A DNA stretch of 64,000 nt, taken from assembly GCA_963920765.1 (NCBI GenBank), contig OY987244.1:3412501-3476500 (forward strand). The letters are read 5' to 3'. Below are positions 1-64,000 of this stretch, piece by piece (position 1 is the stretch's first letter; the number at the start of each line of letters is the position of its first letter). Under the pieces are notes generated by a model. That model was not told the DNA's origin, searched no databases, and saw only the letters and a list, made by a program, of their open reading frames with translations. The stretch is from Ulota crispa. Lineage: Eukaryota; Streptophyta; Bryopsida; Orthotrichales; Orthotrichaceae. The translations under genes were made by a program, and so were the position numbers.

Positions 1-159
1 AATTTAACACTGCTATGTTTATATAGTTTTATTGAAAGTATATAAAAGTTGGTGTGTGGTTTGCTAAATTTAGCCAGTTTTAGCACACTGCTCTCTGCTG
101 TGTATATTGCAGGGTGGCATGACAAGTTAAAGAAATAGGGGTTTCTGAGGTTTCATTGT

Positions 160-393
160 TTAACCCTTAAACGTCCATAGGGCATAGTATATATGCTGAC
201 GTATAATTGTCATTTGCTACCAGTAAGAAATTTTAATTTGGGATCTCAAGTAGCTCACTAAAACTGCATTGATTTATTCTCCAACTTCTTTGTTGATCTC
301 AAATGTAGTAAAGGTGTGGATCCATTCCAAATACAAGAAAAATACCCCTTATTGTACTGGTCGGAGCGGCATGCTCACACGTTTAGGGGTTAA
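160..393. mobile_element. 232-bp-class TTAA MITE (piggyBac-like ends), copy 1
   Basis: Both ends carry TTAA. The left end reads TTAACCCTTAAACGTCC and the reverse complement of the right end reads TTAACCCCTAAACGTGT, so the inverted repeat is about 13 bp including TTAA. The total is 234 bp, the same length class as the copies at 25846, 41214 and 43802, which also have a palindromic CATATGTA/TACATA-like stretch in the first 60 bp. There is no coding capacity. TTAA duplication with CCC-starting ends is the known signature of piggyBac elements; the assignment here is inference from the termini. Confidence 0.75.
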
Positions 394-3300
394 CCTGATG
401 ATCTCAAAATATCAAAAATTAGTAAACCCTCACAACTATCAAGACCCAATGTAACCTTATTCTTTTTACATTTAACGATTGTCTGGAGGATGGTAAGTTG
501 GTAACTTAATGCCAATTGAATTATGAAGATGTAACAGCGGGGTTGGTAGCCTAAAAATGTGGTTATTTAATTTTAAACAAATCCTACAACTTTGAAAGAA
601 AAATAGTATTGAAACGAGATTTTAGACGAAATTTAAAGAAAAACGTATGCTGTTTCGTAGTTTAGGTAGCTTTTATGAACCGCAAAAAAAAATCAGCAAA
701 CATCAAAATCCCACTATCTTTAAGTATTAAATAAAATTATACTAGAATTCGGTTTTACTTAATTAAACCTCTAACACTATTATTTCTAAGTAAAAAATCA
801 GGTTCTTGCCACCCTTTTTATATTGCTACAATTCATGTGGTCCCATCTTGGGATATTTGAACTGTTTTTATTTGACCTGAAGGAGTTAGATAATTCTATA
901 GCCAACATGAGCGTGAAAAGTATGGCAAATTTTGCGTTTTAGGGACTTGTTTTATTGAAGATTAAGGCATCTCTTGACGTTGGGGGGATTGGGTTTCAAA
1001 TCTGGAAGAAAAAATTATAATATTTTCTGGAGGCATTTTATGGAAGCAGCAACATTTTTGCATAATTTTCAAGTTTTCTTTTAACAGACTAAAAAGTTTT
1101 GTGCGCCTAGCAAGGTGTAGAAAACATCAAGCATGGGCGCAATGGGTTCTTACGCAAGAGATTGAGAAAACAAAAAATAAAAAACAGCATCCAATAAACT
1201 TTAAAACCATCCCAAGATATCCATATTTTGTTGTTGCAAAGGGGTCATAGAGATATCCCAAGTTTGAAGAGAAACTTGAAGAGGTCAAAAACTCCTATTG
1301 TATGTAAATGATGTACTTTCAATGGCATATCTACATTGTCGGATTAATGAGGTTATCTGCTTGTTTAATCTGTATGTGCAAACTTATTATAAGCAAGGTC
1401 TAGGAAGAACCGATTGCTAGTTCAATGCTAGCAGATTGAAATGGGAAAAAATCAATTGTCATTTATAAACTTTGTCTAAAAACTGGTAAAAAATCTTTAA
1501 AATTTTACTTATAGTATGAAATAGAGAAAATAACCAAAAGAGCTCCTTGAAGGAAATTTACCAAAAAATCTCAAATATTTCCGAGTCCCTGATTATAAGA
1601 TCCAACCAACAGACTCCTAGTTTATGAGCTAGGATATCTAAACACACAATATACATTTAGCCTTATGAAATAGCAGAAGAGTTGGTTAAATTATGAATCT
1701 ATTGGATAAAAATTGACCATTTTTTAGAAAGTAAAAAGTTATATGCAATATACAATGCATGCATCTGAAAAATGGTTAAAAATTTGGTAATGAATGAAAT
1801 ATGTTGGCCTTTAGCAAGTGAAGATCAAAATCTCCTTAGATGCTGCTGCTATTGTAGAAAAGGAAAAATTAGGCTATCATAAATTGTGACAACTTACTAA
1901 TAGTATTAGTAAGAACTAATTCTAAAGGATGTGATGGTTGGGTTTAATGTTGTTAGTTTAGATTGGCAAAGAGAATTTGAATGTGGTTTGTAGCATTATC
2001 ATATTGTTTTTATTGTCATATGTTATGAGGATGGTTTGGTTCTTTGTTCTACTATTGTAAATGTTCCAATATACATTTGTGAATGTCCCAATATAGTGCA
2101 AGTACAAGAAGACAAATAGATACAATGTCGATTTAATTAAACAAATGGCATTTTGCATCAAGGTTTAGTCCTTTATTTCCTCCTCTTGTTGTTTGAGCAT
2201 CACTGTTTTTTCTATTGGAACTAATGTAAATACAATGTACTAAACTTACAATACTTTAATTATAATATTGCAAGCAATAATAGCTCCTAAGAATTTAATA
2301 GTATGCTTCTATTTTTTTTTAATAAGAAACAATTTCTAAGGAAACTGATCATAAAAAATGAATGATGTTGTTCTCTAGAAAAAAAACATGTACACCTTAG
2401 AACTTTTTAACTAGGCTTGTGCTAATCATCATAAATTTAGATGAACTACTAATACCTTTTTTTCACATATTTTTGTACAAAGACAAGGAGTCTCAAAGAA
2501 AGCATTTTCTAATTTGAATGATGGAATTTCAAAAATTTGTGTTATCTTTATTCACAAAGTGCTAGAAGTTCCACATTGTTAACTAGAAGTTGGATAGACA
2601 ATCTTTTTTTGGTTTTGAGACTCAATCAAAGTTGTTTGAACAACTCATTAGTTGTTGATGTGAAATGATGAACACAAACAGTAGATGTGTTCATTCTATG
2701 CATGCAATATTTGGATTAGAGTCTCTTGGAGTCCCTTAAGGTAGTGAATCCTCTTTGTTGTATTATGTTTAAAAAACTACAATAACACAAAAAAAACCCT
2801 AAACATCTCCAAAGTTTGGATGCAAAAAAGAAATTACATTCAATTTTTAACTTAATCCAACCGTTAAATTATCTCTGACATTCCTTGGATCATTAAAATT
2901 TTAACAACAATAAACTAACTCGGTGTCACTTCAATTACTCACTTTTTGATACTATTTTTTTATAATCTTTATAAAAAACATCACATACAAATGTCCTAGT
3001 AAAAAGACAACCTTTAAAGGATACTTCTCAAATATAAGGTATTATTTTAAACTTGACATGTAAATCTTGTGATCCCACCAATAATTAGATAAGCATCCTA
3101 TCATTTAATAAAGGACCCCATATTTTAACAACATAGCTCACCGCAACCAAACAATAACTTCACCACACTCTATACAAATCCTTGCCATGTTATTTAATAT
3201 TGAGTTCCCCATTTGTGCACTTCCATTGGCATCCTTTAAGTTTTTATTTTGCTTTCTCATCTCCCTCAAAAAATAGTTATCCAATGATTCTTTCAAATTT

Positions 3301-4900
3301 TCAATTCTTTTACTTTTTTCTTTTGCTTAATCTTACTTTTTGCTAATGGACAAATGACCAAATGAATCTAAAATATTCCTAAATTAAATATTGCATTTAA
3401 GTTGTTTTGACAATCAAATTACCTTACCCTAGGAAGTTACCTTATGATTCATTGCTTGGTCACTTGAAGGGGCATGCAACTCTCTCGTGGACGCAGCTAG
3501 TTTGTTTTTCCACAATTGCATTGTTGTTACCGAGCACATTAAAAATTGTTTATTGCATTAGTTATCGATGAAAATTACTGTAGAGTCGGTAAGTGTTTAC
3601 ACAGTGGAAATTGTTGAGAAATTCGTATAGGGCAAACTAAACGCAATATTCGCAATATTCAGTTTAGCTCTATTAAAATTTGTAAATGCGCCCATTGGAA
3701 CGCCACGTGTAACATTTTCCACCACGCTATTTGTAAGTTCCAACTGATGAGCTGGAATTTTCATGATGTGTGCCAAGCTGGCAATGTCACCCTCAAGAGT
3801 GTCCAAGGGGGTTTTATTTTGCTCTTTTTTTTTTGTAGTTTTTTCTCCACCAAGCCATTTCTTTGTGGTGCTGATGATTCAACTGACCACTGCCATGCAA
3901 CTTGAGGTCCTCGAATTTCATTTATAGGTCGCTTTTTGGGTTTTTTTGTGGGTGGGTCCATGCACCGTGTTATAAGAGTGGTCCCAAAGCAAGCAGAGGG
4001 GAAGAGTCCATGGGGCATTTGCAGGTGTCCTTGTCCAAACAGCATTGCCATGCTGTCTGTCAAGAGGGGATTGGACGAAGGGCTGGGACCCCAAACCGTG
4101 GTCCCGAACTGGCAGTGCCCACGCTTGGATGGTCTTTACAGATTGTGTAATTATCAAGCCTATGTTGGCGTGACTTGGGAATCTCATGCACCTCTACCCC
4201 CCCCTCTTTGGTTGCTTAAAAGGAGGTTTTAGAGGGCCCTTGTATGGATGAAGTTTTGAGGTGAATTTACCAATTTAACGTATTGCATAAACTTACCCAT
4301 TGGTCAACCTGTTTTTTCTTTCCTGATTTCCTGAAAATCATGTTCTTCGTTCATAACATTTAGTAGCACTCAGCAGGCCTGCCCTCCCTTCAACTGAAGA
4401 GTGTGGAATATTTCACACTCTTTTATCCAGTCAGATGAAAGAGTTTGGAATATTCTACACCCATCAGTAGCTAAGAGGACACTTGCCTAAATTTGTCAAA
4501 TAGTCTATGAAAGAGAGGCTCAATTTAGTGCACATACGTCAATGTGGGGGCTAGCTATGTCAGAAAAATTATTTATTTTATTTTATTTTATTTTATTTTT
4601 ATTTTTTTTGTGCCAAAATGAAATTTGTGGATGATACCTAAAGAGAGGGAAAGGCAGCCCACTCTTCATGCTACTGAATGTTATTTTCTTTAGGCTTTTG
4701 CTCCCAAGCATATTCAAGGTAGGAGGCTCATAAATCAACCTTCTAAGGGAAATTGAATTTTGGGGAGGCATATCTTCTTGAAGTATTTTTCAGTAAAATT
4801 TCCTTGAAAGACAAGAAGAATTGACATTTGATCCAAATTATTTCATATCTTTTGGAGTTTTGTAAAATTAGTTATGAAATTTTGAAACTGAAATGGCATA
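394..4900. other. AT-rich noncoding stretch
   Basis: No open reading frame here resembles a known protein. The longest frames cluster at 3600-4230, a patch with higher GC content than its surroundings, where overlapping frames are open on both strands, as expected from base composition alone. I see no RNA gene or paired terminal repeats. An ATTTT microsatellite lies near 4572-4605. Confidence 0.6.
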
Positions 4901-5014
4901 GGGCTCTAAAACCGCTCACCTCCTCAAATGTACACCACTTGTACATTTTGAAGATCTATGAAAAAAACATGCACAGAGTGAGCACATTTCGGAGGGTGAG
5001 CAATTTTAGAGCTT
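4901..5014. mobile_element. Small foldback (MITE-like) sequence
   Basis: The left end GGGCTCTAAAACCGCTCACC is matched in inverse orientation by a right end whose reverse complement begins AGCTCTAAAATTGCTCACCC. A second small palindrome (TGTACA pair) lies inside. At about 114 bp it is a likely miniature inverted-repeat element. No clear target duplication was found. Confidence 0.45.
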
Positions 5015-5793
5015 GGACGGTTTTCAAGCCTCCTACCTTTAGTTCCTTTTTGTTTGATCATGAACAACCTCTTACAAACAACCTCTTATGAGCTCGGTTT
5101 ACTACACACCGTTGATGTGGAGCTAGGGTGGAAAAGCTTAGCATTTTCTACAAACGTGAATAAAATTAATAATTTGTCCCCTAATATGGTGTTGTTCAAT
5201 GGTATTCTTCTTTGTGGTTTTAGATTAGAACAAAGTCTCTAAATTTAAATGTGAATTTAAAACTCCTTAACTGCTAATGTTCTTTTATGTTTACATGGTC
5301 AAATGGCTTGAAATTGACATCTCTTAATAAAATGATTAGTAAATCAAAACTTTGAATTTTTTTCAATAACTTAAGTGGTAAGATCTATTTTTTCACTTGC
5401 TTATGTACATCCTCTCAAAATTCAAACTTTGTGAGGGCATACTTCATTAGAATATAATACTAAAAACAGTGGCAAAACTTTTTTTGAAACTTCTCTTAAG
5501 TGTCAATTTTTTTTCGGTCATTCAAAATGATACCTTCCACTTCATGAATTTCTTGTGCAATTTAACTTTATTGTAGAGCATGAAGTTGGCTATATGCCTC
5601 ACAAGTTTCATGATCACCCAATGCTTAAAACATGATGGAAAAAAATTGGAAGCTGAAATTGCTTTGTTCAAATTGTCATTACACTAAGAAAACTCCACCA
5701 AAGAGATTCTTATAGAAATAAACCTCAATTATAAAATTCTTATAGTGTAAACCTAGAACATTGTGTGGAGTACTTGCCAAAGTAATTTTTTTT
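5015..5793. other. Noncoding stretch
   Basis: AT-rich, with short random open frames only. No feature recognised. Confidence 0.5.
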
Positions 5794-6309
5794 GGGAATT
5801 GATATACGCACACCGAGGGATTGATTTGCACACTTGGAGGTTGATTTGCACACTTGGAGGTTGATTTGCACACCGTGGGGTTGATTTGCACAACGGGGGG
5901 TTGATTTGCACACCGGGGGGTTGATTTGCACACCGGGGGGTTGATTTGCCCACCTCTCGAGGTAGATTTTTTATTTCTACTATCAAAAAGCTGATTTTGA
6001 GAATTTTGGATTCAGATTTGGACTCAGAGACCATGATTTAATCTAGAACCATACAAAAATGTTGCAATTTAACTACACATGAAAAAGTTTATCTAGGGGA
6101 AAATTATTACTTTTACTTATGTTTGTAAAAAAAATGGCTTTTTCATTGAGTGTTGTTGAATTGCAAATTTTTTATGGTTCTAGACTAAATCTTGGTCTCT
6201 AAGTCCAAATCCAAATTCAAATTTCTCAAATTCAGCTTTATGAAGGTAGAAATGTAAAACTCACCCCAGTGTGCAAATATCAACCTCCTAGTGTGCATAT
6301 ATCAGTTCC
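5794..6309. mobile_element. Foldback element with tandemly expanded left end
   Basis: The element starts GGGAATTGATATACGCACAC and ends GTGCATATATCAGTTCC. Positions about 5955-6070 and about 6160-6285 are long inverted arms (the GGTAGA...CTACC boundary, then the TTTTTGAT, GAGAATTT and TGGACTCAGAGACC blocks and their complements). The element at 10199-10611 has the same structure and related arm sequence. The left subterminal part has been amplified into 20-bp tandem units. Confidence 0.7.
5801..5960. repeat. 20-bp tandem repeat, about 8 units
   Basis: The units are exactly 20 bp. Six from 5821 to 5940 have the form TTGATTTGCACACyGgGGGG, with only the last 6-8 positions varying. A diverged unit sits on each side. 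Because 20 is not a multiple of 3, the array leaves all three minus-strand frames open, producing cysteine/glutamine-rich pseudo-proteins that should not be annotated. The repeat unit derives from the terminal region of the foldback element that contains it. Confidence 0.9.
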
Positions 6310-7297
6310 TTTCTTTTTTTTAAACTTTTTTTAAAATAAAAAGTAAAACAGAAGTTATTACATAGTCAAGGAGAGTTGACTGAAAATTTGCCTATAGTCC
6401 AAGCCATTGTAAAGTGCTTTTGAACACTATTTGGGCAACACCCTTCTTCAATCCCTTTGTTTCTGAACTTTTTTGAGGATGCTCGTGTTGATATCTAAAT
6501 CACATTTGGTACCATATTTCATTCAAAACTTATTCAATTCCACTTTTTTGGGGAGGTATGCAAGCTTTTCAATATGAGCACATACACCCTTATTTTCACA
6601 ATCTTATCTTTTACATTTACTTGGGAAATGCTTGCCCAAATACCAAAGTGGGCTCCTTGGTCCTTTAGGGGTTGATTCAATCTTACGGTAAATATGTAAA
6701 CTCTCACATTTAGGTGGTGAGTGAAAAAACATAGCTTTTCCACCCTAGCCCACATTGACCTATGTACATTAAACCAAGCCCACCATTAGCAAAATTTTGA
6801 ACCCTCCACAAGGCCTTTAAGAATTGACACTCTTAACATTTATTGAGCCTAGGCCAAGTACATTAGAAGCATGGGAGAACTTGTGTGAAGTGTCTCTACC
6901 TTTTATGACTTTCCTATTGTACATCACAAATACCATGAATAGAAAATAGCAATCTAGTACTATGTCACAATTTTTTAATTATTCTCCTACTATTGCACAT
7001 AATCATAACTAAAAGTTACCCTCACAAGTACTAGGTTGAAGATTTTAATATAGAGAAAAAGGACCTTGGTAATATGTACATGTAATTGTGACACCCAATG
7101 AAAATTGGACATGCCAATGTGAGCCATGATTGTAGTCAAAGGCATAGTAAGGTGTAAGGAATTTTTGTTATCCCAAAGTACAAATTAAAACAATTAATGA
7201 GACCCCTTGAAAGGGGTTGTTAGGGGCCTTGTGGAGGGCTCATATTTTTGCTAAAGTTCCATGGCATTGGATTTACTGCACGTACATGTTTGTGGGG
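6310..7297. other. Noncoding stretch
   Basis: AT-rich intergenic DNA. No gene, RNA or paired repeats recognised. Confidence 0.5.
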
Positions 7298-7300
7298 TTA

Positions 7301-7611
7301 GAGCATCTCCATTGGTCCGAGCTCTTTCAAACTTTTCATTTGTTTTGGCCGGCCCTCAACCCCCTTGATCCTTACCCATGCTCTTCAAAAAGGTGGCCTT
7401 GCCCTCCAACATGCCCCATAAATAACCAGCTAACCACTTATCTAAGAAAGTAGAGGATAAAGCACTAAATTTAGGGTGAATAATGAATGAATACTGGCTT
7501 GGAGGGCCCTTGCTAGACACGGTAGGACAAAGTGTCTTGAGAGGGTTTTGAGAGGGGCCTCAACACTTTTCATCCACTTTGAGCGTGTTTGAACCACCGG
7601 TGGAGATGCCC
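7301..7611. mobile_element. PIF/Harbinger-like MITE (GAGCATCTCC family), copy 1
   Basis: The left end is GAGCATCTCCATTGGT and the reverse complement of the right end is GGGCATCTCCACCGGT. It is flanked on both sides by TTA (7298-7300 and 7612-7614), a 3-bp TWA target duplication typical of PIF/Harbinger transposons. It is 311 bp with no coding capacity. Internal sequence (a CTTGAGAGGG..TTTGAGAGGGGCCT region and a CATCCACTTTGAGCGTG subterminal block) is shared with the element at 11643. Confidence 0.85.
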
Positions 7612-7614
7612 TTA

Positions 7615-9246
7615 GGGTGGGAAAAGCTCCGCTTTTTCACATTCCAAAAGTGTGAGAATTTATAAATTTACTACTTTGAGGAGTTTGAATTCAAAGTTGG
7701 ATTTAGAAACTTCAAATTAGTTGATAGTCATGGAAGATGAAAAAACTAACTAAATCCAAAATATGAGAAAAATCTTACTTTTATTTTTATTTGAAAAAGT
7801 GCTAAGATTTTCCACCTACACTCCATAAACACATATGTACTATATACCCAGCCCACTCCCATGGTTTCCAAGCGATGCTTGTTGGAACATTTTTTTATAT
7901 TTATTAAAATTTTCCTTATCAACTTTCTAGTATACACATTATTTCAATTAGTGCAAAACTTTTAATGTCAAAAGACCCCTTTGCACCTAAATGGATGAAT
8001 TGTGTTTAACATTGTGAAAGTGTGGCATGTATTTTGCCCTTTGTTCTCCAATTAAGGTTTTGGTCAGAACCTTTTATCATCTTTTTAATAACAACTTAGT
8101 GGCATAGTTTTTGTAATGCAACATTCTTCAAACATTCTCTATTTGAGTTGCATGCTTGCAACATCTCCTTGAAATTTTGGCCACTTGAGTTACAATACTT
8201 GCAATCATATTTAAAAGTTGTAGCTTGTAGTACATTTAATTAACCTAATTAATGAGAAGTATCATATCAGAGCGCCTTACAAATTCGCTTTTTTTTTTTT
8301 GAATTAGTGATGTTGTTAGTACAAGATGCAATGCTTGAAATAAAATAACTCGTGTAGTTTGTATAGTTCGTGCTTCACTAAATTCTTTTCTCTCAACACA
8401 GGCTTTCTCCTTCTTTCTTTTTGCCTTGGCTTCAAAGCTCTTTGTTGGTTATTGTGGGCAATGAACGTACTGCGCACTATCGATTCCCCTTGAAACAATG
8501 CGTTTTGAAACCACAATTTTTTTTGTTTACTAGGTTCTTATTTTGCTAATACAACAACACGAATAGAGCAGAATGATTCTAAAATTTGTTGTCTATTGAC
8601 ATTTTAAATAAATCAACGATCGGGAGTGTGTTGAGTGGAAAAGGGTTTTTTGGTTCAACACTAGAGCTTTACAGATTAAACTTTCACTGTTCTAAGAGGC
8701 CTCAGTTATTCAACTCTCAATTTCCTTACTCTAAACCTAAGTTTTGTATGAGAATAAAACCATTTGGTTCCTCATTGTAATTTTCATGTGTTTTGTACTT
8801 ACATTAATGTTTTTTTTTGTTAAAGTTCAAAGCTTGAGAGTGTTTTTTTAGCTTTTAGCCTTGTAAATCACATTGGACTTGTTTTTATTTTATTTTAAAC
8901 AAACCAGTACAAAACTTAAAGGACTATGTAGTTTCATGCTTAGAATTTTCTGTTTTAAAAGCTTCATCTTTTTTGAACGTTTCCAAACTGCACATAAAAA
9001 TTTCGCTTGTTTGAAAATGACTTAAATAGCAACTAATTAGGGAACTAAAAGGTAATTACGTAAGCGTTACTACTATAAGGTTTAATGATTGAATTGTGAT
9101 ATAGCTACGAACCTTGGTCGTTTACATTAATAAAGGCATGTTTCCACTTGCTTGTAATAAAAAGTTATGATTATTGTTAAGAATAACAAAATAGGTTCAT
9201 AAAGGGTGTTTATAATTTGTGAATGTTGTCAACTTCATTTAGTAAG
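7615..9246. other. Noncoding stretch
   Basis: AT-rich. Short open frames at 8316-8516 (minus) and 8586-8780 (plus) show no recognisable similarity or codon structure. Nothing else seen. Confidence 0.5.
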
Positions 9247-9483
9247 AACACCATATTTGTTATAATGAGAGTTTTCCAATGAAATGAGTGTTAAAGTACC
9301 TGAAATTAAAAAAAATAAGTCAATTTGATGAAAGGTTTTATGACAATTTAGCTCAAATCGAGCGGAAATCTCTCATTTTAATGGAAATTGGTGATTTTGG
9401 ATGGAAATTGGTGATTTTGGACAAAATTTAACATATTTATTTTGAGAGGTCCCCATTCTCTCATTATAACAAATATGGTGTTT
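9247..9483. mobile_element. Inverted-repeat element (AACACCATATTTGTTATAA ends)
   Basis: The left end AACACCATATTTGTTATAA and right end TTATAACAAATATGGTGTT are perfect inverse complements, continuing as ATGAGAG/CTCTCAT. A 20-bp internal direct duplication (TGGAAATTGGTGATTTTGGA twice, around 9380-9420) is present. One end of the same family recurs at 49896. TAA lies near both borders, so the target duplication may be TAA or TAAG, but the border is ambiguous by one base. Superfamily undetermined. Confidence 0.75.
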
Positions 9484-10198
9484 AAGGATGAATAATGCTT
9501 TTGGTACTAGTTGTTCACACTATTGGTAGAGTTAAAGCCACTAGTATTAGTTAATCCACCCTCTTCACCAACTTTACATAATATCATGGTTAGTACTATC
9601 AAATCTTTGTTTTCCTTGACTTTGGGTTTTATGATTTTTAGCAAAAAATTATTTGTGTGATCAGACTTTATTACAATTTCTACATACTAAAACAATGCTA
9701 TCTACCACCACCAACCTTGCCAATTAGGTTTGGTGCGTAATTACTAACTCAAGTGAGAATGTCAATTAAAATTAACCATCTAATTCTCACCTAATAATGC
9801 TCATAAGAACAAGTGGAAACAAAGCATTAAATCTTGGTGTCATCACTTTGAATGTCACAAATGGATTATTGTCACAATAAGATATTCCTACCACAACTTT
9901 AGGAAGTTTAGGTTGACAATAAGTTGACTTGTAAGGATTTTATCACTTGCATATTCTTGAAGAAGGATTATTCATTGAACTACAAATAAAACACAAACAA
10001 CATACATTGCATGATACTTTTAACCAACAACTTCCAATTTGAGTGGCTAGCCAACTACTTTGTCAAAAAAAAGCTATGAAAATTTCTAGACCACCAAGGT
10101 GAAACTTTGGATTTGTCTTGTTGGGTGGTGAAATTACTTTTGAGCTAATGAATATATGTGTTTTTCTTAGTACTTCTTGTTGGGGCAATAGCTATTGG
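9484..10198. other. Noncoding stretch
   Basis: AT-rich intergenic DNA with no recognised feature. Confidence 0.5.
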
Positions 10199-10611
10199 GG
10201 GAATTGATATGTGTACCACACCCTTTGAACTACTGTACCACATCTTCGGGGTAAATTTTAGATTTCTACCATCAAAAAGTTGAATTTGAGAATTTGGAAT
10301 TCAGATTTGGACTTAAAGATCATGGTTTAGTCTAGGACCACAAAAAAGTTGTAATTCAACAATATCCAATTTTAAAAAATTATCTTTCTTTACAAACAAA
10401 AGTAAAAGCAACACTTTTCTCCCTAGCTAAACTTTTTCATTGGGTGTTGTTGAGTTGCAACTTTTTTTGTGATCCTAAACTAAATTATGGACTTTAAGTC
10501 CTAATTTGAATTCCAAATTCTCAAATTTAACTTTTTGATGGTAGAAATCTAAAATTTACCCCGAAGGTGTGGTACAGTAGTTCAAAGGGTGTGGTACACA
10601 TATCAATTCCC
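10199..10611. mobile_element. Full-length foldback MITE, 413 bp
   Basis: The whole element is close to one palindrome. The left end GGGAATTGATATGTGTACCA is the exact complement of the right end, and pairing continues through CACACCCTTTGAACTACTGTACCACA into the arms, leaving a central loop of roughly 80-100 bp near 10370-10440. Arms are related to those of the element at 5794. Its transcript would fold into a hairpin of about 150 bp. No confident target duplication. Confidence 0.85.
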
Positions 10612-11642
10612 ATCTGTCGGTTATAAATGTCATGCACTATAGGAGGTGAATTGTTGGTCAAGTGTCATGCACTAATAGTGCAAGGAACTTCCGAAGAAGT
10701 GAAAGCCGCAGCCGCCCGGCGAAACAGTACAGTACCATGAACGCTGCGACTGATTTTTTTAAACGGGCTTCTACGACCAAGCCCGTCGAGTACTCGAGTC
10801 TTCGATTCTGCAATCAAATTGCAGCGTTGAAGTTCGCGCTTCTGCCGCTATCGCTTTTGAAACCAGCAATTCCGGAATCGAGATCAAGCTCAAAGCACCC
10901 CGCTTGACCAGCAGCTGCTACGCTCGCCAGGCAAAGCTCCGGCACTCGAGAAACCCCGAGCGAAATCCCGGCCTTGCGTCTCCAGCGTCACAATCTCGGA
11001 CGCACCAACTTGCACGCAATCCCAAGCACGTCTTTCATGATTCTCCTTCACGAAACGTTCATGAGACATGGTCGACGACGACGCAGCTCCCAGTCTCCCA
11101 GTCTCGCCCATCTCTCCCAGAATGCCGGGCTCACTCCGCAGTTACCGGCCCAGTTACCGGCCTAGTTACCGAGCCCGGAGAAGGCCCCGTCATGCTGCGG
11201 CGGTAACTGCATCTCCACCTTCCGATGTCACATCTGTAATTATCGATGGCCAGTAGACCTTCGCCACGCTTATTGGCTCGTCTGGTTCCCGAAATCACGG
11301 AATGGCTTTCAGCCACGTGGTCCCACCGGTTGCAGTCCCCTACTCCAGCTATTTCTCATGACCCGCAATCTACGAGAATGACATGGGATCTACCGATGAG
11401 GTGCGTGATTATCCAATATAAGTAGACTTTGGGTTGGTGAATGGTGATCATCTGTGTGCCTAACGGGAATCGACAGGAGGACGGACTGCGGAGAGGATGG
11501 GGTGACTGGAGTGACCGGGAGAAGCCGGTCTTGCACGTGGCAAGCGGAAAGAAGGCATGAAAGAAGGACATTTTCGTCCACCCATGTGGCGTCCTGTCAG
11601 GAAGGCGTTGCATTCCTCCACCTACACCAAATACTGCATTGA
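10612..11642. promoter_or_regulatory. GC-rich promoter-like island, unassigned
   Basis: About 1 kb of clearly higher GC and CpG content, wedged between a foldback MITE and a Harbinger-like MITE. It contains two CACGTG G-boxes (11314-11319 and 11534-11539), CCAAT and a TATA-like CAATATAAGTAG near 11413, and a threefold GTTACCGGCC-type direct repeat (11139-11172). Several short frames are open on both strands (for example minus 10890-11111) but none is recognisable. It may be an isolated promoter and first-exon fragment, or a GC-rich gene remnant. Confidence 0.35.
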
Positions 11643-11957
11643 GAGCATCTCCACCGATGCAGACTCACTCAAAGTTTTTCATCTGGTGTGGTGAGGTCTG
11701 AAGGCTTTCAATCTCCACTCATGCTCTTTGAAAAGGTGGTCTCATACTTCAACACATCCCATAAATAAGTAGTTGATCACTTATTTAGGAAAGTAGAGGA
11801 TTAAAAACAATTAAAGTTAAGGTGAATAGTGCATGAATAGTGGCTTGAAGAGTGGCTTGCTAGATTCACCAGATAAGAGAGTTTGAGAGGGTCTTGAGAG
11901 GGGCCTGGCTACTTTTCATCCACTTTGAGCGTGCTTGAGCCACCGGTGGAGATGCCC
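11643..11957. mobile_element. PIF/Harbinger-like MITE (GAGCATCTCC family), copy 2
   Basis: The left end is GAGCATCTCCACCGATG and the reverse complement of the right end is GGGCATCTCCACCGGTGG. The right flank is TTA and the left flank TGA, so the 3-bp target duplication is probably TTA with one substitution. The interior aligns with the 7301 copy, including the subterminal CATCCACTTTGAGCGTG block. It is 315 bp and noncoding. Confidence 0.8.
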
Positions 11958-13024
11958 TTAGGATGCTCCATACTAGTGTGCGGGGAGATTTTGAGCTTTT
12001 TCGGCTAAAAGTTGACATTTCTCATTTTCATCTGGTTTTTTCTCCATAGACCTACACTATAATTGGATTCTTTTCAAAAACCTAGTCGGTTTTTAGCCGA
12101 TTTATTTGGATTTTAGTCAGTTTTTTGCAAATTTCATTTGGCTAACTTTCTATTGTTTTTTGGCTCTTCCCGTTCATTGCTCCATACTAATTTCTTGTCA
12201 TTTCACACTATTTGAATATTTACTAAGATTATAGTAACTTTCATCAATAATCATTAGGGGGTAGTCATGACATGTCTGAGGTATTCTCTGAGATCAAAGA
12301 ATGCTGAGGTGGCACTTCCAGTGCGGTTCAAGGGAGGGAATTCACTGGGGTTGGAGGAAAAAAATTCTCCATTATTGAGGCCAAAGAATTGCGATGGAAA
12401 AATTTTCTCGAGGAACTTTTCACCCACATCCTCTTGTTTTTATTGCTATTGTTTTACTCCCCTCATTGCTCAGAACTTGCAATTTAGGGTAAAATCCTTT
12501 CTCTAGGTAAACCATTCTCCATCCTCCATTCTCCATTCTCCACCACCCACAAAAGGAATATCACATCTTCTCCATGGAGAAGTAATCCCATTGGCTCCTG
12601 TTTTCGCTCAGTCGATTCTCCATCTCCTGGGAAGTTTCCATCTTTGAGAACACGTGACTACTGCTATTATGATAATCAATGGAGGAAGCAAGCAAATATT
12701 GGGCATAGCAACAAGCGCCAAAGCTAGAGAGTAGGGGAGCTAGAACTTTGTACAAAACCAAGAATTACTATAGCATAAAAAGAGTTGCATGCCCCTCTAT
12801 GTGACCAAGGGTGAGTCATGAGGCAACTTTGCCAAGGTAAAGCAACCTAATTGTTAAGGCAACCTAAATGCACTGTATGGTGTAGATTATTTTGGGATTT
12901 CATCAACAAAAATATTTCAACCTTCTGTTATTCATACATTTTCATCCGTAATAGTACCAACATTTGATAAACCTCGTTTCACACTTGGCTTGAAAAGACA
13001 TTTTTGGAAACATCATCCGATATT
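11958..13024. other. Noncoding stretch
   Basis: No gene recognised. A CATTCTC-rich simple sequence lies at about 12518-12545. Open frames at 12267-12506 (plus) and 12561-12761 (minus) lack any recognisable domain. Confidence 0.5.
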
Positions 13025-14251
13025 TTAACCCCTAAAGGACCAAGTGGCTGTTCAATAGCCATTTGAGAACTTGGGTATGGTCATATGGAGTTAGTTTTTA
13101 TTGGATGTTCTCAAAATTGTTACACAAGTTGCAAACATGTATCCCCCTAGTGGAAATGTAATTTTTTCCCCAATCGGATGCCCGGTTCAAAAGATGCCAC
13201 CCAAAAGAAATTGGGTGGCTTAGTAGTTTGATCATCTTTGGAGAATCTTATGCTAAAACTCTCATCAACTTTTGAAATTTGGCAAGTATGTAACTAAAAA
13301 ATATGGTGCACAATTGTCAAAAAAAAATTTGAGCTATCACATCACATTTTGAAAGGAGTCAAACTTTGTTAACCCCTAAAGGACCAAGGAACAGGATATT
13401 TGTTAAATTGGGACAAAACGGTCATTTTGGGACTTTTTGAAAGTTTGGGGTAATCACCCCAAAGCAGGCCCCCAATCAAGCTCCAATGTTTTTTTGGTAC
13501 ACATGTCCTCACTTGAGAGGAGGAATTTGTGAGGGAAAAAAATTTAGTGGCTTAGATTGAATTTGATATTTTTGAATCTAGTTTAGGGTGACTATTTTGG
13601 ATTGAGGTGGAGTACAAAATGGTACCTTTGTTTTTCCCAATTTAATGAATATCCCATTAAGGGTGTTTTTTGAGGAAAAATCTCAGAAACTGCCAATTTT
13701 TAGTGCATTGCCCAAAATTGAAAATAAAAACTATTTTTTCTCATTTCAACCGTACAAAAGTGTGTAAAACAAATAAATTGATATGTGCAAAAAAAAACCA
13801 GCCCATTTGACCGCACAAATTGTAAAATTATAACGTTTGAAAAGAGAAAAACAACTTTTTTTCATTCCTGCAAAACAATGTCAGTAAACTTTGAGGCTTC
13901 CTAGAGTAAAATTTTTACTCTACACAAATTTGAGCTTTTTGACCACTCACATGTATATGATGTTTAGGTTCACTCATGAAAAATTTGAGATGCAAATACA
14001 AAATCTAGCTTATTCTAAATCACCCTACAATGCAAGGAGGTTTAGTGAATTGGCAATATATAAATCATTCTTTCATGACTTCTTGTGCAATGAGAAAGTC
14101 TTTTATTCAAAATCTAAACAGTTAAAAGTTAGAGACAAACGTTTGGAATATTTTTTAAAAAAATTCAAGAGCTTTGGGTTTATAGATTGAAAGATAATAT
14201 GGCTTGAAGTTAGAGGAATTTTTTTTTCTTCTTGAAACTGCCCCAACATAG
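13025..14251. mobile_element. Two stacked left ends of TTAA elements
   Basis: TTAACCCCTAAAGGACCAAG occurs at 13025 and again at 13369, both in left-end orientation. A third left end starts at 14252, yet only one right end (15157) follows. This implies nested or successively truncated insertions whose right ends are lost or shared. The DNA between them is AT-rich and noncoding; the open frame at 13891-14190 starts at TTG and looks like chance. Confidence 0.55.
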
Positions 14252-15157
14252 TTAATCCCTAAAGGACTAGACCCCCTTTTTTAGAAACATAGTGGTTTTG
14301 GGCAAAAGTACCTGTGATTGGAGATTTTCATATTTTAGGCTGAAATTTTAATTGAATGTGGGGACAAGGTTTATCTTTCATATGCACTAAATTTCATCAC
14401 ATTTGGAATTATGAGTAAAAATTTATGGCCTAATATGTTTTTTTTTACGTTTGTCAGGCAGCCTAGGCAGATTTTTAAAATTAAAAAAATAAAATAAAAT
14501 TGGTATAGGAGATTTATGTGAATGTAGGAAGCTTTGATTCATTTTGTTTTGATCAATGACATGAAAGTTACGAGAATTTTTTGTTTGCTGGCAGTTATGG
14601 TTTCTCTACTCTGAAATAAACTTTGAAGTCCTTTATTTTACTCAATTTTCAACATTTTGGAAAAAAACCAAAGGATGAATATTGTTTATGAAAACGTTAT
14701 GACCATTGGGATTTGCATTTTTCATTTCCATAATTAAATTCTTAACAATTTAGTGTTTTGAATCATTTTCTACTTCTTTTTACTTACTAATTTTTTTCCA
14801 TATGTTATACAACTCCAAATGATTTGAAACTTTTTTGACATGTACTTAACTTAAGTGGAATAAGGAATTTAGAGAAGCACCACCTACATGGCATTTTTTC
14901 CTTAGGAATTTCACCTTCTGAAGGGTAGCTGCTTTGTTTTTCATGAGATGTTTTTGAATATTCAAACCATTCTAACTTCCAATCCACGCGGTGGAAAACT
15001 CTGAATTTTTTTCCACATCTTCTAAAACTATTCTTCTACAAAATCCTACGGTTACATATGCATAAAATGTTTTTGTTTTCAAATTTGGTTGATGCTCTAA
15101 AAATGACAATTTTGAAAAAAATTTGGTGAAAACTTTGCTTGCTCCTTTAGGGGTTAA
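14252..15157. mobile_element. TTAA element, family B, copy 1 (reverse relative to 39579)
   Basis: The left end is TTAATCCCTAAAGGACTAG and the reverse complement of the right end is TTAACCCCTAAAGGAGCAAG. It is 906 bp. Its interior matches the elements at 39579 and 60856 in inverse orientation: shared blocks include ATTGGGATTTGCATTTTTCAT near 14707, AAACTTTGAAGTCCTTTATT near 14620 and AATCCTACGGTT near 15044. It is noncoding. The ends and TTAA target suggest a piggyBac-like non-autonomous element. Confidence 0.75.
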
Positions 15158-15753
15158 AATGGATGGTCCATAAAAAAAGGAGTAAAAAAAAAGAATTTAA
15201 AAGTTTCTGTATTGAAAATAGTATGTTTCCCTCTTTATTACCTTGCAATTTTTTCAAAACACGGACTTTGGTTTTGATGAATTTTAAGGGCCGCTTTACG
15301 CTAGAAGTCAAGGCCATCAAATCTTGAGGTTATTTTAACCAAAGTTTTAGTTGAAATGACATCAAGAACAGCCCAAGCGTTCATTATAATATATAAATTT
15401 AGTGGGGCTAACTCTCTGATGTATAAAGGCTTTTGAGGCCAAAAAGTTGAGGCCATTAGAGTAAATTTTGAAAAATTTAGGAGAAAAGAGATATAAACAT
15501 AATTAAGGAGAGTTGTTGATCTTTTATTCCATCCTACAATGTTGAGTATCTAGAAAGAACTCTTTTTATTCATACTGCCATATGTTGTTAAAATATAACA
15601 ATGGTCCTTTGTTCAAGAATTGGCTTCACATTTTAGGAAGACCCAATTTCTTGAAGTTGGGATGTGACCAATATTGTTTTTTGAATATTAAAATAAAATT
15701 TGAAAATTAGTCTTGACTCCTAGTATAAAGGCTTTGAGGCCGTTTTCAAAGTA
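15158..15753. other. Noncoding stretch between two TTAA elements
   Basis: AT-rich, with repeated phrases such as AAGGCTTTTGAGGCC and AAGGCTTTGAGGCCG. No gene recognised. Confidence 0.45.
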
Positions 15754-16684
15754 TCAACCTTTTGAGGACCAAGCAATCATTCTTTGGTTGTAGATAGTGG
15801 TTTTGAGAGTAAAACCGCTCAACAATATGGAAACTAGTCTTGAAGAATGCATGTGGTCACAAGAATTTTTCATCCAACTAAAAAAATAGCAGTGGAATTG
15901 GGTATGTGAGTTGAAAAATAGTGATGTTTATACACCATGGTCTCAAAATATGTATCCATTTTTTGATCAAAGATGGATGAACGCAACAACATAATAAATC
16001 AAATATCCAAGAAGAATGCCACATTTCAATTGTGAGCTCCAAAGAAAATTCAAATTGCTTAAGAAATATGCTCATATTGTTTCTCTATATGGTAGCAATA
16101 TAATTGTACAATTTGAAGATATATTGAAATGGTGATGTTATTTGATCTTTAAAATTTGTCATCCTAGATTTAACGGCCAATTTTTTGATTGTTTTCACCA
16201 ATTGGATTTTCTATGACATTTATCAAAAAAATTACAGAACCATTTTGGGATAACAAGTAAAGTGGGATTTTGGACCCATTTTGTCCACTTAGCTGTACCT
16301 TGTGATTGTTATTTTTATTCATTTTGCGTGAAACTAGTCTTATTGGAAGGGTGGAGAACCTTGCTTTTTAGAAATATAAGGCTCTTCTCAAGCAGAGCTT
16401 GCATTAGTTGCATGAAGCATTAGCAAATAAAATCACACAAGCATGAAAAACTAAAGATTTCCCACATATGGGGTGATATGGCTCACTCAATTCATTATAA
16501 CATTTCATCTCCAATGGTAAATATGGTTGAAAATTTGATACTTTACAATAAACAAGATATTCTTCCCAATTATACAATTGGATTATTCAAATTGGATTCA
16601 TATTTGATTCAACTACGCATCCAAGATTACCACCCTTGTTTTTAGTGGATTTAGTGAAAATATGTGTGGTCCTTAAAGTGTTAA
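15754..16684. mobile_element. TTAA element, family A, copy 1
   Basis: The left end TCAACCTTTTGAGGACCAAG is a worn version of TTAACCCTTTAAGGACCA; the reverse complement of the right end is TTAACACTTTAAGGACCACA. It is 931 bp. Read in reverse it aligns with the element at 24935: both share a ccAYCCTTGTTTTTAGTGGAT subterminal block, CAATTGTATAA/TTGTACAA stretches and a TTGTGATT...GGAAGGG core. Noncoding. Confidence 0.7.
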
Positions 16685-17274
16685 CCAATTGGATGCCAGC
16701 ATTGGGAGTGTCAAAAAGCAACCATAAGACACCAATCTTCATGGAGAACAGTTTATTTTTTTTTGCAAATTTTAGGTGTAGTGTATTTTCCTTACCATAT
16801 GAATACTCAAATTTACATGTTTTCTTCTGCAAGTACCAAACAATTCCTCTTGAAACATTCCATCAATTTTATGAATGCCCGTATCTGGTGTGTTTGGAGT
16901 GGTGTTACCAAAATAAATATAGTTGAAGGCGCACCTAACTATTCACTTTTGATACCCATGGTAGTATTTCTTTTATCACCAAGTGCAAACATGTCTTGAA
17001 ACCCTTAAATATCATGAGTTCAAATGCTTAGTAGTGAAATGATTTAAACTTGTCTTTTGCATGTAGAATGTAATTAGGTGCTTGTGTTGGTATTTCAACA
17101 TCTTGTATAGTGTAAATTTCAAAATTGTTATTTAAAAATTAAAAAATGTTAAAAAAACACAATAATTTTTATCTCAAAAAAACTAATTCTAGTACATAAA
17201 TTTCCTTTATAAAGAAAAGCAAGTAGGATAAAAAGAAATATTTTAAAATATAAAATAATCAATCAAACTTAGCG

Positions 17275-17311
<37 letters not shown>

Positions 17312-18105
17312 CTTTTGAATGAAATTTAGTTTCTATTTATGATTGATTTTATATGGAATGTTTAATTCTTGGTTTAAAATTTGTTATAAATACTAGAGAG
17401 TCCAACACTAGATCCAACCATATGGATATAGTCTACAAAGCATGGTCTAAAAGATTTGTTTGAAAACTGTCATTATTAGTCTTCTAAATTGAAATTTGTA
17501 GTATATCTTTACTTTTTTGAATATTTGCATTGTTATTTAGTATTCACGGAAAATTTTATTATGATTAGCAACTTTAATTAGCTAATTGTATTATAAAGGG
17601 TGTTAGTAAATTTTTAAGAAGTGAATTTAGAGACACCTTTGAGGTAGATTTATATGTTAATATTATTTTCAATACCAAATGCAATCTACTTAAACGTACA
17701 CCATTTGAATGTGAGAACATAGGAAGAATCTTGAGCACAAACATGAATAGATTATTGAAATTTCATATATTTCTCTTTGCAATATTCAAATACCCAATCA
17801 CTTCTATTGGTGTGCAAGACATCTTGAAACCTATTGTACATTTTGAACTAGTCTATTTTATTGTTTTGCTTTGAAAATTTTAATCATATGAATTGGTGCC
17901 TAGATCAATTCCAAATCAAATTAAGAAACAAATCCTAGGTTTGAGTACTTCTTCAAAAGATTATTGTCTTTGAAGTTGCAAATATTTTTTGAACAATATA
18001 TGTTCGAAGTTTTCACTTTTGTATCAATGTTTTCTAACCAATGCAAGGAATCAACTTGCAAAAATTCAAAAAGGAGCAACATGAAGGATGCAGCTTTGGA
18101 CATGC
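16685..18105. other. Noncoding stretch with a TA microsatellite
   Basis: AT-rich and without a recognisable gene. A pure (AT)n run lies at 17278-17311. Confidence 0.5.
17278..17311. repeat. (AT)n microsatellite
   Basis: About 17 uninterrupted AT dinucleotides. Confidence 0.95.
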
Positions 18106-18887
18106 TCAACCCCTAATGCCAAGGCGGTCAAAAAAATGTTTGCTACACACCCAAAGAAATGCTATGCAGAATATAAAAAGTTGTTTTACATCTTCTTCTT
18201 TTTTGAAATGTGATCATAAACACATGGTCCATCATGGAAGGCAAAATAATACCTCATTAGATGTACTCATATTTTTGGGTAAGGTAGCAACACCCATAAG
18301 CGCCATTGTCCCCATAACCATCACCTCTAAAATTTTGGAGAATCTATGGAAGCAAACAAATGTAATTACAAGGATGTACAACATGTGAAAATGAAACCTT
18401 AGTGTTGGTATTAGGTGCAATTGCAATTAGCTCTATAAAAATTCAAAACTTATTCTCACAATATCCAAATAATACATGTGAAAGTGCTAACTCATCATTT
18501 TTCTCTTGCTAATAGGATCTTATAATTTGCTAGATGTTTATTAATAATCATTGTGTTCAAAACCCTTAGTTTGACGGTTATGAGTGTTGCTACCTTAATC
18601 CAAATTGTGAGGAGATTCATGGTGTTAGGTCCCATGCTGCACTTTTTACAAATTTCATGAGGGTACTATGCATAGTTGACTTTTGCAACTTTTGTAAACA
18701 ATATTATAATAAGTATGCCCTTGCCACTCCATTGTATAGTGCCCTCCAACAAGTAATTGGGTTCTTGAGTCCTCCTGTTAAGAACTCAAAGACTTGTTGG
18801 AGGCCACTATATAACATTGTAGAACACCATAGAACAATGTACATAGAGTGGGTGGTAGCTATGACCAGCCCAACATTTAGGGGTTAA
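18106..18887. mobile_element. TTAA element, family E, copy 1
   Basis: The left end TCAACCCCTAATGCCAAGG and the reverse complement of the right end TTAACCCCTAAATGTTGGGC share a CCCCTAAATG core. It is 782 bp. The interior (ACACATGGTCCATCATGGA, CTTATTCTCACAATATCCAA and TTTTTCTCTTGCTAATAGGA blocks) aligns over most of its length with the element at 23836. The open frame at 18041-18388 crosses its left end and is a chance frame. Confidence 0.7.
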
Positions 18888-21122
18888 GTAAGGAAACTCA
18901 ATTGATCACATTAGTGACATACGACAAGGGTTTGTAGTGCCACTTGCACCCACTCCTGTTTGTGAATGACAACATGATGCTCACTCAAATAAGAAGCAAC
19001 TTACATTCAATGGTCATACCAACATTAAAATTTCCGTAGAAGGAATACTAAAACTTTTTTGGAGATGCTTGTTAGTTGGAAAGATGTGCAAATGGATGTT
19101 TCTTACATATTCATGCAATCAAGTTTCAAAAATTCATTACCAATATTTTTTTAATCATATACCATGTAAAATCATGAATTTTATGAAAAATAATTAATCA
19201 AAAACAACCTTTTGGTTTTTTGAAACTCAAAATTTGGTATGTTTGGTTGAAATTGCACAAGAATTAAAGATCATTGATACAAGATGATAAAATGCCCATT
19301 GTAGTTTATAAACTGCTAAGTTCTTTTAGTGGTAAAATATGGTGGGTATGCAAAGATTTGCAAGGGCATTGTACATACTACTACAAATAGAAAATTACAT
19401 GGCGTATGGTCTTTGAGAAATATCTTCAAATATTTGGTTGTCTATATATCAAAAATCATATGTGGTGTTTAACTAATTTTGGACTATCCAAAGCCTAGAA
19501 ACTATTTATTTAAAAAGATCGTTTTTGGAAATCTATGCAAAATATCAAGAGACCTATTGAACAAGATTTGACTATTGAGGTTATGTTGCCTTCATTTACA
19601 AACTCTTGATCAAGCACAAGTAAGGAGTGTTCAACCATACCAAAGGTTATATATGGGATGACTTTATTTTTTGGGCTTAAAATGGTGAGCCATGAGCAAT
19701 GAGCCAAGATTTTATGAGTGGAAACCAATTTTGAGTTCAGAATCAATAAAAAAACTTTAAAAAAACATTAAACTTTTCAAAGATGATAGTTTAAAATGCA
19801 CAATCGTATGGCCCTATGTACATGATTACTGGTGAAGTAGAATATTGACAAAAAAAAAATCCAAACTCATGGGCTCATGGCTCACTGATCTCCACTCACG
19901 GTTTAACATTCTCTGCTATATCTGGAAACACAAAAGTACAACAACATGATAAAAACCACAAACCTTGGCACTCCCATAAGTTACTTCAACATTTTATTTT
20001 GCATTCGTAACACAAAACTCTACTTTCATGTTACCTAGTCCATTGCAAAAACAAAAGAATTTGGACTACTTCAATTCTGCTCAAAGACTTTTTGCCCACC
20101 CACATTTGCTCATCAAAGTACAAAAAATAACCATCAACATCTTTCCAATCTGCAATTAATTATTATTTTTAATGATATTTGTTGATATATTGCTTTTTCA
20201 TTGATGGCAAATGTGCTGTTGCCTGTTCTTTTTGTCAAACTTCCTATATGATTTAAGGGGGCATGACGTTGAAAGGATGTATATCCTCTTGCGACCAATT
20301 ATGTGGATGAGCCCCAAAGTGGGACTACTACAAAAGTACTGCCTCACTTGGGAGTACATACAATAACAAACAAGAAACAATGTGACTGCATGTGATCCTT
20401 ATCCACTCTTCACAATATTGAGTACTATTTCTTGCGTTTGTCGAGGGAAATACCTCTCTTTAATCTTGCGCATTTTTTGGAGGTTGAATGGTTGTTTTTG
20501 TTGGAAAGGCATGTTTCAAAGTGTCAAAATTGTGATGCTAAAGTGCAACACAAGAATGTTCATTGTTTGAATAATGAGCATATGTTGAGTATTGTTCGAC
20601 TATTTACAACACCAATAATGATATTTAGTGTTGGCAACATTAATTGTAAATTGTAATTCCAAATATCAACAATATTACTTGTGTTATCAACTCTAAATAT
20701 CAATCTCAACCACACATGCCAACAAAAGTTTCACCAAACATTATAAATTAGTACCATGATAGTTTAGCATGCCCTAAAGTGATTATCTAACATTAAAGCT
20801 AACTATCTACATGAACATTAATTGTCAATTAAACGATAATGAGAGTGAGTTAAATAATAGGGCAAGTAACATAATTATTATCATAACACACAATAATATT
20901 ATTGGTGTAGTGATGGCCATAGGTAGCTCAAGCTTAGTGTTTTTGTCTCATGTTAGAGGTAGACTTTATGATGCACATCTATGAAGATTAAGGTTAAATT
21001 TGTTGCACTAACACCACCCAAATGGTGAATAGTGGATGCTATGAGAGAAGTGAGTCTAGCATGAATTTAGACTTATTTCTAAGTCTCTTAACAATTTTGA
21101 CTTTTAATTAGAAAAATGTACT
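18888..21122. other. Noncoding stretch with a diverged foldback-arm copy
   Basis: About 18990-19370 is similar to the arms of the large foldback at 60.9-62.8 kb (shared TTGGAAAGATGTGCA, TTCATGCAATCAAG, CAAAAATTCAT and GATTTGCAAGGGCATTGTAC blocks), so it is a dispersed repeat. The rest is AT-rich with no recognisable gene. Confidence 0.5.
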
Positions 21123-21566
21123 TTGACCCTTAAAAGCCGGGTTGGTCATTGTGACTACCCTTCTATAGTAACTCTATAGCGCTCTATAGTGATGTGGCAA
21201 GTACCTACCAATAATAACATTTTTTTTCAAAAGTTGCAAAATTCAATAGTGCATAGTGTAGAGTGCCCTCTTGAAAATTGCAAGAAGGGCAACATGGGAC
21301 CTAACACTATGTGTGTGAATCTTTTCACAATTTGGGTTACCAAAAAATATGAATGAATTTGGTGAGGTTATTTTTATCTTTTCTAGGACCACTTCTAAAA
21401 AACAAATGAAAGACAATTTTTTTCCATCCTACTAAGTATTTTTTTGTTGTCAAGATTGAAGGGAACCAAAAACATCCTTTTTGACTTTCAACTCTAAAAT
21501 ACCCAAGATATCAAATTCTAGTGTAGAAACCACCAAAATTTGGTGCCTTGGGCATTTAAGAGTTAA
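21123..21566. mobile_element. TTAA element, short relative of family E
   Basis: The left end is TTGACCCTTAAAAGCCGGG, followed by TTGGTCATTGTGACT, and the reverse complement of the right end is TTAACTCTTAAATGCCCAAG. The left subterminal GGTCAYwGTGACY block recurs at the right end of the 23836 element. It is 444 bp, noncoding, with imperfect ends. Confidence 0.55.
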
Positions 21567-22165
21567 GGGCACCATTGCAATGGATTATTGGGTCAAACCA
21601 AAATATTTTGTAGCATTGAGCTTCAATGCTATGGCAATATGGCATTCTTTGATATTTTAGTTGTTTCTCTCCAACCTCGGCAGCTGTTTTCTGCTAGGAT
21701 TCGTTTAGTATTTATTTCCCTGCAAAAGATTTTCACTCAGGATTTTCATTCAGGGTTTTCGTGCATTTCTGTCGGGAGAAAAAAAACCCCATCCCCATTT
21801 CACTTGTCTGATTGTCTCACATTAAAAAAACAAATGAAGGTAGGAGCACCCATAAACGTCAAACTAAGGGTTTTGAACATGATGACTATTAATAAACAAC
21901 TAGCAAATTACAAGATCTTATTAGGAACAAAAAATAAATGAGTTTGCACTTTCAAATATATTATTGGATATTGTGAGAATAAGTTGTGAATTTTTAAAGA
22001 GCAAACTGCCATTGCACCCATAACTACTTTTAAGATTTCATGTTTACATGTTGTACATCCTTGTCATTACATCTATTCACTTTCACAGATTTTTCAAGAT
22101 TTCAGAGGTGACGGTTATGGGGACACTGACGCTTATGGGTGTTCCTACCTTAGAACTTGGCTAGA
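21567..22165. mobile_element. Partial family E copy in inverse orientation
   Basis: About 21830-22165 is the reverse complement of the conserved interior of the 23836 element (AAGGTAGGAGCACCCATAA, ATTGTGAGAATAAGTTGTGAA, ATGTTGTACATCCTTGTCAT and GCTTATGGGTGTTCCTACCTTA). The open frame at 21588-21941 runs through this repeat and is not treated as a gene. Its own ends are not clear. Confidence 0.55.
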
Positions 22166-22562
22166 AAAAGTTCAGGAACGGGCCTGAGCAATGATGCCAG
22201 GGCCACACAGGTCCAAAACCTGCAGTTTGAAATGGATGAAATAATAACTTGTATTTTTGGAAAATTGAGTGATTGCCACAGTCACTTTTCCAAATTTTCA
22301 TCTATTGTTCACTTAAAGATAACCTCTCCACCATTCTAGGGTAGGAGGTTTGACATGCTCATTTGCAGACTCTCAAAATGGCAATTTTGGATAGACCAAA
22401 AAAGTGTGCCCTAGGAAGTCAAAGAATCTGCTTTTTCACAAACATGTAAAATCCGCCATTTGTTTTTTACAAATTGCCAGTTTGAAATGCCAATTTTGGC
22501 ATGTGTGGCCTAGCCTTGAGAAGGGCTGCATGATGGAAGGGTGGGCTCCAAGCTTTTGGGGC
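22166..22562. other. Noncoding stretch
   Basis: Nothing recognised apart from short direct repeats of CAGTTTGAAATG and CAATTTTGG words. Confidence 0.45.
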
Positions 22563-22565
22563 TAA

Positions 22566-22886
22566 GAGTAGCTCTAGCCTTTCACTTCAAGCTTGACACT
22601 CCAAGAGATTACATTTGTTTTTGAAGGGCCCTCAAAATTCCTGCTCTCTAGTCATGCACTTCAAACATGGCCCCTACACTTCAAGCGTGCCCCATAAATA
22701 GTCATGTGACCATTCACCAAAGGGAATTTAGAATAAAGCTCACTAAAGTTAGGATGAATATTGCTTTGAAGGGTCCATGCTTTGACTCACTAGAATGGAG
22801 TGCCATGAGAAAAGTTTGAGGGGCCATGAGCAATCATCCATGTTTGGAGTGTGTCAAACACTACCGGTGCAAGGCTGGAAAAGCTC
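22566..22886. mobile_element. PIF/Harbinger-like MITE, diverged copy
   Basis: The left end is GAGTAGCTCTAGCC and the reverse complement of the right end is GAGCTTTTCCAGCC. Both flanks are TAA (22563-22565 and 22887-22889), the 3-bp TWA duplication expected for PIF/Harbinger. It is 321 bp and noncoding. The interior shares a GCCCCATAAATAGTCATGTGACCA-like region with the 7301 and 11643 copies. Confidence 0.7.
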
Positions 22887-22889
22887 TAA

Positions 22890-23835
22890 GCAAATCTGAT
22901 GGCTCATGAGTCATGACTGTGTGTGGGCATAGGGCCCACTTGTGGTAAGTTCCTCCTTTTACAATATTTGTACAAATGACAGTGGGTGGATGTTTGCTGG
23001 CCGAGGGTGTTAAAATTGTGAAAATGACTTGAAGTCTTTCAATCTTCTCTTCACATGTTAAATCTAAAAAATTGGTCACCAAAAAAATATGAGGTCAAAG
23101 AACATGACATACCGTACCTTACTAGTAGCTTTGGCAGAAATTAATTCTTGAAAAATTTGCCTATATTTTTTCATAATTATGGACATTCATTGCCTAAAAT
23201 TTGTCAAATGATTTTGAAATAAAGTTGAAAAAAAGAAATTAAACAAAAATATGCTAAATTAAGAATACAAATATTACCAAATAACTTTTGTAATTACATT
23301 GACTTACACAAAAATCACAATATAAAATTTGAGCTCAAAGTTGCGAAATCAAGCAACACACATTCTCCCAACTCTTTTTTGTCAACTTCTCTAAATACTC
23401 ATTGTAGAATTATTTGCTTGATAATTTTCATTTTAATGAGACATATTCTCACATAAAAAAAGAACTCTCATACAAAAATACAAGCAAAATGTTAGTTTAC
23501 AAATACAAGAAGCATTACGGCAACATGAGAAATTGGCAACTACCATTTTTTTCATGCATGCCATCTTATCAATGAATACTAAAATGAAGATCATCTCAAG
23601 TTGTTGATCATATCAATTAGATACAATAGCTAACTACCTTATTTATAGTATTTGACTTGAATAAATGCCTAAATACATTTTTTTGAAAGTGACTAATTTT
23701 TTAAAGCTTTTTTAAAAGTTGCCTAACCATGATTTCTCACTTTAATTAATTATTAGGCACTTGCCTCCCGAACCTGCTAGTAAGGTACGGTACATAACTT
23801 CAAACAATTTACAACTTTTCATTCTACAATTTTTC
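22890..23835. other. Noncoding stretch
   Basis: AT-rich. Short minus frames only, none recognisable. Confidence 0.5.
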
Positions 23836-24509
23836 TTAACCCTTAAACATTGAAGAGGACGTTTTTCCTCTTCCAGCTCGGAAAAAAGATTATGTACTAT
23901 AAGAAAAAGTTGTTTTTCAATTGCATTTTTTTCCAAAAGTGATAGTAAACACATGATCCATCATGGAATGCAAAAAAACATCTCATTAGATGCACTCATA
24001 CTTTTAGGGAACCCAAATTGTGAGAAGATTCAAAGACACGGTGTTAAGGTAGGAGCACCCATCCTCATGAGGGTCTCCATAAGCATGACCTCTGAAATCT
24101 TGGAAAATTTGTGGAAAAGTAGATAGATATAATGACAAGGATGTATAACATGTGAATATGAAGTCTTAATAGTGGTTATGGGTACAATGGCAGTTTGCTT
24201 TTTAAAAATTCACAACTTATTCTCACAATATCCAAATAATACATTCAAAAGTGCAAACTCAATATTTTTCTCTTGCTAATAGGATCCTATAATTTGCTAG
24301 ACTTTTACTAATACCCTTAAACTCATGCTTATGGGTGCTCCTACCTTAGGTCCCAAGTTGCCCTTCTTGCAATTTTCATGAGGGCACCATGCAGTGTTGA
24401 CTTTTGCAGCATCAAGAAATAATATTATAATTGTTGGGCACTTGCTGCTACTATAGAGAGAAATGTAGCCGAGTTGGTCATAGTGACCAGCCCGGCATTT
24501 AAGGGTTAA
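23836..24509. mobile_element. TTAA element, family E, copy 2
   Basis: The left end is TTAACCCTTAAACATTGAAG and the reverse complement of the right end is TTAACCCTTAAATGCCGGG, both with intact TTAA. It is 674 bp. The interior is collinear with 18106-18887. It contains an internal inverted pair of AAGGTAGGAGCACCCAT (about 24048) and ATGGGTGCTCCTACCTTA (about 24337). No open frame spans it. Confidence 0.75.
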
Positions 24510-24934
24510 ATGAAATTTTTAGTGTAAACTTTTCTCCAAGATTCAGTGTATTTGAGGCTCATTTCCAAGAGCTCTCAACACTATGGGAAGTCATGATTGC
24601 AGTAGACACCCTTACGCAAAATCTTGAATAGAAAAAACATAATCAATCATTTTCAAAATCAAACTCTTGATGCTAAAACTAGACCTTCAAAAAAATCAAT
24701 AATATAAACTATTAAGAATAGCACCTTTGTTAGGTTTCATTGAACTTCAAAATATTGTCAAACACTAAGCTTAGAGTTTGGTGCCTTTGACATTTAGGGG
24801 TTAAAGATAAAATGTTAATCTAATCTCTACCTTGCACCAATAGGTTCCAACATCGAAATCCCTTTGTTTCCAGTGCCAATTTTCTCCAACAAAAACTACA
24901 ATTATGCCCACCTCTTCTTGTTATTCAACGTACT
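24510..24934. other. Noncoding stretch with an orphan TTAA-element right end
   Basis: A right-end sequence GACATTTAGGGGTTAA finishes at 24801-24804, preceded by TTTGGTGCCTTT, and resembles the right end at 21566. No matching left end is visible, so it may belong to an outer element split by the 23836 insertion. Confidence 0.45.
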
Positions 24935-25849
24935 TTAACCCTTTAAGGACCACACCCATTTTCACAAAATCCACTAAAAACAGGGGATGTAAGCTTAAAT
25001 GTGCAATTAACTCAAATATGGACCCATTTTCAATAATCCAACCATACAAATGGGAAGTACACCTTGTTCACTTTAAAGCACCAAAATTTTAGCTAGATTT
25101 ACCGTTGGAGGTGAAACATTATAATGATTGAGCGAGCCGTATGCGGAAAATCTCTAGTGTTTCATGCTTGTGTGGTTTTGAATGTTACTGCTTCATGCAA
25201 GCTTTGATTATGAAGAGCCTTACATTTCTAGAAAGCAAGGTTTCCCACCTTTCCAACAAGACTAGTTTCACACAAAATAGACAAAAATAGCAATCACAAG
25301 GTGTTGCTAAGTGGACAAAAAAGGTCAAAAATCCCATTTTCTTTGCTATCCTAAAACAATTCTACAAGAAATTTGATAATTGTTATAGAAAATCCAATTG
25401 GTGGAAGCAATCAAGAATTGGCCTTAAATGTAGGATGAATTTTTTTATAAATAAAATGATAGTATCATTTCATTGCATTCTCAAATACTACAATTGTACA
25501 ACTACTATATAGAGAAACAACACAAGCATATTCCTTGAGCAATTTGAAATTTGAAAGATTGCACAATTAAAATTTGACATTCTTTTTGGATGTTTGATGT
25601 ATTGTGTTGTTGCTTTGATCCATTTTTGACAAAAAAATGGATACATATTTTGAAGCCATGCCATATAAACACCATTATTTGTCAACTCACATACCCAATT
25701 GCATTGTTATTTTTTTTAGATGGATGCAAAATCCTTGTGATCACATGCGTACTTCAAGACCAAATTCCAAATTATTGAGCAATTTCAAACTACAGGCCAA
25801 AACCACTCCCAGCAACCAAAGTATGGTCGGGTGGTCCTTAAAGGGTTAA
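24935..25849. mobile_element. TTAA element, family A, copy 2
   Basis: The left end TTAACCCTTTAAGGACCACA and the reverse complement of the right end TTAACCCTTTAAGGACCACC are nearly perfect 18-19-bp inverted repeats with TTAA on both sides. It is 915 bp, inverse to the 15754 copy. Short frames at 24904-25092 and 25590-25778 are not conserved. Its right TTAA (25846-25849) is shared with the next element. Confidence 0.85.
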
Positions 25850-26076
25850 CCCTTGGACGACCATCGGCCATCTCTAACCATATGTACGGCCATATGTACA
25901 AACATATTTGAGGTGCTATGAGGATTTTCCAAGTATTTTTATGCACTCACCATCGTACAACCCTTCAATATGTATGATTATAACACTAAATTTCCAGCTA
26001 ATTCAAACTTCTGAATATTAATTGCGACCATATTTGGTACCATATCTCTAGAACCCAAGGGCCCTTCAGGGGTTAA
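25846..26076. mobile_element. 232-bp-class TTAA MITE, copy 2
   Basis: It begins TTAACCCTTGGACGACC and the reverse complement of its end is TTAACCCCTGAAGGGCC. It is 231 bp. The interior aligns end to end with 41214-41445 (CCATATGTA, TATTTGAGGTGCT, TATGCACTCACCATCGTACAA and ATATTTGGTACCATATCTC blocks). It abuts the 915-bp element with a single TTAA between them. Confidence 0.8.
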
Positions 26077-26692
26077 ACCAAGATAGTAAATGACCGCTCC
26101 TGTTTTTGGAAACCCAAATAACGGCCTCTTCTGCTACTAATCAATAGCCTTACCTCGAGTACTGCTTTTCTATTGATTGATCTCCAAAAATTATAATTTC
26201 TCTACCAATCTTATGTCCTTCAATTCAACAAGTTCATCGGTTATATTCGTACCACTGTTCAAAAGTACATTTATACCCAGTAGGGTCTCTCCAAATGTTA
26301 TTACAAAATAACCATTCTTATAACTCTTGAACCTTTTTCAGTTGAACCAGTCAATTCAACTAACACAACAAATTACAAATATATAAGCGAGTGGGTCCAG
26401 GATTGAAGACAACAATTAGATCCTAGGCCAATGAATGTAAACCATTTCAAAACTGCTTGACAGAAACTTCTACTCGGCTAATATATTACGCACAATCATA
26501 TTCCGACGTGACTACACCCTACGAAATTCTCAATCAACTAAATAACCATCATCAATGAATAATTATCACTCGTGTGAAAATCGATTACATCCATCAAATA
26601 GATGCTACGGAGCACGGCCTACACTCCATCTAAAATCTCACCAATCAAGCAAGCAATCCAGTCAAGTCACGCAAAAAAGATATTGACCTAAA
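26077..26692. other. Noncoding stretch
   Basis: No recognisable gene or repeat. Confidence 0.5.
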
Positions 26693-26700
26693 AGAATAAA

Positions 26701-27020
26701 GGGAGAATTTCATGGATATCCCTGAAATTTGCAATATTTTCATAAATACCCCTGCTTTTCCAGAAATATCACAAATACCCTTGGACCAAAAAATTGAGGC
26801 GTTTTTTGTTGTTGTGCTTGTCACTTCCTTTCTTCCTTTGTACGCATTGTACGCATGCATAACAAGAAAGTAGTGTGCACACAAAGAGAGAGAGGAGTGA
26901 CATGCATAATAAAATAAACGCCTTAACTTTTTTGGTCCAAGGGTATTTGTGACATTTCTGAGAAAGCATGGGTATCTAAGAAAATATTGCAAACTTCAGG
27001 GTATCCATGAAATTTTCCCT
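26701..27020. mobile_element. Long-TIR element with exact 8-bp target duplication
   Basis: Terminal inverted repeats of about 105 bp pair the left GGGAGAATTTCATGGATA with a right end whose reverse complement is GGGAAAATTTCATGGATA, and continue through GCAATATTTTC, GAAATrTCACAAATACCC and TTGGACCAAAAAA to GGCGTTT. AGAATAAA is duplicated exactly at both borders (26693-26700 and 27021-27028). At 320 bp it is non-autonomous. An 8-bp duplication fits hAT; the long TIR fits Mutator-like elements (usually 9 bp). The frames at 26645-26992 and 26769-26969 are by-products. Confidence 0.85.
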
Positions 27021-27028
27021 AGAATAAA

Positions 27029-27808
27029 CCTAACCGTCCGACTCTCTCCAACATACATTTACGGATATTGGCACAGAAGATCATAACATGCGAAGTGACC
27101 TAGAATTGATAAAAACCACAAATCTTGAAGAACCATCCAACGGGCATTTCAAAAGGTTCAAGAACTGAAATTTATAAGGGAATAGAAGTCACTCACTCAT
27201 GCCATAAGGTCAGTTCTAAGCCCATATGTCTTTAGTGGATACCCATCGAAAGGCCTACCCTCACAGGATGGGTTCATAAAAAAAGTGAAGAGAACTCAAG
27301 AGGTAATAGAAAGGTGTACCTTAGCTGCGCAGATGTGGTTGAATCACAACTTCGCAAAAATCATGAAAGCACATCCCATTCAATTTCTGAGAAGTGGTTC
27401 CACTGTCAGGTGGGAGAGTCAGACATCCAGATATTTTGTCCTGAACGCTGCAACACCTGGTAAAAGAGACCAATGAACTGGGAACTTATTTTAATAAAAA
27501 ACCTAAATGCGGGCAGGAGGTGGATGGCAAGTAACACATGCAAGTGATGAAAGCAACACATATATATATATATATCTATGACAAGTCTTCCTCTAGAACC
27601 TACTACACACAAACGTCGTAATACTTGCCGAAGGGTCTTGTTCAAAAATGTCATACACTTGCCATCTTCAATGTGCTACTTGTTCTTAATCCACCGACCT
27701 CTCTTGATTTAGAGACTTGCCCTTGCACATGCTCTGGCCCACAACCCACAAGTAGAATGACAGCTCTTGAAAAAAGTAGAAGAGGAGCCAGACTGGGCTT
27801 CAGTTCAT
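27029..27808. other. 3' flank of the MED26 gene
   Basis: No second gene is recognised. It presumably includes the 3' untranslated region of the minus-strand MED26 gene just above it. A short (TA)n run is at about 27561-27574. AATAAA-type signals on the minus strand cannot be chosen confidently from sequence alone. Confidence 0.45.
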
Positions 27809-30630
27809 TCATCTCCGTATTTGCTGTTGTTTAAACCGATTTGGAAGCGCTGGCTTTGTGGGTACATGGCTCTGACCCACCCTTGCTCGGTTGGGTCCAC
27901 CTTTGGGGAGGTCTGTCAATTCCATGACTTGCACCACTCGCTGCCTTTTAGCTATAACACCCCCATACCAACGTTCATACGTCAATGGCAAAGCAAAGCC
28001 ATAACATAAGCACAACAATCAAGCTAGACAATGTTGAGGACACAAAATTGGTAAGGAAACTAGGAAGATTAATTTCCTTAACATTATCAATCAATTTGCC
28101 AAAGTAGAACCAGATTGTAAGAATTGGCAATTTCAGATTATACCGCTCTTTTCTTGCTCATATCTTTCGTGCAACCGTTTCTTAGCAGCCTCAAGCCGAT
28201 TGGCAACACTCATATTCTCCTCCGGCTCTTGACGTTTCTGCAAAGAAGAGAAACACACACATCATGAGAATTAGAAGCCCCACATATTCATGAAATATTA
28301 AAATCATCGTTTGGCTTACATGAAAATGACTTCTCTTAGAATCCAATCCTCTCCTAAACGACAATTATATTGACCATCCCAAAAGTACTACTTACACTCA
28401 GCAAGCAAATTTGTGTAGGGACGCCGTCAGACAACGAATCACGTGCTCAAAACTGTTCTAATGTAGTGTCTACAGATTTTATCTATGATTACAACACACC
28501 CAGTATAATTAAACAAAGATAACAAGAAAGAAATATCTCACCTTCTGATCAGGTTTTGGCTTGTGATCTTTGGGAACTAGAGGCTTTGTGTCAAATTTCC
28601 GCACAATGCCGTTACCATTTGATCTAGGAGGCCCAGACCTATCAACCGGTCGTCCAGCACCAGAGCTACCTCTGCTAATGCCATTTCCTGATCTATCAAT
28701 ACCATTAGTTGTATCGAGGGTTCTCCGTCCATTGGACTGCATAGGCCTACCATCACCATTCCGAATCTCAAGGTGACTATTTGAAGTGTTGACCCTACCC
28801 TTCAACTTTGGAGCCTGAGATTCAGGACTAGCTGTTGGCCCCCTGCTTTGTTGTTGGCGCTTACTCAACGGAGCCACTGAATCGTCACATACTCCATTGG
28901 AAGAGAGTGGGCTAGGACCTGAGCCAGCAGCTGTACACACAAAACCAAATTTCAGCCATCCACAACAAGTAAGTCAAACCCACAACCATGGCATCTAGTA
29001 TTACTGTTACCCTAGATACATTAAAGTCTTGATAAGCGAGATATTTCAAAAATGAAACACATTATTCCACAAAGGGAGCAATTTCAAGGTATGATAAACG
29101 CCGCAACTGAAGAGATAAGACGGCCTTGAAAAAAACATTACTTACACAAATCATCCAAAAAGTCGTCAAAAAAATGAGACATCTCCATAGAATTTGTTTG
29201 TGTGGAAGCTAAGAGAGCACCGGGGTCCAGGGGGGGAGAAGGTAAACCGTCATCTCCGTTGTCTACACCGGTTGAGTCTGATACTGCACAAAAAAAATCA
29301 CCTTTACCAAAGTGGAAATATAAAGTAAAATACAATTGAGTTACACTTGTAGTCATTGAAAAAGTAGAATGTAAGCCAAAATAGGCAACACAAGACGTTC
29401 CAACTTACCAGCCATTGCTGCTGCCGCAACATCTCCTGCACTCTTTACCCATTCATCCACAAGATCCTTCCAGCTTCTGCCAAATTACCAAAGCAGTGCA
29501 CAAAGTAAGCGCAGATGAACCAACTCACTCCATGCAGATTCTTCCATACGATTCAAGGTAAATAAAACGTGTGCATACATTCAATTGTGGAAATCCACAA
29601 TGACAGAAAAAACAATGACACTTCACACACCCAAGACCACCACATTCCGGACCGTGTAGTCTAGTTTTACCTCATTAACACCTTTGCAAGGGACCGGACC
29701 CGCTTGGACTGATGCTTGCGCAATGCATTGACTTCCTTGCCTATTTCAGTAGCCTGCAGCGGTCAAAGGGCACACGTTAATACACAACAAGGCAAGACTA
29801 TCAGAAAACAGCAAAAGTCAAGCTGAGGAGCTCTTAAAGCTTGAGTAATTTTAATGAAGTGCTAATAGAGCAAGCAAGGAGGGGATTGAATGCCAGAAAT
29901 GTCCTACCTTCAATGCTTCCACAGATATATGCATCTCCTCCAATTGGCACAGTGCTCTCACAATCTCACTCTCGTCCTGCAGAGCGAAGTCACATATCTG
30001 AGAACCACCCATGCAGAAGCATGCAATTGCATGAAATGTGTTCACGTGCATTCCCACTGGCGCTTAGAGGTTACAAAAGGTCAAAGCTTATGACAAAAAA
30101 CAGTAACATGCTCTAGGGTTTGATTACTAGATATTATATATTTGAACATATTGAAAGTTTAGGCCTTTCTCTCTAAACACAACACATACAGAAAAGGCTA
30201 CGAACTAATAGATGAATACCTCAGGTAAATCCGCAAGAGTGTTCTTCAACCTCACAACCTCATTCATGTGCCGATTCTCCTCCTCTATGGCGTCATTCAA
30301 AGCATCTGCTTCATCATACTCCTCATTTGAGTTTACCAGTCTATCCTCGTCATCACTGAGATCGTTTCGAACGTGGTCATAATCATACTCAGGAGGGTTT
30401 GGACTCTTATCGTCTTGAGCCTCCTCAACGTCAAGGCAGGCAACAACTGGCTCGAATCCATTAGACTTTGAAAGCAAAGAAGGGTGAGCGTACAGCTTCT
30501 CCACAAAGGCATCTCGTCTTATTCGAAGTTCATGGGGAAAGTCTGAAGCAGCGATGTTCAATGCAGATTCTATCACTGTCCATATATCTGTGCCAGCTCC
30601 TGCAAAAAACTTGCGCCACTTTGTATCCAT
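27809..30630 (-). CDS. MED26: Plant-type Mediator subunit 26 (TFIIS N-terminal domain), 8 exons
   Basis: Mediator subunit 26 links the nuclear Mediator complex to RNA polymerase II and elongation factors. The exons (minus) are 30630-30220, 29976-29908, 29753-29671, 29476-29409, 29283-29146, 28930-28542, 28237-28144 and 27951-27809. All borders are GT-AG, phases join exactly, and the total is 1395 nt or 464 residues. Residues 4-50 hold the plant MED26 N-terminal block (WRKFF...IWTVIESALNIAASD...RRD). Residues 62-118 are acidic. Residues about 122-206 are the TFIIS N/LW domain (EIGKEVNALRKHQSKRVRSLA, then SWKDLVDEW). A Ser/Gly/Asn-rich linker follows. The C-terminus has a short coiled segment and AKRQRVVQVMELTDLPK, a plant MED26 hallmark. 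The ATG at 30630 is used; the in-frame TTG nine bases upstream is not a start. The last exon joins in phase and extends the protein past an intronic stop at 28133. Family identity is recognised from memory of plant homologues. Confidence 0.9.
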
Positions 30631-30655
30631 TTTGTCCAACTTCGCCTACGTGGAC

Positions 30656-30661
30656 CTGAGG
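30656..30661 (-). promoter_or_regulatory. Possible 5'-UTR splice acceptor of MED26, with upstream ORF
   Basis: Upstream of the MED26 start, an ATG at 30715 opens a 61-codon frame that overlaps the MED26 start out of frame (stop 30530-30532). This would depress translation if present in the mRNA. Between them lies a good acceptor, CCCCTTGTGTCCTCAG (ending at 30656 on the minus strand). A leader intron spliced here would remove the upstream ATG. A plausible donor, CTC|GTAAGT, occurs near 32815. Inference only; cDNA would decide. Confidence 0.3.
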
Positions 30662-33600
30662 ACACAAGGGGTCCACAGCCAACACCTTGTCTTCACCTTT
30701 CGCTTCTTTCACCATTCTGCTTCAATTCGCAATGCGAAGTTGATTGTCCCCATCACCATCCCAGATCAGATCACAGCTACAATCAAGAATCGAGCCCGGC
30801 CACCTGGCCCTCTCGATTAAGATTCCACCACTTCAATACAAATCCACGGGCAATTCAAGGGCAGCTTTGAGTTCTTCAACCTAAAGTGGTTGTTTCCTGT
30901 CAAAGTCCAGAGTAATTATTCAATACCCTCATTTACAAACCATCAAAGTAAATAAAACAACATCCTCGCTCAATCCTAAACAAAACTTCACAGCCATGAA
31001 CGTGAATGCTCTTGGACGGTCAAATTACATCCAATCAGTTCAAAATTTCAATGACGTGCACTTCTAATCTCAAATTGGTCTTACCTCCCAAGTCCATGCG
31101 TACACCCTAAATGCTGCAGACATGTACGAGATTGAAGAAAGACACAGAGACGTCAAGTTGGAACGCTTCATCCTAATACGTACATTCAATAGTGGTTTGG
31201 TGATCATAGGATCTCACACCCTATACACCAGAGCTTGAAGTAACCCAGAACACACTAAACGATGAAAGGCTCGAAATCTGCCATTCAATGAAAGTTACAT
31301 ATCATCTTCTGCCAAAGAATCAATCACTTAGGAAGCCATAACAAATATTAACCCTGAAACACTTGCACAATTCTCTAACCTCGTACTTCGCAAACAATTG
31401 GCGATCACCACATGCCAACCCAATTTCCAAAACTGCACATTCCTTCTAAGCAAGCCATAGAAGAAACGCTGCTACAGATATAGCTAGTCAATCATTAACA
31501 CTCCAACCAACAAACGCATACGGCAGCCGCCTCAAAATCCTTCGGTTGCAGATGCTCGGGAAAAATCAAGCCCTAATGGATGATAAAGACGAATCATTTA
31601 CAACGGCACAGATTGCGCATTCAAAAACGACTTTGAGCCCTAATGTTTTCCCCAATCAGAAGCAACAATCCACGCATCATGTACAAAGCTCGTGTTTCCT
31701 GAAGAGACAATCCTCGCCTTCAGTATCAAGAAGGTTATCTGCTACCAACCTTTATCCCAGATTTAAAAGTCACGATGCCGAAGAGTTGACACTTCCTCTG
31801 TTTCCGCGCATTCAAATACTTCCACTTCAATAGGATTTGTGCTTTGGAAAAAGGCTTCAGCTACTTAAGAAGAAGCTGGAACGTCAAATTCGCCAACGAA
31901 TCTGCATCATCTGCAAATCCAAGTAAGTAAAATGGTTAAGCGCCACGCAGGAGCTCTGTCACAAACACCAATCCAAATGATTCTAACCAATCATCAACAC
32001 TTCAGCTAATACACCGCTGATCAAATTCACAACCTGGTACAAACGAAAGACGCTCGAATTGACCACGACCAAAGCACAAACGGCACACAACCTCGTACTT
32101 CAAAAAACTTCAGAAATCAAAAGCAACCGCACAATCAAAAAGAGCATCACCAGCGCACTTCAATGTTCACAAAGACAACCACGATAGAGTGAAACTCTTA
32201 CGCGCTTCTTACCCTAAGACCTAAACAACCAAGACAACCGACCGACAACGAGTGAGCTCCGCCAAAACGCCGCTTTTGCCAAAACTCCGGGAAACACGAG
32301 TCCTAAGAGTACCAGCACGACTCCGAGGTTTAGTTACCACAACAATCCGGCTAAGCAAGGCTGCTGAAACGCCACCACCACTCCGGCATACCCACTCTAG
32401 AGAAGAGGACTAGGAAAGAAAGAGCAACGCTTCCTGCACGAGTCACCAATTGGCACGAGACCAATACCGATCGGGAACTGACGATGTAGCAAAGGTCTTC
32501 AAAACAAACAGTTTTTCAATGCTCAAGGGAGCATGGATTGCATTCGGGCCTTGTTCTCTTCTATACGACCCCAACTAGCCCAAGGGGAGCTAGCCAACTA
32601 TAAGAGACCAGATCCTTCGACAGCCACTAAGTTATTCGGCAACCAGAACATTATGGAAGCGGACTAAACAGTACTCCTCTAGGATTCGGCTCTAATGCAG
32701 GGTTGCATCTCTGGTCGAGAGAAGGCATTCACACGCAAATCATTGCAAAATTGCCCAGACAACAAAATCTGAGGAGAAGAGGTGGAAACCCATCACGCAC
32801 ATTCCATGGAGACTTACGAGCAAGAGAGGTGCCGTTGTTGTCGAGAGGAGATTGGCTGCACGATCGATGGAAGTGACGAACAGATGCAGCAACCACGCAC
32901 TGTCTCGCCTTTGTCAGGATGAACGGCACTTGTCTTCTCGTCCGTTTCCAACCCAGTCACGCTCTCGGCCGTGCACGGGTAGACAGACAGACTAGTGCTC
33001 TGGGACTCCAGCAGCAACTCATTCATGGAATGCAACCCACTTGAAAGGAAGAAAGCCGGATGCAAGTAATCGAGTCTGGGCTTGGCAAATCTAGATTGGG
33101 ACCCAGCTGAAATGGACGCACGTGGAAAGAGCTGGGAACCATGAACGCCGCCCCATTTTTTCCAATACAAGTCGAAAAAGACTATAGAGGATAAAGAGGA
33201 TACACTCGCCCGGTTCAGACTAGCGACCGGCCAAAACTTTCTCAAAAGAGATTGCTTGAAACTTGGCTTTTCTCTACGGATTTGTCCGGTATTTTTACAT
33301 CCATCTTCACTACCGTGGGAATCACCCTATATAACCAGCGGTTTAGATAGTGAAGATTTGGGGCCTGCTCCAAGTGTGGTATCAAACTTGTCCTACAGAG
33401 GCACACTCTTGGATGATGCAAGATTAAACAGAAGAATTTCCATTAGACAAACCAATGGCAGGGGTGCGAGTTTTGCTACTTTGTCCTGCCGTTGGTCTGA
33501 ACCGGGCCTAAGTTACTAGCCGACTTTTGGAGTTGGCTGGGGAGAAAGTGGTTCGTGAACGGGAAGTTCTATTGTTTGGCGTTCAGACTTTTTCTGTCAA

Positions 33601-33960
33601 ATCAACCCATTTGGATTTTTCCAGTCCGCAGTATTGACCACATAGCCCGTGACCGAACCAATACCACCGAACACAGTCAGACCAACCGACGGACCGACCG
33701 ACGTAGCCCGAGTGAGAAATTCTGACGAATGAGGAGCAGTCACTCATATGAGACTTTTAGACTTTCCTTGTTTTTCCTCTTTTGGGAAAACGAGTTGTTT
33801 TCCACTGACAGGCTTTCATTCAACTGTGGAAACTGGAAACTGGAAATTGGGTCAAATGACAAGGGGTGACGTAAGTTAACCGTAGTGGCCCTGGTTTTCT
33901 GGTTGTGTAGGAAAAAACTGGGAATATGTTGTGGAATCATGCCCTTTGGGGCACTCATTC
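30662..33960. promoter_or_regulatory. MED26 upstream region (leader/promoter), no second gene recognised
   Basis: GC content is higher than in the surrounding repeats, and no transposon ends or paired repeats are visible, consistent with a single-copy promoter and leader region. Open frames at 32814-33245 (minus, 143 codons), 33256-33519 (plus) and 31546-31833 (plus) show no recognisable domain. The first of these ends next to a good splice donor near 32815 and may overlap an untranslated first exon. Confidence 0.4.
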
Positions 33961-35003
33961 ATCAACAAACAAATATGATGGGGGAGGCCATACGGGTAAG
34001 GTAACCTTACCCATACCAAGCGTTTAAGGATTTAGGGTATTTTGAGGTCTCGGGAAATTCAGGAAAAAAATCCATAGGGTTAGCTTTTCAACAAGCTATC
34101 ATGGAACATAATTTTTGTGAAAAGAAGTATTGTAGATTATTTTATATTAAAAGGCAAAGTTGCACCTCATAGGGTTCTTATTAGCAGCTCTAGATTACCC
34201 TTGAAACTATTTAGATGTGTTCTTACACATGTACTTGACGGTCCCAATTCGACCCTCTCATACGAGCTCTGAAGCTGACATGTGGCAAAATGTGCTTGTG
34301 CAAGTGACATTCACTACTCCACTTTGGATTCAAGAGTGAGTGAAGAACACCCCAAATGTAGAGTGCAGCATTGGGGACCGCTTCGGTATGGAGTAGGTTA
34401 CTTTCGTCACACCTTATGTGAGCATGAATCTTCAAGAAGCTGTGGAGTGGATATATGAGCCAATGGGAGCATTTCTCCATGAAGGTGTGACTTCTCTTTT
34501 GTGGATTGTGGGGAATGAAGAATGAGTTAACTAAGAAGTGGTGATGCGGTTTAGAAAACAAGCTTCATTCACAATGAAACAAGAACAAGGAGGGTGAAAG
34601 CCAGAGGAGCAAGATGAGGAAGAGACACACGCATTGGTGAAAACTTCTTGTGGGAAAATTTCTGCACACCCATTCTTCTCTTCCGAAGGTGAAGAAAGTA
34701 ATTTCTCAATCTTCAAAGAATGTGGCCTCTAGACATCAAGGAAATAGTCCCACATCCCCATTCTCTAAAGAATGAGAATTGGGTGAAAAAGATGTGACTA
34801 CCCCTCATGTACTAGTACACATGTTATTTTAATGATTGTGAGATTTCGAGGAAGCAAGACCTATACGCAATCAGCTCTTGCTCGGTATTACGAGGTTTTT
34901 GCGGAGCCTTTTCATAGTCCAGAATAGTCCTCCCGGAGAAGTGGAGCAAGTGTGACAAGCAGCAACCACTGGTCACAAAATAACTCGCAAAACCTGATTA
35001 CGT
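33961..35003. other. Noncoding stretch
   Basis: Short minus frames at 34223-34561 and 34531-34716 without recognisable similarity. No repeats recognised. Confidence 0.45.
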
Positions 35004-35126
35004 TATGGAACGTCCGTTGGTTGGAGTGTCGCAAGATATAATCTGCCGTTCCCACTCGCGGCTCCCGCCACTCGCTGGGACTGGCAGATTATATCTTGCA
35101 ATGCTCCTCCCAACGTCCATTCCATA
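35004..35126. mobile_element. Small foldback MITE, about 123 bp
   Basis: The left arm TATGGAACGTCCGTTGG..TCGCAAGATATAATCTGCC pairs with the right arm GGCAGATTATATCTTGCAA..CCAACGTCCATTCCATA, with the CACTCGCGGCTCCCGCCACTCGC segment as the GC-rich loop. The borders read TA, compatible with a TA target, but no superfamily is assigned. Confidence 0.7.
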
Positions 35127-37957
35127 GTACATAACAATAATTTGGGTAAATTTTGTCCAATTAGTGTGAAAATGTGGCATAACTCCCATCCTTGTTTTTC
35201 AAGCAAATTTTTAGCCACACCTTTTACTACCTCTTAAGTAGCCACTTGGCAGCACAACTTCCATAATGAGGCATCCTTCACACACTATGGTTGGGACATG
35301 TGCTTGCAAAAAGATTGAATTTTTTTGGCCCCTTGAGTCACACTTATTTGAGACAGTTTAGAAAAATTGTAACCCATATCATACATGATTAATGTAACTT
35401 ACTCGCTCCTTGCAAAGTTGCTTATTTCTTAACTGGTGCAGATTTGTGTTACTAGTGTGGGGTGTAGGAATTGAAATAACTTGCATAGTCCACATTTATG
35501 TATTTCGGCCAATAGTCATTGGGTGCTTGATATTCTACATTTTTTTCATCTAAATTTGATAACTATACCCCGTATTTTATTAGAAATGGGAAGTCTCGTG
35601 GGGATTAAATTCTCATTATTTTGTCCCTTCTGTAGCTTAAATCATATATAATTGGTACAACTTGGCACTGTGTTGCCAACAATACAAAATCAAAACTGTA
35701 AACAAGCAAGATAATGAAAAAAAAACAAAGAATAGAAAGACGCGGCAATGATGGATGTAGGTGATGAATGTGGATGAATGTAAGTGGTAAATGTAGATAA
35801 ATGTGGATGAATGTAAATGGCAAATGTAGATAAATGTAGATGCTAGAGAAGACTTAGCAAGGTAAGCAATGGTACTTTTTAAGATTCCTTTTTGTGTTTC
35901 GGTGTTGCTAGATATCCCGGGAATTTGTTGCGGTGGGATACCTCAAGGGGGGACGGTGCTCATTATTTTCCACGTCCCAATGCTACTAGCCCCAATTCAA
36001 TTCCACGTCCCAACTTTGTTGAATTGTTTTTGGGAGCAGAAATAAAATTAAAAAACATCAGAATAAAAAGCATTGTTCAACAACATTATGTATAAGAATT
36101 GTTGTGAATTGGCTTTTGAGTTGGGATTCTTGTTTAGGGATCGGATTACAATATTTTCCATGTCCCAACTCTATAGGTTCCGCATCAAGTACGGTGGCCA
36201 AATTTTTTGGGTTATAAAGCGGCAAAATAAATACCAGAAAAGAAATGCTTGAACATGTTATGCAAATAAACTATTGAGAATTGCCTCCCAAGCAATGTTC
36301 TTGTCTGTGCTAATCTAAAGGTTCAAGCAATCCCACTTTATGGGCAACAAAGTTTCCAAATTATATCCCCATTATGCATTTTAATGTGGAATCAGGACTT
36401 GAAACATGGAATGCAATGTAAATTTGCGATGTCCAAATTTTGGCATATCATATTGTGAAAATTTAGTGGGACTTAAATCATGTAGTAAACCACCCCTAAA
36501 AAGTAAGCAAGTTATCTACCCTAAATTCCAATAAAAACTAAACTATATGTAGGCTCTATTGAAAGAGTGGGCTCTCAATTGAGCAACGAATTTTTCCTGT
36601 ATTTCTTCTTCCAAAGTTAGTGACTCTGAATTATGTTGAAGAGAGTGCCACTTCATCATTGTTTTGTCACGTTGTATGTGGAAACATGGATTGACACTTA
36701 GCACCAATTTTGGTAAAACTTCTCATTTCATATTCAAAGTGCAAATGCTGCACATTTTTCAAGTCATTTAATTTTTTTATAAATATGAGTGGAATGTGCA
36801 ATCTTGTAGAGATACAAAAAAACCCTATGACAAATGATAATTATTAGAGGTTTAAACAATCATATGATATTACCATAACTAAAACAATGGAGTGAAGCAC
36901 CTGTTGCACTCCTTTCCACATATCATGAGCTTTAATAAAGTACTGTATCGTTCCAAAAATAATAATAATAAGGTACACATGACTATGGGAACTTTTACCA
37001 AAATTGGTGCTACTTATTAGCCTCTAACGAACCTTTGTGAAATTGTGATATCAAACCTTGTTTACACTTCACAAAATGTTTAAAAAATATATCAACTGTG
37101 TACAATAGTCATTGCAAGAATATGCAAAGATGAACTTCCTATTTCAATTTGTGTTTTCTTATGTGATTCTTTTATGGATCATTCATAGACTTACATGACG
37201 TAAGACGAGTATAAATAATCACATGCATCCAAAAAGGCTTTTCAATTCTTTAAGATTTAAAATTGAGAGTTAAATCATGCACTCTAAATAATCACATACA
37301 ATTGTTTGTGATTATTGTAACAGAAAATTAATATGTATAAGTCTATTCATATTCAGTGTTTTTTAACTTTGCATTGTAATTTGAGAATTTTCATACAATT
37401 GTGATATTTTCACAAAAAGCACGTAATTAAGAATATAAGGATGGAAACTATCATTAAAGCCACATAACTGCTTGTTTTTTACAGTTTTTTCAGCCAAATT
37501 TTGCAAGAGAAGAATATTATTTCTCACATTAAGTTTCGAGTTTTGAATAATATTTTAAAACGGTGGTTTCCATATATTTATACATTTTTATATTGTTTCT
37601 AATTTCTTAGGCAAATAAATCCTCATGAAGTATTTTGCATCCTCTCAATACATACAACTCTATTTAAAGGTTTCATGAAATAAAAATGGTATTTTTGCAA
37701 AAGAAAAAGTCAACTTAGCAAAACCTCTTGGGAAAAGGTCGTTTTCTCTTCAAGTTTTGAAATCCCCTATTATAAAAAATGAGGTCATATAAGGCTAAAA
37801 ATTTGGTTCAAACATCCCAACTTTTGATGGCCTAGACTTGTAGTGTAAATTTGTCTTGATTCTCATTAGAATGAGGCCTTGATTCTTGTTATAAAGAAGT
37901 CCTAAATCGATGGGCTTTAATCTATCTATTCTAATAATAGGCTTGTACCCGATATAC
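35127..37957. other. Noncoding stretch with a short tandem repeat
   Basis: AT-rich and without recognisable genes. At about 35755-35845 a motif of the type AAATGTAGATAAATGTGGATG repeats about 2.5 times. An AAT trinucleotide run is at about 36958-36970. Confidence 0.5.
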
Positions 37958-38050
37958 GATCAATACGGAGTTGTCAGTTATATGGAGTGCATCTGGACTT
38001 TGTGTTGGTTTAGATACACTCCATATATAGCTGACAACTCCATATTGATC
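37958..38050. repeat. Hairpin repeat, about 93 bp
   Basis: GATCAATACGGAGTTGTCAG followed by TTATATGGAGTG pairs with CACTCCATATATAGC followed by TGACAACTCCATATTGATC, leaving a loop of about 25 bases. Possibly a minimal MITE. Confidence 0.7.
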
Positions 38051-38071
38051 AAATATGGGGTTCTTGGTTTC

Positions 38072-38421
38072 ATTAGTTGGGTAGTTGGGTGTTTATGATA
38101 GAATAAAATCTCTATTAGTTGAGTAGTTGGGTGTTGCTCCAAGAAGATTAAGTGGTGGTTTAGTGGCGGTTATTCTTATTTCTATGGTTATGTGGCGGTT
38201 ATGGTTGTCCTTGGGGATGGGGTATACACGGGAACATGGAGTGGTTGCCTGGAGAAGGAGGCAAAGCGTGTAGGTAGGCATAGTACAGGTAAGCTCATTA
38301 GAACGGAAAGGAGAAGAAGCTTGAAGAAGGTGATTATGAGGAAGGTCATGTTAATTTTTTTGCAAGGACCCCTTCCGGTGATGGCCCTTCGTCGGAACGG
38401 CGGGTAGTAGGGTCCACTAGT
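38072..38421. repeat. Dispersed repeat F, copy 1 (contains an unoccupied TTAA site)
   Basis: Begins with ATTAGTTGGGTAGTTGGGTG motifs and ends with the GGACCCCTTCCGGTGATGGC to GGTCCACTAG segment. It is about 80 percent similar by eye to 43628-44286. At 38148-38151 it holds an intact TTAA (GCTCCAAGAAGATTAAGTGG) exactly where the second copy carries a 232-bp MITE. Plus frame 38192-38407 runs through it (related frame in the other copy at 44017-44250), but both look like repeat sequence. Confidence 0.75.
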
Positions 38422-39578
38422 CTATATATATAATAAGCTTGGTTTTATTAGTTGGGTAGTTGGGTATCAAAATAATAGAATGTAAGGCGGTTGAGAAACT
38501 AATTAATAACCAAATTTTTTGCAACCAAATTTTCTACTAGCTAGCATTGGATAGGGGGCCATGGGCATGGGATGGGATGGGTCATGGGCATGGGATGGGG
38601 GTGGCATGGAGATAGCATGGGCATGATAGCCTTCTACCGGAACAGCGGGTACTCTGGCCCACTAGTTCCAAATAATAAAGTGACCATAATCCTTGATGTA
38701 AGGACATTTGCAATTGAGACACAAGTAATAGCCTTAGAAATGGCAAGGGGAAGGCCCTTTCACATATATAATTCTTGTAGTGGCCTCCCTAAGGAGTTTG
38801 CGGCCCCAACATTCAATTGGTTGTGGGAGCTACTAGGGATGTAAGAGCGCATGGTTGGAAAGGCTCATTGCAAGAGGGATGAAAGAATTGCAAAAGAAAC
38901 TATCAAAGAATCAATTACATTTGCCAATTAGAGAAGTAGCAACTAGCTCTCCACACACTACATGTGTTCTATGGTTGCATGCCAAGATGACTCCTATAAC
39001 TTTGTGAGTTTCCCATTTGATTTTGTTGGCTGAATTGAGGATAATTTCCTCCCATTACTCTCTTACCCACCTCTATTATATTGTTACTGTACCCTTGTCT
39101 TGGCAAGAGTACTGACACCCTAAATTGGCTCAAATTTTAGACGTAAACAAGCCCTAATCCCTATATAAATAGGTAATCGTAGCTAGAACACATCACTCTG
39201 CCTAGAATTCAGAAATCCAAATATATTTTATTGAATTTTTTTTTTTAAAGTGAAGAGATTTTGGAGCCAGTGTTCTGACATAGCAAAGGCGTCCTTTATG
39301 ATATGATTTTCTCTGCTTTTGGCGGATTTTGAGCCAGGTCAAGTGGGTTGTTATTTGCGAAGGCCACCCACCACCCAGTACAAATATCCCAAAAAATCGA
39401 CTTACAAACCCAAATCTAAACTCCCCTTATTAGAACTGACTTGTCAACACTTACTTTAAAAAAAAACTGTCATAACAAATCCACCGCTTGAAGTAATCTC
39501 AGATTACAATGCAAAATTCGTTTCAAAAAATAAATCAATGTCTTTAGTCTTCACTGTTTTGATGAACCATTTCTTTGT
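38422..39578. other. Noncoding stretch
   Basis: A GGCATGGGATGGG-type short tandem repeat lies at 38560-38622. No gene recognised; the frame 38572-38844 begins in this simple sequence. Confidence 0.5.
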
Positions 39579-40514
39579 TTCACCCTTAAAGGATCAAGCC
39601 CTTTTTTCTGTGAAAATCACTAAAAATTGCCACTTCTAGGAGGTCTAGTAAAAGGGGATTTTATGATTTGTTTTTGGAAAATTCAACCGTAGGATCTTGC
39701 CCCAAAGTAGAAGAGGTACTTGTGAGAAAAAATCAACTTATTCCAAATGGAAAGGAGTGAGATTTTTGCATCTAAAGTGAAAAAAATGTTTCTTTTCATG
39801 CTGCCCAAAATTTCAAAAGCCTTTGATCACTCTTATAACAAAAAAATTGCTCTACCCAAAGTTGCACTTTATTTTTTCCATGTAGGAGATCAAATTAGGT
39901 ATGTGTGGGAGAATTTTCAAATCAATTGGAACTATACAACACATGGGAAAAAGTAGTAAGTAAAAAGAAGTAGAGAATGAGTCAAAACACTAAATTGTTA
40001 AGAATTTCATTATTGAAATGAAAAATGCAAATCCCAATGATGATAATGTTGTGATAAACAATCTACTTCCTTTGGTTTTAGTCTTTTTCCAAAATAATGA
40101 AAATTGAGTAAAATAAAGGAATTCAAAGTTTATTTTAGAGTAGAGAATTCAAAACTGCTTGCAAACAAAACTCCTTGTATCTTTCATCTCATTGATTGAA
40201 ATTGAATGATTCAAAGCTCCTATTGTATAAAAAAAATCTAAAGAACCAATCTCAAATTTTGATTTTTGAAAAATGTAATTCTTAAAGAAGTTTTTGGGCT
40301 GCCTAGATGGGCAGTCCTCCCCAAATTTTCATAAATTCATGCATAACTTCTTCATCATATGTCAAAATGAAGAAAAAATTAGGTGCCCACATAGAACTTT
40401 GAATTCTCCACCTTCAATAAAAGTTTCAAAAAATCACACAAAACTGTTTAGCCATAGGTACATGCCTGAAGTCCAACCTGTCCCTTGAAGGGACAATGGT
40501 CCTTTAGGGGTTAA
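39579..40514. mobile_element. TTAA element, family B, copy 2
   Basis: The left end is TTCACCCTTAAAGGATCAAG (TTAA altered to TTCA) and the reverse complement of the right end is TTAACCCCTAAAGGACCATTG. It is 936 bp. It shares interior blocks with 62770-63527 in the same order (CCCAAAATTTCAAAAGCCTTTGA, TCCATGTAGGAGA, TGCAAATCCCAATG, AAAGTTTATTTT) and in reverse with 14252-15157. The frame 39747-39956 is not preserved among copies. Confidence 0.75.
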
Positions 40515-41213
40515 TGCATTCTTTTAATTAGGGGCCTTGTTATTGGAACTTCCGCTAGAAGATTGATAATTTAGGTTTTCAAAAGTAGGCTTTATGTTTA
40601 GGACAACTAACAACATCTTTAAAGAGTTTTTCTCTAACTATTGTAATAGTAGCTTCACACTATGGCCAACCAAATCAAAAGGTCGTGGGATTGAGAGTCC
40701 AAACTCTGTTGAGAAGCCCAAAAAATAGGTTTAAAATAGGCAATATAAATTTCTTTTGAGACAATTGACTAGATTTAGTGTGAAGCCTCCAAAGGCCAAG
40801 TCCAAAATCCAAACCTATAAAATTTGTTTGACCTTTCTATCTAGCAACCAAGATCTCATCACTTTTTGATTGTTTTACAAAAAAAAATTACAACCTCTCA
40901 ACCATAGTTTGATTCACCATTTTTTCTCAACTTAAACTTCTTTCAAGAGGCTATTGCTTTGAATGAAAAGTGATGCCATATAAGTAATTTGGAGGATTAC
41001 AGACTTTGGCCTTAGACTTTGGCCTCTAGTATAAAAGGCCAAGAGCCCAAAATTTGGTTTCTTGCAGTTGATTGATAGAAGTTGACAGTCTCTCATAATT
41101 TTGTCAGTGTGAAGTGATTCTAAAAGATCAAAGAGAGGGGATGAATTTGAGAATCTTTTTTGTTTTTGGATTCTCAATTATTGATACCTCACTTTGTAAC
41201 TATAAGTGGGACA
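40515..41213. other. Noncoding stretch
   Basis: No gene or paired repeat recognised. Confidence 0.45.
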
Positions 41214-41445
41214 TTAACCCCTAAAGGGCCTGAATGCCCTTTGTGGCCATATGTATGACCGTACATACAGAAGTATTTGAGCTGCTCTGAAGGCTTTTCA
41301 AAAAAAATTATGCACTCATCATCATACAACCATTTAATATGTATGGTTATAACACTTAATTTCTAGCTGATTTAAACTTCTAAGTATTGGTTTCAACTAT
41401 ATTTGGTACTGTAGCTCAAGAGCCCAAAGGCCCTTCATGGGTTAA
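41214..41445. mobile_element. 232-bp-class TTAA MITE, copy 3
   Basis: It begins TTAACCCCTAAAGGGCCTGA and the reverse complement of its end is TTAACCCATGAAGGGCCTTT, giving TIRs of about 15 bp with TTAA at both sides. It is 232 bp. The interior aligns throughout with 25846-26076. Noncoding. Confidence 0.85.
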
Positions 41446-42136
41446 AGTTCTTACGTGCTTCTCTTTCTAAATTGATACATGTATCATTTAGAACTTTTAT
41501 CTTTTGGGAACAGTTATAGCTTTAATGCCTATCATTGATTGAGAAGATTGCGCGTATGATTTATTGAATTTGGATTTGCAAAACTTAAAAAGAAATGACC
41601 AAATTTAAAAAAATGATTTAAAAAACATTATGCTACAACTCAAGTCAACATCGAAAAGTAAGAGGTGGAGTATCATACTAGGAAATATTCTAGATTGATG
41701 GGCCATTTTTTTGAATCAGAGAAGTTTATTTTTGTGATGAAACGTATTATTAGTATCCTTTTTGCTTTTAGAATTTTTGCAGATGTTTCTTTAGATATTT
41801 ATACTACACAGACAATAATAAAACAACACATAAATGGATTAAAAAATATATAGTTTTTGTATGTAAGGAAACATGCCTATATGATCAAATTTGAACCTAT
41901 AGTATAACCTAAATTGTTAAAATTCATTCAATTTGATTTAAACATAGCTTATTGTAGCTTGTATTCATGAGTCCAAACATAATAGTCAGTCACTCTTGTA
42001 TTCATAATTATGGACCACCAATTCTCTTACTTACCACATGCATAACTTTATTTAATCATTCTAAAAGCTCCCTTCACTAAAATCCAAGAGATATAAAATT
42101 TTGCAATTGTCAGGAAACGAAAATCAACAAATATGT
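41446..42136. other. Noncoding stretch
   Basis: AT-rich; frame 41665-41853 has no recognisable similarity. Confidence 0.45.
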
Positions 42137-43071
42137 TTAACCCTTTAGTGCCCGGTTGATCACTTTTGGGTTGATTTTGGTACTCCATAGTTCTTGTCAT
42201 ATCTGTTTTATTGAATTTGCAAAAACACATAACGTAACTGAGTTGGGGTTTAGTTTGTGCTCCTATTGGAACAGATTTCAAAGCAAGGCGTAAAGAAACA
42301 TGGTAGCTATGCATGTTTTACATATGAAGTTGGGAATCTCATACGGGTGTAACAAATGAAATACTAATTCAGCGCAACTGTGACGTGGCCCCAAAGCCCA
42401 CATATTGCACCCAAAGTATCTGGTGCTAACTCTCTAGTAGTTGTGCAAAAGATGCACGGTTTATTTAGAAGTTCTACTTGTGGCGTATTTCAGATACAAC
42501 ATTGCGTATTCCATGAAACCTCAGGCTCCAAAGGTTTGCAATGCTAAATGTGGGACCTTGTACCTCAAATGACACCCAATGTAGATGATATTGACCAAAC
42601 GGATTTTGTGGAAACATGTTCCATGCATGCTCTATTCAACCGTATATGTGTGGCCACATTTGTATTCTTCCAATGCTCAATTTCACAAATCATGTCGTGA
42701 AGTGCATAGATTGACTCAAATTTTGTATTTTTTTTATAGAAGTGCAGTAACCTAGAATGGGACAATAGCCTTTACAAAATTCACCACTATCAAAAGTTTC
42801 AATTGCACGATTGACACTAATTAGTTAGAGTGTCTCACGTTTTTGCACAATAAGTTTGTTTGGATCATCAAGCTTCTCACAATCCTCACGTGGAACTATT
42901 CGAATAGATCAAACTTTTTGTTTTATATTGATGTTGCCAAAATTTATAACTTTGTTATGTCTAATCGGATCTGATTTTAGAAACACAAATTTTGTCCTTG
43001 AATGTGTTTTGCAAACCATATAGTGAAAATTTGAGGTGCCCCCAAATGGTTGACGGGCACTAAAGGGTTAA
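42137..43071. mobile_element. TTAA element, family C, well-preserved ends
   Basis: The left end TTAACCCTTTAGTGCCCG and the reverse complement of the right end TTAACCCTTTAGTGCCCG are identical over 18 bases including TTAA. This is the cleanest such pair in the window. It is 935 bp. CCCTTTnnnTGCC-type ends are typical of animal piggyBac families from general knowledge. No transposase-like frame is present (largest 42048-42314 and 42565-42765, neither recognisable). Confidence 0.9.
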
Positions 43072-43627
43072 TAGGAAAAATCACGTATATCAACAACTGA
43101 GTACAACTAGGAGAATCCAAAGAAAATATTGTCAAAAGTTTGAGAGCAAAAATATAGAGTCATGTAATCACACAAAAAAAAAAGACCTTTGTGGAAAGTT
43201 AAAAAAAAAATTTCAACAAATTTGGACAACACCCAAGTTGCACTACTAAACAATTTTTTTGTTTACCTTCGAATTTCCTCTCTTGTGCTTTGTATAACAA
43301 TATGAATTCTTTTTCACTCTTAGGGGAGATTTTGAATCTTGTTGGCAAAAATTAAACATTTCTCGATTCTACCAATTTTTTTAGTGCATGCACCAAACAT
43401 TGCCTATATATTACACTACATTTAAACATGTTTTCATATTTTTACAAATTTTTAGGAGATAGATTCACATTTAAACAGTTTTGTATTTGTCATTGCATTT
43501 GGTTGTTTTTATATTGCTCTTTTTAAATCTCCCCACCCATTGTTTCTCTCATTCCTAAATTGACAAACCTCACTTGCATTTACTATCACTTTTGTATCTT
43601 TCTTATTTCTGTAATAGTCTTATTTCT
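43072..43627. other. Noncoding stretch
   Basis: No feature recognised. Confidence 0.45.
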
Positions 43628-44286
43628 ATTAGTTAAGTAGTTGGGAGTCTATAATAGAATATAATTTCTATTGATTGGGTAGTTGGGTGTTACTTCAAGA
43701 AGATTAAATGGCGATTATGTGACAATTATTCTTATTTCTATTTCTATAATAGAATACAACTTCTATTAGTTGGGTAGTTGGGTGTCTGTGCTCCAAGAAG
43801 AGTAATCCTTGAATGTTGGGAAGGACCTTTGTGGCCGTACTGTATTTCACTATGTACGACGGATTTGAGGGGATCCGAGATGGAATTAGGGTCACGATGT
43901 AAATGGAAGTGGTCTTTGTTGCAGAGGCATTTTCAAAGCGACCTTCGACGGCCCAAAATACATAGAGGAATACATGGAAATGGGTAGAATACAGTGCCGT
44001 ATCCTACGAGCCCAACATGCGTTCAAGGGTTAAATGGCAATTATGTGGCGGTTATGATCGTCCTTGGGGATGGGGTGTACACAAGAATAGGGTATACATG
44101 GGAATAGGGGGTGGCCGCTTGGAGAAGGAGGTAAAGCGTGTAGGTAGACATAGTACAGGTAAGCTCATTATAACAGAGAGGAGAAGAAGTTTGAAGAATG
44201 TGATTATGAAAAAGATCATGTTAATTTTTTTGCAAGGACCCCTCCTGTGATGGCCCTCCACCAAAACGATGGGTACAAGGGTCCAC
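43628..44286. repeat. Dispersed repeat F, copy 2 (interrupted by a MITE)
   Basis: Similar to 38072-38421, with an internal repeat of the TTAGTTGGGTAGTTGGGTG module. It is interrupted at 43802-44033 by a 232-bp TTAA element. The flanking pieces GCTCCAAGAAGA and ATGGCAATTATGTGGCGG are contiguous, with small differences, in copy 1. Confidence 0.75.
43802..44033. mobile_element. 232-bp-class TTAA MITE, copy 4, in repeat F
   Basis: The left end is GTAATCCTTGAATGTTGGG (worn TTAACCCTTGAA...) and the reverse complement of the right end is TTAACCCTTGAACGCATG. It is 232 bp. It shares GACCTTTGTGGCCGTACTGTAT-like sequence with the 41214 copy. The insertion site is the TTAA that copy 1 of repeat F still has empty at 38148. 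Confidence 0.8.
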
Positions 44287-44637
44287 TTCTTGAACTATAA
44301 TAGACTGTACTTATCTTCATAATAGTGTGGTTTCATTTTGACTTTGTGGGTATGCCACGCTTGATGACTGCTGTCAGTGCTGTGATTAGAATGGCACCAT
44401 TAGTCAACTCTTAGAAAAAACAAAATCAAAAAAATAAAAATCCTAGCGACTACTTGTTTATAAGGTTGACTGTGCCCAGGTGTCCGACCCCTGGTAACTT
44501 ACTACTGAGAATTCCTTCCAGACAAATCCATCCGGAAAGTCCCATCGAAGGAAGACGGACCGACCATATTCCGTTCCTGACCCCCAATGCCGTCCTCCTC
44601 CCCCAATGCCGTCCCCGTCCCCCCATTTTTGTTCGCA
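44287..44637. other. Noncoding stretch
   Basis: Moderate GC content. Overlapping open frames on both strands at 44450-44746 have no recognisable domain. Confidence 0.4.
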
Positions 44638-44640
44638 TAA

Positions 44641-45142
44641 GAGCATCTCCACCACTTGGCTCCGGCTTGTCATTTACCGTGACTTTAGGATTGTTTTTGA
44701 TTTTAGAGTGTCCAACATTGACACAATGATGGCAAATTTTTGCCAAGCGGCATCAAAAAAGGTTTTAGGCACTCTCAACTTTTGTGATAGTTTTCATTTG
44801 TAGTTCGCTTGAATTGTGGCTCTAACACTTTTATTTGTTGCCTTGATGGTTGGTGAGGCCCCAATTTATTTGCCATTAGTTCCCTAAAGTCTAAACTACA
44901 GACTTGCCCATGCTGTTGTGGCAGAGATGCCTAGAGCATCCCATGTTGCCATGGCAAAGATGCCTGGAGCATCCAAAAATTGCAACTATTTTTGGCATGA
45001 TTTTTAATTCCAAACTTTGTAACGCGTCCTCTTAAACTCAATCCGGTGGACACGAGAATTATATAACAAGCCGATTCTCCGTGATGGGGCCGAGCTATGC
45101 CATATGACGTGTCATTCCACTGACCAATTGGTGGAGATGCTC
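44641..45142. mobile_element. PIF/Harbinger-like MITE (GAGCATCTCC family), larger member
   Basis: The left end GAGCATCTCCACCACTTGG and the reverse complement of the right end GAGCATCTCCACCAATTGG differ at one position. It is flanked on both sides by TAA (44638-44640 and 45143-45145), the expected 3-bp TWA duplication. At 502 bp it is longer than the copies at 7301 and 11643 and has a different interior, with AGAGATGCCT..GAGCATCC repeated internally near 44922-44970. Confidence 0.9.
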
Positions 45143-45482
45143 TAAGAGCTTCTTTAGCCTTTCTTTGCAAATGGAGCACGCCACACAAGGTTTGGAGTGC
45201 AACTTTTTGTTTGAAGTGCGCGGCTCTAGGTTGGAGAGTCAACCTCCTTCTCCAAATAAGCACATGTGAGTCCCAGATTTGGCACCAGAAGTCTTGATTT
45301 CATTTTTTTGTTTTACTTAACTTTGAAATGACACTAATATAAGTGGAATAGCCATTTATGTTGATTTAGATTAGTTAAACCAAATGGTTAGCAGTACACC
45401 ATTTACCCTACTCCATTTGGTAAGTCATTATGAGGGATTTAGTAAGAATTAGTAGTTTTTAGTCAATTTGAGCGACACACAC
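45143..45482. other. Noncoding stretch
   Basis: Nothing recognised. Confidence 0.4.
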
Positions 45483-45620
45483 ATGTGGGGCTTGGGATCC
45501 CTTTCAAAAGTCCCCACTAACCTAATTAGAGAGGATTAGTTTAGGTTTGGTTACATGGGGCTTGGAATCCCCTCCTAAAGTCCCTACTAACCTAATTAGA
45601 GCAGGTTAGTTTAGGTTTGG
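45483..45620. repeat. 70-bp direct duplication
   Basis: Two adjacent copies with 70-bp spacing, marked by GTCCCnACTAACCTAATTAGA at 45511 and 45581 and TTAGTTTAGGTTTGG at the end of each. Confidence 0.85.
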
Positions 45621-46398
45621 CTACTATGGCTAATGGCTACGTCACCCAGCTTACATTTCCCATCACTAGATCATTTGTTGTGTCTATATCCAAGGTGCCC
45701 AATAGCTTTTGCTCCGTAGAGAGCGTGATTCCAAGCGGTCAATCCCGCAAGGCTACTAGTTGACCCCGGTAAAAGGAGGTCGACAGATGACAGTAAAATG
45801 CCACCAAAATTTGTGAAAGAGTTTCTCAAGGATTTACAACAATCCCCCAAGTTTCAAGTCGTTTCAATAGCGGCAAGGCATTAAACGGCCATATCCAGCT
45901 TATTTCAAGAATGCGCGCAACATCCAATTTCAAGATTGTATCCATTTGGAGCCCAATTGACGGAAGCAAGGAGTGTTTCCCCGCTCCCCTAACAACGTTG
46001 GAAGACCTCGGGAAGTCAATTTCTCATTTTTGGATGAATTCCCAATTCTGGATTTTTCATCCATCCACCCCTATCCTTTAGTCAAGTTTCCCGACGCCCT
46101 GTAGCTTGGAATTGGAAGTGTGAACAATCAAAACTAGCTATTTTGGGTCCAAGGAATCCAATGCCATCATTTTTTGTTGTTGTTTGGAGCTACAATCCAA
46201 AAGTTATGGCGAATTCATCAAGATTTCATCCGTTTTGGGTTTTTCTTAGATTTTAGGTAGATTTCAAGGGATCTATGGATCTCCTAGATAGAGGGCCAAG
46301 GTGTCTTCCCCCAAATGTATAAAGGGAGGCCCACCTCCTTCCAAACCATCACTTGTTATCATTCTCAACACTCCTTGGTCACTTGTTAATCTCTTCTC
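45621..46398. other. Noncoding stretch
   Basis: No open frame of note. The 45.3-49.0 kb interval as a whole has a composition unlike the neighbouring AT-rich DNA and might be an unidentified large non-autonomous element, but I could not find matching termini. Confidence 0.35.
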
Positions 46399-46401
46399 AC
46401 T

Positions 46402-46576
46402 CACTAGTAGAAAACTGTGTTAGAATCCACCAAAAAATGTAAGGTAGTTTATGTTGAGTTCCATGTTTTTAATGCAAAATTTTGTTGAACAACGCAAAAT
46501 TTTGCATTGAAAACATGGAACTCAACATAAACTACCTTACATTTTTAGTGGATTGTAACGCAGTTTTCTTCTAGTG
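46402..46576. mobile_element. CACTA (En/Spm-like) MITE, 175 bp
   Basis: The left end CACTAGTAGAAAACTG and the reverse complement of the right end CACTAGAAGAAAACTG carry the CACTA start of that superfamily. A 3-bp duplication ACT flanks it (46399-46401 and 46577-46579), the size expected for CACTA elements. The body is almost a perfect hairpin of about 65-bp arms (AATGTAAGGTAGTTTATG...CATAAACTACCTTACATT) around TTGTTGAACAACG. Confidence 0.92.
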
Positions 46577-46849
46577 ACTTGGTCCCATCCCTTGTAGCCC
46601 TTGTCCTCTTTGCAAAACCTCATCACTCTCTTTGGTAGTAAGGAGAATCCCCCTTGTTTTTTGGTCTTACTAACCCCTAGGAAGTTGGATTAAGACCTAG
46701 CGATGCCGCTTTTCCATACTTCCTAGAAGTCATAGTTAGGGAGTTCAATAGTTCATTAAGAGTCCATAGTTAGAATAGATACCTTGTTTCGAGTCCTCTA
46801 GCCCTGCCACACCATTATCATAACTCAAGCGTCCTTACCAGAATAAGCC

Positions 46850-48000
46850 CTCCTAGCAGCTTTGCTTGAATCCTTTCAGCTCAGCTTCGGCCAACTCTCT
46901 CGATTCTTCAGGAGCTCTCTGAAAAATCACCTTGTTGTTTCAACTCCCTGAGCTAGAGGCTTGCCCTTGCCCTCGAGTTTGTTACAGCTTGTGATAGCTA
47001 TTGCCCTCTGGATCACTCACAACAGCTTTCTAGCTAAGACTCCCGAGCCAATTCTTTCAAGACTGGCTCGCAGTCATCAGCAGCTCGCTTAGCATTCTCT
47101 CAAGATTAGCTGACGGCCACTAGCAGCTCGCTTAGTATTCCCACGAGACTAGTCATAGCAGCCCTCTAAGCTCAGACTTCTGAGCAGAATTCCCTCGAGA
47201 TTAGCTCACCGTAGTCATCAACTCGTTAGCAACCCCTCGAGATTACTCACGGCAGCATTCAAGCTCAGACCCCTAGCTCAATTCCCTTGAGATTAGCTCA
47301 TAGCTATCAGTAGTTGTTTAGCATTCCCTCAAGACTAGCTCACAGCAGTCTCCAAGCTCAGACCCTTGAGCTTATTCCCTCGAGACTAGCTCTTGGCAGC
47401 TTTCTAGCTCAAACCCCTAGCTCAATTCCCTCAAGATTAGCTCATAGCCATTAGCAGTTGCTTAGCATTCTTTTGAGACTAGCTCACAGTAGCCACTAAG
47501 CTTGAACCCCTTAGCTAACTCCCTTGAGACTTAATTCCTAGCCACCAACAGCTTGTTAGCATCCCTTGAGATCACTCACCATAGCAACCCTCTGAGTTCA
47601 GACCCTTAACCAATTCCCTTGAGATTACTCACATCAGCTCTCTGGCTCAGACTCCTTAGCCAATTTCCTTGAGGCTTAGCTCACAGCCGCCAGCAGCTTG
47701 TTAGCATCCCCTTGAGATCACTCACCTTAGCAATTGCTTAGCATTCCTCAAGAGTAGCTCACAACAGTCTCTGAGCTCAGACCCCCTAGCCAATTCCCTC
47801 AAGATTAGCTCACTAGCTATCAGCAGTCGCTTAACATTTCCTCAAGACTAGCTCACAGCAACCTCTAAGCTCACGCCCCAAGCTCAATTTCCTTGAGACT
47901 TAGTTCACTAGTCATCAGCAGCACGCTAGTACCCCCTCCGGATCACTCACAACCATTAGTGACTTGCCTAGTGTCCCCTCAAGATTTGATGATCACTCAT
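46850..48000. repeat. Degenerate minisatellite, about 95-bp unit
   Basis: More than ten diverged units built from two half-modules: one with CTCAGACCCnTnAGCTnAATTCC and one with CTCGAGACTAGCTCACAGC followed by CAGCAGTTGCTTAGCATTCC. For example, AAGCTCAGAC recurs at 47261 and 47354. All frames are closed by stops, so this is not a repeat protein gene. Confidence 0.8.
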
Positions 48001-48260
48001 AGTAGCTCTTAGCTCAAACTACCAAACCCGACAAGCTCAACGTCGCGCTGCAAGAGCCAGCTGCCACGCGTACCAACGCTGCAAGAGCCAGCCTTGGAGC
48101 GCCGTCACCGCGGAGCCCGCCTCTAAGCACGACGCTACAAGAGCAAGCCCCTGGAGCGCCGTCGCCGAGGAGCCAGCCTTTGAACACAACACTACAAGAG
48201 CCAGCGCCGGAGCGTCCCCACTGCAAATAGCAGCCCCTGCCTTTGACGGCCCTAATCCTC
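48001..48260. repeat. GC-rich short tandem region at the end of the minisatellite
   Basis: Three to four degenerate copies of GCAAGAGCCAGC..GGAGCGCCGTCrCCGnGGAGCC with an approximately 65-bp period. A minus frame (48014-48262) is open through it, giving an Ala/Gly/Ser-rich pseudo-protein of no evident function. Confidence 0.65.
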
Positions 48261-49895
48261 AAACCAATGCTTTATTGGCCCAAGCCTACCTCCAATCCAA
48301 ACCTCCGGCCCAACTTCCAAGGGGAGCTAAAAGATAGATCATGAGAAAGATGAAGGGGAAGGAAAAGGCAAGCTTCAATTACTTCTCACCCACTTCTTGG
48401 GTTAAGAGGATATTTCCCAAAGGACCATCAAAGGGTGAGATTAAATATTGATGTCTAAAGCCCTTTGGATTATTTTCTTGCTAACTCCTATTTGCGTCAT
48501 AAGTTTGGTGCCTTGGATAGTGAACCCGTCATCTTTTAACAATTAGCTAGTTTGGTAGTGACTTTGCACTCTAAGATACTCTTTTGGGCTATTTAAGGGT
48601 GGATAATCCCTTCCCTAGCCATTAGCCGGTGCTTGGGTGATGTTGTGATTATTTGTCACACACTCAAGTCGTAAACCGGTCCGTTAAAGGAGGTTGGACA
48701 TCCAAACCTCATAACATGTTGTGATTATTTGTCCTAGAGTAAGGCCAAGCGCTTACTTATTTACATCCCCCAATACCGTACCCAAGGGAGATTGGAGGCC
48801 ATCCACAATCAAGCAATGAGCTATGTGGAACCCCAAGATGAGGTATGACTTCTTACGACCTACGTCAATTAATTCCTTTCAATTCATGCTCAATCCAATG
48901 AAGGATTATTCTCTTTGTTCATCATTATATGTTGTAGACTTATTAGCAAAGATCCATTGCTTGGAAGGCAATTTTTAGTTGGAAACCTACAACCAAACCA
49001 CCCTTGAGCTTTGATAGCTCATTCTCCATTTCAATTTAAAACCCGATTGTATATGCTCTTACTTCCAGAGGGGGAGGTTTGAGCACTCACAGCACTGCAA
49101 GTCCTTCTTTCAAGATAAAAGCAAGCACTTTCCTATTCTTTTGGACGTGCAAGCAAATCATAGCAAACCATAGCTTGTAAAGCTGCAAAAATCAAGCACG
49201 TTAAGTTTTAACAAGTGCATTGGAAGTTGGCATCCGTAAAGCAACTTTTGGCGAGGCCGCTCATCGTTTCCCCTTTGGCGTGCTATGGCTGGACCTATTT
49301 CCGAGGCCTTTGGCGGCTGGGCTTGGTTCTTTGCAGTGTGGTGAAGAAGAGTGGAGGTGCTTTGGGCATCATCAATCCTGAGACGGTTTTCCAAAGCAGT
49401 CTTGTTCATGGACCAAATTCTCTCATTCTTGTTGCAAATCCAATCACTAGAAAAAGCTACCTTTGAGCTCTTGCAAGCTTTTGTTGAGAAGTTGCAAACT
49501 GTTGAACGCAATGTGGCATTCAAGCACACGTAATAGGGGAATGTTGAGGGCCATTGGAAACAAGGTAATTTGCAATGGAGGATGTAGTTTTGGCAAGGTC
49601 ATGTCCTGCTTATGTGTTGTTGTGATTGTGTTGAAGCTCTAAAAATATCTCATTCTTCCACATAATTGACTTCTACCAACAAAAATAAGGTTACAATTCC
49701 ATCCACCATCTTGGGTTGATGATGCTCTAACCAATTATGTTTTCTAAACCCACCCTAAAAATTTGGTACACCCAATGATTGACACCCAATGCTTTGTAAC
49801 ACTGGATTTTAAACTTTCTTGGTGTTAATAGATAATTTTGAACTTTTAGTGCTAATAAAATAAAATAAAACATTGCGTAACAAACATACAACCCA
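48261..49895. other. Noncoding stretch
   Basis: GTTGTGATTATTTGTC occurs twice (48642 and 48719). Overlapping frames at 49158-49529 (minus) and 49215-49466 (plus) lack recognisable domains. Confidence 0.4.
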
Positions 49896-49950
49896 TGAAC
49901 ACCATATTTGTTAAAACGAGAGAATTAGGACCTCTCAAAATAATATTAGG
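49896..49950. repeat. Single end of the AACACCATATTTGTT family
   Basis: AACACCATATTTGTTAAAACGAGAGAA followed by GGACCTCTCAAAATAA matches the right end of 9247-9483 read in reverse. The other end is not found nearby. Confidence 0.6.
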
Positions 49951-50345
49951 CATTCTTAAAAACAATTAATAACGAGTTATTGGTATCTATTTCATACAAT
50001 ATCATTACTAAAAGGACATTAGAATAAAAATTTCCATTATATTGAGATGTAATCACGTATTAAACAGCATCCAACAAAGGTTGCATAATGTTATATCAAT
50101 AAATAAGTGCGCTTAACAAACAAATCAGTACATAATGTAATATGTACATGATGTAGTTGAAATTGCAATTGCAATAGAAATATCATTTACTCATTATAAA
50201 AATATGTATACCAAGTACACGTTACATAAAATAATCAATCCTCTAATATATTATCAAAGCACAATTTAAACTCACATACTATAGTACCGCTTGAACCTAA
50301 TCAACATACTTAGCCTCATTATGTCCACCGCTACTCTAATGAATT
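49951..50345. other. Noncoding stretch 3' of the transposase-like pseudogene
   Basis: AT-rich; no terminal inverted repeat for the adjoining pseudogene could be identified here. Confidence 0.4.
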
Positions 50346-53061
50346 TTACGTAGCCCAATTTTTGTTAGTGACTTGAATTTGAGCAGTAGGAATATTAATC
50401 ATGCACTTGATTGTGCCTCTTCTAATTTTGGACTTCCATGCTGTCATCAACATTGTTGTCTCTTCCCATAACAGTAGTTCATTGTCATCAACCTTCCACC
50501 GTAGACCTCTTGCATCATCCCATCTAGTGTAGTTATCCTGAATATCTTGATCTCGTGATGTTGGACAGAAATACTGAATTTGGACATAGTTTGGTTTCTT
50601 CGGGTTTGAATTGGGGTTTGATAAAGCCCTTGCAATCCACAATGGTCAAATGTCACCATCACTAGGTCGAACTGCGACAAAATACCCTTCATACAAGTCT
50701 CGACCCACTCTAAAGGATGGAAGTGGACTTTCGCGCAAAGGGCCTCCATAAGCATCATCTTCACCAAAGTCTTCAAGGTTTTCGCCATTATTTGCAATTT
50801 GATCTGCCATAACTGCCTCGACTTGACTAGATGGCCAAAACCCTTCCTTCAAAACTGTACAGATTGGTAGGGGCTCTAGCAACGCTCTATTAACCGCTCG
50901 TCAATATTGCACTAAATGTTCATGTCGTCTTCTAAATTCTCTAGTGACATCTTCATTGCACATATTATCCCAATATTTTTGAAACTCGGATAAAATTTTT
51001 TGAATGTTGTCCATGCTTTTCATAGGGATTTGAGTAACTGCTGATGGTATCCCACAAGGCCACAAACTTTGCCCCTCTGAATTTTCCTTCCACAATTTAA
51101 TGCCCCTTCGGTCCTGTCCTAACCACTCTGGATTGGTGCAAAGAAGTTTATACTTCATGACTAGACATCCACTTGAGTCTAGGTAGAACTTCACTTGTTG
51201 TGGCCTTGTATGACCAACAAGGATTTCATCACCGTCATGATATTTACTAGGGATGAAATCCTTGGAATCAGAAGCTCTCTCTATGAGGTGAGGTATAACA
51301 AGAACAGATCCTAAATCCATAAAGGACTTCATAAGGGCAGGAATTGTGGGATAATTCTCTTTCTTTAAGAGCATGCTTCATCTACCATATAATGCATTGA
51401 TGTCATCATGCGTATGACCCACTATCATGATATTAATGAACACCTCTTGGAATATCTTCTTTGCAACAAGCAAGGACCAGAAATAAGAAACAAACCTATT
51501 CTTATTGTCACCGATTGCGTTATCCATGTGTACCTGCAAAATAGGTGGCAACGTTGTTGCTGGGACTAAATTCTCTAGTTGTGGCGGTAATGATCTTTCG
51601 CATATTTCTGCTTCAGATAACACTGCAATAAACAAAGGTGATGACTTGGACCCCACAAACAATTCCCTAGAAGACGACTTTGGTGGCAACTCTAAATCTT
51701 GTAATAGTTTGGCCATGAACCCAATGGTGTAGTTTGAATTGTGTGAAAATAGATCCAAATTGTAATGTGCATAGCAAACATCACCATGGCCATGAGCAAA
51801 CATGCCGGTTATAGACACAGGCAACTTCATTAGGCCATCAAGATCTTTACTCTTGTGAGAGAAGACTAGAGAAGCCATTTTTGCATGATCCATCTTGTCA
51901 TGCGTTACTGTCAATATCTCATGTGGATAAGTATGAGAACAATTGCGATTAGCATAATAAAGTTCTCTATACGCACAAGCATTGGCTAAATGCTTTTGCA
52001 ACTTCAATGCACACTTCATTGCTTGCTGAGTTGTAGCAATAGCACTCTTCAGAAGTGAATTAAGCTTATCACAAGTAGAACACTTAGCAAAATTATCCCC
52101 AGGCCTCTTCTTGTCAAACTCAGGAAAGTTTCTTGATCTAATCTTGCTCAAGTTTGATGTAGAGACATCTTTCAATCCAAAGGCAGCATTTGCTGTGTTG
52201 ATTTTTTGAATGACATTCTTCCAATTGAATGAAGCTGGCAAAATGCGGGACACCATCTTCTCCCATGACTTCAAAGTCCGACTACAATAAAGCATATAAT
52301 CCGCCGTACTTTTAAGAATGCACCTCATTGTAGCAGTGGCTTGGGCAGTGTGTTTCTTTGTCTTCATCAATCCAGTGTTTCCATGAGCTCGTGTTTGCCT
52401 GCCTTCATTTGCATAGCCTTGATAGCGATTGAACGTGGCTTCTGGGACACTAGCAACATGCATCCATGCTTGCACACATGTATCTATTCCTTCGATTGTG
52501 ACAATTTTTTTCCAGCAATAGTTATGAGTGAATTTGCCTATGAACATCAGTCTTCATGAAAGCTCTAAACTTGAACGTGGTTTCTTGGTACATGTGTTTG
52601 CGGAAAGCTCAAATTTTCTCTCTAGGAAACTGCTGAATGCAACTTTTGCGGCAACATACCTTGCTATTGCAAGAGTTGATAAACTCCTGGGATAACAAGT
52701 CCTTTGATTTAAGAGCACTTTTGCATGGAGGATTTCTAATGTTGCATGAATACGATCGAAAAGATGTTGCAGACACAGGATTGATAATATTGGCCTGCAT
52801 CCGATTGAAATTGTCGACTGTCTCATGGTTCTAGAGACTTGCTCTACAACAATGAACTAAGTGAATTGGTCACACAAGGAGAGAGTAAATTGCTTCTTTT
52901 GGTAGGTCATGTTGTGAATGAGTTTGGTAAATGTGAAGTATTACGTGAGTATTGCCAAGAGGTGCCTTTGCACTAAGCACAAAAGCTGAGTCCACATTCT
53001 GCACTATACCTTCATTGACAAGCACGTCTTCAGCATTAAACAACGTGACACACCTTCGCAA
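50346..53061 (-). pseudogene. DUF7869-type transposase-like protein, broken by stops and a frameshift
   Basis: Five collinear open segments read as one protein of roughly 880 codons. Near 52650-52800 there is a Cys-rich segment (SKVCCRKSC). The central 389-codon frame (52547-51378) ends with a metal-site-like core: QVHMDNAIGDNKNRFV, then IVGHTHDDINALYGR, the signature of the DUF7869 family, thought to have an RNase H-like fold and to be transposon-borne. The C-terminal part (50882-50346) has a BAH-like module (GYFVAVRP..., NYVQIQYFCPTS, MTAWKSKIRRGTIK). In-frame stops lie at 52870-52872, 52831-52833, 52609-52611, 51378-51380, 50901-50903 and 50646-50648; a frameshift lies between 52609 and 52547. 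Not functional as it stands. Family naming is from memory; the collinearity and stops are seen directly. Confidence 0.7.
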
Positions 53062-53153
53062 TCCGGAATATTGACTTTCATCCCATTAAAAATCTCCAAT
53101 TCATCTTCTGAAGAATCTATGTTGTTTGTCACGGACATGAACGGATTGACTTA

Positions 53154-53310
53154 GAAGGTTCTAGAAGGTTCTAGAGGATTAAAAGGATTTGGAAGGTTAA
53201 AAGGTTCTAGAAGACTTTAGAAAGATAAAAAGTCTTAGAAGTTTCTAGAAGGTTGGAAGCCTCTAAAAAGTTGAAAGCTTTTAAAAGATTGGAAGCTTCT
53301 AGAAGCTTAA
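53154..53310 (+). promoter_or_regulatory. Heat-shock-element-like array in U3
   Basis: 53154-53171 reads GAAGGTTCTAGAAGGTTC, four perfectly alternating nGAAn/nTTCn pentamers with correct 5-bp spacing, the binding form for trimeric heat-shock factors. Further TTCTAGAA cores occur downstream in U3 (in AGGTTCTAGAAGAC, AGTTTCTAGAAGG and AGCTTCTAGAAGC). The TATA box follows about 90 bases later. Heat response is inference. Confidence 0.6.
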
Positions 53311-53396
53311 AAGCTTCTAGATGACTGGGAGCTTTTAGCTTGAAGGCATTTAGAAGCTTGGAAGCCTCTAGAAGGGTTGAGGCCTCAACCTTTGGA

Positions 53397-53404
53397 TATA
53401 TATA
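53397..53404 (+). promoter_or_regulatory. LTR TATA box
   Basis: TATATATAGG, conserved in the 3' LTR (GGGTATATATAGG). It lies 31 bases upstream of the segment complementary to the primer-binding site, matching usual TATA-to-start spacing. Confidence 0.7.
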
Positions 53405-53613
53405 GGAGTCAAACCTGAGAGGTTCCTCAGTCTCGACAACTCATCTTGCCTCTTTAGTCTTTGGCATTCAAGCCTTAGCTTTTTGTCTTGCTGTTATCTT
53501 GTATCACTATTATCTGAAATACATTTTCAGCCTTAGTTCTAGTATTCCTCTGCATTCTTGTCTTAATTCTTGACTCCCAAACTTTGTTCTGGTCCTTGAA
53601 TCCGTCCATGACA

Positions 53614-53627
53614 ATTTGTCGAAACTG
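53614..53627 (+). other. Self-priming type primer-binding site
   Basis: ATTTGTCGAAACTG directly follows the 5' LTR. It does not resemble a TGG-starting tRNA 3'-end complement. It pairs with 12 of 14 positions of CAGTCTCGACAACT (53428-53441), the predicted 5' end of the element's own RNA. This is the arrangement known from Tf1/sushi elements, where the RNA 5' end folds back to prime. Confidence 0.65.
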
Positions 53628-53854
53628 CCTTTAAATATCATCAAAACTTTCTGATTTTAAATAGAGCGTGGATTACCCCTCCTTTTGAAATTATAAAATG
53701 TCTTAGGAGTTGTGGATTATCCACTTCTAGGTTAATGGTGTTCTGCTATTACAACATTTTTTTATTTTATTTTATTTTTTTCAAGTATGCGCACTTAAGT
53801 TATTTTCAATATATTACTAGACTAATACTTGTTCATTATACAAGAAGGAGGTAA

Positions 53855-54800
53855 AATGGTGGTGAGTGATTTGAAGCTTGACATTATTATGTCTGCAATT
53901 ACTTCCATGACATTGAGCGCCAACAAATGTTCAAACAGACCGAAGATCTCAAAGCAAGATTTTCTGGCCTTGAAGCAAGACTATAACAAGCTATGGAGCA
54001 AGGATCTGTTGCTGCACCTACATTGACTATTCAAGCCAATAATCTTTCAGATTCTATGCTTCAGGCTTCAAGTTCTAGCAAAAGCAAAGAATCCAGGGTC
54101 AGCCTTTCCGAAAAATTTGACGGCAAGTGTTCCAAATTTTGTGGTTTTGTCAACCAAATTCGGCTTATTGCGCTCCTTCAACCACAACAATATTCCACAG
54201 ACGGAGCTTGCATTGGATTGGTAGGGACATTATTATCCGAACAAGCGCTTTTTTGGTTTGCACCGCTTTTTGAGAAAAATTCTCTAATACTCAACAATTT
54301 TGAAGCATTTCTGGACGCATTTGGAGAAACATTTGGCGAACATGACAAAATACGTTATGCAACAACAAAAATCCAAAGCTTGCAACAAGAACGGCGTTCA
54401 ACATCAGTCTACGCTTCCGAGTTTCGTCAACTAGCATGCGACATCAATTGGGAAGAGCAAGCTTTAATAAGCCAATTCTATTATGGCTTACGGGACAAAA
54501 TGAAAGATTTATTACTTTCATTACCAGATTCTACAATGTTGAACGATGCTATTAGTCAAGCTATTAAATGCGACAATCGGTTATTCAAACGACAACTAGA
54601 TAAACGAGGCTGGACTACGTTATGACCGCATAATAGTTGCTCTGCATTTTCTTCAACTTCAAGTATTGGCAATCGGATAGAATCAAAAAACATGCAAATT
54701 GATGGAGTTCGATTCAATCCTCTTAAGGAGTAAAAAAAAAAACGCCGACGCGAAGAAAGATTATGTCTCTATTGCGTAAAAGAATGACACAAGGTTAGCA
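53855..54800 (+). pseudogene. gag: gag pseudogene (sushi-like Gag with zinc knuckle)
   Basis: The start is probably at ATG 53855, with a frameshift and a TAA before the long frame 53993-54625. That frame holds the Gag core (EKFDGKCSKFCGFVNQIRL, ALFWFAPLFEKNS, VYASEFRQLACD, YYGLRDKMKDLL). After TGA at 54623-54625, another frame shows a CCHC zinc knuckle near 54760-54805 (CLYC...HKVSNC) in which a TGA replaces the residue before His. Its normal role is RNA binding and particle assembly. Confidence 0.8.
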
Positions 54801-54984
54801 ATTGTTTTGAAAAGCAGCAACGCACGATGCAACTTCGGAGCACAAAACATGAAAATGACAAAATCTAGCCACAATAGAGACCGTGCGGCTGGATTCGGCA
54901 ATATCATGAATATCTTCATGTTCTGTACTATTCGCAAATCCTATTCTTTGTTTTACTGTACTCATACATTTGGATTCAAAAAAT

Positions 54985-55310
54985 ATTAAAATCCAAGCCT
55001 TAATTGATTCAAGAGCCTCAGCTTGTTTCAGTGATGAATTTTTTGTGAAACATCATAAAATTTCTAATATCCAAAAATAAAAAGCCGTTCACGTTAAAGT
55101 TATTGATAGACGACCGTTATCTTCTGGCGATGTTAGCCATGAGACAATTCTTTTACAAACAATAGTAAAAAACCATAATAACCATGTAATCTACAGCATT
55201 ATTTGTTTTCCGTTTAGTCTTGTGATTTTAAGACTTTCATGGCTTGAAAAATTTAATCTTCAAATTGATTGGACAAATTGTAGTATTACTTTTTTACTTA
55301 AAAAACCTTA
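54985..55310 (+). pseudogene. pol: Retroelement aspartic protease remnant
   Basis: The ALIDSRASACFSD segment near 54998-55035 is the retropepsin active-site motif with Gly changed to Arg (usual DSG). A TAA follows about 13 codons later. The C-terminal part (VILRLSWLEKFNLQIDW) resumes in the frame 55222-55632. Catalytically dead as it stands. Confidence 0.7.
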
Positions 55311-55449
55311 TACAAGTACGTCAATGATTACAATCAAAAATCCTTCCAGCCAGAAAACATCAAAACCTTTATTTCTTGGAGTTCAAACATTTATGGAAGC
55401 CGCTAAAGCCGCTGATATATTTGTGGCTTATGCAATTCCAAAATTTGAG

Positions 55450-56290
55450 CAAATCACTACAATAACTTTGCTTCTAGAGGAGTACAAGGAATATCAAGAT
55501 GTTTTTAAGAAAAAAATGCAGATATTTTGCCCAAGCATCGACCATATGATTACGCAATTGACTTTCAAAATGATGCTTAACCACATTTCAGTCCCATATA
55601 CAACCTGTTGCAAAATAAGCTATCTGCATTGAAGGAATATCTTGATAAAAATTGGGCAAAAAACTTCATCCAACACTCCAAATCTCTAACTGGTGCACCT
55701 ATCTTGTTTGTGAAAAAAAAAAAAAATGAATCCTTACATATGTCCGTGGATTACTGCGGGCTCAACAAAGTGACAATCAAGAATCAATATCCCTTACCTC
55801 TAATCAGCAAACTTTTGGATCAAATCGGACAAGCAAAAATTTATACCAAAATTAATTTCAGAAGGGCCTATAATCTTGTGCAAATTAAAAAAAGTGACGA
55901 ATGGAAGACTATTTTTCGAACAAAGTATGGCCATTTCAAATATAACGTCATGCCTTTTGGACTTGCAAATGCACCAGCTATTTTTCAACATCTCATGAAT
56001 GATATATTCAGAGAATTTTTGGACGATTTTATTGTTTGCTACTTGGACGACATTCTAATATATTCCAAGGATATAGTTCAATATAGAAAACATGTAAAAC
56101 TAGTACTTGAAAAGCTTTGCAATACCGGCCTATACGCTAAACTTGAAAAATGTGTTTTTCACACTATTGAAGTGGAGTTTCTTCATTACATTATTTCGAG
56201 CAATGGCATTTTCATAGATTCCAAAAAATTCAAACTGTATTCAACTAGGCAACTCCAAAAATGGTACGCAATATTCAATGTTTCCTAGGT
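55450..56290 (+). pseudogene. pol: Reverse transcriptase domain
   Basis: The N-terminal part is at the end of frame 55222-55632 (LLEEYKEYQDVFKKK), then shifts into frame 55608-56288. Recognisable motifs are APILFVKKK, the first Asp motif as KINFRRAY (usual Asp is Asn), VMPFGLANAPAIFQ, and YLDDILIY with the catalytic YLDD at 56040-56051. The C-terminal thumb begins in a third frame at 56261. Confidence 0.88.
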
Positions 56291-56880
56291 TTTGCAAATT
56301 TCTATCAAATTTTCATCAAAAGTTATTCTCAAATTGCTGCTCCACTTATACGGTTTACATGCAAAGATAAATTGCAGTGGAGTCCAGAAGCAGACACGGC
56401 ATTTCAAACATTGAAGCAAGTTTTTACTACAGCTCCAATATTGGTCCATCCGGACCTTTCTAAACCTTTCTTTATGGAGACAGATGCTTCGGATTTTGCA
56501 TTGGACGTACTGTTATCACAGCAAAGAGAAGACAGAAAATTTCATCTAGTTGTTTTTCATTCAAAGAAATTCAGCGCTGCGGAGATCAATTATGAAATCC
56601 ACGATAAAGAGTTACTTGCTATTGTGGACTCTTTTCAGGAATGGCGTTATTTACTTAAAGGCGCCGCACATCAGGTGACAATATACACGGATCACAAAAA
56701 CCTCGAATATTTTATACCCACTCTTATTTTAAATTTGTCGACAAGCCTGTTAGAATATGTCTTTATCTAAGTTTGATTTTGACATTATACATTGACTAAG
56801 AAAGCTACAAGGGTTATCTGATGCTTTATCCAAAAGATTCAACTTTATGCATGAGGAAGTGAAAGCAGCATATGTCCAAT
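56291..56880 (+). pseudogene. pol: RNase H domain and connection
   Basis: Frame 56261-56770 shows the CFLGFANFYQ connection and the RNase H acids in METDASDF, NYEIHDKELLAIV and YTDHKNLEYF, so its active site looks intact. Stops follow at about 56770 and 56881. The expected linker (DALSKRF) is seen in another frame near 56822. Confidence 0.85.
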
Positions 56881-56885
56881 AACGG

Positions 56886-58090
56886 ATGGCGCTTTTGAAG
56901 CCTGAATGCCTTCGTTCACGAGCAACTCAAATCTCGTTTCTAGTTGATTCCAATTTTTTTGATCAAATCCGAACAGCTTCAGCTACAGATGCTTTAGTAT
57001 TTAATATCAAGCAACGTTTCATCAACACCACGGAGGATTCTAGCAAATTCAAAATTAAGAGAGAATGTCTATACTTTAAAAAACACCTCTATATTCCTGA
57101 CAGACCACATTGCCTTCAAGTCATGCAAGCACGCCACAATCTTTCAGCCGTTGAATACTTTGGATTCAATAAAACGTTGGAACTCATTTCTCGCTATTTT
57201 TGGTGGTCTCAAATGTGGAAGACCATTTAAGACTTTGTGTTATTTTGCAATAGTTGTTCTCGTTCAAAGAATCATTGACATTGACCGTACGGACTTTTAC
57301 AACTTTTACTAGTGCCAAAGTAACTTTGGTCATCCGTTTCTATAGATTTTGTTACAAATTTACCAATTTTGGCTAAATTTGAATCTATTAGTGTGATAGT
57401 CGATCAATTTTCAAAAATGACACATTTTGTTCTATGCAAAAAGACGTTTACGGGAGAAGAAACAGCTAAGCTTTTTATCGACAATATTTATCGTTATCAT
57501 GAATTACCCAAAGACATTGTATCGGACAGAAGACCTCAGTTCATCTCCAAATTTTAGCAATCATTATTCAAGATCTTGCAAGTGAAGATCAAACTTTCAT
57601 CAGTATTTCGATTTCAAACCGATGGTCAAATTGAACGCGTAAATCAAGTTTTGGAGTAATATTTAAAGTGCACTATAAATTATCAACAAGACAATTGGGT
57701 ATCTTTACTGCCACTTGCAGAGTTTGCATACAACAACGGCAAACATACATCAACTCAAGAGACTCCATTTTATGCTAACTACGGTTTTTACCCAAAAATT
57801 AATATGTTACTAGCTTTGAAGGGGGAGAGTCCTGCAGCAAAGAATCTAGCAAGACATCAAAAAGAGTTACATACAATAATGCAAGCTCATTTAAAGAAAA
57901 CTCAAGTGCGTTATAAAGATTGTACCGATGTGAAAAGAAAAGAACAACCAAAGTTTTGAATTGGTGATAAAGTGTGGCTGCTGCGACGTAACATCAAAAC
58001 AATTCGTCATAGCAACAAACTTTATTATTGTTGAATTGGACCATTTGTTATTGAAGAATAAATCAATGCTGTTGTATATCAACTGTAACT
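56886..58090 (+). pseudogene. pol: Integrase (HHCC and DDE core), heavily interrupted
   Basis: The HHCC zinc finger lies around 57135-57255: first His present, second His replaced by Tyr (AVEYFGF), CNSC intact after a TAA. The catalytic core has Asp in VIVDQFSK (57402) and Asp in VSDRRPQF (57525, usual Gly is Arg). The region expected to hold the Glu (GQIERVNQ) is near 57625. At least six stops are scattered to 58090. Confidence 0.85.
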
Positions 58091-58094
58091 ACCG

Positions 58095-58370
58095 ATGTCA
58101 ATGAAGATACATTCCGTATTTCATGTTTCACTTTTGAAAACTTATAGGGAATCTAATTTTTCTGAGAGAATTCAATCTCTGTTGCCTTGCATTGAAGCGG
58201 ATGGTATCCTAGAGTACAAAGTTAAAAAGGTGTTAGATTCAAGGATTTGGAGAGGACAAGTTGAATATTTTATTCATTGGCGTGGATATTCAATTAGTGA
58301 ACGTACGTGGGAACTAACTTCAAACTTAACTAACGCACTTTTGAAGATCTAAGAATTTCATTGTCAACAT
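58095..58370 (+). pseudogene. pol: Integrase C-terminal chromodomain
   Basis: Frame 58095-58352 begins MKIHSVFHVSLLKTY, the GPY-type tail, and then EYKVKKVLDSRIWRG followed by EYFIHWRGYSISERTWE, a clear chromodomain with aromatic cage positions Y, W and W. Chromodomains direct chromovirus integration towards particular chromatin. It assigns the element to the chromovirus branch. Confidence 0.9.
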
Positions 58371-58419
58371 TCATCCAAACCAAAAGCAACGATAGCGTGA
58401 ACTCTTCGAAGGATATCGA

Positions 58420-58437
58420 AGCTAAAAATGGAGGTGA
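58420..58437 (+). other. Polypurine tract
   Basis: AAAAATGGAGGTGA, directly before the 3' LTR, is the expected plus-strand primer site. Confidence 0.75.
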
Positions 58438-58916
58438 TGTCACGGACATGAACGGATTGACCTAGAAGGTTCTAAAAGGTTTTAGAGGATTAAAAAGATT
58501 TAGAAGATTAGAAGGTTCTAGAAGGCTTTAGAAAAATAAAAAGTCTTAGAAGTTTCTAGATGATTGGAAGCCTCTAGAAAGTTGAAAGCTTCTAAAAGAC
58601 TGGAAGTTTTTAAAAGCTTCTAAATGACTAGGAGCTTTTAGCTTGAAGGCATTTAGAAGCTTAGAAGCCTCTAGAAGGGTTGAGGCCTCAACCTTTGGGT
58701 ATATATAGGAATCGAGGCTGAGAGGTTCTTCAGTCTCGACAACTCATCTTGCCTCTTTAGTCTTTGGCCTTCAAGCCTTAGCCTTTTGCCTTGCTTTTGT
58801 CTTGTATCACTATCATCTGAAATACATTTTCAGCCTTGGTTCTAGTATTCCTCTGCATTCTTGTCTTGATTCCTGACTCCCAAACTTTATTCTGGTCTTT
58901 AAGTCCATCCCTGACA
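58438..58916 (+). repeat. 3' LTR
   Basis: 479 bp, aligned with the 5' LTR. It keeps the TATA box and the CAGTCTCGACAACT start segment. GAAGGTTCTAGAAGG heat-shock-type pentamers persist near 58520, but the promoter-distal array is more eroded than in the 5' LTR. Confidence 0.93.
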
Positions 58917-59590
58917 CTGTTCACATTATACACCAAGAAGTCAGTGTTCCTTGTACATGAACATACTATCACTGTCATAAGCAAGTCCAACATGAAAATT
59001 TTGTTATTAACAAGGGTGCGCAATAAATAGTCTGCAAATCATATTGGCTCGACTTGAATTATAGCAGCAGGATGTTAACTGTGATGTATGGTGAACTGGA
59101 AAGAATATTTGTAAAACATTCATTTGGAAATGCCTATAAAATTATTGTACATGTAATTTCTACAGCTCAGTTATTGCCTCATTTCTGCATGAAGCTGTGG
59201 AATGAGGCTGAAATCTAACTGGAGATAATTAACATCAATTCCAATTGAATGAAACTAGTTTAGAATATAAGGTATATTCACATGACAAGCGACGTTGGTG
59301 TAAACTGTAGGATATCTGAGATATATTATACTACACACCATAAAATAAATTTGAGCACTAATTCTTGAATACAGACACAGCTACAATACTCTGGGTTTAC
59401 ATGCACCAATGCGCTTTAGGTCGATTTGACCTAAAGCAAGTATATGCATGCCTAAGTCCCACAAATGTATTCAGCAATACTAGTTTAGATTATGTGCACA
59501 CTTATGAAGCAACAGACTTGCAATTCGAAATTTTCAATCAGGATGAAAATTTATACCGGCACGCACTCGGAAGTTCATAGAAACTAGGCC
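58917..59590. other. Right flank of the retrotransposon
   Basis: The minus frame 58778-59023 starts outside the LTR and enters it. Joined across the insertion point to 53126, the flanks could have been continuous 5' sequence of the transposase-like pseudogene, but no domain confirms it. Frame 59365-59580 (plus) is unrecognised. Confidence 0.4.
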
Positions 59591-59594
59591 AAAC

Positions 59595-59960
59595 CGTGCT
59601 TCCCATTTAGTACAATTGATCTAGATAGGTTTCCAAAATGTATGAAACAAATTGCTACCAATAATCAATGTAAACCATGGTTGCACTTTAGCTTGAATCG
59701 AGCTAAATTGCATTCCAAAATGCACGGAGCGGATTGCTACCAACAACCACTGCAGACTTTGGTTGCACTTTAGCTCAAATCGAGCTGAATTGCATTCCAA
59801 AATGCAAGGAATGGATCTCTACCAATATCCATTGTAGGCCTTGGTTGCACTTTAGTTTGAATCAAACTAAATTGCATCCTAGTATCAAAGACTAGGTGAA
59901 ACTATGGTTGCCATTCAGCTCGATTCGATTTGAATTGCATTCCAATATTCTAGGGATGAC
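59595..59960. repeat. 82-bp tandem repeat, about 4 units
   Basis: TTGCACTTTAGCT recurs at 59681, 59763 and 59845 with exactly 82-bp spacing. A shorter, more diverged fourth unit begins near 59907. Each unit contains an inner palindrome (AGCTyrAATCGAGCTrAATTGC) and a CATTCCAAAATGC block. Noncoding. Confidence 0.85.
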
Positions 59961-60605
59961 TTGCTTTGTCATCCACTTTAATGACGTTCATGAACAGTGT
60001 TCTGTGATTTTCGGCGACAATTATAGTGACTAATACTACGTTCACACAAACTGAACAGAAGATAAACGGAAATGCAATAATTGACGTACTTTAAAAAAAA
60101 CCTAACATTGATTGCAATTACTTTGAATTGTACATAACAATACTACACGACACAAGCAAATGAATCCAAGCAAAAATGAATTCTACTTTGTGAACTCTAT
60201 ACTCAAAGCAGACAGTTTAGGGTTTAGGAGTACTACCTTCAGCAGTTTCAATGTCCTGCCAAAAACTATCAGCACCTCCACAATCAAATTTTCCGCAACA
60301 CTCCTGCGCTTCAATCAATCCCACAACACTTCACATAAGGTAAGAAACTTAAATCGCTCACATAGCTCGCAACAAAAACTACAACAATAGAAAAGCATTC
60401 CAACGGAGGAAGAGAAAGACAGCAGAAATTGATAAGATGGAATTCTTGTGAGTCAAATTTGTGGAGTCTAGCGCGCAAACTAGAAAGGAGTTTTCCTATT
60501 TTTGAATTTTCCTGCCGAATATATTGGTAGCTGCTCATGATTTCAAGGGAATTGAAACAATTCCACTTTAACATGCCTCTAAAAGGCACTAAATTCAAGT
60601 TGCAC
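59961..60605. other. Noncoding stretch
   Basis: Frames at 60160-60390 (plus) and 60311-60598 (minus) overlap and neither is recognisable. Confidence 0.45.
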
Positions 60606-61027
60606 CAATGGCAATATTAAGAGGTGCATCTCTGATATTAAGAGGTCCAAAGTTAATATTAAAGAGGTCTAGAGGTGATATTAGAGAGGTCAATGTGTGA
60701 TATATAAGAGGTGCATAGGCAATATTAATGAGGTCCAGAGGTGATATTAAAGGGGACTAGAGGTGATATTAAAAAATGCATAGGTGATACTAAAGATGTC
60801 CAAAGGTGATATTACAAAGGCCTACATGTGATATTAAAGAGATCCAAACGCAATATTAACCCCTAAAGGATCAAGCCATTTTTTTTTTCAAAACTAATCA
60901 AAAAAATGGCCACTTCTTGGGAAGCAAGTACAATGGTAAGAAAAAAAGTTTGTTACAACAAATTAACTGTAAGATCTTATAGTACACTACAAGTGGTACG
61001 CAATAAAAAAATGAGCTCAATGTACAA

Positions 61028-61892
61028 AACCCAAAAGAAAGAGTACATAACACCTTTTGAGGCATCCAAAGAAGTATGTATAGCAAAGAATATAATTGAT
61101 ATTTCATTCTCACATTTTTAGTATGCGGTCCTCATGCAATCTTGATCAAGCGTATCAAATTTCATTTACTAAAACCCAAAATCCTATTTTTGGTAAATGG
61201 TTTTGTTTCAAAATCATAGTTTTACAAGAAAGTTGATTAATAAATAGTGGTGATGAATTTTTTAGATTTGATTGCATGGATATGTAGGAGAAATCCATAT
61301 GCACATCTTCCTTTCAAAGAAACTTTTCCAAAAAAATCCAATATTCCTTTTGTAGAGATTTTAATGTTAGAGTGATCATGACCAAACTTAGTAAAATCCA
61401 TATTTCTTCATGGAAACTAGTTTCTGTTATTTGACTCATAAATCATGATTAAGTTTGTACCTTTAAACATGATGATATGTTTTTTTGCCAAATACTAATT
61501 TTCATGAAGAAGTATGGATTTTACTAAGTTTGGTCATGATCACTCTAACATTAAAATCTCTACAAAAGGAATATTGAATTTTTCTAGAAATGTTTGTTTG
61601 AAAGGAAGATGTGCATATGAATGTCTCCTACATATCCATGCAATCAAATCTCAAAAATTCATCACCACTATTTATTAATCAACTTTCTTGTAAAACTATG
61701 ATTTTGAAACAAAACCATTTACCAAAAATAGGATTTTGGGTTTTAGTAAATGAAATTTGATATGCTTGATCAAGATTGCATGAGGACCGCATATTAAAAA
61801 TGTGAGAATGAAATGTCAATTATATTCTTTGCTATATATACTTCTTTGGATGCCATAAAAGGGTGTTATGTACTCTTTCATTTGGGTTCTGC
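61028..61892. repeat. Foldback 1: arms of about 395 bp
   Basis: 61028-61425 pairs with 61498-61892 almost throughout (for example GCGGTCCTCATGCAATCTTG with CAAGATTGCATGAGGACCGC), leaving a loop of about 70 bases. Confidence 0.85.
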
Positions 61893-61895
61893 ACA

Positions 61896-62766
61896 GTACC
61901 CTTGCATATCTTTCTGCCAAGTCCATTCTGTCATTCTAGAAACTTAACATTTTACACAATACAACTGGCAATTTTGTATTTTGAATCATCGGCCTATAAT
62001 TCTTACACAATCCTAATCAAGCACATCAAATTTTGAGTTCCAAAAATAAAAATCCTATTTTTGGAGAATTATTTTAGTTAAAATCATGGTTTTACTTGAC
62101 AATTGATTAAAAAACATTGGTGATGAATTTTTGAGATTTCATTGCACGAGTATTAGGAATCATCCATACACACATCTTTCCTTTGAACTAAAATCTTCAA
62201 AAAGTTTCAAAATTCCTTGTACAAAGATTTTAGTATTAGGCCCATTGTCACCAAATATAGTAAAATAGATATTTCCTTTTTTTAATTAGTTTTTGGCAAA
62301 ATAAACATATTGCTCTGCTAAAAGGTGCTCACTTAACCACAATGTATGAGTCAAATTTTAAAAACTAATTAAAGAAAGGAAATTATCTATTTTACTATAT
62401 TTGGTGACAATGAGCCTAACACTAAAATCTTTGTACAAGGAATTTTGAAACTTTTTGAAGATTTTAGTTCAAAGGAAAGATGTGTGTATGGATGATTCCT
62501 AATACTCGTGCAATGAAATCTCAAAAATTCATCATCAATGTTTTTTAATCAATTGTCAAGTAAAACCATGATTTTAACTAAAATAATTCTCCAAAAATAG
62601 GATTTTTATTTTTGGAACTCAAAATTTGATATGCTTGATTAGGATTGTGTAAGAATTATAGGCCAATGATTCAAAAAACAAATTGCTATTTGTTTTGTGT
62701 AAAATGTTAAGTTTCTGGAATGACATAATGGACTTGGTGTAAAGATATGCAAGGATACTGTATACA
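61896..62766. repeat. Foldback 2: arms of about 400 bp
   Basis: 61896-62297 pairs with 62352-62766 (for example ATTCTTACACAATCCTAATC with GATTAGGATTGTGTAAGAAT), with a loop of about 55 bases. Its arms are diverged homologues of the arms of foldback 1. Confidence 0.85.
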
Positions 62767-63668
62767 GAAATAAGTGAGGTATTTACATCTGAATTGCAGG
62801 AAAAAGTTCTTTTTGCTGCTGCCCAGAAATTTCAAGGGGCTTTGACCACTCTTAGAGCAAATAAATTACTGTACACAAAGTGCAAGTTCATTTTTCCCAT
62901 GTAGGAGACCAAGTTAGGTATGTGTAGGAGAATTTTCAAATCGATTTGAACTATGCAACACATGGGAAAAAATAGTAAGTGAAAAGAAGTATAGAATGAG
63001 TCAAAATATGAGATTGTTAAGAAATTAATTATTACAATGGAAAATGCAAATCCCAATGCTTATAATGTTGTCATAAACAATCTACTTCTATAGGTATAGT
63101 TTTTGTCAAAATTATTGAAAACTAATGAAAATAAAGGAGTTCAAAGTTTATTTTGTAGTAGAGAATCCATAATTGCCCTCAAACTAGAACATCTCATAAA
63201 TTTCATCTCAGCGATTGAAGTTCAATGATTTAGAGCTTCCCACATATGAAGAGATCTAAATAACCAATTTTAGAATTTTATTTTTGGAAAATACCATATT
63301 TAGAGAAAGTTTTGGGTCACCCAACAACCCCCCCTCCCCCGAGTAGCAATTGTTATTACATATCTTCTTTGTCAAATGTTAGAATGGCAAAAATTAGATT
63401 CCTGCTTAGCTTTAGGAATTCCTCACCTTCAATACAAGTTCAAAAAATCACATAAACTACATTAGCGTAGGTACATGCTTGAAATCCATTTATCCACTTG
63501 GGAGACAACTAGGCCTTCAAGGGTTACAAAAGTCAAGATGTGATACTAAAGAGGTTCAGAGGTGATATTCAATAAGTCTTGAGGTGCTATTAAAGAGGTC
63601 CATAGGTGATACTAACAAAGTCTAGAGGTGATATTAAAAAGGTTAAATGTGCTATTAGAGGGGGCATT

Positions 63669-64000
63669 TTGATTGTATCCATATATCACAGTGACTAGAG
63701 ATGTATTATATCAAATTTATTATCTTTTTAAAAAACTACTAAGTAATTAATTTTTTGCATGCTAACCAAGCGCATGGCATAGCAATGTGCATTGAATGAT
63801 CAAAACAACAACAACTTCTCTATTTCACCCAAATTTATGTAAACTTCTTTATACTTCAAAAGAAATAATACGTTTGTTTTGTTACTTAACTGTATTTGGT
63901 TGGATTTGAACCAGGCCAAGTTCCACACTCCTACTCGCCCATTCCCTTTCTAATGTACCCACTTACTCACTTTTCATTTACTCAACCAATCAACCACTCA
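63669..64000. other. Noncoding stretch to window end
   Basis: AT-rich with CCCACTTACTCACTTTTCAT-type low-complexity sequence at the edge. No feature recognised. Confidence 0.45.

Follow-up and report, generated by a model that had tools for sequence, protein, structure and literature searches.

TTAA-flanked elements at the locus

The window, a stretch of 64,000 nucleotides from contig OY987244.1 of the moss Ulota crispa, holds about 14 TTAA-flanked, CCC-ended elements. The original assignment to a plant was correct, and one gene in the sequence narrows it to a moss. Together they make up 18% of its length (17.7% computed, with 21123-21566 counted as the extent of that element). All 13 full pairs of ends listed in the original prediction were recovered, and a composite element at 13025..14255 was added. 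The features are given below, with the strand where assigned and with names that follow the interpretation argued later.

160..393: piggyBac MITE of the ~232-bp class (234 bp), TTAA on both sides
13025..14255 (+): composite MITE; half B 13025-13372, half A 13659-14255 in inverted orientation
14252..15157: 906-bp piggyBac MITE, TTAA on both sides; the TTAA at 14252 is common with the left neighbour element
15754..16684: 931-bp piggyBac MITE, left TSD TCAA; 77% identical to 24935-25849, same family
18106..18887: 782-bp element, left TSD TCAA; within it, at 18280-18597, a distinct ~316-bp repeat module
21123..21566: 444-bp element, TTGA/TTAA
23836..24509: 674-bp element, TTAA on both sides; ~316-bp module at 24045-24347
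24935..25849: 915-bp piggyBac MITE, TIR 15/16; at least 39 other near-full-length genome copies
25846..26076: 231-bp MITE abutting 24935..25849, TTAA 25846-25849 common to both
39579..40514 (+): 936-bp piggyBac MITE, TTCA/TTAA; shares homology at both ends with two copies that carry a transposase
41214..41445 (+): 232-bp MITE, TTAA on both sides; at least 42 other genome matches
42137..43071 (+): 935-bp MITE, TIR CCCTTTAGTGCCCG at both ends, TTAA on both sides; at least 39 other copies, 89-92%
43802..44033: 232-bp MITE in a local tandem unit
50349..53055: DUF7869 (PF25273) transposase-like pseudogene
60614..60859, resuming at 63524-63660: 22-bp minisatellite, target of 60856..63527
60856..63527 (+): 936-type MITE in the 22-bp minisatellite, interrupted by two palindromic repeats nested in it (61021-61895 and 61893-62761)

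The composite element contains the start of another MITE end at 13369; an uninterrupted copy of the composite element is present in L013 and a partial copy at the start of L026. The 21566 end of 21123..21566 matches the end of the autonomous-size copy L015 (37 bp, 92%). GGTAGG ends and TTAA-like flanks characterise the ~316-bp module that lies inside both 18106-18887 and 23836-24509.

TTAA is found at both outer ends of 7 of the 13 pairs (160, 14252, 23836, 24935, 25846, 41214, 42137), and in the remaining six (15754, 18106, 21123, 39579, 43802, 60856) one end reads TTAA while the opposite end departs from it by a single base. Across the 13 pairs, 20/26 outer ends thus read TTAA. The stricter description that elements begin with TTAACCC(C/T)TnAA and end with the complement was too narrow, since TTAACCC is present at both ends in only six pairs (160, 23836, 24935, 25846, 41214, 42137). 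The end type of these MITEs, which measure 230-936 bp, is TTAACCCCTAAAGGACC, and the TIR, assessed on the first 16 bases, is CCCCTAAAGGACC and variants thereof. TTAA together with CC[C/T]T ends and a short TIR of 12-19 bp is given as the piggyBac hallmark in the sections of PMC2872659 used here. The CC[C/T]T and TTAA ends of the window elements agree with this hallmark and support an assignment to piggyBac.

Sites scoring at least 8/11 against TTAA+CCCYTWAANGNCC were counted 23 times in the window, compared with a mean of 3.4 and a maximum of 7 in 30 Markov-1 simulations; this 11-base consensus was drawn up from the window's own sites, which flatters the ~7-fold enrichment. Bare TTAACCC is weaker evidence, with 22 occurrences against a simulated mean of 10 and a maximum of 17 (~2-fold).

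Genome-wide copies and duplication of the TTAA target

Exact CCCCTAAAGGACCAAG ends occur 3,614 times in the genome, and 3,038 of them (84%) are directly preceded by TTAA. The exact 20-mer TTAACCCCTAAAGGACCAAG was found 3,038 times, whereas its reversed control was found 0 times. Five window elements were searched again as DNA: for each of four, at least 39 further copies were found, almost all close to full length, and for 18106-18887 no other full-length copy was present among the matches listed. The repeats have the character of MITEs, with no transposase inside, a high copy number and a homogeneous length. Among 26 full-length copies examined (932-946 bp), 18 carry TTAA on both sides, a count that does not change when TTAA is omitted from the end-finding template, and one carries TTAG on both sides.

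Three empty-site comparisons, either paralogous or by repeat phase, are consistent with a single TTAA before insertion. The empty tandem unit at 43640-43760, counterpart of the site of 43802..44033, retains one TTAA, and the minisatellite phase around 60856..63527 fits best with 4 bases kept. Of the two empty copies at site 1, copy 38080 requires 29 gap columns downstream of the TTAA in order to align, and for this copy 8 bases kept score higher (56.5) than 4 (54.5). The comparison at site 3 requires that one half of the host element be turned round. With these caveats on copy 38080 and on the inversion, the proposed duplication of TTAA is upheld by the three sites and by the TTAG/TTAG copy.

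piggyBac transposases in the same genome

A search with the PF13843 (DDE_Tnp_1_7) profile gave 120 matches above the cut-off among those listed, and 0/14 control genomes had a match. In the 275-Mb assembly, about 194 piggyBac-transposase loci were counted among the matches listed, merged from 197 rows, with further rows at the same loci left out by eye. By sequence match to PDB entries, one moss transposase resembles piggyBac (6x67, E 4.1e-20) and piggyBat (9c0f, E 5.8e-17). The catalytic residues of piggyBac are D268, D346 and D447 (PMC2533014, section used). The first two catalytic Asp residues of the moss protein (in VDE and CDN) align with 6x67; that alignment ends before the third motif, RGVD..DQ, which is present in other rows of alignment A3 and reads GGVN in L010. 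A putative C-terminal Cys-rich stretch, recognised by eye from its Cys/His pattern, is carried by L015, L023, L025, P0241 and P0243.

Paired TTAA-CCC ends (at least 12/16) surround the transposase, 5.2-5.6 kb apart, at 6 of 20 loci for which stretches of 6.5-7 kb were examined; within such stretches the other 14 showed no such pair. No right end was found for L021, and no left end for L010. Copies with both ends span 5.2-8.5 kb, and the longest hold internal repeats. Over 5.2 kb, two copies of autonomous size share 99.3% identity, and their similarity breaks off a single base beyond the element at the end retained by both. This identity suggests recent movement; a local duplication may instead account for the pair, because the copies are in inverted orientation at a distance of 14 kb and an end is missing from one of them.

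At about 50 loci the transposase is preceded, 1.2-4.6 kb upstream and on its own strand, by another conserved coding module of about 100-170 aa. It had no match in Pfam. This module may encode a partner protein in its own right or form an N-terminal exon.

Homology between a MITE family and transposase-bearing copies

When longer stretches were examined, two transposase-bearing copies of 8,506 bp and 8,255 bp were found to match the MITE 39579-40514 at both ends. At the left end the identities are 75% (366 columns) and 70% (486 columns), and at the right end 84% (187 columns) and 76% (190 columns). The element 60856-63527 matches the same ends, and the middle of 39579-40514 has no match in either copy. 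A DDE_Tnp_1_7 transposase thus lies between the ends of the 936-bp family, and its frames contain stops in both copies. The profile search proposed at the outset yielded many such transposases and two copies that carry both ends of a window element.

A search of the window for remnants of piggyBac coding sequence detected none (best E 0.085; positive control 2e-73). The original statement that the window has no transposase accordingly stands for piggyBac, but the window does contain the transposase-like DUF7869 pseudogene.

Other TTAA-targeting or transposase-bearing sources

One rival view places the elements in a different superfamily with TTAA targets, Kolobok or Sola3, so that they would only resemble piggyBac. 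Kolobok also targets TTAA (PMC6004289), and the ~316-bp repeat with its GGTAGG ends and TTAA-like flanks may represent a second TTAA-targeting family here. However, Kolobok elements end in RR (AG, AGG) at TTAA according to the sections of that paper used, whereas the window elements end in CCC. A Kolobok-type autonomous partner had been named as the finding that would overturn the piggyBac assignment; for the 936-bp family, the partner ends enclose a piggyBac transposase, which rules out Kolobok for this family. For the elements as a whole, we consider an origin from another superfamily highly improbable.

Still less probable is that the DUF7869 gene is the autonomous partner. Of 10 window ORFs compared with Pfam (the ORF list holds 25 of at least 110 aa), it was the sole transposase-like one; its family is repetitive, with 244 relatives, and conserved D-rich motifs are present. 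On the other hand, the window copy has neither consensus TTAACCC-type ends (the nearest listed TTAACCC words are at 48405, off consensus, and 60856) nor a convincing TIR pair around it, and the copies that do carry the MITE's ends contain piggyBac instead. The window's DUF7869 gene was thus rejected as partner of the 936-bp family. A scan of viral contigs for DUF7869 found nothing.

The least credible explanation, chance TTAACCC words over-read in the original prediction, would fit the ~2-fold excess of the bare word and the low end similarity in some pairs, but is ruled out by the enrichment of the extended site, even with its fitted consensus, and by the 20-mer count against the reversed control, and is further opposed by the numerous copies of four searched elements and by the TTAA association that persists among genomic copies.

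Interpretation and relation to known systems

The piggyBac-like identity of the elements is borne out by DDE_Tnp_1_7 transposases in the same genome, homology at both ends for one family and the TTAA flanks, alongside the end structure and the high copy number. With a probability of about 95%, the window elements are MITEs of the piggyBac superfamily, mobilised into TTAA targets by the transposases of larger genomic piggyBac elements. We infer that transposases from larger piggyBac elements elsewhere in the moss genome would recognise and cut the MITE ends, and that the cut elements would be pasted into TTAA targets with duplication of TTAA. At least the 936-bp family (39579-40514, 60856-63527) is an internally deleted relative of the 8.3-8.5-kb transposase-bearing type. 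For the remaining MITE families a similar origin is probable, from further members of what is a diverse set of piggyBac elements.

As in T. ni piggyBac and piggyBat (PF13843), the moss system combines a duplicated TTAA target and CC[C/T]T ends with a transposase that aligns with 6x67 and, in several copies, an apparent C-terminal Cys-rich stretch. It differs from the known superfamily in its land-plant host, in the extra conserved upstream coding module and in its particular TIR and variants. The moss copies of 5.2-8.5 kb are also longer than the four coral piggyBac copies of 2.2-3.7 kb described in the part of PMC2872659 used here. In that part, the coral CMITEs (Acropora piggyBac MITEs) are likewise short, gene-less and flanked by TTAA with CCCTTT-type ends, are linked to piggyBac-like transposons in the genome that carries them and show nesting at internal TTAA; they measure about 100 bp, compared with 230-936 bp for the MITEs of the plant host. 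Kolobok/T2-MITE elements share the TTAA target and MITE amplification (PMC6004289, sections used), but have RR ends, unlike the CCC ends and PF13843 transposase of the moss.

In the literature searched, no report of piggyBac in mosses was found, in line with the suggestion that the group is under-described in land plants. That suggestion holds less well for plants at large: PiggyBac-class elements appear in an angiosperm list of MITE superfamilies (PMC10004981) and in the repeat table of the fern Ceratopteris richardii (1,230 elements, 122,417 bp; PMC6890710), so moss piggyBac is not categorically new. These listings use the same superfamily label, and the portions of them consulted hold no transposase, end or TSD evidence, whereas all three were obtained for the moss, where one end alone is present in 3,614 exact copies.

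Our data indicate that piggyBac is able to be a major source of MITEs in a land plant. We lean slightly towards the broader view that mosses have a piggyBac lineage which is deep, has been active recently, combines a DDE_Tnp_1_7 transposase with a conserved upstream helper module in a coding plan of two parts, and is the source of thousands of MITE copies shaping moss chromosomes. Should the upstream module belong to the machinery, it would extend the piggyBac plan. Footprint-free genome engineering makes wide use of piggyBac, and most known cases of it come from animals. The large population in this moss, which bears transposases and is young in part, provides a native plant system for study, and the moss ends and transposases are new candidates that may work in plant cells. 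TTAA/CCC repeats of other moss genomes would merit a second look.

Element ends and neighbouring features in the window

All 13 pairs of TTAA-flanked, CCC-ended termini in the original prediction were present at their predicted positions. The flanks held less uniformly: seven pairs carry TTAA at both ends, and six have a one-base variant at one end (TCAA, TCAA, TTGA, TTCA, GTAA and GTAA). By length, the elements form three classes (231-234, 444-782 and 906-936 bp), as predicted. An additional composite MITE at 13025-14255 was absent from that list, and 60856-63527 (2,672 bp) is a 936-type element interrupted by two palindromic repeats. Altogether, 14 element intervals, with nested inserts counted, cover 11,347 of the 64,000 bases. 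TTAA plus CCCYTWAANGNCC was found at 23 sites versus a mean of 3.4 and a maximum of 7 in 30 Markov-1 simulations, an enrichment flattered by a consensus drawn up from the window's own sites. Bare TTAACCC occurs 22 times versus a mean of 10 and a maximum of 17, which is only about 2-fold. The piggyBac hallmark is a TTAA target with CC[C/T]T ends (PMC2872659); the predicted elements are real and were correctly named as piggyBac. Other features of the window are as follows.

27800-30645, minus strand, MED26-like host gene (PF08711, E 3.5e-15; exons joined by hand)
50349-53055, minus strand, DUF7869 (PF25273) pseudogene resembling a transposase gene, identity to unnamed relatives up to 67%
53127-58916, plus strand, Ty3-type LTR retrotransposon with fragments of gag and RT and with LTRs of ~487 bp (90% identity)
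18280-18597, 21837-22152 and 24045-24347, high-copy ~316-bp repeat
61021-61895 and 61893-62761, two adjacent large palindromes nested within element 60856-63527, arms ~91% identical
5924-6300, 10199-10611, 26700-27020 and 46401-46577, further self-complementary stretches

The Ty3-type element starts (53127) just past the 5′ end of the DUF7869 pseudogene. A palindrome related to the 61021-62761 pair lies at 5156-6004 of L021, a stretch from the same assembly. The ~316-bp repeat has inverted ends AAGGTAGGAGCACCC and TTAA-like flanks, and is possibly a second, Kolobok-like TTAA family; Kolobok elements have RR ends at TTAA (PMC6004289).

The best named relatives of the MED26-like gene are from Ceratodon purpureus (72-77%), followed by Sphagnum (38-40%); three unnamed relatives show 76-84%. 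This one gene most likely points to a moss host outside Sphagnum. The best named relatives bear Ceratodon UG and VG locus tags, which we take to be sex-chromosome tags, suggesting possible sex linkage of the gene in some mosses.

TTAA target sites

Empty sites could be judged at three loci. The element at 43802-44033 is inserted in a local tandem unit, of which an empty unit lies at 43640-43760. Joining its flanks with one TTAA gave 63 of 76 identical columns and an alignment score of 49.0, versus 40.5 with 0 bases kept and 44.5 with eight. At a second empty copy (38080) the TTAA surroundings agree, 29 gap columns are needed downstream, and the score is slightly higher keeping eight bases (56.5) than four (54.5). 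Element 60856-63527 is inserted in a 22-bp minisatellite, and keeping 4 bases best preserves the repeat phase (14 of 22 matches, versus 4-9 for the nine other lengths from 0 to 9). This minisatellite, with TTAA in most units, lies at 60614-60859 in the window and at 1121-1304 of L025, a transposase-bearing locus; piggyBac ends sit in it at both of these separate genomic places. The third site is the TTAA within the composite MITE; two other loci of the assembly, L026 (106/124 columns) and L013 (99/114), have this TTAA unoccupied. In the window, MITE ends abut both of its faces, and one half of the host element (13659-14255) is inverted between MITE ends, which could reflect alternative transposition between the ends of neighbouring elements. 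A single TTAA is common to 24935-25849 and 25846-26076.

Flanks of the 936-bp MITE were checked in 26 of 40 listed matches (own copy included), mostly the best-scoring, with the identical L045 and L046, flanks included, counted as one insertion. TTAA stands on both sides in 18 of the 26 copies and at 43 of 52 ends, and an end-finding template lacking TTAA left these counts unchanged. In one copy both flanks are TTAG; since this is a direct 4-bp repeat, a palindrome effect is impossible as its cause. Genome-wide, CCCCTAAAGGACCAAG occurs 3,614 times, 3,038 of them directly after TTAA; reversed controls gave 0.

piggyBac transposases in the assembly

The assembly comprises 274.8 Mb in 157 contigs (the window being C3:3412501-3476500). 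The search proposed in the original prediction, with DDE_Tnp_1_7 (PF13843), found transposases: at least 120 matches over the cut-off, with 116 of 528 first-look candidates scored, and 0 in 14 control genomes. Two transposase searches together gave 197 matches, merging to at least about 194 loci, and most contain stops. By sequence, one moss transposase matches the PDB structures of piggyBac (6x67) and piggyBat (9c0f). piggyBac transposition proceeds through hairpins and TTAA overhangs with catalytic D268/D346/D447 (PMC2533014), and the moss VDE and CDN align with the first two catalytic Asp. The piggyBac transposase has a Cys-rich C-terminal domain and a disordered N-terminus (PMC9499001); several moss copies contain an RGVD..DQ motif as well as a Cys-rich stretch at the C terminus. 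The window had been predicted to lack a transposase. With 21 query proteins, no piggyBac protein was detected in it (best E 0.085; positive control 2e-73), but the DUF7869 pseudogene at 50349-53055 is transposase-like.

Paired TTAA-CCC ends flank the transposase in 6 of 20 loci (6.5-7-kb stretches; L015, L018, L020, L023, L024 and L027), with 12-15 of 16 bases identical and 5,216-5,581 bp apart; no such pair was found in the stretches of the other 14. The L015 element shares 99.3% identity over 5,233 bp with L014, which lacks one end, and the similarity ends one base beyond the element at the other end. This pair likely records recent movement. The two copies are inverted relative to each other with 14 kb between them, which would also suit a local duplication, a possible alternative. 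Similar inverted piggyBac pairs occur at G000:C7:18203169-18204302 and 18223004-18224137 (equal scores) and at C10:676128-677234 and 785346-786452 (nearly equal scores); these may be inverted duplications.

Parentage, copy number and age of the MITEs

Longer copies with a PF13843 match inside link the 936-bp MITEs to the transposase.

Transposase-bearing copies and their identity to MITE 39579-40514
L025/L029/L059; 8,506 bp; right end TCAA; left 75% over 366 columns, right 84% over 187
L057/L058; 8,255 bp; TTAA-CCC at both ends; left 70% over 486 columns, right 76% over 190

In the matching copies the TIR-adjacent sequences differ between left and right ends, and 60856-63527 matches the same ends of both. 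Both transposase frames contain stops; these copies reveal the parentage of the MITEs, not present activity. The MITEs would be mobilised in trans by cut-and-paste piggyBac transposition, a process that their structure supports and whose activity we infer.

Matches of window elements in the assembly (about 40 scored per search, window copy included)
39579-40514; at least 39 other copies, 87-89%; 8,720 first-look candidates
42137-43071; at least 39 other copies, 89-92%; 209 first-look candidates
41214-41445; at least 42 other matches, 75-88%; 1,758 first-look candidates
24935-25849; at least 39 other copies, 89-91%; 2,407 first-look candidates

Against this high-copy pattern, 18106-18887 had no other full-length copy among the matches listed; its remaining matches are mainly to the nested ~316-bp module. 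The 26 copies of the 936-bp MITE diverge by 6.7% on average from their consensus (4.8-8.0%) and by 11.1% from each other, which looks like mostly one old burst. Two copies, L050 (C2:1480160) and L052 (C2:1487790), lie 7.6 kb apart on one contig, differ by 0.3% and have unlike flanks; they may represent a recent move.

A conserved module upstream of the transposase

Four transposase loci (L010, L023, L024 and L027) carry upstream ORFs with a common domain, 21-25% identical to the first; none of the four matched Pfam at 0.05. A genome search with the L023 module gave 41 matches. For 27 of them a listed transposase follows downstream in the same orientation, no more than 6 kb away (1.5-4.6 kb), an arrangement shared by 0.27% of random places. 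Among its 40 merged loci, none had an opposite-strand or wrong-side transposase when compared with a subset of 42 transposase matches. The L010 module gave 58 matches, which merge to 55 loci; of these, 25 have a same-strand transposase downstream (1.2-3.9 kb) and, against the whole transposase list, none has one on the opposite strand or upstream. The two sets have at least one locus in common (C10:4995). The 14 (L023) and 30 (L010) unplaced matches may be fragments, chance matches at the weak end, or neighbours of unlisted transposases. A local HMM found the module in five fetched loci outside the model (L018, L009, L028, L020 and L013), of which L018 is a near relative of the model member L024; the match in L019 is weak (E 0.002), and none was found in the window. 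The module may be an exon of the transposase gene or a separate gene.

piggyBac in land plants

The original prediction held that piggyBac is poorly recorded in land plants. In its favour, no paper with moss piggyBac elements as its topic (title or abstract start) was found among those listed from full-text literature outside subscription journals and Repbase. The sections seen of the Pohlia nutans paper give 23.68% DNA transposons without mention of piggyBac (PMC9247546), and those of the Niphotrichum paper contain only the word "piggybacking" (PMC10619864). A word-based protein search, which distant relatives can escape, returned 16 relatives, six "hypothetical protein" and ten without a name. 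On the other side, PiggyBac is among seven angiosperm MITE superfamilies in a review (PMC10004981), and a C-fern repeat table lists 1,230 PiggyBac elements (122,417 bp; PMC6890710). The elements described here belong to a moss piggyBac lineage that is transposase-rich, MITE-amplified and equipped with an extra upstream module.
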